Source of the DNA: a virus
Length of the DNA stretch: 36,426 nt
Direction: 5' to 3' (one strand)
Virus record (IMG/VR): IMGVR_UViG_3300031963_000455
Span: 1 to 36,426 of that record
Shown here: positions 1 through 36,426 of the stretch, in pieces
Numbering within the stretch: the stretch's first letter is position 1
How the letters are laid out: every line of letters begins with the position of its first letter
The notes under the pieces: generated by a model
Told to the model about the DNA's origin: nothing
What the model saw: the letters and a program-made list of their open reading frames with translations, nothing else
The model's database searches: none
Translations under genes and position numbers: made by a program

Positions 1-277
1 TATTATTCAGGAGCTCCGGTCGATCTGCGATTGTCGTCAGGCCCGGCAGAGTAGCCCTAGGGTCGCCACTTCCTTGCTGCAAAACAGCAAGTTGCACGGC
101 CTTCTTCGCGCGTTGAACCAGAGCATTCGCTGCGGCTTCGCGCGCTTCGTTGCGTACATCCTGGCGGGTCGCTTCCTGCTGCAGCGATTGCTGCATTTGC
201 GCAGGTGCTGGCCCTGCCTTCAGTTCAGCAGCGACGGGATTAAAGTGCGCCGGCAGGCCGGGGGGCAGGTTTGCCAT
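1..277 (-). CDS. Hypothetical protein after the scaffold-like gene (cut by left edge)
   Basis: An open frame of 92 codons reads from an ATG at 277 to the window edge without a stop, so the C-terminus is missing. The visible part begins MANLPPGLPAHFNPVAAELK, continues with a Gln/Ala-rich helical stretch and ends inside the frame. It starts 15 bases after the stop of the preceding minus-strand gene, so it belongs to the same packaging/virion operon. Its place after portal and scaffold-like genes is where many phages encode scaffold, protease or capsid-associated proteins, but no domain is recognisable. Function unknown. Confidence 0.7.
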   Translation of the reverse strand, partial: MANLPPGLPAHFNPVAAELKAGPAPAQMQQSLQQEATRQDVRNEAREAAANALVQRAKKAVQLAVLQQGSGDPRATLPGLTTIADRPELLNN

Positions 278-292
278 CTCGCTCTCCTGGCC

Positions 293-1291
293 TCAGCCTT
301 CAGATACCAGCACCTTGCTGCGCAGCGCTTCGGGGGAAGCCTGGCTCAGCATCTGCCATGCAGCGGCGGGATTGCGCTCGCTGATGGCAGAGAAGGTGGC
401 CCAGAAATCATCACCGCCGCCATTGGTTGCCTGCACGTCGGGAGCGGGCATTTCCATTTGCGGGCGCTGATAGGTCGCAGCCGGGGGAGCAAAGCGACGC
501 TCGTTCGCGGCAACCTCAGCGGCCAGGCGATCCTGGGGAAGCTCGGTGGGGTAGGGACCTTCGGGACCGAAGAACTCGTTGACGTACTCAGCGAGGATCT
601 CGGGATTGGTCAGCAGGGTGTGATACGCGGCATTGTCCTCAGCGGCAGCCTCGATCACGGTGTGTGAGTTCTGCAGTTGACCCTGGATGGCCTGGATTTG
701 CTGCAGAGCCTGAGCGGTCTGCTGGGCCTGGGCGAGGAGAGCGTCCTCGACGACGCAGGCGTAGCGATTCAGCAGGGCAGGGGCTTCAGCGCCGAAGTGC
801 TGGAGAACTTCAAGACTTTCGCTGCTGACGCTTTGCAGATACTCGTCGCTCGCGGCTGCGCTCTGCTCGCTGCTGTAGCTCGGCGCCTGTGCCGGCATCG
901 CCTGGGAATAGGCCGCCGTTTGTGGGAATGCTGAGGTCAGCGGCGCCGTAACGGAGGGAGCCGCCTGGTAGCTCACCGGTGCTTGCAGGTAGGCCGCCGG
1001 GGTAGGGGCCGCCTGTTGGGTCGGTGCCGAGTAGGACGCCTGGGGCTGGGATTGCGGCGTCGCGCTCAAGCTGGCGAGCAGACCCTGGTACGCCGCCTGC
1101 CACGGGTTGGCCTGAGGCACTGAAACCGGAGCTTCCGGGGAGTAAGCCGGAGCCTGGGGTTGAGCCGTCGGGTACGAAGCTTGGGGTGCCTGCGGCATCG
1201 ACGGGGAGGCCACGGTCGGCGCGGCCACGCTGGATGGGATCGAGGGCTGCGGGGTCGCCACTGCCGTCGCCATCGTTGTACTGTCCTGCAT
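293..1291 (-). CDS. Scaffold-like / capsid-assembly protein, P/Q/A-rich N-terminus
   Basis: This 332-residue protein has a disordered-looking first third made of Pro, Gln, Ala, Ser and regularly spaced Tyr. A helical middle follows (about residues 150-230, Gln/Ala-rich, coiled-coil-like), then an acidic/aromatic C-terminal part. A helical, acidic, low-complexity protein directly downstream of the portal fits a scaffolding protein by position; no motif proves it. Two ATGs are possible (1291 and 1273). The first 480 bases or so also encode the portal C-terminus in another frame, and codon usage looks orderly in both. The start could therefore be further in, but the region from about 950 down reads convincingly as this protein. 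Confidence 0.7.
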   Translation of the reverse strand: MQDSTTMATAVATPQPSIPSSVAAPTVASPSMPQAPQASYPTAQPQAPAYSPEAPVSVPQANPWQAAYQGLLASLSATPQSQPQASYSAPTQQAAPTPAAYLQAPVSYQAAPSVTAPLTSAFPQTAAYSQAMPAQAPSYSSEQSAAASDEYLQSVSSESLEVLQHFGAEAPALLNRYACVVEDALLAQAQQTAQALQQIQAIQGQLQNSHTVIEAAAEDNAAYHTLLTNPEILAEYVNEFFGPEGPYPTELPQDRLAAEVAANERRFAPPAATYQRPQMEMPAPDVQATNGGGDDFWATFSAISERNPAAAWQMLSQASPEALRSKVLVSEG

Positions 1292-3032
1292 AGGTCAGTT
1301 CTCTCTTAAGGAATTCGAGGGCTCGATAGACGTAGGGCGTCAAATCGAGCTTGGGATCCGCCAGCAGGGGGAGGTCCGGAGCCTGCGGATGCGGGGTCTG
1401 TCGCATGTTTTGAATCAGCGACAGGAAGGTGCCAATGCTTTGCTGCGTGGCTTGAGCCATTCGGAATGGATAGCCACTAAGCATTGCGCTGCGCTCTTCG
1501 TCGGTTTTATCCGGGAAGAGGTACCTGAGGGCCTCGATGCTGTTAACACCGAGCTCCTGCAGGTTGCGCACAACAATGCTTGAGTTCAGTATATCTTCTG
1601 TGGAATCCTCAAAGACTGGTCCCTTCCAGCGCCACTCGATCTTTCGATCGCCGTCAGGGATCAGCCCAACCACACCGGGCGGAAGCTGACGTGCTTGCAC
1701 CGCTTCGGCAATCTGGGCTTCCAGCGCTTGCTCGAATTGCTGGTATGCCTCCTGGAATGCTGCAACCGCCTCTTGGTATTGCTCGGCATCCGCAAACTCC
1801 TCACGCAACGGCACGGGCGGCTCCTCGAGGCCAACGGCAGCGGCAAAGGATTCGCGGAAGATCTTTTCTTCGTTGAACAGCACAAGTGCCAGCAGCTTGC
1901 ACAGGCCGTAGGTCAACAGCCCGCGGCACTTGCGAGCGGCTGTTGTCGCAGCCCGGCCATACAGCGACTTGACTTCATATGCCGTCGCGCCGGAGCTGAT
2001 GCCCAGCTCGTCAACGCCACCCATGGCGTTGCGCAGCTCCTCGCGGTACTGGCGTGCGTAGAGGTTCTGATCGCCGCTCACCGCGTCCGGCGTGATGTAG
2101 GCGACACGATCGGTGGCCTCGATGTTGGCGATAATCCGAGGCACCTTCACCCCGCCGCCACCACCGCCGGCGCCCAAAGGTGAGCTGAGTCGCGTCGAGG
2201 GTCGATTCGCAGCGTAGAAGCCGGCCTGTGAACTGATTGTCGGACGAAACTCGTCACCATCGCCCGACTCGATCAAGTCCTGCTTCGGGCGGCTGGAAAC
2301 CAAGGTCGGGTTTCCATAGAAGGTGATATTGGCTCGGATATTCTTGATCAGCTCATCGTGCGTCACGATGTGATCGCTGAGCCAATCGAACTCGCCACTG
2401 GCATCCATGCCAGTCGAGCGCATATTGTTGAAAGACTCGACAGCAGGGATGAATCCCAAGCTGTTTCGCAGCGTTCGCGTCGTGTTGGGCGCGTAGTTCA
2501 GGGTCGCGACACCAGCATCGAAGCTCGGCTTCTCGGTCGTGATGGATTCCTTGATGGTGTCCCGGCGAACCTGCAGCTTGACGTAACGCAGGGAGCCGCC
2601 ATCGCCACCGGCAATCGAGCCCATGGCGCCGATGCCATCACGCACGGTGAAGCTATAGATGAGCTCCACCTCTTCCAGCTGGCCCGCGGCGTCGTAATAG
2701 GCGCGGTAGTTCTCCTTGCTGAACCACATCAAGCGGTAGGTGTCCTGCACCGGGCGGAAGTACCACAGCCCCTTACCGTCCAGCAGGAAGTCATCGACGA
2801 TGCCTTCAAGGCGCGCGTCGATCTCGTTGTCCTGGATCAGATCCGCGAGGAAGCTCTTGCGGAAACCAAAGGTGTCCTGCGCAGGGAAGAACTCCAGACC
2901 CTGGCGCAGCATGAATAGCCGCATCTGCGCGAGATGCGAGTTGACCACCATCGTGTCAACACCAGCCGTACCATCACGCTTGCGCGCGGCCTCAAGGATG
3001 CGGCGAAAACGCTCGGTTTTGGGTTGGCTCAT
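810..3032 (-). CDS. Portal protein
   Basis: This 740-residue protein is encoded 9 bases after the terminase large subunit, the standard place for the portal, which forms the dodecameric DNA channel at the capsid vertex. Size and composition fit: an alpha/beta N-terminal half with many aromatic residues, a central region with long helices (residues about 350-480), and a Gly/Pro-rich tail. The N-terminus is MSQPKTERFRRILEAARKR. The last 160 residues are low complexity (Gly, Pro, Ser), end in a basic tail, and overlap the next gene by 482 bases in a different frame. The call rests on position, length and general sequence character, not on a short diagnostic motif. The lack of other portal candidates supports it. 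Confidence 0.85.
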   Translation of the reverse strand: MSQPKTERFRRILEAARKRDGTAGVDTMVVNSHLAQMRLFMLRQGLEFFPAQDTFGFRKSFLADLIQDNEIDARLEGIVDDFLLDGKGLWYFRPVQDTYRLMWFSKENYRAYYDAAGQLEEVELIYSFTVRDGIGAMGSIAGGDGGSLRYVKLQVRRDTIKESITTEKPSFDAGVATLNYAPNTTRTLRNSLGFIPAVESFNNMRSTGMDASGEFDWLSDHIVTHDELIKNIRANITFYGNPTLVSSRPKQDLIESGDGDEFRPTISSQAGFYAANRPSTRLSSPLGAGGGGGGVKVPRIIANIEATDRVAYITPDAVSGDQNLYARQYREELRNAMGGVDELGISSGATAYEVKSLYGRAATTAARKCRGLLTYGLCKLLALVLFNEEKIFRESFAAAVGLEEPPVPLREEFADAEQYQEAVAAFQEAYQQFEQALEAQIAEAVQARQLPPGVVGLIPDGDRKIEWRWKGPVFEDSTEDILNSSIVVRNLQELGVNSIEALRYLFPDKTDEERSAMLSGYPFRMAQATQQSIGTFLSLIQNMRQTPHPQAPDLPLLADPKLDLTPYVYRALEFLKRELTYAGQYNDGDGSGDPAALDPIQRGRADRGLPVDAAGTPSFVPDGSTPGSGLLPGSSGFSASGQPVAGGVPGSARQLERDAAIPAPGVLLGTDPTGGPYPGGLPASTGELPGGSLRYGAADLSIPTNGGLFPGDAGTGAELQQRAERSRERRVSAKRQQRKS

Positions 3033-3041
3033 GGATCTAGT

Positions 3042-4586
3042 TTAAGTCCATTCGATTTGCGCAGCCCCGCGCTTCATCAGTCCCTGGACAACGATGTTCA
3101 GGCTGTCGGCACAGTCGTCGTGAGGGCTGTGGCCAAAGTTCGTGATCTCGTCGATCATGTAGCTGAAATCGCGGTACTTGTTGAAAATGATCTTCTTGGC
3201 CTGGAAGAGGCCAAGGATCCCTCGCAGCCTGGCGAGCTTGTCCCCGCGGAAACCCTTCACCGGAGAAATGTGGAGGTTGTACAGCTGCCATTCATTGAAC
3301 AGAATCCGCTTGAGGTCCCCCTCGAAACTCTTTTGGTATGCCACGACTTCAGGCCAGATCGTGACCGGTGAGTTTGTCGGAAAGTACTGACCATCGTCGT
3401 TGGTGGCAAGCAGGTTCCACTCCATCAACAGCTCGCACAACGCTTCCACCTTCTCGATGTTGCCCATCGAGCGCATGCGCCTGTAATCAATGATGTAGCA
3501 CTTATCGTCAACGCGGCCAGCCAGGGTGAAGACAGTCCAGTCATTGCGCTCGCTCATCCCCGCCGAGAGGTCGATGCCGACGCCCACCATGTCGTAGGTC
3601 TCAGGCACCTCACCGCGCACGAACAGCTCGGGGCTCACACCCAGCTCGGTGGATCGCACCGGCTGGTTCAAGTACTGGTATGAGAAAGCAATGCGGTCGT
3701 CGTGCTGGAGCTTCAGCAGGTACTTCGTCGACCACATCTCAGGCCAGTAGGACTTGGGCCGGCCGTCCTCGTCGTAGCGCAGGGCCGACTGGACGACCGT
3801 TTTCCAGCCCTTCTTTTCGGTGAAGATGGTCGCGAACAGATCATCAAAATGGAACCGCGTGCCCAGGGCGATGGCGCGCGCGCCTTGGAACATCGTCGGC
3901 ACAATCACGTTCGTCCAGTTCGTCTCCATCTCCCGGCGGATGTCGGGGTTCGCGATCGACGCCGCGCTTTTGATGGCGTCATCGACCACAATCAACGAGC
4001 TTCGCTTCGAGGTGATCGTGCCCTTCAGGCCAGCGCAGGCGATGGTGAACGCATCCTCACCGCGAACATCCACCTCGGCGAAGTCCCAGTCGATGCTCCA
4101 CAACTCATCTGATGTCCTGGTTTTGGATAGACGGACACACGGGAAGATCTCCTGGTATTCCCTCGAGAGGATCAGGTTTTTGATCGCAGCGCTTTTATTG
4201 CGCGCAACGTCGACGTTGTAGGAGACGTACAGGATCCGCAGCAGCTTCTTCGCCAACGCGTGCCTGCCAATCAGCCACCCCAGCAGCAGGCCCAGCACCG
4301 TGCTCTTCGCGCTACCCCGCGGACTGAGCAGGCAGGTGTTGGGCCCTGCAATGTCCAGCAGGTGTTCGTTGCTCTGATTAGTGAGGAATGCTCGGTGCCA
4401 TTCCTTCATGTGGCGAGCCGGTGGCTTGCCCATCAGTTCGCAGAAGTAGCCGAAGTTGTCCCTCGCCTTGAGGACATGAGGCGGGATCACCGGCTCTTCG
4501 ACGACCACCTCCGGCTGCTTCTTAATGCTTTGAGCCGCCTTCAGCGCACTTCTCTTGCGCGCTAGAGCAATCGATGCGCCTGCCAT
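3042..4586 (-). CDS. terL: Terminase large subunit (packaging ATPase-nuclease)
   Basis: The 514-residue length is typical of the family. TerL packages DNA into the procapsid with an N-terminal ATPase and cuts concatemers with a C-terminal RNase H-like nuclease. Visible motifs are a Walker A-type loop SPRGSAKST at residues 88-96 and a Walker B strand LIVVDD at 198-203. In the nuclease region there is an acidic strand VGVGIDL (D339) and a late SPHDDCADS (D490, D491, D494), which match metal-binding positions. The start ATG at 4586 is preceded by about 65 non-coding bases after the probable small subunit gene. The portal follows after 9 bases. No frame disruption is visible. Confidence 0.96.
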   Translation of the reverse strand: MAGASIALARKRSALKAAQSIKKQPEVVVEEPVIPPHVLKARDNFGYFCELMGKPPARHMKEWHRAFLTNQSNEHLLDIAGPNTCLLSPRGSAKSTVLGLLLGWLIGRHALAKKLLRILYVSYNVDVARNKSAAIKNLILSREYQEIFPCVRLSKTRTSDELWSIDWDFAEVDVRGEDAFTIACAGLKGTITSKRSSLIVVDDAIKSAASIANPDIRREMETNWTNVIVPTMFQGARAIALGTRFHFDDLFATIFTEKKGWKTVVQSALRYDEDGRPKSYWPEMWSTKYLLKLQHDDRIAFSYQYLNQPVRSTELGVSPELFVRGEVPETYDMVGVGIDLSAGMSERNDWTVFTLAGRVDDKCYIIDYRRMRSMGNIEKVEALCELLMEWNLLATNDDGQYFPTNSPVTIWPEVVAYQKSFEGDLKRILFNEWQLYNLHISPVKGFRGDKLARLRGILGLFQAKKIIFNKYRDFSYMIDEITNFGHSPHDDCADSLNIVVQGLMKRGAAQIEWT

Positions 4587-4652
4587 GCCTCACAATCTAC
4601 TTGTTTTTCACTATTCATGTAGACCACGCCGCGCGCTTTCGGCGATTTCTGT

Positions 4653-5162
4653 CTACTTCTCGTTTTCCAGTTGTGCCCACACAGACTCAAACGCCGAGTC
4701 CAACGCCGTCACCACTTCGTCGTTGTCCTTGAAGATTGCCCGCAGCTGACGCATGACTGCATCTGCCCCGGCCATGATTAGGCCCTTGCGGTCCGTGGTG
4801 CGAGTCATCTTGTCGATCTCCGTCAGGTGTCCTCGCAATTCCTTGGATAAATGCGCGATGCGACTGGCCGCAGCATCCGGCTTGACGAGATCTGCTTGGA
4901 CCTGCTGCCTAAGGAAGTCGACGTCGGCCTCGAGCTTGCAGGCTTCAGCCAGGAGAAGTTCCCGCTTATTGAGCTTGCGGTAGTGCTTATTGATCCAGCG
5001 CTCTAGTGCTGTGAAGCTGTCGTCATATCCCAGCACGCTGGCGTAGAGCCAGATCTCGTAGACGGAGTAGGTGTTCTCGGCGTAATTAAGGAAACCTTCT
5101 CGGCGATCGTCATCAAGCGCCGCCAGAAACGTCGCAACTGGACAATCCCCGAGATTTGCCAT
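4653..5162 (-). CDS. Probable terminase small subunit
   Basis: This 169-residue protein lies immediately upstream of terL, where small terminases (DNA-recognition subunits) usually sit. It is mostly helical: an N-terminal globular part with several Tyr and Trp, then a predicted coiled-coil region (about residues 60-125, rich in Leu, Glu, Lys) and an acidic C-terminus. Helical oligomerisation followed by a C-terminal tail fits TerS architecture, but I see no clear helix-turn-helix. Its ATG overlaps the stop of the upstream gene (ATGA at 5162), indicating translational coupling. The call is from context and length; another small virion or packaging protein is possible. Confidence 0.55.
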   Translation of the reverse strand: MANLGDCPVATFLAALDDDRREGFLNYAENTYSVYEIWLYASVLGYDDSFTALERWINKHYRKLNKRELLLAEACKLEADVDFLRQQVQADLVKPDAAASRIAHLSKELRGHLTEIDKMTRTTDRKGLIMAGADAVMRQLRAIFKDNDEVVTALDSAFESVWAQLENEK

Positions 5163-5827
5163 CAGCCGTAGAACCGTGCACCCTGTGAACGTATCGCGCC
5201 TCGCGCATCTGCGCGCATCTTCCTTTCTTCGAGGCCCTTCTGCAAGAGCGTTTCTCGCTCTTGGCGGCCCTGCTCTTGGAAGCCCAGGCGCTGCTCCGAT
5301 CCGGTTTCGCGGATCCCGGCACGCTGCTCTTCGCCTTGCTTGGTGAGCATGTCACGCTCAATTGCGCCCTCAACCCCCATGAGCTTCATTGTGTTGGCGG
5401 TCTTCAGGTTCTCTTGACCGCTTTGGAACTTACCGAGTGATCCAAGGTACGCATCGTTATAGGCAATCGCCAGACCTGTATTGGCCTGGGTTTTACCAAT
5501 ATCAAAGATGGAGCCAACCCCAAGACCTGCCAAGGTCTCGTTGCCGGGATACTTGTTGAGGACATCAGTGATCGTGCTGATGCCAGCCCCGACAAAGCTT
5601 CCCCCGGGTGTTGCCGGGGTGTAAGCGGCGCTACCAGTGGGCGTCGTGCGGGGCGCAGGTTGCTGGGTCGGCTGCGCTGCGGCCTGGCTTGGCCTGTTCT
5701 CTCGTGCGTATGCCTTGACCCGCTGGAATGCCTCTTTGGTCTTGACGTCTTTGGGCCTCATATCCAAAGACTTGGCCGCTGTCTTGTAGGCAGCGTTGCC
5801 TCTCACCTTGTTTGCGAAGGATGCCAT
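5162..5827 (-). CDS. Hypothetical virion-associated protein
   Basis: This 221-residue protein has a basic N-terminal helix region (residues 1-45), an Ala/Gln/Pro/Thr linker (about 48-75), and a Gly-rich middle. The C-terminal third (residues about 150-215) is packed with Glu, Gln and Arg in a heptad-like pattern, suggesting a coiled coil. Composition resembles its neighbours in the minus-strand arm, and internal virion or tail-associated proteins of phages often look like this. Its stop overlaps the start of the probable small terminase. No enzymatic motif is seen. Confidence 0.8.
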   Translation of the reverse strand: MASFANKVRGNAAYKTAAKSLDMRPKDVKTKEAFQRVKAYARENRPSQAAAQPTQQPAPRTTPTGSAAYTPATPGGSFVGAGISTITDVLNKYPGNETLAGLGVGSIFDIGKTQANTGLAIAYNDAYLGSLGKFQSGQENLKTANTMKLMGVEGAIERDMLTKQGEEQRAGIRETGSEQRLGFQEQGRQERETLLQKGLEERKMRADARGAIRSQGARFYG

Positions 5828-5840
5828 GGTTAGCTACCAA

Positions 5841-6434
5841 TCAACCGAAGAGTGAGGCTGCGGCAAGGCCCAGACTTCCGAGCAGTCCGGCGATGGTGCC
5901 AATGTTGGGACGGCGCGCTTCCGCCTGTGCGGCAAGGTTCCTGTCCTGGGCACGCTCCATGTATCCCAGCACCTTATCCATGCGGGCGGAGTCGCGCTCG
6001 TCTAGTGCTAGCTCCTGGCCCAGAACCGGATTCAGCAGTTGCAGTTTGGCTTGGTTTTGGGCGCCTAAGAGATCTTTTTCGTTCTGCGTGCGTGCAGCCT
6101 CACGTTGAATGCCCAGCTGCTCAAGGCGTTGCCTGATATCAAGCTGACTGGTTGTTCCGGGGCCGCCACCAAGCTCCAGGTCCATCAGGCCCTGCTTGCG
6201 CTTGGTTTCAAGAGCGAGATCATTCAACCCTTGAATTCTTTTCAGGAACTCTGCGCTACCTTCACCGGTTCTTGGCTTGAGTTCGTCCTGCAGCTGCTTC
6301 TGCAGCCGCAGGTCTTCAATCTGCCGCTGTTTAGCTTCCTGGCTGCCAGGGATCGGCTGCCCGGTGAATGCCTTGTACAGATTGTTGTAGGCGGCCGTGC
6401 CAGCCCCTTCCAGCAGATTTGGAGTGGACATCAA
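5841..6434 (-). CDS. Hypothetical virion-associated protein with hydrophobic C-terminal tail
   Basis: This 197-residue protein has a first Met at 6434 and a second at 6431; either may be used. Residues about 35-165 are charged and Gln-rich and look like long helices. The last 25 residues are hydrophobic and small-residue rich, ending AGLLGSLGLAAASLFG, a glycine-zipper-like segment that could insert in membrane. The same arrangement (charged helices plus Gly/Ala/Leu segment) recurs in several neighbouring genes, which suggests internal ejection-type proteins. That role is an inference. Confidence 0.8.
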   Translation of the reverse strand: MMSTPNLLEGAGTAAYNNLYKAFTGQPIPGSQEAKQRQIEDLRLQKQLQDELKPRTGEGSAEFLKRIQGLNDLALETKRKQGLMDLELGGGPGTTSQLDIRQRLEQLGIQREAARTQNEKDLLGAQNQAKLQLLNPVLGQELALDERDSARMDKVLGYMERAQDRNLAAQAEARRPNIGTIAGLLGSLGLAAASLFG

Positions 6435-6477
6435 TACTCCCGCGGGAGTTCTACTGATGTCATCCTAAGTAATTTGC

Positions 6478-6915
6478 TCAACCCAGGCCTTTGAGCGCTT
6501 CGGATACAAAGCTATTGCTCCTCAGCATGTTGGACGCGCGGCGGCGGCGTTCCGTCTGATTGAAATCACCTATGGCATTCATCAATGCCAGCGGATCTGC
6601 AACCTGAACACCGGCCTGCGCTGTCCCAGGGAGAGCGAACGCCAGCAGTTCGCCTGCCATCCGCAGCGCCCCACCTTTTCGATTGGAGGACCGGGTCAAC
6701 GCGTTCTCGGCACTGACCGCGTCAAGATTGCGCTGCAGGCGCTCAATCGCTCCAATCTCCTGCAGGGCCGTGGATGCAAGCTGAGCCTGGAGTGCTGCCT
6801 TCTCGCCAGGGATCTTGCCAAGCGCTTGGGTGCCGATATTGCTCAGCACCGTCTCAAAGCCCGGAACCGGCATGACCGGCCGGAAGCTCGCCAGGTACGA
6901 CTCAGCGACGGCCAT
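6478..6915 (-). CDS. Hypothetical virion-associated protein
   Basis: This 145-residue protein is Ala/Leu-rich and predicted helical, with a short hydrophobic patch near residues 88-105 and a basic RRRRAS cluster near the C-terminus. Its start overlaps the stop of the upstream 424-residue gene (ATGA at 6915), so the two are probably translated together. No known domain is recognised. Operon position and composition place it with the virion proteins. Confidence 0.78.
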   Translation of the reverse strand: MAVAESYLASFRPVMPVPGFETVLSNIGTQALGKIPGEKAALQAQLASTALQEIGAIERLQRNLDAVSAENALTRSSNRKGGALRMAGELLAFALPGTAQAGVQVADPLALMNAIGDFNQTERRRRASNMLRSNSFVSEALKGLG

Positions 6916-8189
6916 CAGATGAGACCTCCAAGGATTGCGTTAGTCATCGCCAACTGCTGCTGAGCGCCTGACTGCTGTTGAGCGAGGAGTCCTTCAGCCA
7001 TGGCGCGCTGCAGGAGTTGTTCGGCTGCGATGCCAGACAACATCTTTTGGCGCGCCTCCTCGTTGCGCAGTGCGACCTGCGCGGCTTGATCCTGAATCGG
7101 CATCAAGATCCGCGCGCGCTCGGCCTCTGCTTCTGCGGCGGCTCGGGCTTGCTTCTGGGCATTGCGAATGGCCCGATCTTCTGGAGAGCCTTCCGCAAGA
7201 TCGGCGGCGAATGTCGCCAGACCTTTGCCGGCTCCGCCCCCTAGGGCGTTGCCGATCGCGGAGCCCACCAGAATCCCAATCGGGTTACCAGCTGTGAGCA
7301 GTCCGCCCAGGAATGCCCCACCTGCACCGCCACTCAGGCCGCCAACCGCACTACCTCCGGCTTGAGCGAGATTGCGGCCAGCGGACTCGGTTGGGTCGTT
7401 CAGTTCGCTCGCGGCTGAGAGCAAGGTCAGGATTGACCCAAGGCCAGCGACGCGGCCCATCCGGAGCTTGCCATCTTTAGCTAGGCCCAGAGTCTGCAGC
7501 GGGCGCTCAGCTGCCATGCGAGCGCGCCGACCAAAGGGCAGGCCATCTGAGACGACCTCCGTGGCAACCAGCGGAGCCGCGTCCGCCAGGGAGGGTCCTT
7601 CTGCCTTGTTCATAGTCGCAGCGCGGGTGGTTGTAGGGGCTCGACCGGTTGCGGCCGACGTCAGCAGGGGCGATGCCTGGAGCACAGCGGGCGCAGCCTC
7701 AAGACTCGGCGCCAGACGTTCTGCATCCAAGAAACGCTGAGCCCGCTCCACGATCGGAGTTGCTGGCGTTGCGGTGTACGGGATCCCCAGGCGACCAGTG
7801 CTTGCGGTGCCAGCAAAGGGAGAACTCCCCAGGGTTGCCATCGGCGCCTCGAGTGAGTCAGCTATGCGCTCAGCGTCGAGATAGTTCTGCGCGCGGCCAA
7901 TGACTGGTGTGGCAGGTGTTGCCGCTTGGCGAATACCCAGCCTGCCGGTAGAACCAGTACCAAGGAATGGACTACTGCCAACAATTGCGGCAGGAGCCTC
8001 AAGAGCTTCCGTTGCGAGTCGCCGCGCTACAGCCTCATTGCGAGCGCCAACAAGCAGGTCTTCGTAGAGACGAGCCCGTCGCTCTGTTTCGGCGTCGATA
8101 CCGCCACCTGTTTCAAAGCTCCAAGCGTTTTGCTGTCGCGCCGGAGGAGGCAGTAGGCCGCCGCCCTGCATGAACTCCTGCAGATTCAC
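6915..8189 (-). CDS. Virion protein with 50-residue tandem repeats and Gly-rich hydrophobic region
   Basis: This 424-residue protein has residues 63-112 and 113-162 as near copies with an exact 50-residue period; a third, diverged copy starts at 163. Shared blocks include GSSPF, STGRLGI, ATPATP and LDAER. A long Gly/Ala/Leu-rich segment lies around residues 270-330 (for example GGAGGAFLGGLLTAGNP) and could form one or two membrane-spanning hairpins. A charged coiled coil follows (about 335-400). This fits an internal or ejection protein that reaches the cell envelope; that role is inferred. A short perfect inverted repeat lies just upstream of the start. Confidence 0.82.
   Translation of the reverse strand: MNLQEFMQGGGLLPPPARQQNAWSFETGGGIDAETERRARLYEDLLVGARNEAVARRLATEALEAPAAIVGSSPFLGTGSTGRLGIRQAATPATPVIGRAQNYLDAERIADSLEAPMATLGSSPFAGTASTGRLGIPYTATPATPIVERAQRFLDAERLAPSLEAAPAVLQASPLLTSAATGRAPTTTRAATMNKAEGPSLADAAPLVATEVVSDGLPFGRRARMAAERPLQTLGLAKDGKLRMGRVAGLGSILTLLSAASELNDPTESAGRNLAQAGGSAVGGLSGGAGGAFLGGLLTAGNPIGILVGSAIGNALGGGAGKGLATFAADLAEGSPEDRAIRNAQKQARAAAEAEAERARILMPIQDQAAQVALRNEEARQKMLSGIAAEQLLQRAMAEGLLAQQQSGAQQQLAMTNAILGGLI
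7704..8003 (-). repeat. Tandem 150-bp coding repeat (two copies, third diverged)
   Basis: The two units encode residues 63-112 and 113-162 of the 424-residue virion protein. A third, degenerate unit follows below 7704. The exact 150-base period and the conserved blocks (STGRLGI, TPATP, LDAER) indicate tandem duplication of a domain or linker. Confidence 0.85.
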
Positions 8190-8203
8190 GATCAGACAAC
8201 AAC

Positions 8204-8219
8204 CACCTGGATACAGGTG
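8204..8219. promoter_or_regulatory. Perfect inverted repeat CACCTG-GATA-CAGGTG
   Basis: Six-base arms flank a four-base spacer in the 67-base gap between two minus-strand virion genes, about 15 bases upstream of the start at 8189. No T run follows it on the minus strand, so it is a poor terminator. It could be an operator or an RNA hairpin. Function unknown. Confidence 0.4.
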
Positions 8220-8256
8220 ATTCTAGGACTTCAGAATTTGATGTTCTTCTTGTCCC

Positions 8257-8583
8257 TTATGCAAACCACTTGGCACCTGCCGCCTTGCCGATGCCGCCAC
8301 CGAAGCCGCCAGCAAATGCACCACCGACTTGCCCAAGTAGGCCTAGACCAAGCTTGAGTGGATCGTTCGCCGCGTCTGCCTGGATTTGAGCTGCTTCAAT
8401 CTGCGCGTCGGCTAGATATTTCTGGGCCCGCAGCTGCGCCTGCGACGCCAGGGCATTACCAGCAAGTGCTGCACCGGTCTCGTACTTCTTGGCAGCCATC
8501 CCGCCCAGGGCGTCAGCGCCTTCCCTGGATGGCTGGAATCCACCAACGTAACCATCCAGGCCTGCAAAAGATCCGTATGCCAT
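8257..8583 (-). CDS. Small virion-type protein with glycine-zipper tail
   Basis: This 108-residue protein has an Ala/Gln-rich amphipathic helix in the middle (residues about 40-72). A C-terminal segment of alternating Gly and hydrophobic residues follows (about 77-102, including GQVGGAFAGGFGGGIGKAAG), typical of membrane-associating glycine zippers. It follows the 444-residue gene by two bases and shares its composition with the rest of this arm. Likely an internal virion protein; no named family recognised. Confidence 0.8.
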   Translation of the reverse strand: MAYGSFAGLDGYVGGFQPSREGADALGGMAAKKYETGAALAGNALASQAQLRAQKYLADAQIEAAQIQADAANDPLKLGLGLLGQVGGAFAGGFGGGIGKAAGAKWFA

Positions 8584-8585
8584 CG

Positions 8586-9920
8586 TCAGCTCAAGGCAGG
8601 AAGTGAGGATTGCTCCTCACCAGAATCCTCAACAGGTGCTTTCCCTTTGAGGGCTCGACGGATTGATTCTAAAGTCTGCCCTGCAATAGCCGTACCACCC
8701 ATGCCGAGGCTGCTATACAGGATTGTCTGCAGAGCAACTTCACGCTCATTCTTCATTTGCTGGTCTTCATAGCGGTTATAGGCTTCTGCGATATCCGCTT
8801 CTTGGATACCGGAATCAGGGTTCTTTGACTCACGCTTGAGGTCTACCCACTCATCCCTGAGATCAGCCGCTCGATTCAGATCGCCTCGATCGGCCAGACG
8901 GGCTCCAGCCTTGCGTGCGCCAAAGCGCCCACCAATCACCGCAGCCACCGCAGGCAGAACCCCTGTCGCGATGGGAATGCTCTTACCTAAGAACGTCACC
9001 TCAGGGCCGTGGATTCCTTCAGTCGTGGCCTTCAGCGGCATCGCGTTCCCGAAGAGGTACGACTTGTAGGCGTCGTATTCGCCCTTGGAAACATCAGGAC
9101 GCTCCTTGACGAATTCGTCATAGGGGAGCAGGGCTCCGGTTCTGCCGAGGAAGTAACGCGATCCCAACTCAGCCAGGGGATCAGCAGTTTGCGTGGGGTC
9201 AGCCTCACTCGGCACCGCTGCCTTGTAGCCCGGCTGCCGGTACGCATTTCCAACTGCAAGCGATATGCCGACCAACGCCGGCAGGGTCGTCGCCATCCGT
9301 ACCGTCCGATTCTTGATCAGCGGTGCCTGGCGCCCCGGTGCCTGGAAGTCCTGGGCCGCGTTCTGGGTCCCCTGCAGCATCGCGAGCTGCGTCAGAGCCT
9401 GCGGGGCATTCAGGAACCACCAGATATTACGGAGTCCATCGGACGCAAGATCCGCCACTCCGACACCAGCGGCCTGCGTCGCGGCAGCGCGGAAGCTGTC
9501 ACCTGTCGGCACGTCACCGCCGGGCACAGGAAATTTGCCGACGCGAACCGTGTTACGCCTGACCTCGGCATCGCCCTCCATGTCGAGCGCCGGATCGCCG
9601 TCTCGATAGGCGTCGAGTTGGCGAACCTCTTGCTCGCCGAAGCCGCCGAGGGGGATCCTGCCAATGGCCTCTTTAACTTTTCCCGCTCGCTCTGGAAGCA
9701 GATCTGTCAGTGCTTTGCCAGCTTTTGTCTGGGCGATGTTTTCCGGTAATCGCTGGCGGGCGTAGTTCAGCAGCTGCGACCCCTGGAGCATTTGCTCGAC
9801 GGGGGTGCCTTCGTACTCGTCTCCGAGGCGGCGGCGAATCAGCGCCTGCGCTGCACCAGGCAGGGCAACTGCGGATCGCTCGAAGCCGTACAGCAGTTCG
9901 TCACGAGAGAACTCAGCCAT
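8586..9920 (-). CDS. Large virion-associated protein, possible ejection protein
   Basis: This 444-residue protein starts MAEFSRDELLYGFERSAVAL. It has three weakly hydrophobic stretches (about residues 210-228, 317-335 and 400-420), Gly/Ala-rich segments and a charged region (about 345-395). Such mixed helical, partly membrane-compatible proteins are common among phage internal or ejection proteins. Its start overlaps the stop of the upstream gene (ATGA at 9920). No enzymatic signature such as a transglycosylase motif is evident. Function is inferred from context only. Confidence 0.8.
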   Translation of the reverse strand: MAEFSRDELLYGFERSAVALPGAAQALIRRRLGDEYEGTPVEQMLQGSQLLNYARQRLPENIAQTKAGKALTDLLPERAGKVKEAIGRIPLGGFGEQEVRQLDAYRDGDPALDMEGDAEVRRNTVRVGKFPVPGGDVPTGDSFRAAATQAAGVGVADLASDGLRNIWWFLNAPQALTQLAMLQGTQNAAQDFQAPGRQAPLIKNRTVRMATTLPALVGISLAVGNAYRQPGYKAAVPSEADPTQTADPLAELGSRYFLGRTGALLPYDEFVKERPDVSKGEYDAYKSYLFGNAMPLKATTEGIHGPEVTFLGKSIPIATGVLPAVAAVIGGRFGARKAGARLADRGDLNRAADLRDEWVDLKRESKNPDSGIQEADIAEAYNRYEDQQMKNEREVALQTILYSSLGMGGTAIAGQTLESIRRALKGKAPVEDSGEEQSSLPALS

Positions 9921-10429
9921 CAGCTCAGCAATGCTCCGCCTCCGGTCAGCAGGGAGCTCAGCAGTGCTTCTTGCATCAGCCTCTCCTCTTCTTGGGCCAC
10001 AAGCTGCTCTTGCTCGCGCTTGCTCTGGCCTTCCATAGCTCGCTCATAGACGCCCGATGCAATGGGGCGAGGCGCGAACATCGGCAGCGGCGCCGCCAGG
10101 ATGTCGCCAGCGGTCATAGCCTGCGACAGTTTCTGCGCGCGTTCTGCGCTCTTGCCCGCATACTTAGCGGCCGGGTAGAGAGCCTCCCCGACGGCCCTAC
10201 CTGCGCCGCTACCAAGAAACGAGCTGCCGGCACCGATCAACATGTCTTCGGCAGCCAGCGCGATGCGGTCACTGAGAGGAGTTCCCTCCGGAGCCATGCC
10301 GGCGCTAATCAACGCGAAACCAGCCTCAGGCCCCAGGCGCAGAGCCCACTCTCCTTTACTTTGCGGAAGGATGTCTCGCAATAGCGCCCCAAGATTCTTG
10401 AGGCCCATGGCCATACGTGGGCCAGCCAT
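9920..10429 (-). CDS. Hypothetical virion-associated protein
   Basis: This 169-residue, Ala/Gly/Leu-rich protein has moderately hydrophobic regions around residues 45-75 and a Gln/Glu-rich helix near 135-155, ending in a Gly/Leu tail. Both ends overlap neighbours: its ATG shares bases with the preceding stop (TAATG at 10429) and its stop overlaps the next start (ATGA at 9920). This arrangement indicates a tightly coupled operon. Probably another member of the internal-protein set. Confidence 0.78.
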   Translation of the reverse strand: MAGPRMAMGLKNLGALLRDILPQSKGEWALRLGPEAGFALISAGMAPEGTPLSDRIALAAEDMLIGAGSSFLGSGAGRAVGEALYPAAKYAGKSAERAQKLSQAMTAGDILAAPLPMFAPRPIASGVYERAMEGQSKREQEQLVAQEEERLMQEALLSSLLTGGGALLS

Positions 10430-10707
10430 TACGCCATTCCTCCGTTGTCAGGTGCTGCGGGGCCAAAGGGGCCGTTCGCCCAGAAGCCGGTCCAGTCCTT
10501 GAAGTAACCCTTCATGTTGGGGTCTTTGGTGCTGACCCCGAATTCACCAACCATGCCGATGTTGTCTGCGAGCTGCTTACCCGCAAAACGAATCGGTGTG
10601 CCGGCCTCATATCCAAAGGTGACCGGAGCCTCGGCTCGAGTGAGCTTGTTATCCACTCCCTGACCCAAGGCAGTGGCAACATCTTTGCCGTCGTACCTGA
10701 ACGCCAC
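10429..10707 (-). CDS. Hypothetical small virion-arm protein
   Basis: This 92-residue protein begins MAFRYDGKDVATALGQG and ends GPAAPDNGGMA. It is Gly/Asp/Lys-rich, without hydrophobic segments or Cys, and looks like a compact beta or mixed fold. It is encoded after a gap of 36 bases from the upstream 79-residue gene and is coupled to the downstream gene by a TAATG overlap. Not recognised. Confidence 0.72.
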   Translation of the reverse strand: MAFRYDGKDVATALGQGVDNKLTRAEAPVTFGYEAGTPIRFAGKQLADNIGMVGEFGVSTKDPNMKGYFKDWTGFWANGPFGPAAPDNGGMA

Positions 10708-10743
10708 GGGGCAGTCGTCCCAATGCGATTCAGTCTAACGAAG

Positions 10744-10983
10744 CTATTTACTGATCACATTCTTGTAGAAGTTGGCTTTTCGCACCATCTTCTCTGAATG
10801 CTGATCAGGGTTGGCCAGGACTTTCTCGGCGAACTCTTTACGGCCCTCCGGGCTGTCGGCATGTCCAGCCTTGGTAGCCGCAGTTGTAAACGTGCCGCCG
10901 GTTCCACCCTTGCTCGCTGGCTTGCTCATCTTTTGGAAGGCCTGCGCTAATCCGCGGGCCTTCTCTCTTTTCGCGCTGTTCAT
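10744..10983 (-). CDS. Hypothetical small basic protein
   Basis: This 79-residue, lysine-rich protein starts MNSAKREKARGLAQAFQKM and has a Gly/Thr-rich centre and a charged C-terminal helix. It directly follows the 867-residue gene with an ATGA overlap at 10980-10983. No domain recognised. Basic charge could reflect nucleic-acid contact in the virion, but nothing specific shows this. Confidence 0.72.
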   Translation of the reverse strand: MNSAKREKARGLAQAFQKMSKPASKGGTGGTFTTAATKAGHADSPEGRKEFAEKVLANPDQHSEKMVRKANFYKNVISK

Positions 10984-13580
10984 CGACCAGTCATGCGGCC
11001 CAGCCTGCGCTTCAGTAGCTCATCCGCCATCGCAGTCGGTGCGCTCTTAGGGCTGGCGGGCGCGTTCAGCAGGGATTCCTGGACAGTATTAGTCGATGCC
11101 AGTACAGGCGCGGTTGACGCTTTCTCCTCGAGAGCCCGCTGCTTCTGTTGCGCTTCCATGTATTGGGCCACGTCATCGATATAAGAAGCCGTATACCCGC
11201 CTGCGCGGGCGGCTCGATCAGAGCGCCCGAATAGAGCGTCCGCCATGCCGCGTTGCAGCGTATTGAGCTGCAGCTCGCCCTGCCGGGTGCCGCCACCCGC
11301 CCCCTCGGGTGCTTGCTGCGTGAAGAATCGGTTGAACAGTTCTGCCGGCACATATTGCACGACTTGTTCGGGATTGCGCGTGCCAACCTGCGGGGCGCGC
11401 TCTGCCATATACCTAGCCAGATCACGCGTTACGGGGTCTAAGGCGTTGGCCGGGAAGCGCACATCGCCTTCCAGCCCGGGGATAATGGGCTGGCTGGCCC
11501 GCGCTCGACGGGTCGCAGCGCTCACCTGAGGCTTCGGTTCCACTGCGCGAGCTTCCACTCGAGGCTCGCCGCTGCCGACGCCGCGTTTGACCAGATCAGA
11601 GATCGCCTTTTCGTACGTCTGCCGTGCGTTATCAGTAGTGGGACGTGTCCGCCCCCTTAGCTCACTCGCTCGCTGCTTGGCTGCCTCCAGGATGCGGGCC
11701 GCTCCTGCTTGCCCAGTGACTGCTACCAAAGGCTCAGCGGCGGCGGCGGTCAGTACACCGCGACGAACATCTGTGTCAGAGGGAGGCGCACCCGCCAATT
11801 GCTCAAGAACGTCAACGACGCCCAGCAGGGGGTTGGCCGCACTCGTATTGATTGGGAAGCCTGCTTCGCTTAGGAGCCTCCGCTGGTAGTCAGCGACGAC
11901 GGGGTCCGTGCTGCGGAGGTTCATCAGCGACCCCCACTTCGCTTCGCCGGGCATTGGACTTGCAGCGGCGGGGGCGTAGCGATTCCCGGTCGATCGCTCC
12001 TCGATGACACCAGGGTCGCCGTATGCCTGGCCGGGTGCTCCGTACGCTTCCAGTGCAACGGCGTCGATCAAATCGTCCAGCGCGGCATAGAACTCGGGCG
12101 TTCGTTTCTGTCCGCTTCCAATGCGTACGTCAGCAACTCTCGGTTCGCCCGGCTCGGCGGGCTCCTGGAAGTAGTCGGCAATGGGCGCGGGCTTCCCGTC
12201 AGGGCGGCGCTTGGATCCCAGCGCGAAAACTTCGCGCCCTGGCTGGTTGACGAGGACATCGCTGTAACCACGACCGCCGCCAGCGAGCATGTCTTCCGTG
12301 AAGACACCGATCGGGGTCCGATATTTCAGCGAAAGGGCGTTGACAGCTTCCGCGAAGGTCGGGTTGCGGTACGAAGCCCCTGCATCCATGCCGAATGAGG
12401 GGTCGTCCTTCGGGCGCAGGCCGTAGCGTTCTTGCCCAACATCAGGTACCGGGACATTGAGTGACTCCTGGTCGTACCCGCCTGAGACATCCTTCTCGAT
12501 TGGGTTCTGCACGAGGTCCAGACCCAGTCGTGAGACCACTGCATCCGACACCTCGCCGTACGGGTTCACATACAGAACCTGTGCATCCCGCAGCGATGGC
12601 GCAAATTTGTCGCCGTTGTAGTACTGGGCGGCCTGCATCACAGGGCCACTGACATCCGAGTAGGGACCGGCCGCTTTCCCAGAGCTCCAGACCTGCTGGT
12701 TCTTGGGCGCGATCACGAACGGCAGGAGGATGTCGTCCGCCTTGAACTCCATCCCTTGCGACAGGACGCTGCCAGGGGTTCTCAGGACAGCTGCTTCTTC
12801 GTTGCCTCGCTTTTCTTTGCGGAATGAGTTGCGACGACCGCCAACCGTACGGCCAAGACCCAGCGCATTTGCCGCCAAACCGGTCTCTTCTGCGTTGAGT
12901 TGCTCGATTTGGCCCTGAACTCGGGCCAGCAGCGCCAATTTCGCCTTGCTTTCGGGGTCCAGCGCGTCGATTTGGGCTTCGATCGGCAGCGAGGGGTCGA
13001 TCAAACCCTGATTCGCGGCCTTTAGGACGACATCGAGCCCCTGATCACGGCCGATTTCGCCCAATTGAGCGACTTTCGCGCTGAGTTCGGCGGGGATTTG
13101 CCCCTGTACTGCGCCGGATGCCGCTGCCAACCGCACTGCATCGGACAGCTCGAGGGCCTCGCCGCCCGGCATCGTCATGTATTCACGGGCCAGCAGGGCG
13201 GTGTTCCGGTCAACCGGAGCACCCACCGCCTGCGACATGCCGGCAACCAGGCCATCGACGCCTGCATCAAGAAGCTGTTGGCGCGCAATCTCGTCTTGGA
13301 CCGCGATTTGCTGTGCAGCGCGGTCCATCTGAGAACCAGCCCGGGTGCCGCCGCGTCCGTACTCCTTCAGCGAGCCGCTGTCCAGCAGGATGCCGCGAAT
13401 CTCCTCCGGCGAGTAGCGAGCTTCCGGCGGGGGGAGCCCGGGTACATTTTGTGGTTGCGGAGTTGCATCACTATATATACCTAACTTGCGACGTTTTTCG
13501 TATTCCTCTGGCCGAAATTTCCGCAGATATTCCTCTTCGCTGATTTGCCGCGGAGCCATCGCGTAAACCCGTTCACGCAT
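10980..13580 (-). CDS. Large internal virion-type protein, first gene of the left arm
   Basis: From the ATG at 13580 the product has 867 residues. The frame could start four codons earlier at a TTG (13592), but ATG is preferred. It is a largely soluble protein with Ala/Gln-rich helical parts (residues about 60-240), a mixed central region (about 270-560) rich in Asp, Pro and Tyr, and a C-terminal helical region with Arg/Ala clusters. It is the longest protein in the window and the promoter-proximal gene of the minus-strand virion arm. Very long, motif-poor proteins here are often internal or tail-tip virion proteins. No transglycosylase, protease or polymerase motif was seen, and function is unresolved. 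Confidence 0.82.
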   Translation of the reverse strand: MRERVYAMAPRQISEEEYLRKFRPEEYEKRRKLGIYSDATPQPQNVPGLPPPEARYSPEEIRGILLDSGSLKEYGRGGTRAGSQMDRAAQQIAVQDEIARQQLLDAGVDGLVAGMSQAVGAPVDRNTALLAREYMTMPGGEALELSDAVRLAAASGAVQGQIPAELSAKVAQLGEIGRDQGLDVVLKAANQGLIDPSLPIEAQIDALDPESKAKLALLARVQGQIEQLNAEETGLAANALGLGRTVGGRRNSFRKEKRGNEEAAVLRTPGSVLSQGMEFKADDILLPFVIAPKNQQVWSSGKAAGPYSDVSGPVMQAAQYYNGDKFAPSLRDAQVLYVNPYGEVSDAVVSRLGLDLVQNPIEKDVSGGYDQESLNVPVPDVGQERYGLRPKDDPSFGMDAGASYRNPTFAEAVNALSLKYRTPIGVFTEDMLAGGGRGYSDVLVNQPGREVFALGSKRRPDGKPAPIADYFQEPAEPGEPRVADVRIGSGQKRTPEFYAALDDLIDAVALEAYGAPGQAYGDPGVIEERSTGNRYAPAAASPMPGEAKWGSLMNLRSTDPVVADYQRRLLSEAGFPINTSAANPLLGVVDVLEQLAGAPPSDTDVRRGVLTAAAAEPLVAVTGQAGAARILEAAKQRASELRGRTRPTTDNARQTYEKAISDLVKRGVGSGEPRVEARAVEPKPQVSAATRRARASQPIIPGLEGDVRFPANALDPVTRDLARYMAERAPQVGTRNPEQVVQYVPAELFNRFFTQQAPEGAGGGTRQGELQLNTLQRGMADALFGRSDRAARAGGYTASYIDDVAQYMEAQQKQRALEEKASTAPVLASTNTVQESLLNAPASPKSAPTAMADELLKRRLGRMTGR

Positions 13581-13641
13581 TACGTCAGACAAGTCTATCG
13601 AGACTCACGCTGCGCACCCGCGCGGGGGGTCACTCTGTGTG

Positions 13642-13669
13642 TCGTGTAAAACGCCAAAATTTCACACGA
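13642..13669. promoter_or_regulatory. Inverted repeat TCGTGT...ACACGA
   Basis: Six-base arms are separated by 16 bases that are A/T-rich, about 60-90 bases upstream of the first left-arm gene. This is operator-like in position. Nothing else identifies a protein that would bind it. Confidence 0.35.
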
Positions 13670-13811
13670 GGAAGCGCAGAGCTAATGCAAGGCCGCTCCC
13701 CTGAAAAGCTCAAAATTTTTATTGCGCCGCGCGGTAGACATCAAACACCCCCGCCAGGTTGGGATTGCTGTCAAACAAAAAAAAGAAGTAGAGAGCGCGC
13801 CGCGCCACGTG

Positions 13812-13825
13812 TGCTGATGTCAGCA
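13812..13825. promoter_or_regulatory. Perfect inverted repeat TGCTGA-TG-TCAGCA
   Basis: Six-base perfect arms with a two-base spacer lie inside the divergent region. The compact symmetry resembles a dimeric repressor site. No regulator in the window can be assigned to it. Confidence 0.4.
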
Positions 13826-14363
13826 GACGCCAACGCGCGCAAGGCAGTGGTACAGCAACGGTACACATCAACAATCCACGCGGACACTTTTGCACACAAA
13901 TGCACGCGACGCTGTTGCTTCACCACGCGCAACACTCTTAAGCTTTCACTCGCTACTGCACATCAACGCGCTAGCTATAACCCAGCACGCGTACATAACA
14001 CTGCACGCACACGCGCGTAACTAGGCGGCTCGCATCCGCTCATACCCCCGTTCACTCGTGACGCGGTGGGGCCAAATCCACTGCCCACCGGGGTTCTAGG
14101 GAGCGGGGTGCTCTTTTCGTTTCTCTATTCTATCGCGTCTTGTTGTTGTCTTTTGCTGCGATTGCACGCTTTGTTGTGCATCCAGCACATTGCTACCAAC
14201 GCAAGTCTCCTCTCACTGGAGAGTTGCTTCTGTTGCCCTATTCCGCTCCGCTCTGCTCCCTTCTGCTCTCTTGCGCTCCGGCTCGCTCCGCCCCGGCTGC
14301 GCTGTTAAATCGCGCCAAGGGTACACGCCGTGCGCGTTAAACACTCGGGTTCGTGTTCGTGAA

Positions 14364-14398
14364 CTCTCTCAGCAGTGCATACGCGCTGCCTGACTTCG
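14364..14398 (+). promoter_or_regulatory. R-box 1 (conserved block ending at start codon)
   Basis: This is the first copy of the recurrent block CTCTCTCAGCAGTGCAT followed by ACGCGCTGCCTGACTTCG. It ends at the base before the ATG at 14399. There is no Shine-Dalgarno sequence and no TATAAT-like hexamer inside it. Candidate phage promoter or RNA element. Confidence 0.6.
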
Positions 14399-14569
14399 AT
14401 GACCACCACCACCAAGACCCGCTACTTCGCGGTTGCCATCACCTCCGCCGGTGAATTCATCCCCTTCGGCCCGGGCTTCCCCTCCGAGGACGACGCCTGG
14501 CGCTGGCTGCACTACGACGCAGCGCTCTTCCCCGAGCACAAATCGATCGATGTCTTTCCGATCGCCTGA
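14399..14569 (+). CDS. Small hypothetical protein, first gene of the accessory array
   Basis: The ATG at 14399 gives 56 residues, MTTTTKTRYFAVAITSAGEF onward. I chose it over the upstream in-frame ATG because the conserved R-box ends exactly at 14398, as it does before the next two genes. The product is a compact acidic/aromatic protein (Phe, Pro, Trp, Asp-rich) without Cys or membrane segments. It forms a monocistronic unit, with an R-box before it and a terminator directly after. Function unknown. Confidence 0.75.
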   Translation: MTTTTKTRYFAVAITSAGEFIPFGPGFPSEDDAWRWLHYDAALFPEHKSIDVFPIA

Positions 14570-14575
14570 CCACTT

Positions 14576-14608
14576 GCCCTCACTCGCATCCGCGGGTGGG
14601 GGCTTTTT
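14576..14608 (+). terminator. Rho-independent terminator T1
   Basis: A GC-rich stem (GCCCTCACTCG pairing with CGGGTGGGGGC, two G-U pairs) is followed by TTTTT. It sits seven bases after the stop of the 56-residue gene. Confidence 0.85.
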
Positions 14609-14615
14609 GCGTGAA

Positions 14616-14650
14616 CTCTCTCAGCAGTGCATGCGCGCTGCCTGACTTCG
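14616..14650 (+). promoter_or_regulatory. R-box 2
   Basis: Copy of the conserved block differing from R-box 1 by one base. It starts eight bases after the T run of T1 and ends directly before the ATG at 14651. Confidence 0.65.
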
Positions 14651-14839
14651 ATGCGCAATCCCTTCCTCGCCATCGCCGCCGGTACCTCCATCGGCTTTCT
14701 CCTGGTCGGCGTCTTCCATGCCGGCGTTGCCCGGCTTGATCGCGCCACCCGTGATCAATGCGCCACCCAAGACTGGCCGGCTCACAAGCACGCAGCTCAC
14801 TCCGAGTTCTGCCGCACCTACATGGTCAAGGCTTTCTGA
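14651..14839 (+). CDS. Small single-pass membrane or secreted protein
   Basis: This protein has 62 residues. It starts at the ATG that directly follows R-box 2. Residues about 5-27 are hydrophobic (FLAIAAGTSIGFLLVGVF), a signal anchor or signal peptide. A His/Asp/Cys-bearing tail follows, with two Cys residues (CATQDW and FCRTY) that could form a disulfide if exported. It is monocistronic: terminator T2 follows seven bases after the stop. Function unknown; envelope location is likely. Confidence 0.75.
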   Translation: MRNPFLAIAAGTSIGFLLVGVFHAGVARLDRATRDQCATQDWPAHKHAAHSEFCRTYMVKAF

Positions 14840-14845
14840 TTCCCT

Positions 14846-14880
14846 GCCCTCACTCCGTTTGCTCGGGGTGGGGGCTTTTT
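14846..14880 (+). terminator. Rho-independent terminator T2
   Basis: The stem GCCCTCACTCCG / CGGGGTGGGGGC is followed by TTTTT. Same design as T1. Confidence 0.85.
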
Positions 14881-14887
14881 CATCGCC

Positions 14888-14921
14888 CTCTCTCAGCAGT
14901 GCATGCGCGCTGCTTGCTTCG
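14888..14921 (+). promoter_or_regulatory. R-box 3
   Basis: Conserved block with the 3' part changed to GCTGCTTGCTTCG. It still ends directly before the ATG at 14922. It lies seven bases after T2. Confidence 0.65.
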
Positions 14922-15119
14922 ATGAACACCTACGGCTGGATCGGCTACATCCTTGGCTCGGTCGGCGGACTCGCTCTCGGCTGCCTCCTCTACGGCGGCA
15001 TCGGCTATCTCCTCTTCGGCACAGGCGGGCTCATAGGCGGCTGCGGCGCAGCAGTCGGCTTTGCCCTCTACGGCCTGGGCCACATCAACCCCTTCAGGAC
15101 CCCGGAACTTTTCCGCTAG
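14922..15119 (+). CDS. Small glycine-rich two-helix membrane protein
   Basis: This 65-residue protein has two hydrophobic Gly-rich segments (about residues 6-30 and 33-55, including GGLIGGCGAAVGFALYGLG) and a short polar C-terminal tail. Size and topology resemble small holins or glycine-zipper membrane proteins, but it is not near the endolysin and no family is recognised. The ATG directly after R-box 3 fixes the start. Terminator T3 follows, so it forms its own transcription unit. Confidence 0.75.
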   Translation: MNTYGWIGYILGSVGGLALGCLLYGGIGYLLFGTGGLIGGCGAAVGFALYGLGHINPFRTPELFR

Positions 15120-15142
15120 CACCCCTCCAAATTCCGCCTCCT

Positions 15143-15176
15143 GCCCTCGCTCGTTTTCACGGGTGGGGGCTTTTTT
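15143..15176 (+). terminator. Rho-independent terminator T3
   Basis: The stem GCCCTCGCTCG / CGGGTGGGGGC has a TTTTCA loop and is followed by TTTTTT. Confidence 0.85.
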
Positions 15177-15182
15177 ATTGCC

Positions 15183-15214
15183 CTCTTTCAGCAGTGCATC
15201 CGCGCTGACTGACT
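15183..15214 (+). promoter_or_regulatory. R-box 4
   Basis: Conserved block (CTCTTTCAGCAGTGCATCCGCGCTGACTGACTG). Unlike copies 1-3 it is separated from its start codon by a structured leader of about 45 bases. Confidence 0.6.
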
Positions 15215-15220
15215 GACGGC

Positions 15221-15258
15221 ATGTGGTTCTTTCGCCCCGGGGCACCCGGGTTACCACC
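15221..15258 (+). promoter_or_regulatory. Structured leader A (GGTTCTTTCGC box plus CCCGGG hairpin)
   Basis: The leader has a GTGGTTCTTTCGC block, then a hairpin CCCGGG-GCA-CCCGGG (15236-15250), then ACCACC directly before the ATG at 15259. The leader of the 168-residue gene downstream has the same order with a different sixth base pair. Confidence 0.55.
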
Positions 15259-15531
15259 ATGACGGAAGGCAAGCTCTACCGTCTCAGCCAGCAACTCCGC
15301 CTCCTGGCACGCGCTGGCGTCACCCTCACCGAGGACGGCCGCAAGCTGCACGGCGAGATCTCTCAGGAGATCGAAGTCGCGCGCGCTCACCTCGAGGCCA
15401 TGATCGATCAGGTCATGGACGGCCACCCCCTCGGCGATCTCCAGCGCCGGCACATCGCCTGGTGCCAGCAGATTGCTGAGCTCAACCGCCCAGCAATACA
15501 TCAGCTCGAGCTGGAGGTTTGCCCCTTCTGA
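15259..15531 (+). CDS. Small helical hypothetical protein
   Basis: This 90-residue protein begins MTEGKLYRLSQQLRLLARAG. It is mostly amphipathic helix with many Leu, Gln, His and Glu, and a single Cys near the end (VCPF). The ATG at 15259 is preferred to upstream in-frame codons because the shared leader ends here. It is monocistronic between R-box 4 and T4. No domain recognised; a helical oligomer or nucleic-acid-associated protein is possible but unproven. Confidence 0.75.
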   Translation: MTEGKLYRLSQQLRLLARAGVTLTEDGRKLHGEISQEIEVARAHLEAMIDQVMDGHPLGDLQRRHIAWCQQIAELNRPAIHQLELEVCPF

Positions 15532-15550
15532 GCTCGAGCGCGCTTCACTT

Positions 15551-15584
15551 GCCCTCACTCGCTGTTGCGGGTGGGGGCTTTTTT
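15551..15584 (+). terminator. Rho-independent terminator T4
   Basis: The stem GCCCTCACTCGC / GCGGGTGGGGGC is followed by TTTTTT. Confidence 0.85.
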
Positions 15585-15589
15585 ATTGC

Positions 15590-15624
15590 CTCTCTTCAGC
15601 AGTGCATTGGCGCTGCCTGATTCG
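15590..15624 (+). promoter_or_regulatory. R-box 5
   Basis: Conserved block CTCTCTTCAGCAGTGCATTGGCGCTGCCTGATTCG, six bases after T4, followed by a structured leader. Confidence 0.6.
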
Positions 15625-15628
15625 AGGC

Positions 15629-15664
15629 GTGGTTCTTTCGCCCCGGCACCGCCGGGAACACCAC
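15629..15664 (+). promoter_or_regulatory. Structured leader B (GGTTCTTTCGC box plus CCCGGC/GCCGGG hairpin)
   Basis: The same GTGGTTCTTTCGC block as leader A is followed by a hairpin CCCGGC-ACC-GCCGGG (15642-15656) and AACACCAC before the ATG at 15665. The innermost pair is C-G here and G-C in leader A, so pairing is kept while sequence differs. Confidence 0.55.
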
Positions 15665-16171
15665 ATGGCTACCGCCACCAAGGCCGACCTCGAAGCTCGC
15701 ATCTCCGAGCTCGAAACCCAACTCGCTGCCTCCAGCGGAGATCCCAAAGCGGCTGGCATGGTCCGACTCGTCGGCATGCTCAAAGCCGTGAAGGACATCT
15801 CCCGTCCGGACGGCGGCAAGCTCACGGTCTCGGCCATCCTCACCAACTCCACTCGCGACAACCGCGGTGGCAAGGAGGTGAACGTCGATCTGCCCATCGA
15901 CTCGATCATCGCCACCGACAACGGTGTGCCCATCGCCAGCGAGATCCTCTCGATTGCGAACAACACCGAATGGGCCAGGGTCGCCATCAGCGGCTACTGG
16001 ACCGTCTACGGCGAGATCACCCGCAACGACCGCGGCTACCCCGTCGCCTACCGCAGACAACTCCGCGCTCAGCGCATCGAGGTCCTCAACTCGGCCCCCG
16101 TCGGGCCTGAGTTCGCCCAACCCGAGGCACCCTTCTCGGCTGAACCCACCGGCGAGGAAGTTCCCTTCTGA
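15665..16171 (+). CDS. Candidate single-stranded DNA-binding protein (SSB-like tail)
   Basis: This 168-residue protein has an N-terminal helix with Glu/Leu heptads (residues about 6-24). A beta-rich core of about 100 residues follows (about 45-145), with alternating strands such as KLTVSAILT and WARVAISGYWTVYGEI, compatible with an OB fold. An acidic, Pro-rich C-terminal tail ends TGEEVPF. Bacterial SSB proteins end in an acidic tail with a terminal Pro-Phe (DDDIPF type) that recruits repair and replication enzymes, so this ending is suggestive. Length also fits. The beta core is not clearly homologous by eye, so the call is an inference. Own R-box, leader and terminator. Confidence 0.5.
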   Translation: MATATKADLEARISELETQLAASSGDPKAAGMVRLVGMLKAVKDISRPDGGKLTVSAILTNSTRDNRGGKEVNVDLPIDSIIATDNGVPIASEILSIANNTEWARVAISGYWTVYGEITRNDRGYPVAYRRQLRAQRIEVLNSAPVGPEFAQPEAPFSAEPTGEEVPF

Positions 16172-16194
16172 GCTCGGACGCTTCAGCCCCTCTC

Positions 16195-16229
16195 GCCCCA
16201 CTCGCCTTTGCGGGTGGGGCTTTTCTTTT
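16195..16229 (+). terminator. Rho-independent terminator T5
   Basis: The stem GCCCCACTCGC / GCGGGTGGGGC is followed by TTTTCTTTT. Located 23 bases after the SSB-like gene. Confidence 0.85.
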
Positions 16230-16249
16230 GCGCAACACGCTCATCTGTC

Positions 16250-16423
16250 ATGACCCTCCAGATCACGCTCACCCCAGCAGAAGCCATCGCCCTGCGCGAC
16301 GCTCTTGCGCTCTCCAGCAGGGCAGCGGACTACGACTTCACCCTGGATCCACTCTGGAGCCAGGTCGGTGATTACATCTATGACCAATGCCAGCAGGGGC
16401 TCCTGCCTGGCGACGTCTTCTAA
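16250..16423 (+). CDS. Small hypothetical protein
   Basis: This 57-residue protein begins MTLQITLTPAEAIALRDALA. It is acidic, with one beta strand followed by a helix and a Tyr/Asp/Trp-rich end. It begins 20 bases after terminator T5 without an R-box, so either an unrecognised promoter or readthrough serves it. Terminator T6 follows. No family recognised. Confidence 0.7.
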   Translation: MTLQITLTPAEAIALRDALALSSRAADYDFTLDPLWSQVGDYIYDQCQQGLLPGDVF

Positions 16424-16438
16424 GTACCTAACCATTTA

Positions 16439-16468
16439 CCTCGCTCGGTCTCCCGTGCGGGGTTTTTT
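16439..16468 (+). terminator. Rho-independent terminator T6
   Basis: The stem CCTCGC / GCGGGG has an inner loop and is followed by TTTTTT. It is weaker than T1-T5 but correctly placed. Confidence 0.7.
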
Positions 16469-16474
16469 AGTGCG

Positions 16475-16509
16475 CCTCTGCAGCCGTGCATGGGGCGCAC
16501 CTTCCTTCG
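16475..16509 (+). promoter_or_regulatory. R-box 6 (diverged)
   Basis: CCTCTGCAGCCGTGCATGGGGCGCACCTTCCTTCG keeps the CAGCNGTGCAT core and the final CTTCG. It lies just after T6 and before a TTCTTTCGCA box and an ATG. Confidence 0.5.
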
Positions 16510-16525
16510 TTCTTTCGCACCTGCC

Positions 16526-16798
16526 ATGCGCAACACCCTGATCACCATCGCGGCCTGGACCGCAGCAATAGCCATCACCCTCTGGCAACGCCTCCTCTGG
16601 CCCGGCCTCAGGAACTTCCTTCCTGGCATCGAGGATCTCTTCTCGCCTGTACGGACAGAAGCCGTACAAATCGAGCCCCTGGTCCTCGAGCCCGCACCCG
16701 CCACTCCGCTCGAGACTGTCGTCATCGAACGCAGCAAACCGGCTCGCCCGCAGCGCGTCACCCGCCATAAGCCCGCCGCTGCTGGCTTTGCCTCCTAA
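16526..16798 (+). CDS. Small membrane-anchored hypothetical protein
   Basis: This 90-residue protein has a hydrophobic N-terminal segment (residues about 4-27, with two Trp) acting as signal anchor. A Pro/Glu-rich linker and a basic Arg/Lys/His-rich C-terminus (KPARPQRVTRHKPAA) follow. The start is the ATG after the TTCTTTCGCACCTGCC leader; an upstream in-frame ATG lies inside the R-box and is less likely. The basic tail might contact membrane or nucleic acid. No family recognised. Confidence 0.7.
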   Translation: MRNTLITIAAWTAAIAITLWQRLLWPGLRNFLPGIEDLFSPVRTEAVQIEPLVLEPAPATPLETVVIERSKPARPQRVTRHKPAAAGFAS

Positions 16799-16833
16799 TC
16801 CTTCTCTTACTGCAATCCATTCTCAATAAGCAC

Positions 16834-17067
16834 ATGGTTCTCACTCAGTACTGCCCCGATCGCCGCGTTCGCCTCTCGGTGCGCGGCACTCCCGATCAGC
16901 TGGAGCCCATCGGCCTCATCCTCGAGCAGCTCTTCCCCGGCGAAGTCATCGTCACCTCCGACGAAGACGACGACGCAGAGCTCAGCGACGAGCAGATCGA
17001 GGTCCTGGAGGCCATCTACGAGCGCACCCTCGAGGAGCGCTACGCCTGGCCTGCTCCCACCTGCTGA
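16834..17067 (+). CDS. Small acidic hypothetical protein
   Basis: This 77-residue protein starts with basic residues (MVLTQYCPDRRVRLSVRG) and has a strongly acidic centre (TSDEDDDAELSDEQ) and a charged helix. Acidic small phage proteins sometimes mimic DNA or inhibit host factors, but nothing here shows that. It starts 35 bases after the membrane protein gene. Terminator T7 follows. Confidence 0.72.
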   Translation: MVLTQYCPDRRVRLSVRGTPDQLEPIGLILEQLFPGEVIVTSDEDDDAELSDEQIEVLEAIYERTLEERYAWPAPTC

Positions 17068-17073
17068 TCCCAA

Positions 17074-17110
17074 GCCCTGTCTGGCATCTGCCGGCAGGGC
17101 TCTCTCTTTT
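17074..17110 (+). terminator. Rho-independent terminator T7
   Basis: The stem GCCCTG / CAGGGC, with an inner CTGGC/GCCGG-type pairing, is followed by a TCTCTCTTTT pyrimidine run. Confidence 0.75.
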
Positions 17111-17131
17111 GCACGCCCAGTGCATCACCCC
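17101..17131 (+). promoter_or_regulatory. R-box-like element 7 (diverged)
   Basis: A CTCTCTTTTGCACGCCCAGTGCATCACCCC stretch keeps CTCT and CAGTGCAT and ends exactly before the ATG at 17132. It overlaps the T run of T7. Confidence 0.4.
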
Positions 17132-17416
17132 ATGCAAACCCGCATCTTCCGCGTCCACTCCGACCCAGGCCACGCTTGGGTCAAAGTCCCCAAAACCTTC
17201 CTCGCCAGAATCATTGGCGAGCACTGGCGCTCAGTCTTCACTCCGTTCTCCTACGAACGCGGCGAGTACGTCTACCTCGAAGAAGACGAAGACGCCTCTC
17301 GCTTCGTGCATTGGTGCCGCACCAATTCCATCGAGCCCGTCTTCAAGGGCGCCAGCACGGGCGCAGCAACTAGATACTCCCGCATCCGCAACTACAAGCC
17401 CCTATCGCCTCTCTGA
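17132..17416 (+). CDS. Conserved-type small phage protein (SDPGHAWVKV family)
   Basis: This 94-residue protein contains HSDPGHAWVKVPKTFL, a central YERGEYVYLEEDEDASRF block and an RIRNYKPL end. From memory, this order (Asp-Pro-Gly-His-Ala/Gly-Trp, then a Tyr-Leu-Glu-Glu-Asp block, then an Arg-Ser/Asn-Tyr end) occurs in small uncharacterised proteins of many phages and plasmids. I chose ATG 17132 because the R-box-like block ends there; 17120 is the alternative. Function unknown. Confidence 0.78.
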   Translation: MQTRIFRVHSDPGHAWVKVPKTFLARIIGEHWRSVFTPFSYERGEYVYLEEDEDASRFVHWCRTNSIEPVFKGASTGAATRYSRIRNYKPLSPL

Positions 17417-17419
17417 CCC

Positions 17420-17674
17420 ATGACCCATCGCATCACCATCGAATACGAGGTCACCACCTCATTCCAGCTCACAGTCGAGCGCGACGAGATCCCCAAAGAT
17501 CACGCGCTACTACTCGAGTCCGTTACCAGGGACGAGCTAGCCAGCCCCTGGATCGCAGTAGCTGAGATCGAGTGGGGACACATCAAGGAAGCCTGGCGCT
17601 CAGCAACACCTGACAACACCTGGGCCTACGACGAAAACAACGACCCCATCTACCCCTGCCCTGAACACTTCTAA
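17420..17674 (+). CDS. Hypothetical protein
   Basis: This 84-residue acidic protein begins with alternating beta-strand residues (THRITIEYEVTTSFQLTVE), then has a charged middle and a Trp/Tyr/Pro-rich end. It follows the previous gene by three bases and leads the next by two, so it is probably co-translated with them. No Shine-Dalgarno sequence. Not recognised. Confidence 0.75.
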   Translation: MTHRITIEYEVTTSFQLTVERDEIPKDHALLLESVTRDELASPWIAVAEIEWGHIKEAWRSATPDNTWAYDENNDPIYPCPEHF

Positions 17675-17676
17675 CC

Positions 17677-18132
17677 ATGGCCAATAACTACGAAATAGGC
17701 GCCACTCGCGTCCCGGCCGACTGCTTCGCTCCGGGCGGAGTCGAGGCGGCCGTCCTGATCAACGGCGAACTCCAAGATATCCTCGACCAGGAGGATCGTC
17801 CAGCCGAGTTCGACGACTTCTACGCTGGCTGCCTCGATCTCGAGATGGGCGGCGACGGCTCGCTTTACATCTCAAGCGGCGATGAGTACTTCTGCTCGCT
17901 CAGCTTCGAGTACGTGATCGAGAAGCTCGCCGAACGCAAGCTCATCCTTAAGAGCTTTGGCCTGTCAGTCGCTTACTACTGCAGCAAGCTCAGACCCGAC
18001 GAACACGGCGGCGTCTACTACCGAGCCATGCCCAGCGGCGAGGTGCTCTGCATCAGCACTCAGCTCGATGACCTAACCGACGAACAACTGCAATCCCTTT
18101 GCGACCTTCGCTCACACCCTGGACGTACGTGA
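17677..18132 (+). CDS. Hypothetical protein
   Basis: This 151-residue acidic protein is rich in Asp, Glu, Tyr and Leu, with six Cys scattered through it (for example ADCFAPGG, YYCSKL, VLCIST). It looks like a compact alpha/beta protein without membrane segments. It is packed between neighbours with gaps of two and three bases, indicating one operon running from 17132 to 19051. No known domain identified. Confidence 0.78.
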   Translation: MANNYEIGATRVPADCFAPGGVEAAVLINGELQDILDQEDRPAEFDDFYAGCLDLEMGGDGSLYISSGDEYFCSLSFEYVIEKLAERKLILKSFGLSVAYYCSKLRPDEHGGVYYRAMPSGEVLCISTQLDDLTDEQLQSLCDLRSHPGRT

Positions 18133-18135
18133 ACT

Positions 18136-18351
18136 ATGACCAACACCAACTGCCTGCGTGGCATTCAGTGCCCCGACTGCAAATCCGATAGCCCCTTCGT
18201 AGTCACCGTCGAGACCAACGTCATCATGCACGACGACGGCTGGATCGAAACCACAGGTGACAACGACTCCTGGGGCGATTGGTCCTTCATCCGCTGTGAC
18301 GCCTGCGATCACCACGGCATCGTCTCTGAATTCCGCTCTAGCAATCAATGA
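18136..18351 (+). CDS. Small zinc-ribbon protein
   Basis: This 71-residue protein has two Cys pairs, CPDC (residues about 12-15) and CDAC (about 55-58), separated by a strand-rich acidic insert. This is the pattern of a zinc ribbon that binds one zinc ion. Such small phage ribbons can bind DNA, RNA or host proteins; no partner is evident. The stop overlaps the next start (ATGA at 18348). Confidence 0.78.
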   Translation: MTNTNCLRGIQCPDCKSDSPFVVTVETNVIMHDDGWIETTGDNDSWGDWSFIRCDACDHHGIVSEFRSSNQ

Positions 18352-18539
18352 CCTTCAACGTCACCGCAGTTGAAGCTACGCAAACCCTTATCTACTCGCC
18401 CGATTCCTACCTCGAATACTGCGCTGAGTACGACACCGAGCCCACCGAGCCAGGCTTTCTCGCCTTCATCGAAGCCGACGTCAACGACGATTTTGGCGGC
18501 TTCGAGGGCGAGCTCGTCATTCACCGTCAACCTGCCTAA
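18348..18539 (+). CDS. Small acidic hypothetical protein
   Basis: This 63-residue, strongly acidic protein (many Asp, Glu, Tyr) starts MTFNVTAVEATQTLIYSPDS. It overlaps the zinc-ribbon gene by four bases and is followed after three bases by the next gene. No family recognised. Confidence 0.72.
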   Translation: MTFNVTAVEATQTLIYSPDSYLEYCAEYDTEPTEPGFLAFIEADVNDDFGGFEGELVIHRQPA

Positions 18540-18542
18540 CTC

Positions 18543-18869
18543 ATGAACACCTCCAACCTCCACCCCCTCGCAGTCCTGGGCCCAGCCGACCACGCCAGTG
18601 GATCTCTGGCTGGTTACTGCCGCACAAACTACGCCACCTTGATCGCCCTTCTCGGCGAACCGCATGAGCGCGACATCGACGGCAAAGTCAATGTCGAATG
18701 GGCCTTCCGCTGCAAGGACGGCACCACATTCCATATCTATGACTGGAAAGAGCCGTCCATCCCACGCGAGGACTACTGGTGGCATATCGGCGGCAACAAC
18801 GCCCAGGCACTCAAAGCCTTCTCTCGCCACACCGGACTCCCTGTTAGCCGCGACACCTCCCTCCTATGA
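18543..18869 (+). CDS. Conserved-type hypothetical protein (GEP...EW...YDWK...WHIGG)
   Basis: This 108-residue protein has the ordered blocks LLGEPHE, VNVEWAF, GTTFHIYDWK and YWWHIGG. From memory, this pattern recurs in small proteins of phages and mobile elements whose function is not established. The fold is probably alpha/beta with a central sheet. The stop overlaps the next start by four bases. No catalytic residues can be assigned. Confidence 0.78.
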   Translation: MNTSNLHPLAVLGPADHASGSLAGYCRTNYATLIALLGEPHERDIDGKVNVEWAFRCKDGTTFHIYDWKEPSIPREDYWWHIGGNNAQALKAFSRHTGLPVSRDTSLL

Positions 18870-19051
18870 CCACGACCCACGTCGACGACAAGCCCCTCGA
18901 GCGCCGCTTCATTGTCGGCACCCTGGCCCTCGACTCCAACCTCGACCTAGCAGCAGAAGCCCGCGTCCTGCTTGCAGTCGAGGATTCAGTCAGCGACTGC
19001 GCCAAGCTCACCGCCGACTTCCGGCGCATGATGGGCCCAGTTATCGACTAG
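18866..19051 (+). CDS. Small hypothetical protein
   Basis: This 61-residue protein is coupled to the previous gene by an ATGA overlap. It has a basic/acidic N-terminus, a Leu/Ala-rich strand-helix centre (RFIVGTLALDSNLDLAAEAR) and a C-terminal helix. It is the last plus-strand gene before a minus-strand island. Not recognised. Confidence 0.7.
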   Translation: MTTTHVDDKPLERRFIVGTLALDSNLDLAAEARVLLAVEDSVSDCAKLTADFRRMMGPVID

Positions 19052-19105
19052 GCGCCGAACGCTACTTCCGGCTGGTAACCACCGCTAGCCGTGAAGTGCG
19101 GCTCA

Positions 19106-19252
19106 CTATTCTCTGGTGCCATCGGATTGCTCGGCCATAGAGGGCCAACAGCGTTCGAGAGCCGCAATCCGTTCAACGAACCATTGCTCAATCCACGCTG
19201 TATGTCCATCGATCCCAACCCAAGCCGGGCACCGGCAAGCATCGGAAAGTCG
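19106..19252 (-). pseudogene. In-frame continuation after a stop codon (probable disrupted gene, 3' part)
   Basis: On the minus strand, directly after the TAA at 19253-19255 and in the same frame, 48 further codons read as protein-like sequence. It begins RLSDACRCPAWVGIDGHTAW, then has a Glu/Arg/Trp-rich amphipathic helix, and ends at TAG 19106-19108. There is no ATG, GTG or TTG start before residue 39 of this part, so it cannot easily be a separate gene. It looks like the second half of one small protein interrupted by a nonsense codon, or read by suppression. A sequencing error is also possible. Confidence 0.45.
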
Positions 19253-19393
19253 TTATCCATGGCTTTTCAGCTTGCAAAGGCGAACGGCTTCATCAGCCAT
19301 CAAGTAATACGACGTCCGGGTCTTACCAGCAGCTTCTAAAGCCGCCTTGACCCGGACCCACACAGCACACTCCCAGCGCTGCGGATCTTCCAC
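19253..19393 (-). CDS. Small protein, GTG start, coupled to the virion-type gene (5' part of interrupted frame)
   Basis: This is a 46-residue frame from a GTG at 19393, two bases after the stop of the upstream minus-strand gene (TGA-c-GTG). The sequence includes a Trp/Val/Lys-rich helix and KTRTSYYLMADEAVRLCKL. It resembles a helical DNA-binding or small regulatory protein but is too short to classify. The same frame continues past its TAA for 48 more codons, so the original protein may have been about 95 residues. Confidence 0.6.
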   Translation of the reverse strand: MEDPQRWECAVWVRVKAALEAAGKTRTSYYLMADEAVRLCKLKSHG

Positions 19394-19394
19394 G

Positions 19395-19886
19395 TCAAGC
19401 GAGAGGCTGTTCGCGCTCTTGCTCGGACTGCTGACCTTGCTGCAGGTATTCCATCAGGGCCATCAGGCCTTGACCTGCTGCAGTGAGGCCGGCAGTAGCG
19501 CCACCAGCGGCAGCACCGTAAAACGCGACTTGGCCAGCACGATCCGCAGTGCTTTCACCGGACAGCATGCGCTGCAGGTTGTACAGCGGATTGCGGGCAG
19601 CCTCGCGATCAGCCGTCGCCTGGAGCATCGCACCGCTATTCGGTGCAAACACTTCCTGCGACACGGCGCCTCGTTCACCTCGCAGCACTCGCTCGAGGTC
19701 GCTGAGCCCGCCTTCTGATACACCGAAGCGCTCGCCAACACGCTTGGCTGCGCTAGCAGGGCTGGACTGAATCTGACTCTTCAGGTCGTCCATGACGGCC
19801 TGGCGGCGAGCAGCCAATTGGCCCTCAGCCTGCTGGGCCATGTAGCCCCGGATTCGCTCATCCAGGTTGCGCACACCGCTAAACAT
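19395..19886 (-). CDS. Virion-type protein on a minus-strand island
   Basis: This 163-residue protein begins MFSGVRNLDERIRGYMAQQA. It has a long charged, Gln/Arg/Glu-rich helical region (residues about 8-100), then a Gly/Ala-rich hydrophobic segment (about 117-145, including GAAAGGATAGLTAAGQGLMAL), then a Gln/Glu tail. This is the same architecture as the left-arm internal virion proteins, yet it lies 6 kb away inside the accessory array on the opposite strand. It may be a relocated virion or ejection protein. No promoter is obvious. Confidence 0.78.
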   Translation of the reverse strand: MFSGVRNLDERIRGYMAQQAEGQLAARRQAVMDDLKSQIQSSPASAAKRVGERFGVSEGGLSDLERVLRGERGAVSQEVFAPNSGAMLQATADREAARNPLYNLQRMLSGESTADRAGQVAFYGAAAGGATAGLTAAGQGLMALMEYLQQGQQSEQEREQPLA

Positions 19887-19937
19887 CGCGGAACGATTCG
19901 TACTGCGTTGTTTGCATTCTACTTGCTTGTTTTTGCC

Positions 19938-19971
19938 CTCTTACAGCAGTGCATGTAAGGGGCTTGCTTCG
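19938..19971 (+). promoter_or_regulatory. R-box 8 (diverged 3' half)
   Basis: CTCTTACAGCAGTGCATGTAAGGGGCTTGCTTCG keeps the CTCT, CAGCAGTGCAT and CTTCG parts. It follows a short TTGTTTTTG run and precedes a TTTCGCA box and the ATG at 19994. Confidence 0.6.
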
Positions 19972-19993
19972 TTTCGCACTTTCGCAATCCACC

Positions 19994-20380
19994 ATGGAAC
20001 TCAACCTCGGCCCTATCTCCGCTCGCCTCTACTCCGGCAGCAACTGGACCCACGCCGAACTGGCTTGGGTCTCTAACCGCAACGGCGGCATGGCTCGCCG
20101 GGAGACGGCAATCAACGCCGGCTTCAAGTCCGATCACATCACCGATATGGTCGGCCGCGATAACCCTGCCGACACCTTCGAGGATCCGGCAACCGGCACC
20201 CTCTACTTCGGCAAGATCGTTTCCTCGCCCACCGGCGTCTATGCGATCTCGGCCAAGGAGGTCTACACCAAGACCCTCTACACCAAGGCGGTGAAGCACG
20301 GCCTGGCCGCTGCTGAAACCGCAACCGAGGCCGTCGCTGCCGCACCTGCCGCGGAACTCCAGCAGATCACGGTCGCCTGA
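19994..20380 (+). CDS. Hypothetical protein with Ala-rich tail
   Basis: This 128-residue protein is Gly/Asn/Thr-rich and beta-like in residues 1-90, with several Tyr and one Trp. An Ala/Glu/Thr-rich C-terminal tail ends ITVA. The start follows the R-box and the CACTTTCGCAATCCACC leader. A strong hairpin terminator follows the stop. No domain is recognised. It is transcribed away from the minus-strand virion-type gene, with 107 bases between them. Confidence 0.75.
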   Translation: MELNLGPISARLYSGSNWTHAELAWVSNRNGGMARRETAINAGFKSDHITDMVGRDNPADTFEDPATGTLYFGKIVSSPTGVYAISAKEVYTKTLYTKAVKHGLAAAETATEAVAAAPAAELQQITVA

Positions 20381-20387
20381 CCTAGTC

Positions 20388-20426
20388 GCCCCGGTGTGCA
20401 TTCCGCACGCCGGGGCTTCCCTTTCT
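20388..20426 (+). terminator. Terminator T8
   Basis: The stem GCCCCGGTGTGC / GCACGCCGGGGC is followed by TTCCCTTTCT. The stem is strong; the T run is interrupted by Cs. Confidence 0.7.
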
Positions 20427-20465
20427 GGAATTTCCGGCCACAATGCGCAAGCCACGGCACTCAGC

Positions 20466-20678
20466 ATGCCAGATGCCATTGATCAAAGCCTGCTTCCGCT
20501 GGTTCGCCTCCGCGATGCGACTGCAGAGCTGCTTTCAGAAGCCCAGCGCGCCCTCAAGGCTGGCTGCGCCTCCCAAGACCGTCGCTCTGTCCAGACGATC
20601 AAGCGGCAACTGGCGTCCTTTGACCGCCAACTCAAACGCTCTCGGCAAGCGCTATCTGCTGCGACGCGCCGCGACTAA
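20466..20678 (+). CDS. Small helical hypothetical protein
   Basis: This 70-residue protein is a single long amphipathic helix pattern rich in Leu, Arg, Gln and Ala, ending in a basic tail (SRQALSAATRRD). It could form a coiled coil. It starts at the ATG at 20466; the frame is open further upstream but through the terminator region. A second gene overlaps its 3' end in another frame. Confidence 0.65.
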   Translation: MPDAIDQSLLPLVRLRDATAELLSEAQRALKAGCASQDRRSVQTIKRQLASFDRQLKRSRQALSAATRRD

Positions 20679-20862
20679 TCACCACTTCTCCATCTACGTC
20701 TATGACACCCGCACCACGCTCTGCTGGCGCTGCGACTTCAGCAGCCAGCTCGAGCGCAACACCTACGTCAACAACCTCCGCTCCGGCGAACCATCCTCCT
20801 GGCCGGCCGCGATCGTCCTCCAGTCCTACTGCCAAGCCCACTCCGAGCATGAGCTCTACTGA
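20620..20862 (+). CDS. Small protein overlapping the previous gene, start uncertain
   Basis: From residue 15 onward this frame reads clearly as protein: HHFSIYVYDTRTTLCWRC and a Tyr/Asn/Arg/Ser-rich end with two Cys close together. The frame has no ATG near its conserved-looking part. The only nearby candidate is a TTG at 20620, inside the previous gene, giving 80 residues. The frame is open back to 20443. Its stop lies inside the next gene (Gp157, ATG 20849). Function unknown. Confidence 0.5.
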   Translation: MTANSNALGKRYLLRRAATNHHFSIYVYDTRTTLCWRCDFSSQLERNTYVNNLRSGEPSSWPAAIVLQSYCQAHSEHELY

Positions 20863-21418
20863 CCCAAGAGCTCAGGGCGCAGAGTCTCTCTACGCCCTTG
20901 GCATCCAGACCCAATACATCGACGGCGAGCTCGCCTTAGCTGCCGAATTGCTCGGCTCCGACGATCCCGAGCAAGAGGAGACCGCCATCCGGTTGGTCGA
21001 GCAGTACCTCGAAGCTCAAGCCCACACCGCTGCTCTGCTCGAGTCCAAGGCTGACAACATCTGCCGCTACATCGACCACCTGCAAGCGGTCGCCAAGTTC
21101 CGCAAGGAGCAGTCGATCCGCCTGGCAGAACTAGCGGCGGCAGATGAGAAGCGTGCCCAGTCGCTCACCGACTACATGCTCAAGGTGCTGACCGCCTTGC
21201 GCCCCGAGGCCCGCAACTTCTCCCTGCCGACCCATGAACTGCGCTCCCGGCGCAGTGAAGCCGTCGAGATCGAAGACGAAGACCTCATCCCTGACGACCT
21301 CTTCAAATCCAAGACCACCCGCACGCCCGACAAGACCGCTATCAAGGCCGCACTCAAAGGCGGCCAGGAGATTGTCGGCGCTCGCCTTGTTCAACGCACC
21401 AACTGGTCCATCAAATGA
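20849..21418 (+). CDS. Siphovirus Gp157-family protein
   Basis: This 189-residue protein has a central coiled coil (residues about 35-115). It then shows the family-like ending: a basic strand segment, VEIEDEDLIPDDLFK (about 139-153), a DKTAIKAALKGGQEIVGARL block and NWSIK. The Asp/Glu-Ile-Pro sequence followed by Lys-Ala-Ile-Lys-x-Ala-Leu-Lys-x-Gly-x-x-(Val/Ile)-x-Gly-Ala-Arg is how I recognise the Gp157 (PF05565) family, originally linked to phage resistance in Streptococcus thermophilus; its biochemical role is unsettled. The ATG at 20849 fits the family start better than the upstream Ser/Pro/Ala-rich open frame. Overlaps the next gene by four bases. Confidence 0.85.
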   Translation: MSSTDPRAQGAESLYALGIQTQYIDGELALAAELLGSDDPEQEETAIRLVEQYLEAQAHTAALLESKADNICRYIDHLQAVAKFRKEQSIRLAELAAADEKRAQSLTDYMLKVLTALRPEARNFSLPTHELRSRRSEAVEIEDEDLIPDDLFKSKTTRTPDKTAIKAALKGGQEIVGARLVQRTNWSIK

Positions 21419-21642
21419 CACCCATCCCATCGATCGCCCTGGCCGACTTCCAGACCTTCTACGCCTACCGGGGCCGCACCGTTGATGCCATGCGCAAGCA
21501 CGGCGGCGGCTTTGTCTCCGGCCTAGCCACTGCACTCAGCAGGGCTGACGGCAATAACGCCCGCAAGATCTACGACACCTGGCCGGAGATCGTTCGCGAT
21601 TTCGGCCCCGGCTCTCACTTCTTTGAAGTCACGCCCCAGTGA
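21415..21642 (+). CDS. Small hypothetical protein
   Basis: This 75-residue protein overlaps the Gp157-like gene by ATGA, so it is probably co-translated. It begins MTPIPSIALADFQTFYAYRG and has a His/Gly stretch, a helix and a Phe-rich end (FGPGSHFFEVTPQ). Phage genes of similar composition are common beside replication or recombination genes, but no domain is recognised. Confidence 0.72.
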   Translation: MTPIPSIALADFQTFYAYRGRTVDAMRKHGGGFVSGLATALSRADGNNARKIYDTWPEIVRDFGPGSHFFEVTPQ

Positions 21643-21673
21643 CTCCCGCTTCTTCCTTTCGCAACCACCACCA

Positions 21674-22291
21674 ATGGCCGTCCGTATCGCAACCTCAGAC
21701 CCTAAGCCCAGCGTCAAGCCGGACCATCACGGCTACTACTACTTCTACTTCAACAAGAAGCTTCCAAGCGGTGGCGAGTGCGCCGCACTCATCCCTGAAT
21801 CCATCCGCGACATCGTCAAGAAGGGCTTCACCTTCGATGACAGCTGCCTCACGTACAACACGGAACTCAAGGCTTCTGTTCTCCAACTTGACTTTGACGA
21901 GCAGGAACTGGCGGATCCTGCGCTCCCTCCTCGAGAGGAAGGCTGGTCCGATCCTGACCATCTCGCTGCCTTCGAAGCCGCCGACCCGCACGTCATGACG
22001 GCCGTCGCCCAGCGCACTGCGGTCATCCCTAATCGCGGTGTTCGCCCGGCCACTGTTCGCAAGCGCAACGCTGAGGCGCGCGCCGCAGAGCACAACCTCG
22101 ACATCGATCTACTGATGCTGATCGAGCAGGCTTCCCGAGCCTTCAATCTCACCTGCAAGCTCATCGGCACGGCAGAAAAGCCACGTCCAATGGAAGCACA
22201 GAAGATCGTCGTCACCTGCATGATTCCCTGGCTCAAGGAACGCGGCGTCACCCTCAGCGATCTCGACGAGAAGGCCATGAATTACTCATGA
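21674..22291 (+). CDS. Hypothetical protein
   Basis: This 205-residue protein begins MAVRIATSDPKPSVKPDHHG. The N-terminal half has aromatic strands (YYYFYF) and an acidic stretch; the C-terminal half is helical (residues about 135-200). The start follows a CTTTCGCAACCACCACCA leader, matching a small recurring box upstream of other starts. It overlaps the next gene by four bases. Not assigned to a family. Confidence 0.76.
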   Translation: MAVRIATSDPKPSVKPDHHGYYYFYFNKKLPSGGECAALIPESIRDIVKKGFTFDDSCLTYNTELKASVLQLDFDEQELADPALPPREEGWSDPDHLAAFEAADPHVMTAVAQRTAVIPNRGVRPATVRKRNAEARAAEHNLDIDLLMLIEQASRAFNLTCKLIGTAEKPRPMEAQKIVVTCMIPWLKERGVTLSDLDEKAMNYS

Positions 22292-22515
22292 GCAATCCCC
22301 TCTTCCGCAAAGATCCCTGCCTCAAGTACGCCATCGACCTGGGGTTCTCGATTACTCCAGGTCGCAAGCACTGGCACGCCCGTCACCCCGGTGGCGGGTA
22401 CACGATCGTTCCCTTCGGCCGCAAGCGATCTCCTCGTTCTGAACGCAACATCCTCGCCTCAATCCGGCGCGCTGCTCATGACCACGCAATCCAAATCCCT
22501 ACGCCTAGCAACTGA
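22288..22515 (+). CDS. HicA-like (YcfA-type) small protein, no HicB partner seen
   Basis: This 75-residue protein contains GRKHWHARHPGGGYTIVPF followed by a basic Arg/Lys/Ser stretch and a short helix (NILASIRRAA). The order His, Pro-Gly, Val-Pro-Phe, basic loop, Ile-Leu-x-x-Ile-(Arg/Lys)-x-Ala matches the dsRBD-like fold of HicA mRNA interferases. HicA acts with the antitoxin HicB, but no HicB-like gene lies on either side: the next gene is a zinc ribbon. It may be a solitary RNA-binding relative, not an active toxin. Overlaps both neighbours. Confidence 0.65.
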   Translation: MSNPLFRKDPCLKYAIDLGFSITPGRKHWHARHPGGGYTIVPFGRKRSPRSERNILASIRRAAHDHAIQIPTPSN

Positions 22516-22738
22516 TCTCGCTGAGCACCCTTACGCCTGGCCTGGCGGCTACCCCCGTTTCGCCGTCGCCGATGACGGCCAGGCCATCTGCCCTGCTTGC
22601 TGCAGAGACGAGCGGGAGTCGATTGCCACCACCTGCGGATACGACGGCTGGTGCGTCATTGCCCTCGACGTCAACTGGGAAGACCCTGAACTTCTCTGCA
22701 GCGTCTGCAGTCGCCCTATCGAAACCGCTTACTCCTGA
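22478..22738 (+). CDS. Zinc-ribbon protein
   Basis: This 86-residue protein starts MTTQSKSLRLATDLAEHPYA. It contains CPACC near residue 42 and CSVC near residue 77, with further Cys between (TTCGYDGWC), so one zinc site is likely and two are possible. It starts inside the HicA-like gene in another frame (38-base overlap). Function unknown; probably a small nucleic-acid or protein binder. Confidence 0.7.
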   Translation: MTTQSKSLRLATDLAEHPYAWPGGYPRFAVADDGQAICPACCRDERESIATTCGYDGWCVIALDVNWEDPELLCSVCSRPIETAYS

Positions 22739-22745
22739 TCCCACC

Positions 22746-22952
22746 ATGAATTACCTCGGCCAATTCCCTGTGAAAGTGAACCAACACTTCTCCGCTTCCC
22801 CAGAAGAACTTAATGCGCTGGTCAATGCCTGCGCTTTCTTCTATGAATACTTCTCGGGCGACGACATCTGTATGAGCGACTGGAAGGATGTAGCCCGCGA
22901 TGAGCACCTCGAGCGCTACAAGCAACTCGCTAGCAAGTTCGCTCAGGTCTGA
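22746..22952 (+). CDS. Small hypothetical protein
   Basis: This 68-residue protein begins MNYLGQFPVKVNQHFSASPE. It is acidic and aromatic, with a predicted helix-rich fold (LNALVNACAFFYEYF). It starts seven bases after the previous stop. No domain recognised. Confidence 0.7.
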   Translation: MNYLGQFPVKVNQHFSASPEELNALVNACAFFYEYFSGDDICMSDWKDVARDEHLERYKQLASKFAQV

Positions 22953-22953
22953 T

Positions 22954-23259
22954 ATGAACCTTTCTGGACAAGTAGCCTCTCCAGTCCCCGGAGTTGCGCT
23001 CGCCACCGTGCTCACGGTCTCCACTAAGCACATGCCCGATGTAGATCAAGACCTTTCGCCATGGAGCTTTGGATCTCTGCCAGACCACGGAATGGAATGG
23101 TTTTACGCCTACGAAGAAGACCCTTCCTGTGGCAATCAATCCATTCCTGAATGGCTTCATCACATCTGTACAACAGCTCGAGAGAAATACAACGCCAATT
23201 GGGTTCTCTTAGATCCCGCTGGCGATGTACTCGACGACTTCCCTGTCTACGACCACTGA
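22954..23259 (+). CDS. DUF5983-like protein
   Basis: This 101-residue protein has an N-terminal ATVLTVSTKHM strand with a Thr-x-x-Ile/Met motif, a central acidic/aromatic region (MEWFYAYEED), a helix, and the ending VLLDPAGDVLDDFPVYDH. Small DUF5983 proteins of phages and plasmids show the same order and end in a Leu-Asp-x-x-Gly...Leu-Pro-Val-Tyr-(Asp/Glu)-(Trp/His) block. Function of that family is unknown. The assignment is from motif memory and should be treated as probable. Confidence 0.6.
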   Translation: MNLSGQVASPVPGVALATVLTVSTKHMPDVDQDLSPWSFGSLPDHGMEWFYAYEEDPSCGNQSIPEWLHHICTTAREKYNANWVLLDPAGDVLDDFPVYDH

Positions 23260-23276
23260 CCCTGTTCTCTAGCCTC

Positions 23277-23567
23277 ATGCTCTACTCCGCAAAATCCGGC
23301 AACAGCAAGGCCGAGGTCTGGCTCAAGCTCACCGCAAGACCGCACTCCATCCGTGGAGCGAGTCGCTTCCGCGGTGTGCAACGCGCTAACTCCAACCCAC
23401 GCCTGCCATGGCGCGCCGCCTTGCGCTTTAACGGCCGGACTTTTGACGGCGGCTCTTACGCCACAGAAGAAGAAGCCGCACTGGCATGGAACCAGCTCGC
23501 GCTTCGCATTGTCGGACCAGAAGCTCAGCCGCGCCTGAATCAAATCCCTGATACCCACGCTGCCTGA
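23277..23567 (+). CDS. AP2-type DNA-binding domain protein
   Basis: This 96-residue protein has at residues about 29-85 the AP2/ERF fold order: SRFRGVQR, a Trp-Arg-Ala-Ala strand, RFNGRTFDGGSYATEEEAALAW and NQLALRIVGPEA. This matches Tyr/Phe-Arg-Gly-Val, Trp-x-Ala-x-Ile, Gly-x-(Tyr/Phe)-x-Thr-x-Glu-Glu-Ala-Ala-x-Ala-(Tyr/Trp). Outside plants and apicomplexans, AP2 domains occur in phages, often attached to HNH homing endonucleases. Here the domain stands alone, so it may be a regulator or a relic. Start ATG at 23277. Confidence 0.82.
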   Translation: MLYSAKSGNSKAEVWLKLTARPHSIRGASRFRGVQRANSNPRLPWRAALRFNGRTFDGGSYATEEEAALAWNQLALRIVGPEAQPRLNQIPDTHAA

Positions 23568-23578
23568 ATCCAATCCCC

Positions 23579-23908
23579 ATGCTCAAACGCTCCATCCTCA
23601 CTGCCGCACTTCTCGCTCAGCCCGCCATCGCCCATCACACCGGCCGGCATGTCACGGCCACCGTTTATCACCCCTGGTACTCAGGACGCATCACCTATTG
23701 CGGCCAGACCTACCAGCATTGGGGCATTAGCGCTGCCCATCCCTGGCTGCCCTGTGGCACCAAGGTCAACGTCAGCCATCGCGGACGACAGCTGACTGTC
23801 CCGATCACCGATCGCTGTGACTGCAACTCGATCGACCTCTCGGCCGGCGCAGCTCATCGCCTTGGTGTTCCCCTCGACGGCATTGCCACTGTCGCCATTA
23901 ACTACTGA
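23579..23908 (+). CDS. RlpA-like double-psi beta-barrel protein with signal peptide
   Basis: This 109-residue protein has a signal peptide at residues 1-18 or so (MLKRSILTAALLAQPAIA). The mature part reads ATVYHPWYSGRITYCG, then SAAHPWLPCGTKVNV, then VPITDRCDCNSIDLSAGAAH. This is the RlpA/expansin order of a Tyr-bearing first strand, a (Leu/Pro)-x-x-Gly-Thr-x-Val strand, and an Asp-Arg...Ile-Asp-Leu-Ser segment containing the catalytic-type Asp. RlpA enzymes cut peptidoglycan strands. Four Cys in the mature part suggest disulfides outside the cytoplasm. It could help lysis or infected-cell wall changes. No SPOR domain. Confidence 0.85.
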   Translation: MLKRSILTAALLAQPAIAHHTGRHVTATVYHPWYSGRITYCGQTYQHWGISAAHPWLPCGTKVNVSHRGRQLTVPITDRCDCNSIDLSAGAAHRLGVPLDGIATVAINY

Positions 23909-23914
23909 TTCGCT

Positions 23915-24061
23915 ATGGCCAACAAAGACAAAGTCTCATTCGATGTCCGCGGGGGCGGTAAGCCAATACCCCTCAAGCGCATTAGGACCGGCAAGCCTCT
24001 TGGCACTCTGTCGATCCTTAAGCAACTCCAAGCAGTCCACCCAGTCGCTAAAGATGACTGA
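23915..24061 (+). CDS. Small basic hypothetical protein
   Basis: This 48-residue protein begins MANKDKVSFDVRGGGKPIPL and is Lys/Arg/Gly-rich with a short C-terminal helix. The ATG lies six bases after the RlpA-like stop, and its stop overlaps the next gene (ATG at 24054), so it sits in a packed operon. It may bind nucleic acid because of charge, but nothing specific is visible. Confidence 0.65.
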   Translation: MANKDKVSFDVRGGGKPIPLKRIRTGKPLGTLSILKQLQAVHPVAKDD

Positions 24062-24329
24062 CGCCTCCTTTAACCTCGCTCAACTCGAGCGAAGACCTAA
24101 CTGGTACGACCACCTCGGCAAAGTGGAAGCCGCCATCCGAGAAGAGGACCGTATCAACACCATCCGCTGGCAGGCCGGCTGGACTGCTGATGAAGGCGGG
24201 TGGTATGCGCCCTGCGGGACCTCTGAATCTGACTGGGAACTCGAGGGCTATCCACTGCCCGAGGATCCCAGGTTCCCAGCTTGGGCCTCTGCCTTCTATC
24301 ACTACGAACAGCTCGATCAGTCCTCATGA
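24054..24329 (+). CDS. Small hypothetical protein
   Basis: This 91-residue protein overlaps its upstream neighbour by eight bases and the downstream gene by ATGA. It is rich in Trp, Tyr, Asp and Pro, for example WTADEGGWYAPCG and SDWELEGYPLP. It looks like a compact globular protein with one Cys. No family recognised. Confidence 0.72.
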   Translation: MTDASFNLAQLERRPNWYDHLGKVEAAIREEDRINTIRWQAGWTADEGGWYAPCGTSESDWELEGYPLPEDPRFPAWASAFYHYEQLDQSS

Positions 24330-24559
24330 ATAATCACCAGGCCAACATCACCGCCAGCATCCCTCAGTACGACCTACTGGACATCTGCTGCGCTGCTCAT
24401 GCCGCAGTAGAACATGAGAAGCTCGCCGATAAAGATCACGCCTTCAAGCACGTGCTCAATCGCGTCTTCGGCTACATGACCCCAGAAGCCAAGGCGGAAT
24501 TCAACGCCTGGGTCGACCGCAAGGGCTGGCGCGCTAAAGAAACCATCATCCTGCCTTGA
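24326..24559 (+). CDS. Small hypothetical protein
   Basis: This 77-residue protein starts MNNHQANITASIPQYDLLDI. It is helical and charged, with a Lys/His/Glu centre and the ending FNAWVDRKGWRAKETIILP. It is coupled to the upstream gene by a four-base overlap and followed one base later by the next gene. Not recognised. Confidence 0.72.
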   Translation: MNNHQANITASIPQYDLLDICCAAHAAVEHEKLADKDHAFKHVLNRVFGYMTPEAKAEFNAWVDRKGWRAKETIILP

Positions 24560-24560
24560 G

Positions 24561-24806
24561 ATGATCCAGACCCCGATGAACCTCCAGCAAATCACCGCTG
24601 CCGTTGATGCCGGCCGCACCGTCCACTGGCAGAACGGCAGCTACATCGTTCGCAAAGGGCCCAGCCATCCCGACAATCCTGGCAATGGCTGTAACCCCGC
24701 CCTGCGCTACACCATCGACCACGCCGGCGGGAGCTCCATCGGCCTCACCTGGCGCGATGGCGTCACCCTCAACGGCAAGGAGTGCGACTTCTACGCGCTC
24801 GACTAG
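24561..24806 (+). CDS. Conserved-type small protein (VHW...GLTW..GVTLNG..DFY)
   Basis: This 81-residue protein carries GRTVHWQNGSYIV, then IGLTWRDGVTLNGKECDFY near the end. From memory, small uncharacterised phage and plasmid proteins share this ending of Gly-Leu-Thr-Trp, Asp-Gly, Leu-Asn-Gly, Asp-Phe-(Phe/Tyr). The fold is probably beta. Its stop overlaps the stop end of the convergent Dps-like gene by four bases. Function unknown. Confidence 0.76.
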   Translation: MIQTPMNLQQITAAVDAGRTVHWQNGSYIVRKGPSHPDNPGNGCNPALRYTIDHAGGSSIGLTWRDGVTLNGKECDFYALD

Positions 24807-25288
24807 CAGCCACGCAGGATGCTCTTCAGCATCCAGCTGGTCTTGAAGGCTGAGCCCACCAGCTCAGCCATCGTGTTCTGCACATCGGGCGCTCCCACCG
24901 CAGCGGCTACCTGCTCAATCTCCTTGGCCAGGTAGCCCATGCTTTCGATGTTCACGTAGTACGCCAGCAACATCGAGCGACCGTCGTAGTTCTCGACGTT
25001 CTGGAACGGCGGCATGGCTTCCTTCAGGCCACACGCACACATCGGCATGAAGTGATCCAGGCTTCTGACCTCCTCAGCCACGGTGTCGAACTGCTTGAGA
25101 TGTTCCTTATAGCGCTCCTTCAGGAACGCATGCACCTCAAGGAAGTTCGCACCTTCATAGTTCAGGTGGATTAAGTGGCTCTGCGTTTGCAGCTCCTTCA
25201 GCAGTGAGGCCAGCATTACTAAATGCTTGACCAGCTGAGCTACGCCACCGTCGTCGCACGTATCCATCTCGCCCTGAGGGACCTCCAT
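24803..25288 (-). CDS. Dps-like ferritin (iron storage / DNA protection) on minus strand
   Basis: The ATG at 25288 gives 161 residues, the usual Dps size; a longer open frame reaches 25390. Residues HLNYEGANFLEVH give H41 and H53. D68 (KQFDTV) and E72 (AEE) follow, so spacings 12, 15 and 4 match the four ferroxidase ligands of Dps (His-His-Asp-Glu, as in E. coli H51, H63, D78, E82). Dps forms dodecamers that oxidise iron with peroxide and shield DNA. The family Trp after the first His is replaced by Leu. Extra Cys (MCACG and a terminal RGC) are unusual. It is alone on the minus strand between plus-strand operons. No Lys-rich DNA-binding tail is seen. Confidence 0.82.
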   Translation of the reverse strand: MEVPQGEMDTCDDGGVAQLVKHLVMLASLLKELQTQSHLIHLNYEGANFLEVHAFLKERYKEHLKQFDTVAEEVRSLDHFMPMCACGLKEAMPPFQNVENYDGRSMLLAYYVNIESMGYLAKEIEQVAAAVGAPDVQNTMAELVGSAFKTSWMLKSILRGC

Positions 25289-25346
25289 CAGGAGCGCCTG
25301 TTCGTGCTGCACGAATCCATCCACTAGCCGTCTACACAGTCTATTG

Positions 25347-25380
25347 CGCCCCTGCCTGATCCTCAGGTGGGGGCATTTTT
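25347..25380 (+). terminator. Terminator T9
   Basis: The stem GCCCCTGCCTGA / TCAGGTGGGGGC is followed by ATTTTT. On the plus strand it would stop transcription running antisense to the Dps-like gene before the next R-box. Confidence 0.8.
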
Positions 25381-25383
25381 GTG

Positions 25384-25420
25384 CACTCATTCAGCGGTGC
25401 ATTGCAGTTACCTGACTTCG
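25384..25420 (+). promoter_or_regulatory. R-box 9 (diverged middle)
   Basis: CACTCATTCAGCGGTGCATTGCAGTTACCTGACTTCG keeps the CAGCNGTGCAT core and CTGACTTCG end. It stops one base before the ATG at 25422. Confidence 0.6.
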
Positions 25421-25421
25421 T

Positions 25422-26039
25422 ATGAGTTCTCTTGCCCCAACTGAAGATGCCTTCTTGCTTGATGACTGCGACGATCCCGTTGCCGCCGCAATCACCAAGC
25501 GCCCGCCCGAGCCGAAGTTCTTTCGCTTCGGGATCAACCAGGTCGGCCAGCTCTATGAGTACGGCGAGTCACACGCCCAACCCAAGCGCGTCCTCGATGG
25601 CACCGGCGATGGCCTGACCTTCCTCGGTGTCCATGACATCCGCGCCTGTGAGCGCGCTGGCGACCGCCGCAAGCTCTACCTCGACGTCACCATCGGCTCG
25701 CCTCACCCCTACCACCTGTTCGTGCTGTCGCTGCCGGTCTTCAACTCCAATCCGGACCGCAGCTCCTGGCCAGTACGCACCCTGCTGGGCTCGCTTGCTG
25801 TGGCTGACAGAATGCTTGACATGCGTGCCATGGCAGGCACAATCTGTGCGCGGCGGGGCACCAAGCCCAACGCCTACGGCCATGTCGCCAACTTCATCGA
25901 CCTGTTCGTTCACAGCGACCCAGCCGGTGAGGCCCAGGCCCGTATTGCCTCAGATGCCATTGATCCTGATCGCCACACCCTGGAGGTCACGGTTGATCGC
26001 CTGCGTCGCTCCCTCGACCTTGAGCCCCAGTTCCAGTGA
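25422..26039 (+). CDS. Hypothetical protein, first gene of the DUF932 operon
   Basis: This 205-residue protein has an acidic N-terminus (LLDDCDDP). A beta-rich centre follows (YLDVTIGSPHPYHLFVLSLP), then a helical and acidic C-terminal region. The ATG is one base after R-box 9. The downstream gene starts with a GTG overlapping this stop (GTGA), and a DUF932 gene follows, so the three probably act together. It is not recognised as a known family. Compositional features suggest a soluble protein. Confidence 0.78.
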   Translation: MSSLAPTEDAFLLDDCDDPVAAAITKRPPEPKFFRFGINQVGQLYEYGESHAQPKRVLDGTGDGLTFLGVHDIRACERAGDRRKLYLDVTIGSPHPYHLFVLSLPVFNSNPDRSSWPVRTLLGSLAVADRMLDMRAMAGTICARRGTKPNAYGHVANFIDLFVHSDPAGEAQARIASDAIDPDRHTLEVTVDRLRRSLDLEPQFQ

Positions 26040-26629
26040 CCTCCAGTCCCGAAATCCCGGACAGCATCTCATCTGAGATGCTCAATACCTTGCTGCGTGG
26101 GCGCAATCCGCTGCCCATCAGCGAGGTGGTCCCTGCTCTGGATTTCGGCGGCGAGCTCGGAGCGCCTTGTGACCTGCAGTTTTCAATCTGCCAGCTGATC
26201 GAGCGCTCCACTGGCGGCACCAACATCATCCAGATGCTGGTCGCTGCCATGCACCTGCTCACCGAGGTCGAGGCCCACTTCGAGCGGCACATGAACTCCC
26301 TCGCTTTAGAAGACGAGCCGTACAACACCCTCTCAGCTCCTGAACAGCAGACGCTGGCTCGGGTGATGCGAGAGCACACCCTGCTTCTCAAGGCCAGCCT
26401 CAAGCACCTCGAAGAGGTCCTCACGCAGGTTGGCTACCCCTACTACGCCCAGCGTGCGCAAGAGCTCATCAACGATCGCTTCCAGCAGAAGCGTGTCTTG
26501 ATGCGCGATTTCCGTAGCCAGCTCCTGATCTCCGATGAGCTTCTGGCCTCACTCGGAATCGAGCGCTCTGCGGTCACAACTTATCTCGACCAAATCACAG
26601 ATCACCCAAACGACACTTCAGAACTATGA
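26036..26629 (+). CDS. Helical hypothetical protein, middle gene of the DUF932 operon
   Basis: This 197-residue protein uses a GTG start that overlaps the previous stop. It is almost wholly helical, with long Leu/Glu/His/Gln-rich stretches (residues about 65-165) that look like a helical bundle or coiled coil. Its stop overlaps the start of the DUF932 gene (ATGA at 26626). No motif identifies its role; tight coupling suggests a complex with its neighbours. Confidence 0.78.
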   Translation: MTSSPEIPDSISSEMLNTLLRGRNPLPISEVVPALDFGGELGAPCDLQFSICQLIERSTGGTNIIQMLVAAMHLLTEVEAHFERHMNSLALEDEPYNTLSAPEQQTLARVMREHTLLLKASLKHLEEVLTQVGYPYYAQRAQELINDRFQQKRVLMRDFRSQLLISDELLASLGIERSAVTTYLDQITDHPNDTSEL

Positions 26630-27645
26630 CCACCGCCACTCAAACTCAACCCCAAACCCAAACCAGCAAGCTCTCCAAGGCTGACCAGAAACTCTTCAAG
26701 GGCACCGCCGCCGAGGTCCACAGCTGGATGAGCGATCAGGAAATCCTCGCCTCGATCGGCTGCAACTTCAACGTCATCCGCACCCCAGCCACCAGCCCCT
26801 ACGGCCGCACCTACAGCGACTGCCAGCTCTGGCTGCGCGATGACAACCAGGACCTGCTCGGCTTCTTTGGTACTAAGCGCCAGATCATCCAGCCCTCGCT
26901 GTTCATCGACTACTTCCGCGCCTTCTGCGACGCCTCCGATAAAGCCATCTCCCTTGATGTCGTCGGCTCCTACAACAAAGGCCGCAGCATCTACATGGCT
27001 GCCAAGCTCAACGGCAACAACGGCGCTCTTGTCGCAGCCGGTGGCGGCCTTGAGATCAGCCGCCAAGGGCATTCCGCCTACATCAGCGCAGAAGATCGCA
27101 CCGATCACTGGTTGGTACTGAGCGAATCCTTCGGTGAAGCCCTGCGCCCTCGCGTCTCGGTGATCGCCAACGAGCTGGTCTGCGCCAACGGGATGGCCCG
27201 CAAGGTGACCGAATGCCAGGTCAAGCTCAGCCATACCCAAGCGATGAGCAAGGACATTGTTCACGCCGTACTCGATCACGCCGTTCGCCAATGCCAGGCG
27301 TACGACCGCATGAAGGAGCGCCTGATTGAGACCCCCGTCTCAATGGAGACCGCCGCTGCTGCCCTGCACCAGTACTTCGGCAATGAGCAAGGCACCGGCC
27401 GGCTCGCCCAGCGACTCGAGCAGATCTACCGCCACGAGCTGATCGGCAGTGAGCTCGATACCCGTGGTGCCAACGCCTGGCGCCTGGCATCTGCTGTCAC
27501 GCAGTACACCAGTCACGAGCGCATCGGCAACAGCGAGGCCGTCTTCCGCTCCCAGCTGGAAGGCGCCCGGGCCCGCACCGCTTCTGGCTTCATCGATTTC
27601 CTCGAGTCGCAGTTCACAGAGCAGCGCGAACCCGTCCACGCCTGA
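26626..27645 (+). CDS. DUF932 / phage-plasmid-like protein
   Basis: This 339-residue protein is the expected size of DUF932 (TIGR03299) proteins found in phages and plasmids. A Gln/Thr linker opens the protein. A beta-rich region follows with YGRTYSDCQLWLRDD, GGGLEISRQGHS, and then ALRPRVSVIANELVCANGM, matching the family order of a Arg-x-x-(Val/Ile)-x-Asn-x-x-(Val/Ile)-C-x-Asn block. The C-terminal part is helical with conserved-looking His and Asn residues. The family is common near recombination or replication genes, but biochemical function is unknown. It ends the operon, before terminator T10. Confidence 0.82.
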   Translation: MTTATQTQPQTQTSKLSKADQKLFKGTAAEVHSWMSDQEILASIGCNFNVIRTPATSPYGRTYSDCQLWLRDDNQDLLGFFGTKRQIIQPSLFIDYFRAFCDASDKAISLDVVGSYNKGRSIYMAAKLNGNNGALVAAGGGLEISRQGHSAYISAEDRTDHWLVLSESFGEALRPRVSVIANELVCANGMARKVTECQVKLSHTQAMSKDIVHAVLDHAVRQCQAYDRMKERLIETPVSMETAAAALHQYFGNEQGTGRLAQRLEQIYRHELIGSELDTRGANAWRLASAVTQYTSHERIGNSEAVFRSQLEGARARTASGFIDFLESQFTEQREPVHA

Positions 27646-27654
27646 TCCCACCAC

Positions 27655-27690
27655 GCCGCCTCGCGTTCGGGGCGGCTCCCTTTCTTTCGC
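27655..27690 (+). terminator. Terminator T10
   Basis: The stem GCCGCC / GGCGGC with loop TCGCGTTCGG is followed by TCCCTTTCTTT. Placed ten bases after the DUF932 stop. Confidence 0.7.
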
Positions 27691-27695
27691 AGCTC

Positions 27696-27890
27696 ATGCT
27701 CACTATCACCCAACTCAGTCCCGCTCAGCAGCAGCGCTTCCTCGATTGCGCTGCTGAGAAAAACATTCCCGTCGACGTCCTCCTTGAGGACTTCTGCCTC
27801 GATCCCTACATGCCAGGAGCCATCACCGGAACCCTGCCTTGGTGCGGGCTCTTCGGCCTGGTGGAAGCCGATGGACGCTCACACACCTGA
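27696..27890 (+). CDS. Small hypothetical protein
   Basis: This 64-residue protein begins MLTITQLSPAQQQRFLDCAA. It is preceded by the TTTCTTTCGCAGCTC leader seen before other starts, directly after a terminator and without an R-box. Leu/Pro/Cys-rich centre with two further Cys. No domain recognised. Confidence 0.65.
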   Translation: MLTITQLSPAQQQRFLDCAAEKNIPVDVLLEDFCLDPYMPGAITGTLPWCGLFGLVEADGRSHT

Positions 27891-27894
27891 TGCC

Positions 27895-28104
27895 ATGACG
27901 ACCCGCCGCGCCATTACCGATTCCGACATCCACGAGTACACCACCTATGTCGCCAAGCTTGCCGCCATTACCACCCCAGGCGATCCGCCGCCGATTCGCT
28001 TCCGCACGCGTTTCCTCTGGACCCACGGCACGTTGCCGCAAGACGACCTCATCCACGACCAGAACGCAGCGCTCTTCCTCCGGAACCAAGCGCCGGCTGC
28101 TTGA
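27895..28104 (+). CDS. Small hypothetical protein
   Basis: This 69-residue protein starts MTTRRAITDSDIHEYTTYVA, four bases after the previous stop. It has a charged N-terminal helix and a Pro/Arg/Leu-rich centre. The 3' half overlaps a second reading frame encoding a hydrophobic peptide. Function unknown. Confidence 0.65.
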   Translation: MTTRRAITDSDIHEYTTYVAKLAAITTPGDPPPIRFRTRFLWTHGTLPQDDLIHDQNAALFLRNQAPAA

Positions 28105-28210
28105 ACTTGCTGTTCTGCTCGCCAGCGCTCTGATCCTTGCTTCCTCGCCGTGGCCCCAGCAGCAATCTCTGCAAGGGCGCTACGCCACAGGGCTTGAGAC
28201 CGGGCCTTGA
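27947..28210 (+). CDS. Possible small membrane protein in an overlapping frame, start uncertain
   Basis: The last 45 residues of this frame read as a short basic region and a hydrophobic helix (LLELAVLLASALILASSPW), then a polar tail ending at the TGA at 28210. This looks like a signal-anchor peptide. The frame's only ATG (27947) lies inside the upstream gene, so the true start is unresolved. Low confidence. Confidence 0.4.
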   Translation: MSPSLPPLPPQAIRRRFASARVSSGPTARCRKTTSSTTRTQRSSSGTKRRLLELAVLLASALILASSPWPQQQSLQGRYATGLETGP

Positions 28211-28399
28211 TCAGGTGATCTCGCCGCCCTCCAGCACACCCCAGCTACCGGGGCGGCCGGAACACTCGTATCGCACACCCCTGTACACACATGAACCGCC
28301 ATACAGGCCATCGGCCTGCATCTGACGGCGGCGCACCACGCGCTCGAATTCGCGCTCCAGCGACAAACGCCGGAACATGTCCAGATTCAACGGCTCCAT
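28211..28399 (-). CDS. Small basic protein on minus strand
   Basis: This 62-residue protein begins MEPLNLDMFRRLSLEREFER, a strongly basic and acidic helix. An Arg-rich segment follows, then a short beta-like part (GGSCVYRGVRYECSG) with two Cys. The YRGVRYE motif resembles the Tyr-Arg-Gly-Val-x-Tyr core of small DUF4278-like cyanobacterial proteins, though this is only a visual resemblance. It is a single-gene minus-strand island between plus genes. Function unknown. Confidence 0.6.
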   Translation of the reverse strand: MEPLNLDMFRRLSLEREFERVVRRRQMQADGLYGGSCVYRGVRYECSGRPGSWGVLEGGEIT

Positions 28400-28505
28400 C
28401 GGATCTCCACCGATTAAGTGTCAGAAACTGACGTCCCCGTCGTCTGGCGTCAGCATCTGCAACCCCGAAGGGTCCGACGATTTGACCCAATTCTAGAAAC
28501 TGCTC

Positions 28506-28718
28506 GTGCTCTACCTCACTCCGCTCTTCAAGGCCAAGCGTCGTATTGAACGTCTTGCTTCTGTGTCCCGTCAACTTACGGAAACCAGCAAGCGTTATCC
28601 CTGGTTAGCGATTCCCTTGCTGCCGCCGCACCTTGTGGTGCGCTGGCTCTCGCGGCGTGAATACGAGCGGCTGAGCAACCTGGGCTATCCGCTCACCCGC
28701 AAACGAGCCCGAGTCTGA
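28506..28718 (+). CDS. Small basic hypothetical protein (GTG start)
   Basis: This 70-residue protein starts at a GTG. It is rich in Arg, Leu and Pro, with WLAIPLLPPHLVVRWL in the middle and a basic end RKRARV. The hydrophobic core flanked by basic residues could be a peripheral membrane or nucleic-acid binding protein. It lies 13 bases before a zinc-ribbon gene. Not recognised. Confidence 0.6.
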   Translation: MLYLTPLFKAKRRIERLASVSRQLTETSKRYPWLAIPLLPPHLVVRWLSRREYERLSNLGYPLTRKRARV

Positions 28719-28730
28719 GATCAAACACCG

Positions 28731-29123
28731 ATGGCCATGCGTTGCCGTGCCTGCAACTCCAGGCAAACACGCGTCTCCAGCACTGATGTTTACGACGACC
28801 ATCAGCGCCGCTACATCCGCTGCCTGGATTGCGGTAGCCAGTTCATCACGATCGAGCGCTACAGCAAACCCAAGCCAGGGCCCAAGCCAGGCTCTACCCG
28901 GCGGAACCTCAACTACGGCCTCAAAGGAGAGACCAATCCCCGGTCAATCCTTACTGACTCAGACATCTACGCCATTCGTCAGGCCTACGACCAAGGCCTG
29001 ACCTACAGCCAAGTCAAAGCACGATTCGGTATCGCCTCTAGCCACTACTACCGAATCGGTAAACGCATCACCTGGACTCACTTACCAGAGCGCTCCTGTC
29101 ATGACCGTCGATCTGCTGCCTGA
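28731..29123 (+). CDS. Zinc-ribbon plus helix-turn-helix-like protein
   Basis: This 130-residue protein has CRAC at residues 5-8 and CLDC at 31-34, forming an NrdR-type N-terminal zinc ribbon with the following YIRC-x-x-C-G-x-x-F strand. A Pro/Gly/Lys linker follows. The C-terminal part (about 66-115) reads GETNPRSILTDSDIYAIRQA and FGIASSHYYRIGKRITW, resembling the DNA-binding helix-turn-helix attached to phage HNH nucleases. No HNH motif is seen. A DNA-binding regulator is the best reading; confident only about the zinc ribbon. Confidence 0.7.
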   Translation: MAMRCRACNSRQTRVSSTDVYDDHQRRYIRCLDCGSQFITIERYSKPKPGPKPGSTRRNLNYGLKGETNPRSILTDSDIYAIRQAYDQGLTYSQVKARFGIASSHYYRIGKRITWTHLPERSCHDRRSAA

Positions 29124-29361
29124 TCAAACCCTCAAGATCCTGCTGCCCAGCGGCGGCGAGCTTCTGCTCTCGAACCGCGATGGGGCGACGCGCATTGAGC
29201 ACTGGCAGGGGCACTCCTTATCCACTTTCCTGACTCTTCATGTACTCCCCGATCCCGAACAACAACAACAACAACAACAAGTACAACTACAACAGCAACT
29301 CGAAGCGCATCACGATCGTGCTGCACAAGGCGTTGTTTGCCCGACTTCAAGACCGATCTGA
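29101..29361 (+). CDS. Small protein with poly-Gln tract
   Basis: This 86-residue protein has an N-terminal half that reads well as a protein (MTVDLLPDQTLKILLPSGGE and a later Leu/His-rich strand). The second half contains a run of Gln encoded by a CAA repeat and then an unusual tail. It overlaps both the preceding zinc-ribbon gene and the following ribbon-helix-helix gene in other frames. The C-terminal part may be incidental to the overlap. Confidence 0.5.
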   Translation: MTVDLLPDQTLKILLPSGGELLLSNRDGATRIEHWQGHSLSTFLTLHVLPDPEQQQQQQQVQLQQQLEAHHDRAAQGVVCPTSRPI

Positions 29362-29437
29362 TTACGAAGGACGCTCCATGTCCAACCTCTGCGCCTACCT
29401 ACTGGAGCGTGCCATGTCCGATCCAGAAAACCCCTAA
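29240..29437 (+). CDS. Ribbon-helix-helix (CopG/Arc-like) DNA-binding protein
   Basis: This 65-residue protein starts with an Asn-rich stretch (the CAA/AAC repeat read in this frame). It then has the RHH order: basic strand KRITIVLHKALFARL, a turn, and a helix RSMSNLCAYLLERAM. RHH proteins are dimeric repressors of phages and plasmids that bind operators through the strand. It precedes a terminator, so it is the last gene of a small operon. Confidence 0.75.
   Translation: MYSPIPNNNNNNNKYNYNSNSKRITIVLHKALFARLQDRSDYEGRSMSNLCAYLLERAMSDPENP
29258..29280. repeat. AAC/CAA trinucleotide repeat, dual coding
   Basis: About 23 bases of uninterrupted AAC repeats are followed by a few degenerate units. 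They encode Asn in the RHH gene frame and Gln in the overlapping frame. Such runs are prone to length change by slippage. Confidence 0.85.
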
Positions 29438-29451
29438 TCAAAGACACCCTG

Positions 29452-29484
29452 AAGGCCGTCTCGCATCACGCGGGGCGGCCTTTC
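29452..29484 (+). terminator. Terminator T11
   Basis: The stem AAGGCCG / CGGCCTT is followed by TC. It lies after the RHH gene and before a diverged R-box. Confidence 0.65.
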
Positions 29485-29492
29485 TGCATGCA

Positions 29493-29507
29493 CCTCTACA
29501 CCTGTGC
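29493..29507 (+). promoter_or_regulatory. R-box-like element 10 (short)
   Basis: CCTCTACACCTGTGC keeps a CTCT part and a GTGCAT-like core that runs into the ATG at 29508. It follows T11. The match is weak. Confidence 0.3.
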
Positions 29508-29753
29508 ATGTTCACGCGATCTTCCACCGTCAGCTTGCGCCTCGGCGCCCAGCAAGCCGAGTTCATCTACTTCGAGTTACTCGGGCTGCTGGTTCACTAC
29601 CGCGACGCAGGCACCACCATCGAGCCCGGCGATGAGCGGGCCCTGCTCTCCGCCCTGACCCAGCTCGAACTCGGCATTCAACGCGCTCAAGCCGTTGCCG
29701 ATGTCCAGCTCGAGCAACTGCGTGCTGCCGCCCTGCGCAAGGAGGCGGCATGA
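29508..29753 (+). CDS. Small helical hypothetical protein
   Basis: This 81-residue protein starts MFTRSSTVSLRLGAQQAEFI. It is a Leu/Glu/Ala/Gln-rich helical protein that ends RKEAA. Its stop overlaps the start of the GP88-domain gene (ATGA at 29750). No domain recognised. It may be an accessory to the next gene. Confidence 0.7.
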   Translation: MFTRSSTVSLRLGAQQAEFIYFELLGLLVHYRDAGTTIEPGDERALLSALTQLELGIQRAQAVADVQLEQLRAAALRKEAA

Positions 29754-30532
29754 GCCTTTCCGATCAGCTCCTCAAGTTCGGGCACGGCAACGCCAAGCTG
29801 CCCAACACGACCATGACCTTCGCTCTGCCGGCTGGGTTCACCTGCCCAGGGGCTTTGCACTGCCTCTCCAAGGCCGATCCCATAACGGGCAAGATCACCG
29901 ACGGACCTCAGACGCTGTTTCGCTGCTCTGCCGCCAGCGAAGAGACCCGTCCCACCGTGCGCAAAGCACGGCACCACAACTGGTCACTGCTGCGCGGACT
30001 GCAAAGCGGTGCCATGGCCAGTCTACTCGATCTCTCCCTGCGCGCCCAGCGACGCACCTATACCGAGCGTGTGCGCTGGTTCACCTCCGGCGACTGCTTC
30101 AACGTCCAACTGCGCGACGCCCTGATCGAGACAGCACAGCGCCACCCGGACTTGCTGTTCTACCTCTACAGCAAGAACTTGCCCCTGTGGCTCGATCACG
30201 GCACACCGCTTGCGCTGCCGGACAACCTCGTCATGACGGCCTCCTGGGGCGGCCGCTATGACTTCCTGCTCGCCGATGGGTTATTCCATCGCACTGCCAG
30301 GGTTGTCAATACGCAAGAAGAGGCATACGCTCTGGGCCTGGCGATCGACTTCACCGACGCCATGGCCTACCAATCCACACCTGCTCATTTCGCACACCTT
30401 GTCCATGGCACACAGCCCAAAGACTCAGCGGCCGGCCAGGCCATCCAAAAGCGCCGGGCTGCCGGGCAGTTCGCTGGCTACTCGAAGCATTCAACCCATG
30501 CTCGTCCACTACCCGTCCCTGCCGGTCGATGA
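29750..30532 (+). CDS. GP88-domain phage protein
   Basis: This 260-residue protein begins with GHGNAKLPNTTMTFALPAG, then TCPGALHCLS, a basic stretch with TVRKARHHNWSLL, and later WFTSGDCFN and LVMTASWGG. The order of NAKL, a Cys-Pro-Gly-Ala...Cys cluster and a Phe-(His/Thr)-x-x-Gly-Asp-Phe/Cys block is how I recognise the gene product 88 domain first named in mycobacteriophages. Its function is not established; some members have been described as replication-associated. The Cys could bind metal. Ends upstream of several tightly packed small genes. Confidence 0.7.
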   Translation: MSLSDQLLKFGHGNAKLPNTTMTFALPAGFTCPGALHCLSKADPITGKITDGPQTLFRCSAASEETRPTVRKARHHNWSLLRGLQSGAMASLLDLSLRAQRRTYTERVRWFTSGDCFNVQLRDALIETAQRHPDLLFYLYSKNLPLWLDHGTPLALPDNLVMTASWGGRYDFLLADGLFHRTARVVNTQEEAYALGLAIDFTDAMAYQSTPAHFAHLVHGTQPKDSAAGQAIQKRRAAGQFAGYSKHSTHARPLPVPAGR

Positions 30533-30674
30533 CACACAGATTCAGCTCCGCAACGGCGCTCAGCTCCGCGAGATCATCAAAACCTGCGCAGACAATGGCA
30601 TCCCCTTCCGCATCGTCTACGACCACGGCGGCAAGTTCCGCTACCACTCGGACCCCTGCCGCACCAGCCGATGA
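30498..30674 (+). CDS. Small hypothetical protein
   Basis: This 58-residue protein starts MLVHYPSLPVDDTQIQLRNG and starts inside the GP88 gene in another frame. The product has a helix (LREIIKTCADNGIPF) and a basic His/Tyr end. No family recognised. Confidence 0.65.
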   Translation: MLVHYPSLPVDDTQIQLRNGAQLREIIKTCADNGIPFRIVYDHGGKFRYHSDPCRTSR

Positions 30675-30876
30675 ACTCAAGCTTCAGCGCAGCGAACTCC
30701 TGGCCTACGGGGCAATCCTGCCCCACGAGGCTGGTGGTCTACTGCTCGGCAGCTTCTCGCCCACCAGGCAACTCAACTTGCGCACCGGCCGTAATTGGTC
30801 GGCATGGCAATGGCAAGAAGTCCTGCGTTCTGAGTACGAGAGAATAACGGGACCATCACAATCCACCGCAGCATGA
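30595..30876 (+). CDS. Hypothetical protein overlapping the previous gene, start uncertain
   Basis: The convincing part begins near 30670 with DELKLQRSELLAYGAILPHE and continues with GGLLLGSF and Trp/Arg/Asn-rich sequence to the stop at 30876. No ATG lies near this point. The nearest in-frame ATG (30595) lies inside the previous gene and gives a Ser/Thr/Ala-rich N-terminus that looks like a shadow reading. Either a long overlap or a frameshift from the upstream gene could express it. Length from 30595 is 93 residues. Confidence 0.5.
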   Translation: MASPSASSTTTAASSATTRTPAAPADELKLQRSELLAYGAILPHEAGGLLLGSFSPTRQLNLRTGRNWSAWQWQEVLRSEYERITGPSQSTAA

Positions 30877-30909
30877 CTTCATGCTGTGCCCGGGTTATTC
30901 AGTCACGCC

Positions 30910-31089
30910 ATGAGCCCTGACGATCTCACCGTCGATTACTACATCGACTGCCATGGCCATGACTGCTATCGGATCTGCATGCCCGATGGCCTCTGCTCCA
31001 TTGTGTCTTCTGCTCATCTCATCGACGAGCGGAAGGCACAACTTCTCCGCATGTACCCGCAGTGCCGCCCGTCATCGTCTTTGGCTTGA
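30910..31089 (+). CDS. Small hypothetical protein
   Basis: This 59-residue protein starts MSPDDLTVDYYIDCHGHDCY. It is acidic and Tyr/His/Cys-rich near the N-terminus (DCHGHDC could coordinate a metal), with a basic C-terminal helix. It begins 33 bases after the previous stop and overlaps the next small membrane gene. No family recognised. Confidence 0.65.
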   Translation: MSPDDLTVDYYIDCHGHDCYRICMPDGLCSIVSSAHLIDERKAQLLRMYPQCRPSSSLA

Positions 31090-31142
31090 CCTGGATGCTC
31101 GGCATCCTCGCCGTCACCATCTACCTCACGCAATTGTCATGA
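31062..31142 (+). CDS. 26-residue membrane peptide (GTG start)
   Basis: A GTG at 31062 opens a 26-codon frame: short N-terminus, then FGLTWMLGILAVTIYLTQL, one membrane segment. It overlaps both the previous gene and the next one (ATGA at 31139), a strong sign of coupled translation. Too short for homology judgement. Confidence 0.5.
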   Translation: MPPVIVFGLTWMLGILAVTIYLTQLS

Positions 31143-31276
31143 AGCATTCAGCGCTTCTGGCCCTTGTACTTGGCATCGCCCTTGGGGCCTTGCTGCGCTG
31201 GGCACTGTCACCCATCAATCCGGCTCCACAAAATCCCGATTACATGGCCACGCCTGTTATCTGGACAAGCGATTAG
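31139..31276 (+). CDS. 45-residue signal-anchor protein
   Basis: The frame starts MKHSALLALVLGIALGALLR, an N-terminal hydrophobic helix with a Lys start, followed by a Pro/Asn/Asp tail. It looks like a small inner-membrane or exported peptide. It directly follows the 26-residue membrane peptide. Last gene of the GC-rich part. Confidence 0.6.
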   Translation: MKHSALLALVLGIALGALLRWALSPINPAPQNPDYMATPVIWTSD

Positions 31277-31297
31277 ATCTACACACTTCTCTTTCCC

Positions 31298-31540
31298 GTG
31301 ACTGAAATCAAACCGCCACTTGGGCTTGTCGAGGAGCTCGGCAATGCTTACAAAGACTACCAGATTGAAATTAAAGAACTTATTGCGTTGGCATACCTCT
31401 CGGGATACAACGACTGCGCAAACTCTCAATACCGCAAACTGTGCAGTGGCTTGCTCCAGGCTATTGACCTAGGTAATCCGGAGGCCGAGGAGCTTGCCCT
31501 CTGCCAGATCAGGACCGCCTTAAAGCTTGAAGCCCAGTAG
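31298..31540 (+). CDS. Small hypothetical protein in the A/T-rich segment (GTG start)
   Basis: This 80-residue protein begins at a GTG (MTEIKPPLGLVEELGNAYKD). It has a Leu/Glu/Ala-rich helical fold with four Cys or Tyr-rich turns (SGYNDCANSQYRKLC). It starts the region where base composition becomes A/T-richer. No family recognised. Confidence 0.68.
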   Translation: MTEIKPPLGLVEELGNAYKDYQIEIKELIALAYLSGYNDCANSQYRKLCSGLLQAIDLGNPEAEELALCQIRTALKLEAQ

Positions 31541-31554
31541 TCCGATCAACTCCG

Positions 31555-31752
31555 ATGTCTGAGTTTCCATTTATCTACGTCTGCAGCCACGCGGGGAAGA
31601 TTGGCAACTTCCGCTGGGTCAATTCAGACACCCGCTGGCCAGACTGGATTCACAAGCGTTGGATTGGCTCAGCAATGCGGAGGGGTTACTGGGGCCGTTG
31701 CGGCTTGGTCAACCCTCCGGAATTCCCAGATAGTTCATCGTTGCTCCCTTAG
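31555..31752 (+). CDS. Small Trp-rich hypothetical protein
   Basis: This 65-residue protein starts MSEFPFIYVCSHAGKIGNFR and is unusually rich in Trp and Arg (six Trp, including RWPDWIHKRWIG). Compact basic protein; no domain recognised. Starts 14 bases after the previous gene. Confidence 0.65.
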   Translation: MSEFPFIYVCSHAGKIGNFRWVNSDTRWPDWIHKRWIGSAMRRGYWGRCGLVNPPEFPDSSSLLP

Positions 31753-31772
31753 TCAGACCCTCTTCTGTCCTT

Positions 31773-31970
31773 ATGGCTGACTACACAGTGCTTGACACTA
31801 GTTACGAGTTCTCGGTGCTCGACGACAACGGCGAAGAACAAGCGGGCGGCACAGCCCCCACCCTGGAGCAAGCCTGGAATGAAGGCCAACATTACTTGGC
31901 CATTTACTCTGAAGATGGTCCGCACTTGCTGGAAGTACGGCGTGTTGAACGCATCTCTCTACTATCTTAG
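31773..31970 (+). CDS. Small hypothetical protein
   Basis: This 65-residue acidic, beta-like protein starts MADYTVLDTSYEFSVLDDNG, with a helix TLEQAWNEGQHYLAI and a final strand. Not recognised. Confidence 0.65.
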   Translation: MADYTVLDTSYEFSVLDDNGEEQAGGTAPTLEQAWNEGQHYLAIYSEDGPHLLEVRRVERISLLS

Positions 31971-31981
31971 TTTAATCAATT

Positions 31982-32134
31982 ATGGTTCACCGCTACTCCG
32001 TCGCCGCCGCTCTTCGCGCTGCTGTAGAGCAGATAGAGGATATTTACTATAAATCCGACACAGACCGCAGTGATGGTGTTGTTTTTGCACTACTTCAAAT
32101 GATGCTTATTGTTAATGAACTTGAAGCTCAATAG
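31982..32134 (+). CDS. Small helical protein
   Basis: This 50-residue protein starts MVHRYSVAAALRAAVEQIED and is helical with an acidic C-terminus, ending VNELEAQ. It starts 11 bases after the previous stop. It is followed by a 156-base region carrying a long palindrome and a hairpin. Confidence 0.62.
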   Translation: MVHRYSVAAALRAAVEQIEDIYYKSDTDRSDGVVFALLQMMLIVNELEAQ

Positions 32135-32147
32135 TCAAACTCACTAA

Positions 32148-32175
32148 ACCATTTTGTTAACGTCAACAAAATGGT
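32148..32175. promoter_or_regulatory. 28-bp near-perfect palindrome
   Basis: ACCATTTTGTTAACGTCAAC continues AAAATGGT. The sequence equals its reverse complement except at two positions (one mismatched pair). Lack of a T run makes a terminator unlikely. It is operator-like or an RNA hairpin upstream of the next gene. Confidence 0.6.
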
Positions 32176-32202
32176 GCTTCTGTTACACTCAGTATCGATA
32201 GA

Positions 32203-32247
32203 GCCTGAGTCTCTGCTCCGTCCTTATGAGGCGGTTTACACTCAGGC
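32203..32247 (+). ncRNA. Structured leader RNA candidate before the 81-residue gene
   Basis: GCCTGAGT (32203-32210) pairs with ACTCAGGC (32240-32247). Inside the loop, CCG-t-CCT (32218-32224) pairs with AGG-CGG around TATG. The nested stem structure lies 44 bases before the ATG at 32291. There is no terminal T run. It could be a leader RNA element. Confidence 0.4.
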
Positions 32248-32290
32248 CATCAACAATCTCAATACTCACCGTTTATAAAGAACTCAACTA

Positions 32291-32536
32291 ATGGCAAAAG
32301 GACTATCAGCTGACGCATATGCGGTAATCAAAAAAGCTCATGAAGTTGATTGGTGTAATAAAAAAGCTATAGCTGCTGTTCTCCGGGAAGTAGCGTATAG
32401 GTTGAGCTTTGGCCACGCCACAGGTGACGGAATCATCTGCGAAGACGATCTGCGAGCCTTGGCTAATGAACTTGATGCTTACGAAGAGCTAACTGGTGTA
32501 ACACCAGTAAACAAAGCTACTGAGGAAGATACCTAA
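32291..32536 (+). CDS. Small hypothetical protein
   Basis: This 81-residue acidic/basic helical protein starts MAKGLSADAYAVIKKAHEVD and contains Cys near residues 22 and 50. It ends with an acidic EEDT. It begins after a 156-base leader with palindrome and hairpin. Its last 20 bases overlap the 3' end of ThyX, which converges on it. Function unknown. Confidence 0.68.
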   Translation: MAKGLSADAYAVIKKAHEVDWCNKKAIAAVLREVAYRLSFGHATGDGIICEDDLRALANELDAYEELTGVTPVNKATEEDT

Positions 32537-33215
32537 GGAAATCCCAACCCTTAAGAGATGGATCTTCGGAAGCTCTAACTGCTTTCACGACAGTAGGAAG
32601 CTCACGGGCAAGGCGATAACCAATCGACCTAGCAATCTGGCGATGCTCAGCCTGAGTATCATCCTTGCCGCGTAAACCAACATAATGCAGGAAACTACGC
32701 ACAGTGCCGCTCATATGCATACGAGTGGGTGTGTACAAGGGTAAAATATTCCTTGCGCATTCACGAGCCACGCCTGCGTCGAGCATTTCCTTATACAGCC
32801 CTTGAACCTGACTGTCGATAAACTCAAGCCGCTCCCAGAACGATTCACACATGTAAACCGGAAGGCGGTCCACGCTGCTCTGACGATTCTTTGAGGCTTG
32901 AAACCTCAGCTCAAATTGAAAGGGTTTCTCTTCTAAATCAAGTGTTTCGTTAGGTTCGCAGTAGCGCTGAGACAGTTCTTGAAATACGAAGCTCCTGTGC
33001 CTCAAGATTTGAGGTGAAATAGCTCGAGTTGTACTAATTTCAAAGCTGGCCGAAGCTTGCTCGAAAACCGACCAGTGTGCGTGTTTAATACAGTACGTTA
33101 ATAGCTTTTCGTACTCTTCACGATCAGGATCTTTTGTGGAAACTCTGGCGTGTCTTGCGATTACTTTTTCCGCATCTGGTGTAACCCAATCCAGATCAGC
33201 GGAATGCAGCTTCAT
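32517..33215 (-). CDS. thyX: Flavin-dependent thymidylate synthase ThyX
   Basis: The 232-residue length is typical of ThyX. The signature RHRSFVFQELSQRY (residues 72-85) is the ThyX motif RHR-x7-S, with the FAD/dUMP-binding Arg-His-Arg and Ser82. Upstream, the HWSVFEQ block (47-53) is also family-typical. Downstream ARNILPLYTPTR and RSFLHYVGLR agree with the C-terminal dUMP-binding part. ThyX makes dTMP from dUMP with methylene-tetrahydrofolate and FADH2. Phages carry it to supply thymidine for their DNA. The ATG overlaps the stop of an upstream small gene (TAATG), so it is translationally coupled. Confidence 0.97.
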   Translation of the reverse strand: MKLHSADLDWVTPDAEKVIARHARVSTKDPDREEYEKLLTYCIKHAHWSVFEQASASFEISTTRAISPQILRHRSFVFQELSQRYCEPNETLDLEEKPFQFELRFQASKNRQSSVDRLPVYMCESFWERLEFIDSQVQGLYKEMLDAGVARECARNILPLYTPTRMHMSGTVRSFLHYVGLRGKDDTQAEHRQIARSIGYRLARELPTVVKAVRASEDPSLKGWDFLRYLPQ

Positions 33216-33355
33216 TAGCTACGTGGAAAAGCTTGTTGGTACCGTAATCTAGCAGTAATCTCGCTCGGGTTTGAAACCATTCGAGCGAGGTCAGCAGGTC
33301 CCCAACCGAGACGCATCCCAGCCATGCGAACCTTATCAGCGTCCTGGTGCATCAT
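33215..33355 (-). CDS. Small protein coupled to ThyX
   Basis: A 46-residue frame starts at 33355 (two Met, MMHQDADKVRMAGMRLGWGP) and ends at a TAA overlapping the ThyX ATG. It is a Met/Arg/Leu-rich helical peptide. Its start overlaps the stop of the upstream 171-residue gene (ATGA), so the three genes are translationally linked. Not recognised. Confidence 0.65.
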   Translation of the reverse strand: MMHQDADKVRMAGMRLGWGPADLARMVSNPSEITARLRYQQAFPRS

Positions 33356-33867
33356 TTTTTAATTTTAATAGGAAGCTGAAGGGGTAAAGTTCCCGCCGTG
33401 TTGAGATTCTGGGGGATCATCGCCATTGTCGGATCCATGGCACTCAGAAAGTTCTGCTGAGGAACCGTCGTCAGAATCTTTAACTTATTACGCATCTCAG
33501 GATTAAGAGTGTTCTGAGTTTTAACCAGATACTCACCCTTACTCATATCAGCAGGTCGCTCCGGGATCACTAGGTTATCCCTATGGTTGTACCCGGCAGG
33601 CCCTGTCAACTGCTGGCTAGGAACAATATTACTAGCTTGAACATCCGTAGGTCCCACGGGCTCTCGCGCATACTCTCCAATATCGTGCTGATACTGTGAA
33701 TACACTCGATTGATGTTGTCTAAACCGGTTGCCCGATTCAACTCAATCATCTCAGGAGTGTTCTGGTACATCGCGGGGTTGCCCGTAGCCAGGCTACCGA
33801 GTGGTTTCACTCGGGCAGCCATAGGGCCTAAGCCACCGGGGCGTTGTAAGAAGTTTTGGCCGTTCAT
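33352..33867 (-). CDS. Hypothetical protein
   Basis: This 171-residue, Pro/Asn/Gln/Thr-rich protein starts MNGQNFLQRPGGLGPMAARV and ends with a hydrophobic-basic tail (LPLQLPIKIKK). There are few charged helices and no Cys or membrane segment. It could be a structural or tail-associated protein. It is the third gene upstream of ThyX. Function unknown. Confidence 0.75.
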   Translation of the reverse strand: MNGQNFLQRPGGLGPMAARVKPLGSLATGNPAMYQNTPEMIELNRATGLDNINRVYSQYQHDIGEYAREPVGPTDVQASNIVPSQQLTGPAGYNHRDNLVIPERPADMSKGEYLVKTQNTLNPEMRNKLKILTTVPQQNFLSAMDPTMAMIPQNLNTAGTLPLQLPIKIKK

Positions 33868-33881
33868 AGTTTTATCTTAGC

Positions 33882-34115
33882 TCAATCAGGTTTCCTAGAT
33901 CTATTTCTCGAGGCATCCATTACCCTTAAGTTAGAAGGCGAATTGTTATGCGGGTTCCGATCTTTATGGTCGACATCTTTACCATCGCCTTTATGGACCC
34001 GACCTTCGCGTTCCATAAAACGCCGCGCTTTATTTCTAGCTGCACGGCGCTTTTTAACTTTCTCAGTGCCGTCGTAATTACGGTACTCTTCCTTATAGTC
34101 TCGCTTATACGCCAT
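33882..34115 (-). CDS. HNH-like small basic protein
   Basis: This 77-residue, very basic protein has repeated Lys/Arg and the block GDGKDVDHKDRNPHNNSPSN followed by LRVM and NRSR. The Asp-His-Lys-Asp-x-Asn-x-x-Asn-Asn...Asn-Leu-x-x-(Leu/Met) order is the core of HNH nucleases (first His and the Asn and late basic residue), so it may be a small HNH endonuclease or a capsid-associated relative. The usual zinc Cys pairs are absent. It lies between two other minus genes. Confidence 0.65.
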   Translation of the reverse strand: MAYKRDYKEEYRNYDGTEKVKKRRAARNKARRFMEREGRVHKGDGKDVDHKDRNPHNNSPSNLRVMDASRNRSRKPD

Positions 34116-34130
34116 CAGCTGATTAAGTTT

Positions 34131-34370
34131 TTACAATTCTAAGCCAGCACGAAACAACTCAGCTACTGCCATGCCCCGCATGGTAACTAAATGCCGAGCA
34201 AATTCAGTCAGATCCGACTGAAAACGCTGGAAAAGCCCAGAGTACAGACCGTTATTACATCCATAAAACTCATAGAGCGCATCTAAGAAATCTGCCTTGC
34301 TTTGCTCATCAGTAACACTCCAGTTATCTAGAATTTTCTGATAATCGAACTCAGCGCCGACAGAAACCAT
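34131..34370 (-). CDS. Small hypothetical protein
   Basis: This 79-residue acidic/helical protein starts MVSVGAEFDYQKILDNWSVT. It has a Tyr/Phe/Leu-rich centre (FYGCNNGLYSGLFQRF) and a final Met/Arg/Ala-rich helix. The start is 29 bases downstream of the endolysin stop. No domain recognised. Confidence 0.68.
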   Translation of the reverse strand: MVSVGAEFDYQKILDNWSVTDEQSKADFLDALYEFYGCNNGLYSGLFQRFQSDLTEFARHLVTMRGMAVAELFRAGLEL

Positions 34371-34399
34371 GGCTCAAAGGAGAGAGTACGAAGTCTACC

Positions 34400-35635
34400 T
34401 CAGCTAGCCAGGATTACCCAGCCACTCTTAGGTCCTTCAACAAGGAAACGAGGGCCTAAGTTTTTCTTGGAATACAAGCGGTATTTCCCATCAGTAGAAA
34501 CGTAAGACCCACCAATCAGATCAAGATCGCCGAAAGGATCATGCACCCAAAGTTTCTGGCGGTCTGCGGTGACGCCCACACAGCAGATCCAGTGGCCGCC
34601 TCCAACAGGATTGGAAACTGGACCTTTGTGGAGGATGCCCATTGGGACAGGGATGCCTCGCTTGAGCTGCTGCTCGATGGTATCCCAGCTTGCGTTTTGA
34701 ACAAACTTAGCGTCGACACCAAAGTGCTTCAGAGTGTCCAGTTGAGCTGAAGCCGATGTGGTATCACCGTACTTATATACTTCACTGATGTATTCATCGT
34801 CAGTATCAATAGCATCAGGATCGAGAGCCGCCAGGAGCATTGCACAACTGCTGGAAAAGCAGGTGCGCATAGGATCTTTTTTGTTATCCCGTTGGGAGAA
34901 GTAAGGAACAACTAGTTTGATCTCACCGTCTGTCTTGGGTGGTGTCTCCTGAGTCTCTGTGTCATTAATGATCTTCCAGTGATCCGGGAAAAACCACCAC
35001 TCAACTTCTGGTTGCTTCTCTAGGAGCACTCGCTGGTGAGCTTCTCCGGCATACATCCTGATTTCAGTCCACTGCCACGCGCTGCCTTTAGGGACAAAAA
35101 GCTTCTCCTCGGCCTTCAAGGTGCTGGAGTCAACAGGGTGACGCTTGAGCCAAGTATCACGTTTCGCAAGGAGAGACTTAGCCAAAAGAGGATGCTTCAC
35201 CTTCTCTAAGAATAACTTTTTCTCCTCTTCTCGGCGCCGTACCAAACCAGGGATGACTTCATCGCTGCCGGCCTTAACCCACCTACCGAATTCACCCGCT
35301 ACGACCTTGCGATCAGCTCCATGGTTAAGCAGGCGCAGCATCGTGCTGTTGACGAACGCTGTCGGTCCAACATTAAACGTAAAAGAAACTAGCGCATCAT
35401 ATTCATTCTGATTAAGTTTTACGCTTACAAAACTACTGACGGTCTGTTGCGCACTCTCAGTATCAGCCCACAGCAGACGCTCGGCCTCCTCCTCGGTGAT
35501 GCGCATTCCTGGTTGCACATCAGGCCCAGTATGCCCATAGCCGATAGTCAATACACCGGCAGGACAGACATAGGCTGTCAGCCGAATACCTTCAAACTTT
35601 TTGATTAAATCTATCCCCTTCTGCGAAATACGCAT
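34400..35635 (-). CDS. Endolysin: GH24 lysozyme + SH3b-like linker + C39-like peptidase
   Basis: This 411-residue protein has three visible parts. Residues 1-145 are a GH24 lysozyme: KKFEGIRLTAYVCPAGVLT gives E15, C24, T30, fitting the E-8aa-(D/C)-5aa-T catalytic pattern; IGYGHT and SFTFNVG follow. Residues about 155-225 contain a beta-rich VPKGSAW and WWFFPDHW segment, SH3b-like and possibly wall-binding. Residues about 240-411 look like a C39-type cysteine peptidase: TCFSSSCAMLL (C259), GGHWICCVG (H348), VHDPFGD (D366). It would cleave glycan strands and peptide stems. No signal peptide is seen, so a holin or other release route is needed. A 15-base inverted repeat abuts its start codon. 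Confidence 0.88.
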   Translation of the reverse strand: MRISQKGIDLIKKFEGIRLTAYVCPAGVLTIGYGHTGPDVQPGMRITEEEAERLLWADTESAQQTVSSFVSVKLNQNEYDALVSFTFNVGPTAFVNSTMLRLLNHGADRKVVAGEFGRWVKAGSDEVIPGLVRRREEEKKLFLEKVKHPLLAKSLLAKRDTWLKRHPVDSSTLKAEEKLFVPKGSAWQWTEIRMYAGEAHQRVLLEKQPEVEWWFFPDHWKIINDTETQETPPKTDGEIKLVVPYFSQRDNKKDPMRTCFSSSCAMLLAALDPDAIDTDDEYISEVYKYGDTTSASAQLDTLKHFGVDAKFVQNASWDTIEQQLKRGIPVPMGILHKGPVSNPVGGGHWICCVGVTADRQKLWVHDPFGDLDLIGGSYVSTDGKYRLYSKKNLGPRFLVEGPKSGWVILAS

Positions 35636-35677
35636 TTGTCAAAATCTGCCTGTATTTACTCTGGCAGAGTTTGACAA
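35636..35677. promoter_or_regulatory. Large inverted repeat abutting the endolysin start
   Basis: TTGTCAAAATCTGCC (35636-35650) and GGCAGAGTTTGACAA (35663-35677) pair with one mismatch around a 12-base loop. On the minus strand the hairpin ends directly at the endolysin ATG. No T run follows it. It could be an operator or a translation-controlling hairpin. Confidence 0.6.
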
Positions 35678-35697
35678 TATGCGGCGTGAAATTTTAA

Positions 35698-36096
35698 TTA
35701 AGCAGCGGTAACTGTAACCCGGTACTCAGTTTCACTGCGACCGGTACGGAACACATAGAGCGTAGCGGTCTCGCCGTTGCTGACGCTATAAGTGAAACTG
35801 GAGTTGCTGCGACGCGTAATTTTGGGTGCGTTTGCAGTACCTGCCACGGTACCATCGGCTTTATAAACTTCAACTTTGCTCACAGCAAAAGCTTCAGCAT
35901 CTAAAGTGATGGTCGCGGTACCAGAGGTACCAAAGGTCAGGCTGAAAACGTCGGCCAGACCTAAGCCGCCGTCACCAGCAAAAGAGCGGTAGTTACCAAT
36001 GGTGACGTTATTACCGTCCAGAGTACGAAACTGGCCAAAACGAGTAATTCCTTCCGGAGCGACTCCTGTCTCACGATTGAAGGTAACTTCGGCCAT
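35698..36096 (-). CDS. Beta-rich hypothetical protein, possible virion surface or fibre-associated
   Basis: This 132-residue protein is rich in Thr, Gly, Ser, Ala and Val with alternating strand patterns, for example FSLTFGTSGTATITLD and SNSSFTYSVSNGETATLYVF. It looks like a small immunoglobulin-like or decoration-type beta domain. It starts MAEVTFNRETGVAPEGITRF and is the first gene of this minus-strand group. Function is inferred weakly from composition. Confidence 0.72.
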   Translation of the reverse strand: MAEVTFNRETGVAPEGITRFGQFRTLDGNNVTIGNYRSFAGDGGLGLADVFSLTFGTSGTATITLDAEAFAVSKVEVYKADGTVAGTANAPKITRRSNSSFTYSVSNGETATLYVFRTGRSETEYRVTVTAA

Positions 36097-36135
36097 GGCT
36101 AGATTGGAGACACCTCGATATAAAGATTCTAAGGT

Positions 36136-36426
36136 ATGTACAACAAAGTAAACGCACTTATCTACGAGCTGATTACCTTCTTATGTAGGTTTTATCCACT
36201 AAAACAAAAACCTTGGATCAGGCGAATACTCGATTATTGTCGACCAGATTGGGCTGCTTTTCGAGCTGAAGTTGCAATTAAAGAAGTTGACAAACAAGTA
36301 GAGGCGTTCCGCGAGGCGTGGGATAAAGAGGAAAAAGAAAAACAGAAACCTATCTACACTGAACTTCCGCCAGACGGAACTAAAGCGCAGGAGCTCCTAG
36401 GTGGCGAGATGCGCCTCAGCGCCCCA
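36136..36426 (+). CDS. Hypothetical protein cut by right edge
   Basis: An open frame of 97 codons runs from the ATG at 36136 to the window edge with no stop, so the C-terminus is missing. The start MYNKVNALIYELITFLCRFY has a mildly hydrophobic, Cys-bearing helix, then a long charged region rich in Lys, Glu and Arg. It diverges from the beta-rich gene, with 39 bases between them. Not recognised. Confidence 0.65.
   Translation, partial: MYNKVNALIYELITFLCRFYPLKQKPWIRRILDYCRPDWAAFRAEVAIKEVDKQVEAFREAWDKEEKEKQKPIYTELPPDGTKAQELLGGEMRLSAP

Follow-up and report, generated by a model that had tools for sequence, protein, structure and literature searches.

The closest known kind of element to the repeat analyzed here, hereafter referred to as the R-box, is the SAS/ESAS type of cluster K mycobacteriophages. 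In the portions of the published accounts drawn on here, each genome has 11-19 copies of SAS (GGGATAGGAGCCC), almost all pointing the same way, where some of the non-structural genes begin; SAS usually has 3-9 bp between it and the start codon and covers the ribosome-binding site; about half of the copies have inverted repeats, and the role of SAS is unproven. ESAS is conserved per gene family, and that of Adephagia contains SigA-like -35/-10 hexamers. Morons of tailed phages are inserted single genes, each equipped with a terminator and an expression signal of its own. As described in the relevant sections of the cited papers, L5-type stoperators are asymmetric short sites, many per genome, that are intergenic, transcription-oriented and serve as DNA sites for a repressor (PMC9283540), and HK022 put spans ~70 nt, has two stem-loops and occurs once behind PL and once behind PR (PMC9378689).

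We analyzed the window, that is, the whole 36,426-nt stretch of IMG/VR record IMGVR_UViG_3300031963_000455, from a freshwater virus related to cyanobacterial phage. The R-box is a real repeat, conserved in related viruses and heading gene after gene. Scanning the window with the core CAGCNGTGCAT gave 8 exact copies on the rightward strand and none on the reverse strand, and the reversed pattern, used as a control, had no matches. With at most one mismatch, 12 matches were found on both strands together (shuffled mean, 4.33; 0/100 shuffles reached 12). One-mismatch matches at 6109, 9318 and 9959, outside the array region, have a chance-like appearance.

The five array copies lie where the first-pass annotation had placed them, and each heads a cassette closed by a predicted intrinsic terminator, all on the + strand. 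R-box 1 (14359-14398, core 14370-14380), the first of the array and without a terminator directly upstream, is followed by gene 14399-14569 and a terminator at 14576-14603 (12 pairs); R-box 2 (14611-14650, core 14622-14632) by gene 14651-14839 and a terminator at 14846-14875 (12 pairs); and R-box 3 (14883-14921, core 14894-14904) by gene 14922-15119 and a terminator at 15143-15170. Behind R-box 4 (15178-15215, core 15189-15199), a 59-nt leader precedes gene 15259-15531 and the terminator at 15551-15578, and behind R-box 5 (15586-15622, core 15597-15607) come gene 15665-16171, with an SSB-like C-terminal tail by eye, and the terminator at 16195-16220. Between these last two boxes and their start codons, folding only predicts second leader hairpins at 15236-15250 (CCCGGGGCACCCGGG type) and 15642-15656; the stem letters of the CCCGGGGCACCCGGG-type hairpin differ among relatives. 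The gene at 16249, next after the terminator of cassette 5, has a decayed box only (by eye).

The copies noted at 16475, 19938 and 25384 are likewise present on the + strand. R-box 6 (16470-16509, core 16481-16491) has hairpin arms at 16470-16478 and 16492-16500 and precedes gene 16526-16798; R-box 7 (19935-19982, core 19944-19954) has arms at 19935-19944 and 19955-19963 and precedes gene 19994-20380, behind which a terminator is predicted at 20388-20416 (12 pairs); and R-box 8 (25381-25421, core 25392-25402) precedes gene 25422-26039, with a terminator-like hairpin upstream at about 25348-25374 (by eye). A possible copy at 29493 proved to be the one-mismatch core of a diverged R-box 9 (29487-29510, core 29499-29509), which carries a CATGCAC...GTGCATG inverted repeat and includes the start codon of gene 29508-29753. 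The copy proposed at 17101 exists as a short decayed form by eye (TGCAC..GTGCAT, 17110-17125, preceding gene 17132-17416) but falls below the profile threshold.

We further compared the window with related IMG/VR records (denoted by G numbers) and found that the R-box recurs in 11 of them, besides a near-identical copy of the window, and is absent from S-EIV1, the nearest isolate by terminase. A profile built from the other records found the window's 8 copies and the one at 29499, with no reverse-strand matches. Over 12 records, matches of at least 8 bits numbered 98 forward versus 3 reverse, and a few of the forward ones were intragenic; matching of random positions as often as gene starts, which the first-pass annotation had named as counting against the family, did not occur. 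The family of elements at gene starts is real and one-stranded. One genome scan for host occurrence returned a single, non-cyanobacterial locus. A search of Rfam at the gathering score left the R-box unmatched in the window, in the loci of five relatives and in part of S-EIV1.

The consensus was taken from 42 copies, with G001 left out of this set and of later counts. Interior matches on the + strand (G003 60301, G008 50925 and G010 32206) and the - strand match G011 36824 were left out of the arm-swap and consensus counts, and G004 29331 and G012 82640 out of later copy sets. The block of about 35 bases described in the first reading exists, but its true extent is longer and takes in an upstream TG and a downstream CTYCG box. 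The TG, 9-10 nt upstream of the core, is near-invariant (T at -10 in 40/42 copies, G at -9 in 42/42), and in 28/42 the core is followed 11-14 nt later by the CTYCG box. As initially stated, the block has no Shine-Dalgarno sequence, the consensus being free of any ribosome-binding sequence. The R-box is like SAS/ESAS, as far as described, in being a repeated asymmetric site in one orientation at gene starts. It differs from SAS in a consensus with neither GGGATAGGAGCCC nor a ribosome-binding sequence, from ESAS in having no SigA-like -35/-10 hexamers 17-18 bp apart in 13900-20500, and from both in standing mostly behind terminators at the head of single-gene cassettes.

Across six genomes, a predicted terminator directly precedes 40/54 boxes, and 13900-20500 holds 20 terminator-like sites on both strands versus 3.9 expected. 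The claim that nearly every copy follows a terminator stood for 6 of the 8 exact copies by script but not for the other two; by eye, those without one are 14364, the array's first, and 19938, behind a divergent gene. The cassettes (R-box, gene, terminator) are gained and lost between phages; unlike morons, they form tandem arrays, have a common sequence element and show no visible sigma-70 promoter. The blocks were also said to end at or near the next ATG, which was half right: the start lies 17-19 nt past the core in four window units but 34-59 nt past it elsewhere. Start spacing was 16-21 nt in 48/95 scored units, with related genomes counted apart and start codons chosen by the script, wrongly in some units. 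The start codon abuts the CTTCG box in 16/42 copies. In the gene family of 29508, the ATG falls inside the box in the 5 genomes examined (G000, G002, G003, G005 and G011), the N-terminus reads M[FY].R...V..RL throughout, and the core is diverged in 4/5 genomes. The GP88 homologue of G011 likewise has its start codon within the box.

The hairpin arms of R-box 7 have compensatory changes in relatives. When 7 distinct rows, namely the copy G005 26943 and six 19938 orthologues, were aligned, 90% of cells were paired and 6/10 pairs were changed on both sides (0/500 shuffles reached either value), and sliding the alignment left at most 56% of cells paired. Ten of the 63 paired cells were G-U, as RNA would show. 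Pairing arms reach 9-11 nt upstream of the core, and at such positions transcription presumably has to begin before the box. Exchanging 5' and 3' arms among copies, in a set of 82 that came down to 48 once redundancy was removed, lowered pairing (native -11.58 vs -9.66, sd 0.31; 0/20000), and a second 48-copy set gave z -4.9 and -5.9 (0/20000 each); a control window (-30..-18 vs +1..+14) also gave z -2.4 (181/20000). Without the 19938 orthologues, z was -1.93 in the near window (565/20000) and -3.35 in the wide window (9/20000). When the 16475 group and two similar copies were also removed, the remaining 37/48 copies showed no arm pairing as a group (z +1.45 and -0.77), nor did the copies with a start codon abutting CTTCG (16/42). 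Arms that may correspond to the imperfect inverted repeats beside about half of the SAS sites were seen in the 19938 and 16475 groups, with none in the other 37/48 copies taken together. An alternative class-A hairpin, with the core as 5' arm, formed a full 6-bp helix in 17/48 copies, with no clear excess of paired cells (76.5% vs 75.6% in shuffles; 56/500 reached it). Class-A cells changed on both sides numbered 8 vs 4.4 (16/500), 6 of them at the outermost pair; rows of the class-A alignment A2 were hand-picked, with 15 named units and four gene types removed after inspection, which biases it towards class-A structure. Core accessibility was below that of shuffles in class A and the same in class B, and the linear R-box sequence was far better conserved than any single fold. 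Three other readings of the sequence were dropped: rRNA pairing, as core matches reached at most 5 nt in 16S and 7 nt in 23S of E. coli, used as a stand-in for cyanobacterial rRNA (shuffled means 6.25 and 6.52); a general RTGNNC-GTGCAT helix, as several G011 cores read GTGCAC with no matching upstream change; and a peptide from RTG through the core, a stretch that is probably not coding because its variable position alters the residue and wobble positions are fixed (by eye).

Together, the compensatory hairpin at 19938, the arm pairing of the 16475 group and the start codon inside the box of the 29508 family favor an RNA element. The first-pass annotation had offered either a promoter for a phage or modified host polymerase or an RNA element beside each terminator; the latter gained evidence and the former lost some, and judged from sequence the R-box looks more like an mRNA control element than a classical promoter. 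Our leading reading, at a probability of roughly 0.45, is that the R-box is a transcribed cis-acting leader element, recognized in trans, that controls each early or middle cassette. All copies would be transcribed and act as RNA in the mRNA, each marking the 5' end of a single-gene cassette made up of R-box, gene and intrinsic terminator; the genes are presumably early or middle, and the lineage is a freshwater cyanophage-like one related to S-EIV1. A putative trans factor, from phage or host, would recognize the nearly invariant RTGNNCYYYYNCAGCNGTGCAT in the leader and thereby regulate the single cassette behind it, with initiation of translation the most likely point of control. A spacing of 16-21 nt in roughly one half of all units scored, the in-box start codon and the hairpin at conserved positions are consistent with such a leader element.

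Conservation of the sequence beyond the fold also suits a DNA-binding protein or a promoter, and the lack of arm covariation in 37/48 copies as a group leaves room for a role in DNA. A phage-specific promoter, from which a factor-modified host polymerase or another polymerase would begin transcription in the block or immediately behind it and give short-leader mRNAs, is rather unlikely. It would fit the linear sequence fixed at set spacing (the TG and CTYCG box), the position of 40/54 boxes just behind a terminator and the resemblance of the cassettes to morons with private signals, and 13900-20500 contains no other visible promoter, with 0 sigma-70-like promoters in a strict consensus scan of both strands. 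But the 19938 arms with compensatory changes extend upstream of the core, the start codon lies within the box in the 29508 family, and where it abuts CTTCG (16/42) there is no room for CTTCG as a -10. Sigma-70 region 4 was also absent from 8 related records (controls matched 14/14), and the T7-type RNA polymerase domain PF00940 had no match in them, though no control matched either. As polymerase candidates, the 870-aa gene at 10980-13592 had no significant match in PDB sequences, PHROGs or Pfam, and the 1846-aa G002 protein, considered as a virion polymerase, best matched PHROG families of unknown function, tail fibre and head decoration; both were rejected. The CATTCTA that precedes the 19938 box by 22-25 nt was dropped as evidence for a rightward -10: in G004, G008 and G009 it falls on what was called as the start codon of the divergent leftward gene, and the TAGAAT strand skew (6 vs 65) seems partly the product of coding sequence that recurs in relatives (by eye). 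A bidirectional promoter may lie there. Quite improbable is a DNA operator or stoperator, at which a phage repressor binds asymmetric sites and blocks prophage transcription. The R-boxes are, like the L5 stoperators as far as described (PMC9283540), asymmetric sites in short intergenic gaps whose orientation follows transcription in both the core scan and the profile search, and a large serine recombinase, found in G002 and with homologues in G008 and G012, hints that some members of the lineage are temperate; unlike those stoperators they are start-associated, and the compensatory changes and G-U pairs at one position, 19938, are of RNA type and unaccounted for by repressor binding.

The alternation of box, gene, terminator and box also fits an antitermination relay, in which the box in nascent RNA loads a nut/put-like complex onto host polymerase, the terminator closing that cassette is read through and the complex is re-armed at the next box; conjugation operons are known to combine internal terminators with antitermination, as outlined in PMC8955417. 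Over positions -10..-1 the R-box looks similar to E. coli rrnB boxA (TGCTCTTTAA), which scores 4.87 on the R-box profile (reached by 0.43% of random 10-mers) and is the best site in its 200-nt leader, but the similarity is a post hoc one, modest beside the median of 8.89 for R-box copies, and the boxA-like stretch is paired at 19938. Read as RNA, the R-box is like HK022 put, as described in part, in being a phage leader RNA with hairpins on early transcripts; unlike put it is shorter and repeated per gene, with antitermination only a candidate role. Since put action persists to terminators 10 kb or more distant (PMC9378689), a genome with as many as 15 sites for reloading would be unexpected, and the spacing to start codons is left unexplained. 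We consider this relay improbable, as we do the broader proposal that each R-box is one of a series of RNA signals for processive antitermination or reinitiation, with one re-arming element and terminator per cassette. If the latter were true, single-gene modules could be inserted or lost anywhere in the early operon with the rest still transcribed.

A literature word search for the core returned no paper on phages by title. R-boxes mark a cyanophage-like lineage, known here from metagenome records alone. As leader elements or otherwise, they would add a further, sequence-unrelated case of start-associated repeats in phage early arms beside SAS/ESAS, one that ties such repeats to modular single-gene cassettes and makes testable how phages express a series of genes each closed by its own terminator.

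We searched the window (36,426 bases, an IMG/VR virus record) for the core of the R-box, the block repeated at gene starts, and found CAGCNGTGCAT eight times on the forward strand and never on the reverse, with no match to the reversed pattern. Allowing up to one mismatch gave 12 matches versus 4.33 expected, a count reached in none of 100 shuffles. The repeat family noticed in the first-pass annotation proved to be real: a profile trained on copies from other records, still including the close relatives G002 and G003, detected nine forward window sites at ≥ 8 bits (the eight exact cores and the copy at 29499) and none on the reverse strand (best score 3.2). The profile scan of the genome and its relatives proposed in that annotation pointed the same way, with 98 forward versus 3 reverse matches in 12 records (the latter one each in G005, G011 and the Synechococcus phage S-EIV1); a few of the weaker forward matches lay inside genes.

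The window carries small genes on the rightward strand from 14.4 kb, and a terminase and a virion structural protein among its leftward genes. The window's terminase shares 51% identity with that of S-EIV1, the top match among 263 matching phage records. None of 10 box-headed genes matched PHROGs and none of nine matched Pfam. The gene at 15665-16171 was found in at least 10 records, those listed all being box-bearing, and encodes an unknown protein for which PDB sequences gave no significant match; its acidic, SSB-like tail has F as last residue, preceded by P in three of the four homologues aligned. Short GGTACA repeats, possibly iterons, lie upstream of the array (13849-13868; about 67460-67500 in the relative G010). 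On the minus strand, a Glutamine-II riboswitch (RF01704, 33.9 bits, gathering score 33) occupies 28428-28482, with a TAGAAT hexamer directly upstream and a 62-aa ORF downstream.

Relatives were gathered by one protein search (six records) and by a DNA pattern plus a second protein (five more); a third protein added none. The terminase alignment supplied the best 80 of 582 loci. The exact core occurs 7, 8, 8, 7, 6 and 3 times in G001-G006, of which G001 is almost identical to the window, and 6, 12, 12, 6 and 3 times in G007-G011, where one of the three G011 copies is on the opposite strand; a single interior copy in each of G003, G008 and G010 looks like a match by chance. The reversed pattern was absent from the G001-G006 set and totalled three in the set with G007-G011. 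Among 25 further records, four had a match and only G012 had more than one (16 with a final Y, one of them reverse); many of the others, being short or marine, may have no early region, which makes absence there weak evidence. No exact core occurs in S-EIV1. By eye, its early region (L016, 39000-44500) contains intergenic sequences resembling structured RNA, such as CCTGGG...GTCCCAGG twice; Rfam gave no match in this locus at the gathering score. The marine relative G030 has direct repeats of AAGCGACCTAC adjoining terminator-like sequences (38901-39300), which may be an analogous system based on a different sequence. G002 encodes a large serine recombinase (L064:13537-15144:+), with 37%-identity homologues in G008 and G012 and a matching fragment in G003, which suggests that some members are temperate.

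Across 42 non-redundant copies (out of 75), in which the search pattern imposed the core letters and not the flanks, positions -18 to -13 are T-rich, T stands at -10 in 40, G at -9 in all 42 and C at -6 in 39, and mostly pyrimidines (-5 to -2) lead into the core. A CTYCG box follows 11-14 nt past the core in 28 of the 42, lies farther in two and is missing in 12. The first genes behind boxes keep an order such as F02 F03 F04 F05 F06 with single-unit differences between phages: families F01, F09, F10, F12-F14, F16, F18 and F19 are gained or lost, and F04 precedes F02 in G011. Six genomes, some of them close relatives of one another, have 54 boxes, of which 40 lie within 45 nt behind a predicted plus-strand terminator, and a box comes next after 40 of 116 such terminators; by eye, boxes lacking one are, among others, those that open each array and the copy that follows a divergent gene. 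A second GC hairpin is predicted between box and start in 15 of 18 distinct leaders (two gene families). This second leader element comprises TTCTTTCGCC and a GC hairpin of varying stem (15236-15250, 15642-15656 and relatives).

We further examined folding. In six orthologues of the 19938 copy plus G005 26943, a 10-pair stem surrounds the core (90% of cells paired), with six pairs altered on both sides, equalled in none of 500 shuffles. An arm-swap test was significant over all copies and gave z = -1.9 (near range) and -3.4 (wide range) without the 19938 orthologues; the signal was gone in the other 37 of 48 copies once these orthologues, the 16475 group and two similar copies were removed. 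A control range reached z = -2.4. In class A copies, where CTTCG directly adjoins the start codon, the core is the 5' arm of a different hairpin, which shows a few double changes (at one pair, A-U to C-G and to G-C) and overall pairing not clearly above shuffles. A third form, CATGCAC...GTGCATG, encloses the start codon in the 29508 family. Thus the R-box sequence is constant and its folds variable, and we read it as a sequence recognised in leader RNA, with hairpins presenting or hiding it. A duplex-DNA reader is possible; that the R-box is an operator appears improbable.

A literature search gave no report of this element among the open-licence papers listed. The nearest described kind found was SAS/ESAS (PMC3203893, PMC12699233, PMC11373665), which the R-box resembles in position, orientation and repetition. 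There, the ESAS of Adephagia hold inverted repeats as well as SigA-like hexamers, and SAS are described as having an ill-defined role; the R-box differs in having neither SAS/ESAS sequence nor promoter features. Among rival readings, we consider it unlikely that the R-box is itself a promoter. Further comparators are the L5 stoperators (PMC9283540) and HK022 put (PMC9378689); an antitermination relay through the boxes seems doubtful. The R-box is a real start-associated element, conserved and repeated in a cyanophage-like lineage, and its best explanation, at a probability of roughly 0.45, is a transcribed leader element.

Follow-up and report, generated by a model that had tools for sequence, protein, structure and literature searches.

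A Dps-type mini-ferritin in a phage of the S-EIV1 lineage, probably a soluble iron and peroxide sink

A 36.4-kb IMG/VR virus record (IMGVR_UViG_3300031963_000455, positions 1 to 36,426; here called the window, meaning the whole stretch of DNA that was analysed) encodes on its minus strand a protein that we read as a Dps-type mini-ferritin of an S-EIV1-lineage phage, one that probably infects picocyanobacteria. In our preferred reading, to which we assign a probability of roughly 0.7, the protein would form a 12-mer cage and act as a soluble sink for iron and peroxide without coating DNA; the cage, the ferroxidase activity and the physiological role are those expected from the family.

The gene and its product

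The dps gene (24803-25288, minus strand) specifies 161 residues followed by a stop codon; translation would start at Met1, with an alternative Met8 at 25265-25267, and the frame contains no internal stops. The ligand spacing given in the preliminary description, H-12-H-15-D-4-E, is present in the translation (H41-12-H53-15-D68-4-E72), as are an MCACG motif at residues 83-87 and a cysteine, C161, at the C-terminus. In a comparison of the window with its relative L040, 43 of the 67 substitutions in the dps frame fall at codon position 3, an excess which indicates that the frame is under purifying selection. As had been described, the gene is a single-gene minus-strand island, with plus-strand genes on both sides, and the layout is the same in L040, L041 and L042. 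No sigma-70-type promoter was found near dps.

The protein matches the Pfam Ferritin family PF00210 (E = 2.7e-9; 37.5 bits against a curated cut-off of 24.5), so that a ferritin-like domain can be assigned, and it also matches PHROG 3636 (E = 5.7e-21). An AlphaFold2 monomer model, for which the input alignment comprised 19 phage homologues, has a pLDDT of 86.8, with low confidence at the N-terminus, and places helices at residues 13-43, 49-76, 85-91 (BC), 103-131 and 134-160. The predicted fold is thus a four-helix bundle with a short BC-loop helix and no fifth helix, which is the Dps layout. Foldseek comparison with the PDB gave Dps-family proteins as the best 50 matches (query-normalised TM 0.76-0.86, 14-23% identity), and PDB sequence searches with the protein were consistent with these structure matches. 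Structure prediction and comparison with Dps had been suggested as a check on the identification, and its outcome supports it; Pfam Ferritin, PHROG 3636, the predicted fold and the Foldseek matches all agree with the earlier proposal of a Dps-like ferritin. We conclude, from the sequence and the model, that the ORF is real and encodes a predicted Dps-type mini-ferritin.

The same fold is found in Vibrio cholerae Dps (3iq1) and Bacillus subtilis MrgA (2chp), with TM values of 0.82-0.86, and the ferroxidase spacing of the window copy is shared with these two proteins as well as with Helicobacter pylori NAP (1ji4) and Campylobacter Dps (3kwo). Cellular Dps proteins are, however, about 18-23% identical to the window copy in the structure matches, and the residue that follows the first ligand His is Trp in them whereas it is Leu in the window copy.

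The carrier phage and the distribution of dps

The gene is phage-encoded, as had been stated: a terminase, an endolysin, a ThyX thymidylate synthase and an S-EIV1-like structural protein share the window with it. The terminase shares 51% identity with its counterpart in Synechococcus phage S-EIV1, and for the 740-residue structural protein S-EIV1 was the sole match among 50,697 phage records, with 50% identity. Because both the terminase and this lineage-specific structural protein match, we take the window to be part of an S-EIV1-lineage phage. Its host is likely, by kinship, to be cyanobacterial (picocyanobacterial); the host on record, Synechococcus, is that of the isolate S-EIV1 only. In the final 5 kb of the window (31001-36426), where ThyX lies along with an endolysin that carries an additional C39-like peptidase domain, the G+C content is down to 46-53%, from about 60%.

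The search for related phage copies that the preliminary description had called for yielded a homologue in S-EIV1 itself and at least 206 IMG/VR stretches that encode relatives of the dps protein. The S-EIV1 protein, AHV82153 (KJ410740), is annotated as a 'DNA-binding ferritin-like protein' and is 47% identical to the window copy over 89% of the length; it has the same four ligands, and its phage belongs to the same lineage by terminase and structural protein. Unlike the window copy, it carries a Lys-rich N-terminal tail, its gene lies on the strand opposite to the structural protein gene, and a second gene follows on its own strand.

Dps is a core gene of the S-EIV1 lineage. When lineage records were chosen by the structural protein, independently of Dps, all 12 records of at least 72 kb had a Dps, as did five of 15 shorter ones (30-67 kb), the rest of which may lack it as fragments. 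Conversely, the structural protein is present in all 24 of the Dps-bearing records examined (72-95 kb).

Where might the gene have come from? An origin from the DpsA of a cyanobacterial host was considered and set aside: the protein scores 18.8 bits against the cyanobacterial DpsA model NF052461 (an NCBIfam equivalog), far under the cut-off of 300. The best plasmid-borne matches are 26-28% identical. No confirmed relative emerged from two scans of 84,980 genomes by sequence pattern, of a kind that detects close relatives only.

A phage Dps as such is not new: the S-EIV1 copy was already annotated, phage Dps proteins have been published from Lactobacillus phages (PMC6669764) and gut Bacteroides phages (PMC8008677), and the BFVD library contains many of them. 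The Dps fold is shared with proteins encoded by the Lactobacillus phages Semele and LP65, the gut 'Gratiaviridae', Bacillus phage G (Gp346) and Escherichia phage SU10, but these other Dps proteins belong to separate phage lineages, and the named BFVD entries are 14-18% identical to the window copy. It is the lineage-specific details that are worth testing.

The ferroxidase centre

The four putative ligands, all encoded on the minus strand, are His41 (25166-25168), His53 (25130-25132), Asp68 (25085-25087) and Glu72 (25073-25075), corresponding to His51, His63, Asp78 and Glu82 of E. coli Dps. Among 70 distinct phage sequences (two of them distant, one from a faecal phage contig and the other from a Bacteroides phage), no more than ten positions apart from Met1 are invariant. 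The four ligands belong to these ten; if invariant columns fell at random, the chance of this would be roughly 8e-6. Five further lineage members also have all four ligands, which makes 75 of 75 homologues.

Are the ferroxidase ligands then 'complete', as had been claimed? E. coli Dps has a high-affinity site formed by His51, His63 and Glu82 and a second one formed by Lys48, Asp67 and Asp78 (PMC6150300, PMC9140674). The window copy has the first site intact and retains the equivalent of Asp78; at the position of Lys48 it has His38 (25175-25177, minus strand), which is invariant in all homologues. The position of Asp67, however, is occupied by Lys57 (25118-25120, minus strand), whereas Glu is found there in V. 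cholerae Dps, NAP and Campylobacter Dps. The acid is lost across the whole lineage: each of the 73 members has Lys, Gly, Arg or Gln here. This sets the window copy apart from the canonical ferroxidase-centre subclass, in which Asp or Glu at position 67 belongs to the second iron site (PMC6675082). Nor does it fall in the His-type subclass of Nostoc punctiforme Dps4 (5hjf), with which it shares the fold and the missing acid at 67: Dps4 uses His78 and His164 (PMC6675082), whereas the window copy has the invariant Asp68 at position 78, and Lys rather than Asn at 67. Since Dps4 also lacks the acid and yet binds two irons (PMC6675082), the loss weakens 'complete' but not 'ferroxidase'. The earlier claim thus stands for the equivalents of His51, His63, Asp78 and Glu82 and fails at residue 67, the acidic one. 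With Lys57 replacing the second-site acid, ferroxidase kinetics may differ.

The cysteines had been singled out as abnormal for Dps, namely the Cys84-Ala-Cys86 cluster in the BC loop (25031-25039, minus strand) and the C-terminal Cys161 (24806-24808, minus strand). Cys84 is indeed unusual and is kept in 73 of 73 lineage members; the other two are variable, with Cys at position 86 in 34 of 73 and at the C-terminus in seven of 73. In Campylobacter Dps, too, a Cys aligns with Cys84, which makes this residue unusual rather than unprecedented. Together with the lineage-wide loss of the acid at 67, the invariance of Cys84 would fit a protein that has kept the Dps fold but not the ferroxidase function and that has another role, structural or regulatory, through this cysteine. 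We consider such a protein most improbable, given that the four main ligands are without exception retained and rank among its most conserved residues.

The N-terminus and DNA binding

E. coli Dps binds DNA through N-terminal tails that bear Lys and Arg (PMC6150300). The window copy is not of this type: its N-terminal 15 residues (25244-25288, minus strand), predicted to be disordered to residue 12, include five acids but neither Lys nor Arg. The S-EIV1 clade (62 tree rows, support 100/100) is alone in having a Lys-rich tail, with the pattern PKAPxKSK; the window's clade is without it.

The window does have an in-frame, Arg-rich extension upstream, as do its two closest relatives, and a 195-residue version of the protein, with this extension from the ATG at 25390 as a DNA-binding tail, was considered. 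Between the window and L040 the extension has 10, 3 and 8 substitutions by codon position, and 11 nonsynonymous versus 5 synonymous codons. Since its substitutions are not biased towards codon position 3 and a hairpin cassette (see below) overlaps it, the extension is probably not translated, and we rejected the longer version.

The annotation of the S-EIV1 copy as 'DNA-binding' invites the view that the protein is a Dps that coats phage DNA and so protects it directly. The conserved Lys-rich tail of the sister-clade copies is in keeping with this view, and PHROG 3636 carries the label DNA binding protein. For the window copy we find it decidedly improbable: with the Lys-rich tail missing, the N-terminus acidic and the Arg-rich extension under no coding selection and probably untranslated, direct DNA binding appears unlikely. 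The protection of DNA from oxidative damage suggested in the preliminary description is accordingly not upheld for this copy insofar as it would depend on direct binding.

Genomic context

The context of dps differs between the clades. The gene and the structural protein gene share a strand in the window's clade, as they do in the other tail-less members that were checked, whereas in the S-EIV1 clade they lie on opposite strands. Moreover, dps in the S-EIV1 clade usually comes directly after a virion structural gene of PHROG 1645 (58 of the 62 loci where both were found), a linkage that is absent in the window's clade. Late expression of dps alongside the virion genes was considered; the adjoining virion gene in the tailed clade is consistent with it, but which strand dps occupies with respect to the other structural protein varies by clade.

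The same linkage bears on whether the mini-ferritin might serve mainly for iron storage or supply (to phage iron proteins, virions or the next host) rather than for peroxide removal. The same cage and ferroxidase chemistry would do for this purpose, and the adjacency of dps to a virion gene in the sister clade would make sense; but a partner gene for iron uptake or release was not seen, and the window's clade has no such adjacency. We therefore consider storage or supply unlikely as the main function.

In S-EIV1 the gene directly after dps, AHV82152 (L037:20441-21907), is annotated as a sulfate adenylyltransferase. Because it has no family match in Pfam or PHROG, this annotation is doubtful, and we drew no functional conclusion from it. 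In the relative L046 the neighbour of dps (10435-11274, minus strand) is a gene for a 2OG-Fe(II) oxygenase (Pfam, E = 1.2e-15).

The gap between dps and the divergent plus-strand gene at 25422 contains a terminator-like hairpin followed by a leader (25348-25421, plus strand), related to a cassette that is repeated at 14.3-16.5 kb. This intergenic cassette (14358-16470, plus strand) comprises a terminator-like hairpin with a T run and then the leader motif TTCAGCAGTGCAT..CTGACTTCGATG, which runs into a start codon. Four copies of 82 nt are found at 14575, 14847, 15142 and 15550, with partial ones at 14358, 16196 and 16439, and it is a diverged copy that precedes the gene at 25422. The repeated cassette looks like a unit of terminator plus promoter or leader.

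Proposed role

We propose that the dps product assembles, like other Dps proteins, into a cage of 12 subunits. Ferroxidase sites would lie at the two-fold interfaces, each made of His41 and His53 of one subunit and Asp68 and Glu72 of its partner. The cage would oxidise Fe(II), preferably with H2O2 (or with O2), and store the ferric product. Fenton reactants would in this way be removed from the infected photosynthetic cell, so that phage DNA would be protected and the host would stay productive until lysis. Removal of iron and peroxide during infection is, in our analysis, the likeliest role. The copy of the window's clade would act as a soluble sink that leaves DNA uncoated; the Lys-tailed copies of the sister clade could bind DNA too.

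It is tempting to go further and propose that the lineage has a ferroxidase-centre variant of its own, with a second iron site of His38 and Asp68, Lys57 where the acid would be, and Cys84, which is invariant, as a redox-active or metal-binding residue in the BC loop; Dps would also have diverged within the lineage into a Lys-tailed form that binds DNA and a tail-less form that does not. As a whole this proposal is tentative, and we think it rather unlikely to be right.

That a mini-ferritin is present in each of the near-complete genomes checked from this large aquatic lineage suggests that control of iron and peroxide is a routine need of these phages and not the result of an occasional pick-up of a host gene. 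Because the copies divide cleanly into Lys-tailed and tail-less ones, they offer a natural way to ask whether phages need ferroxidase activity, DNA binding or both.
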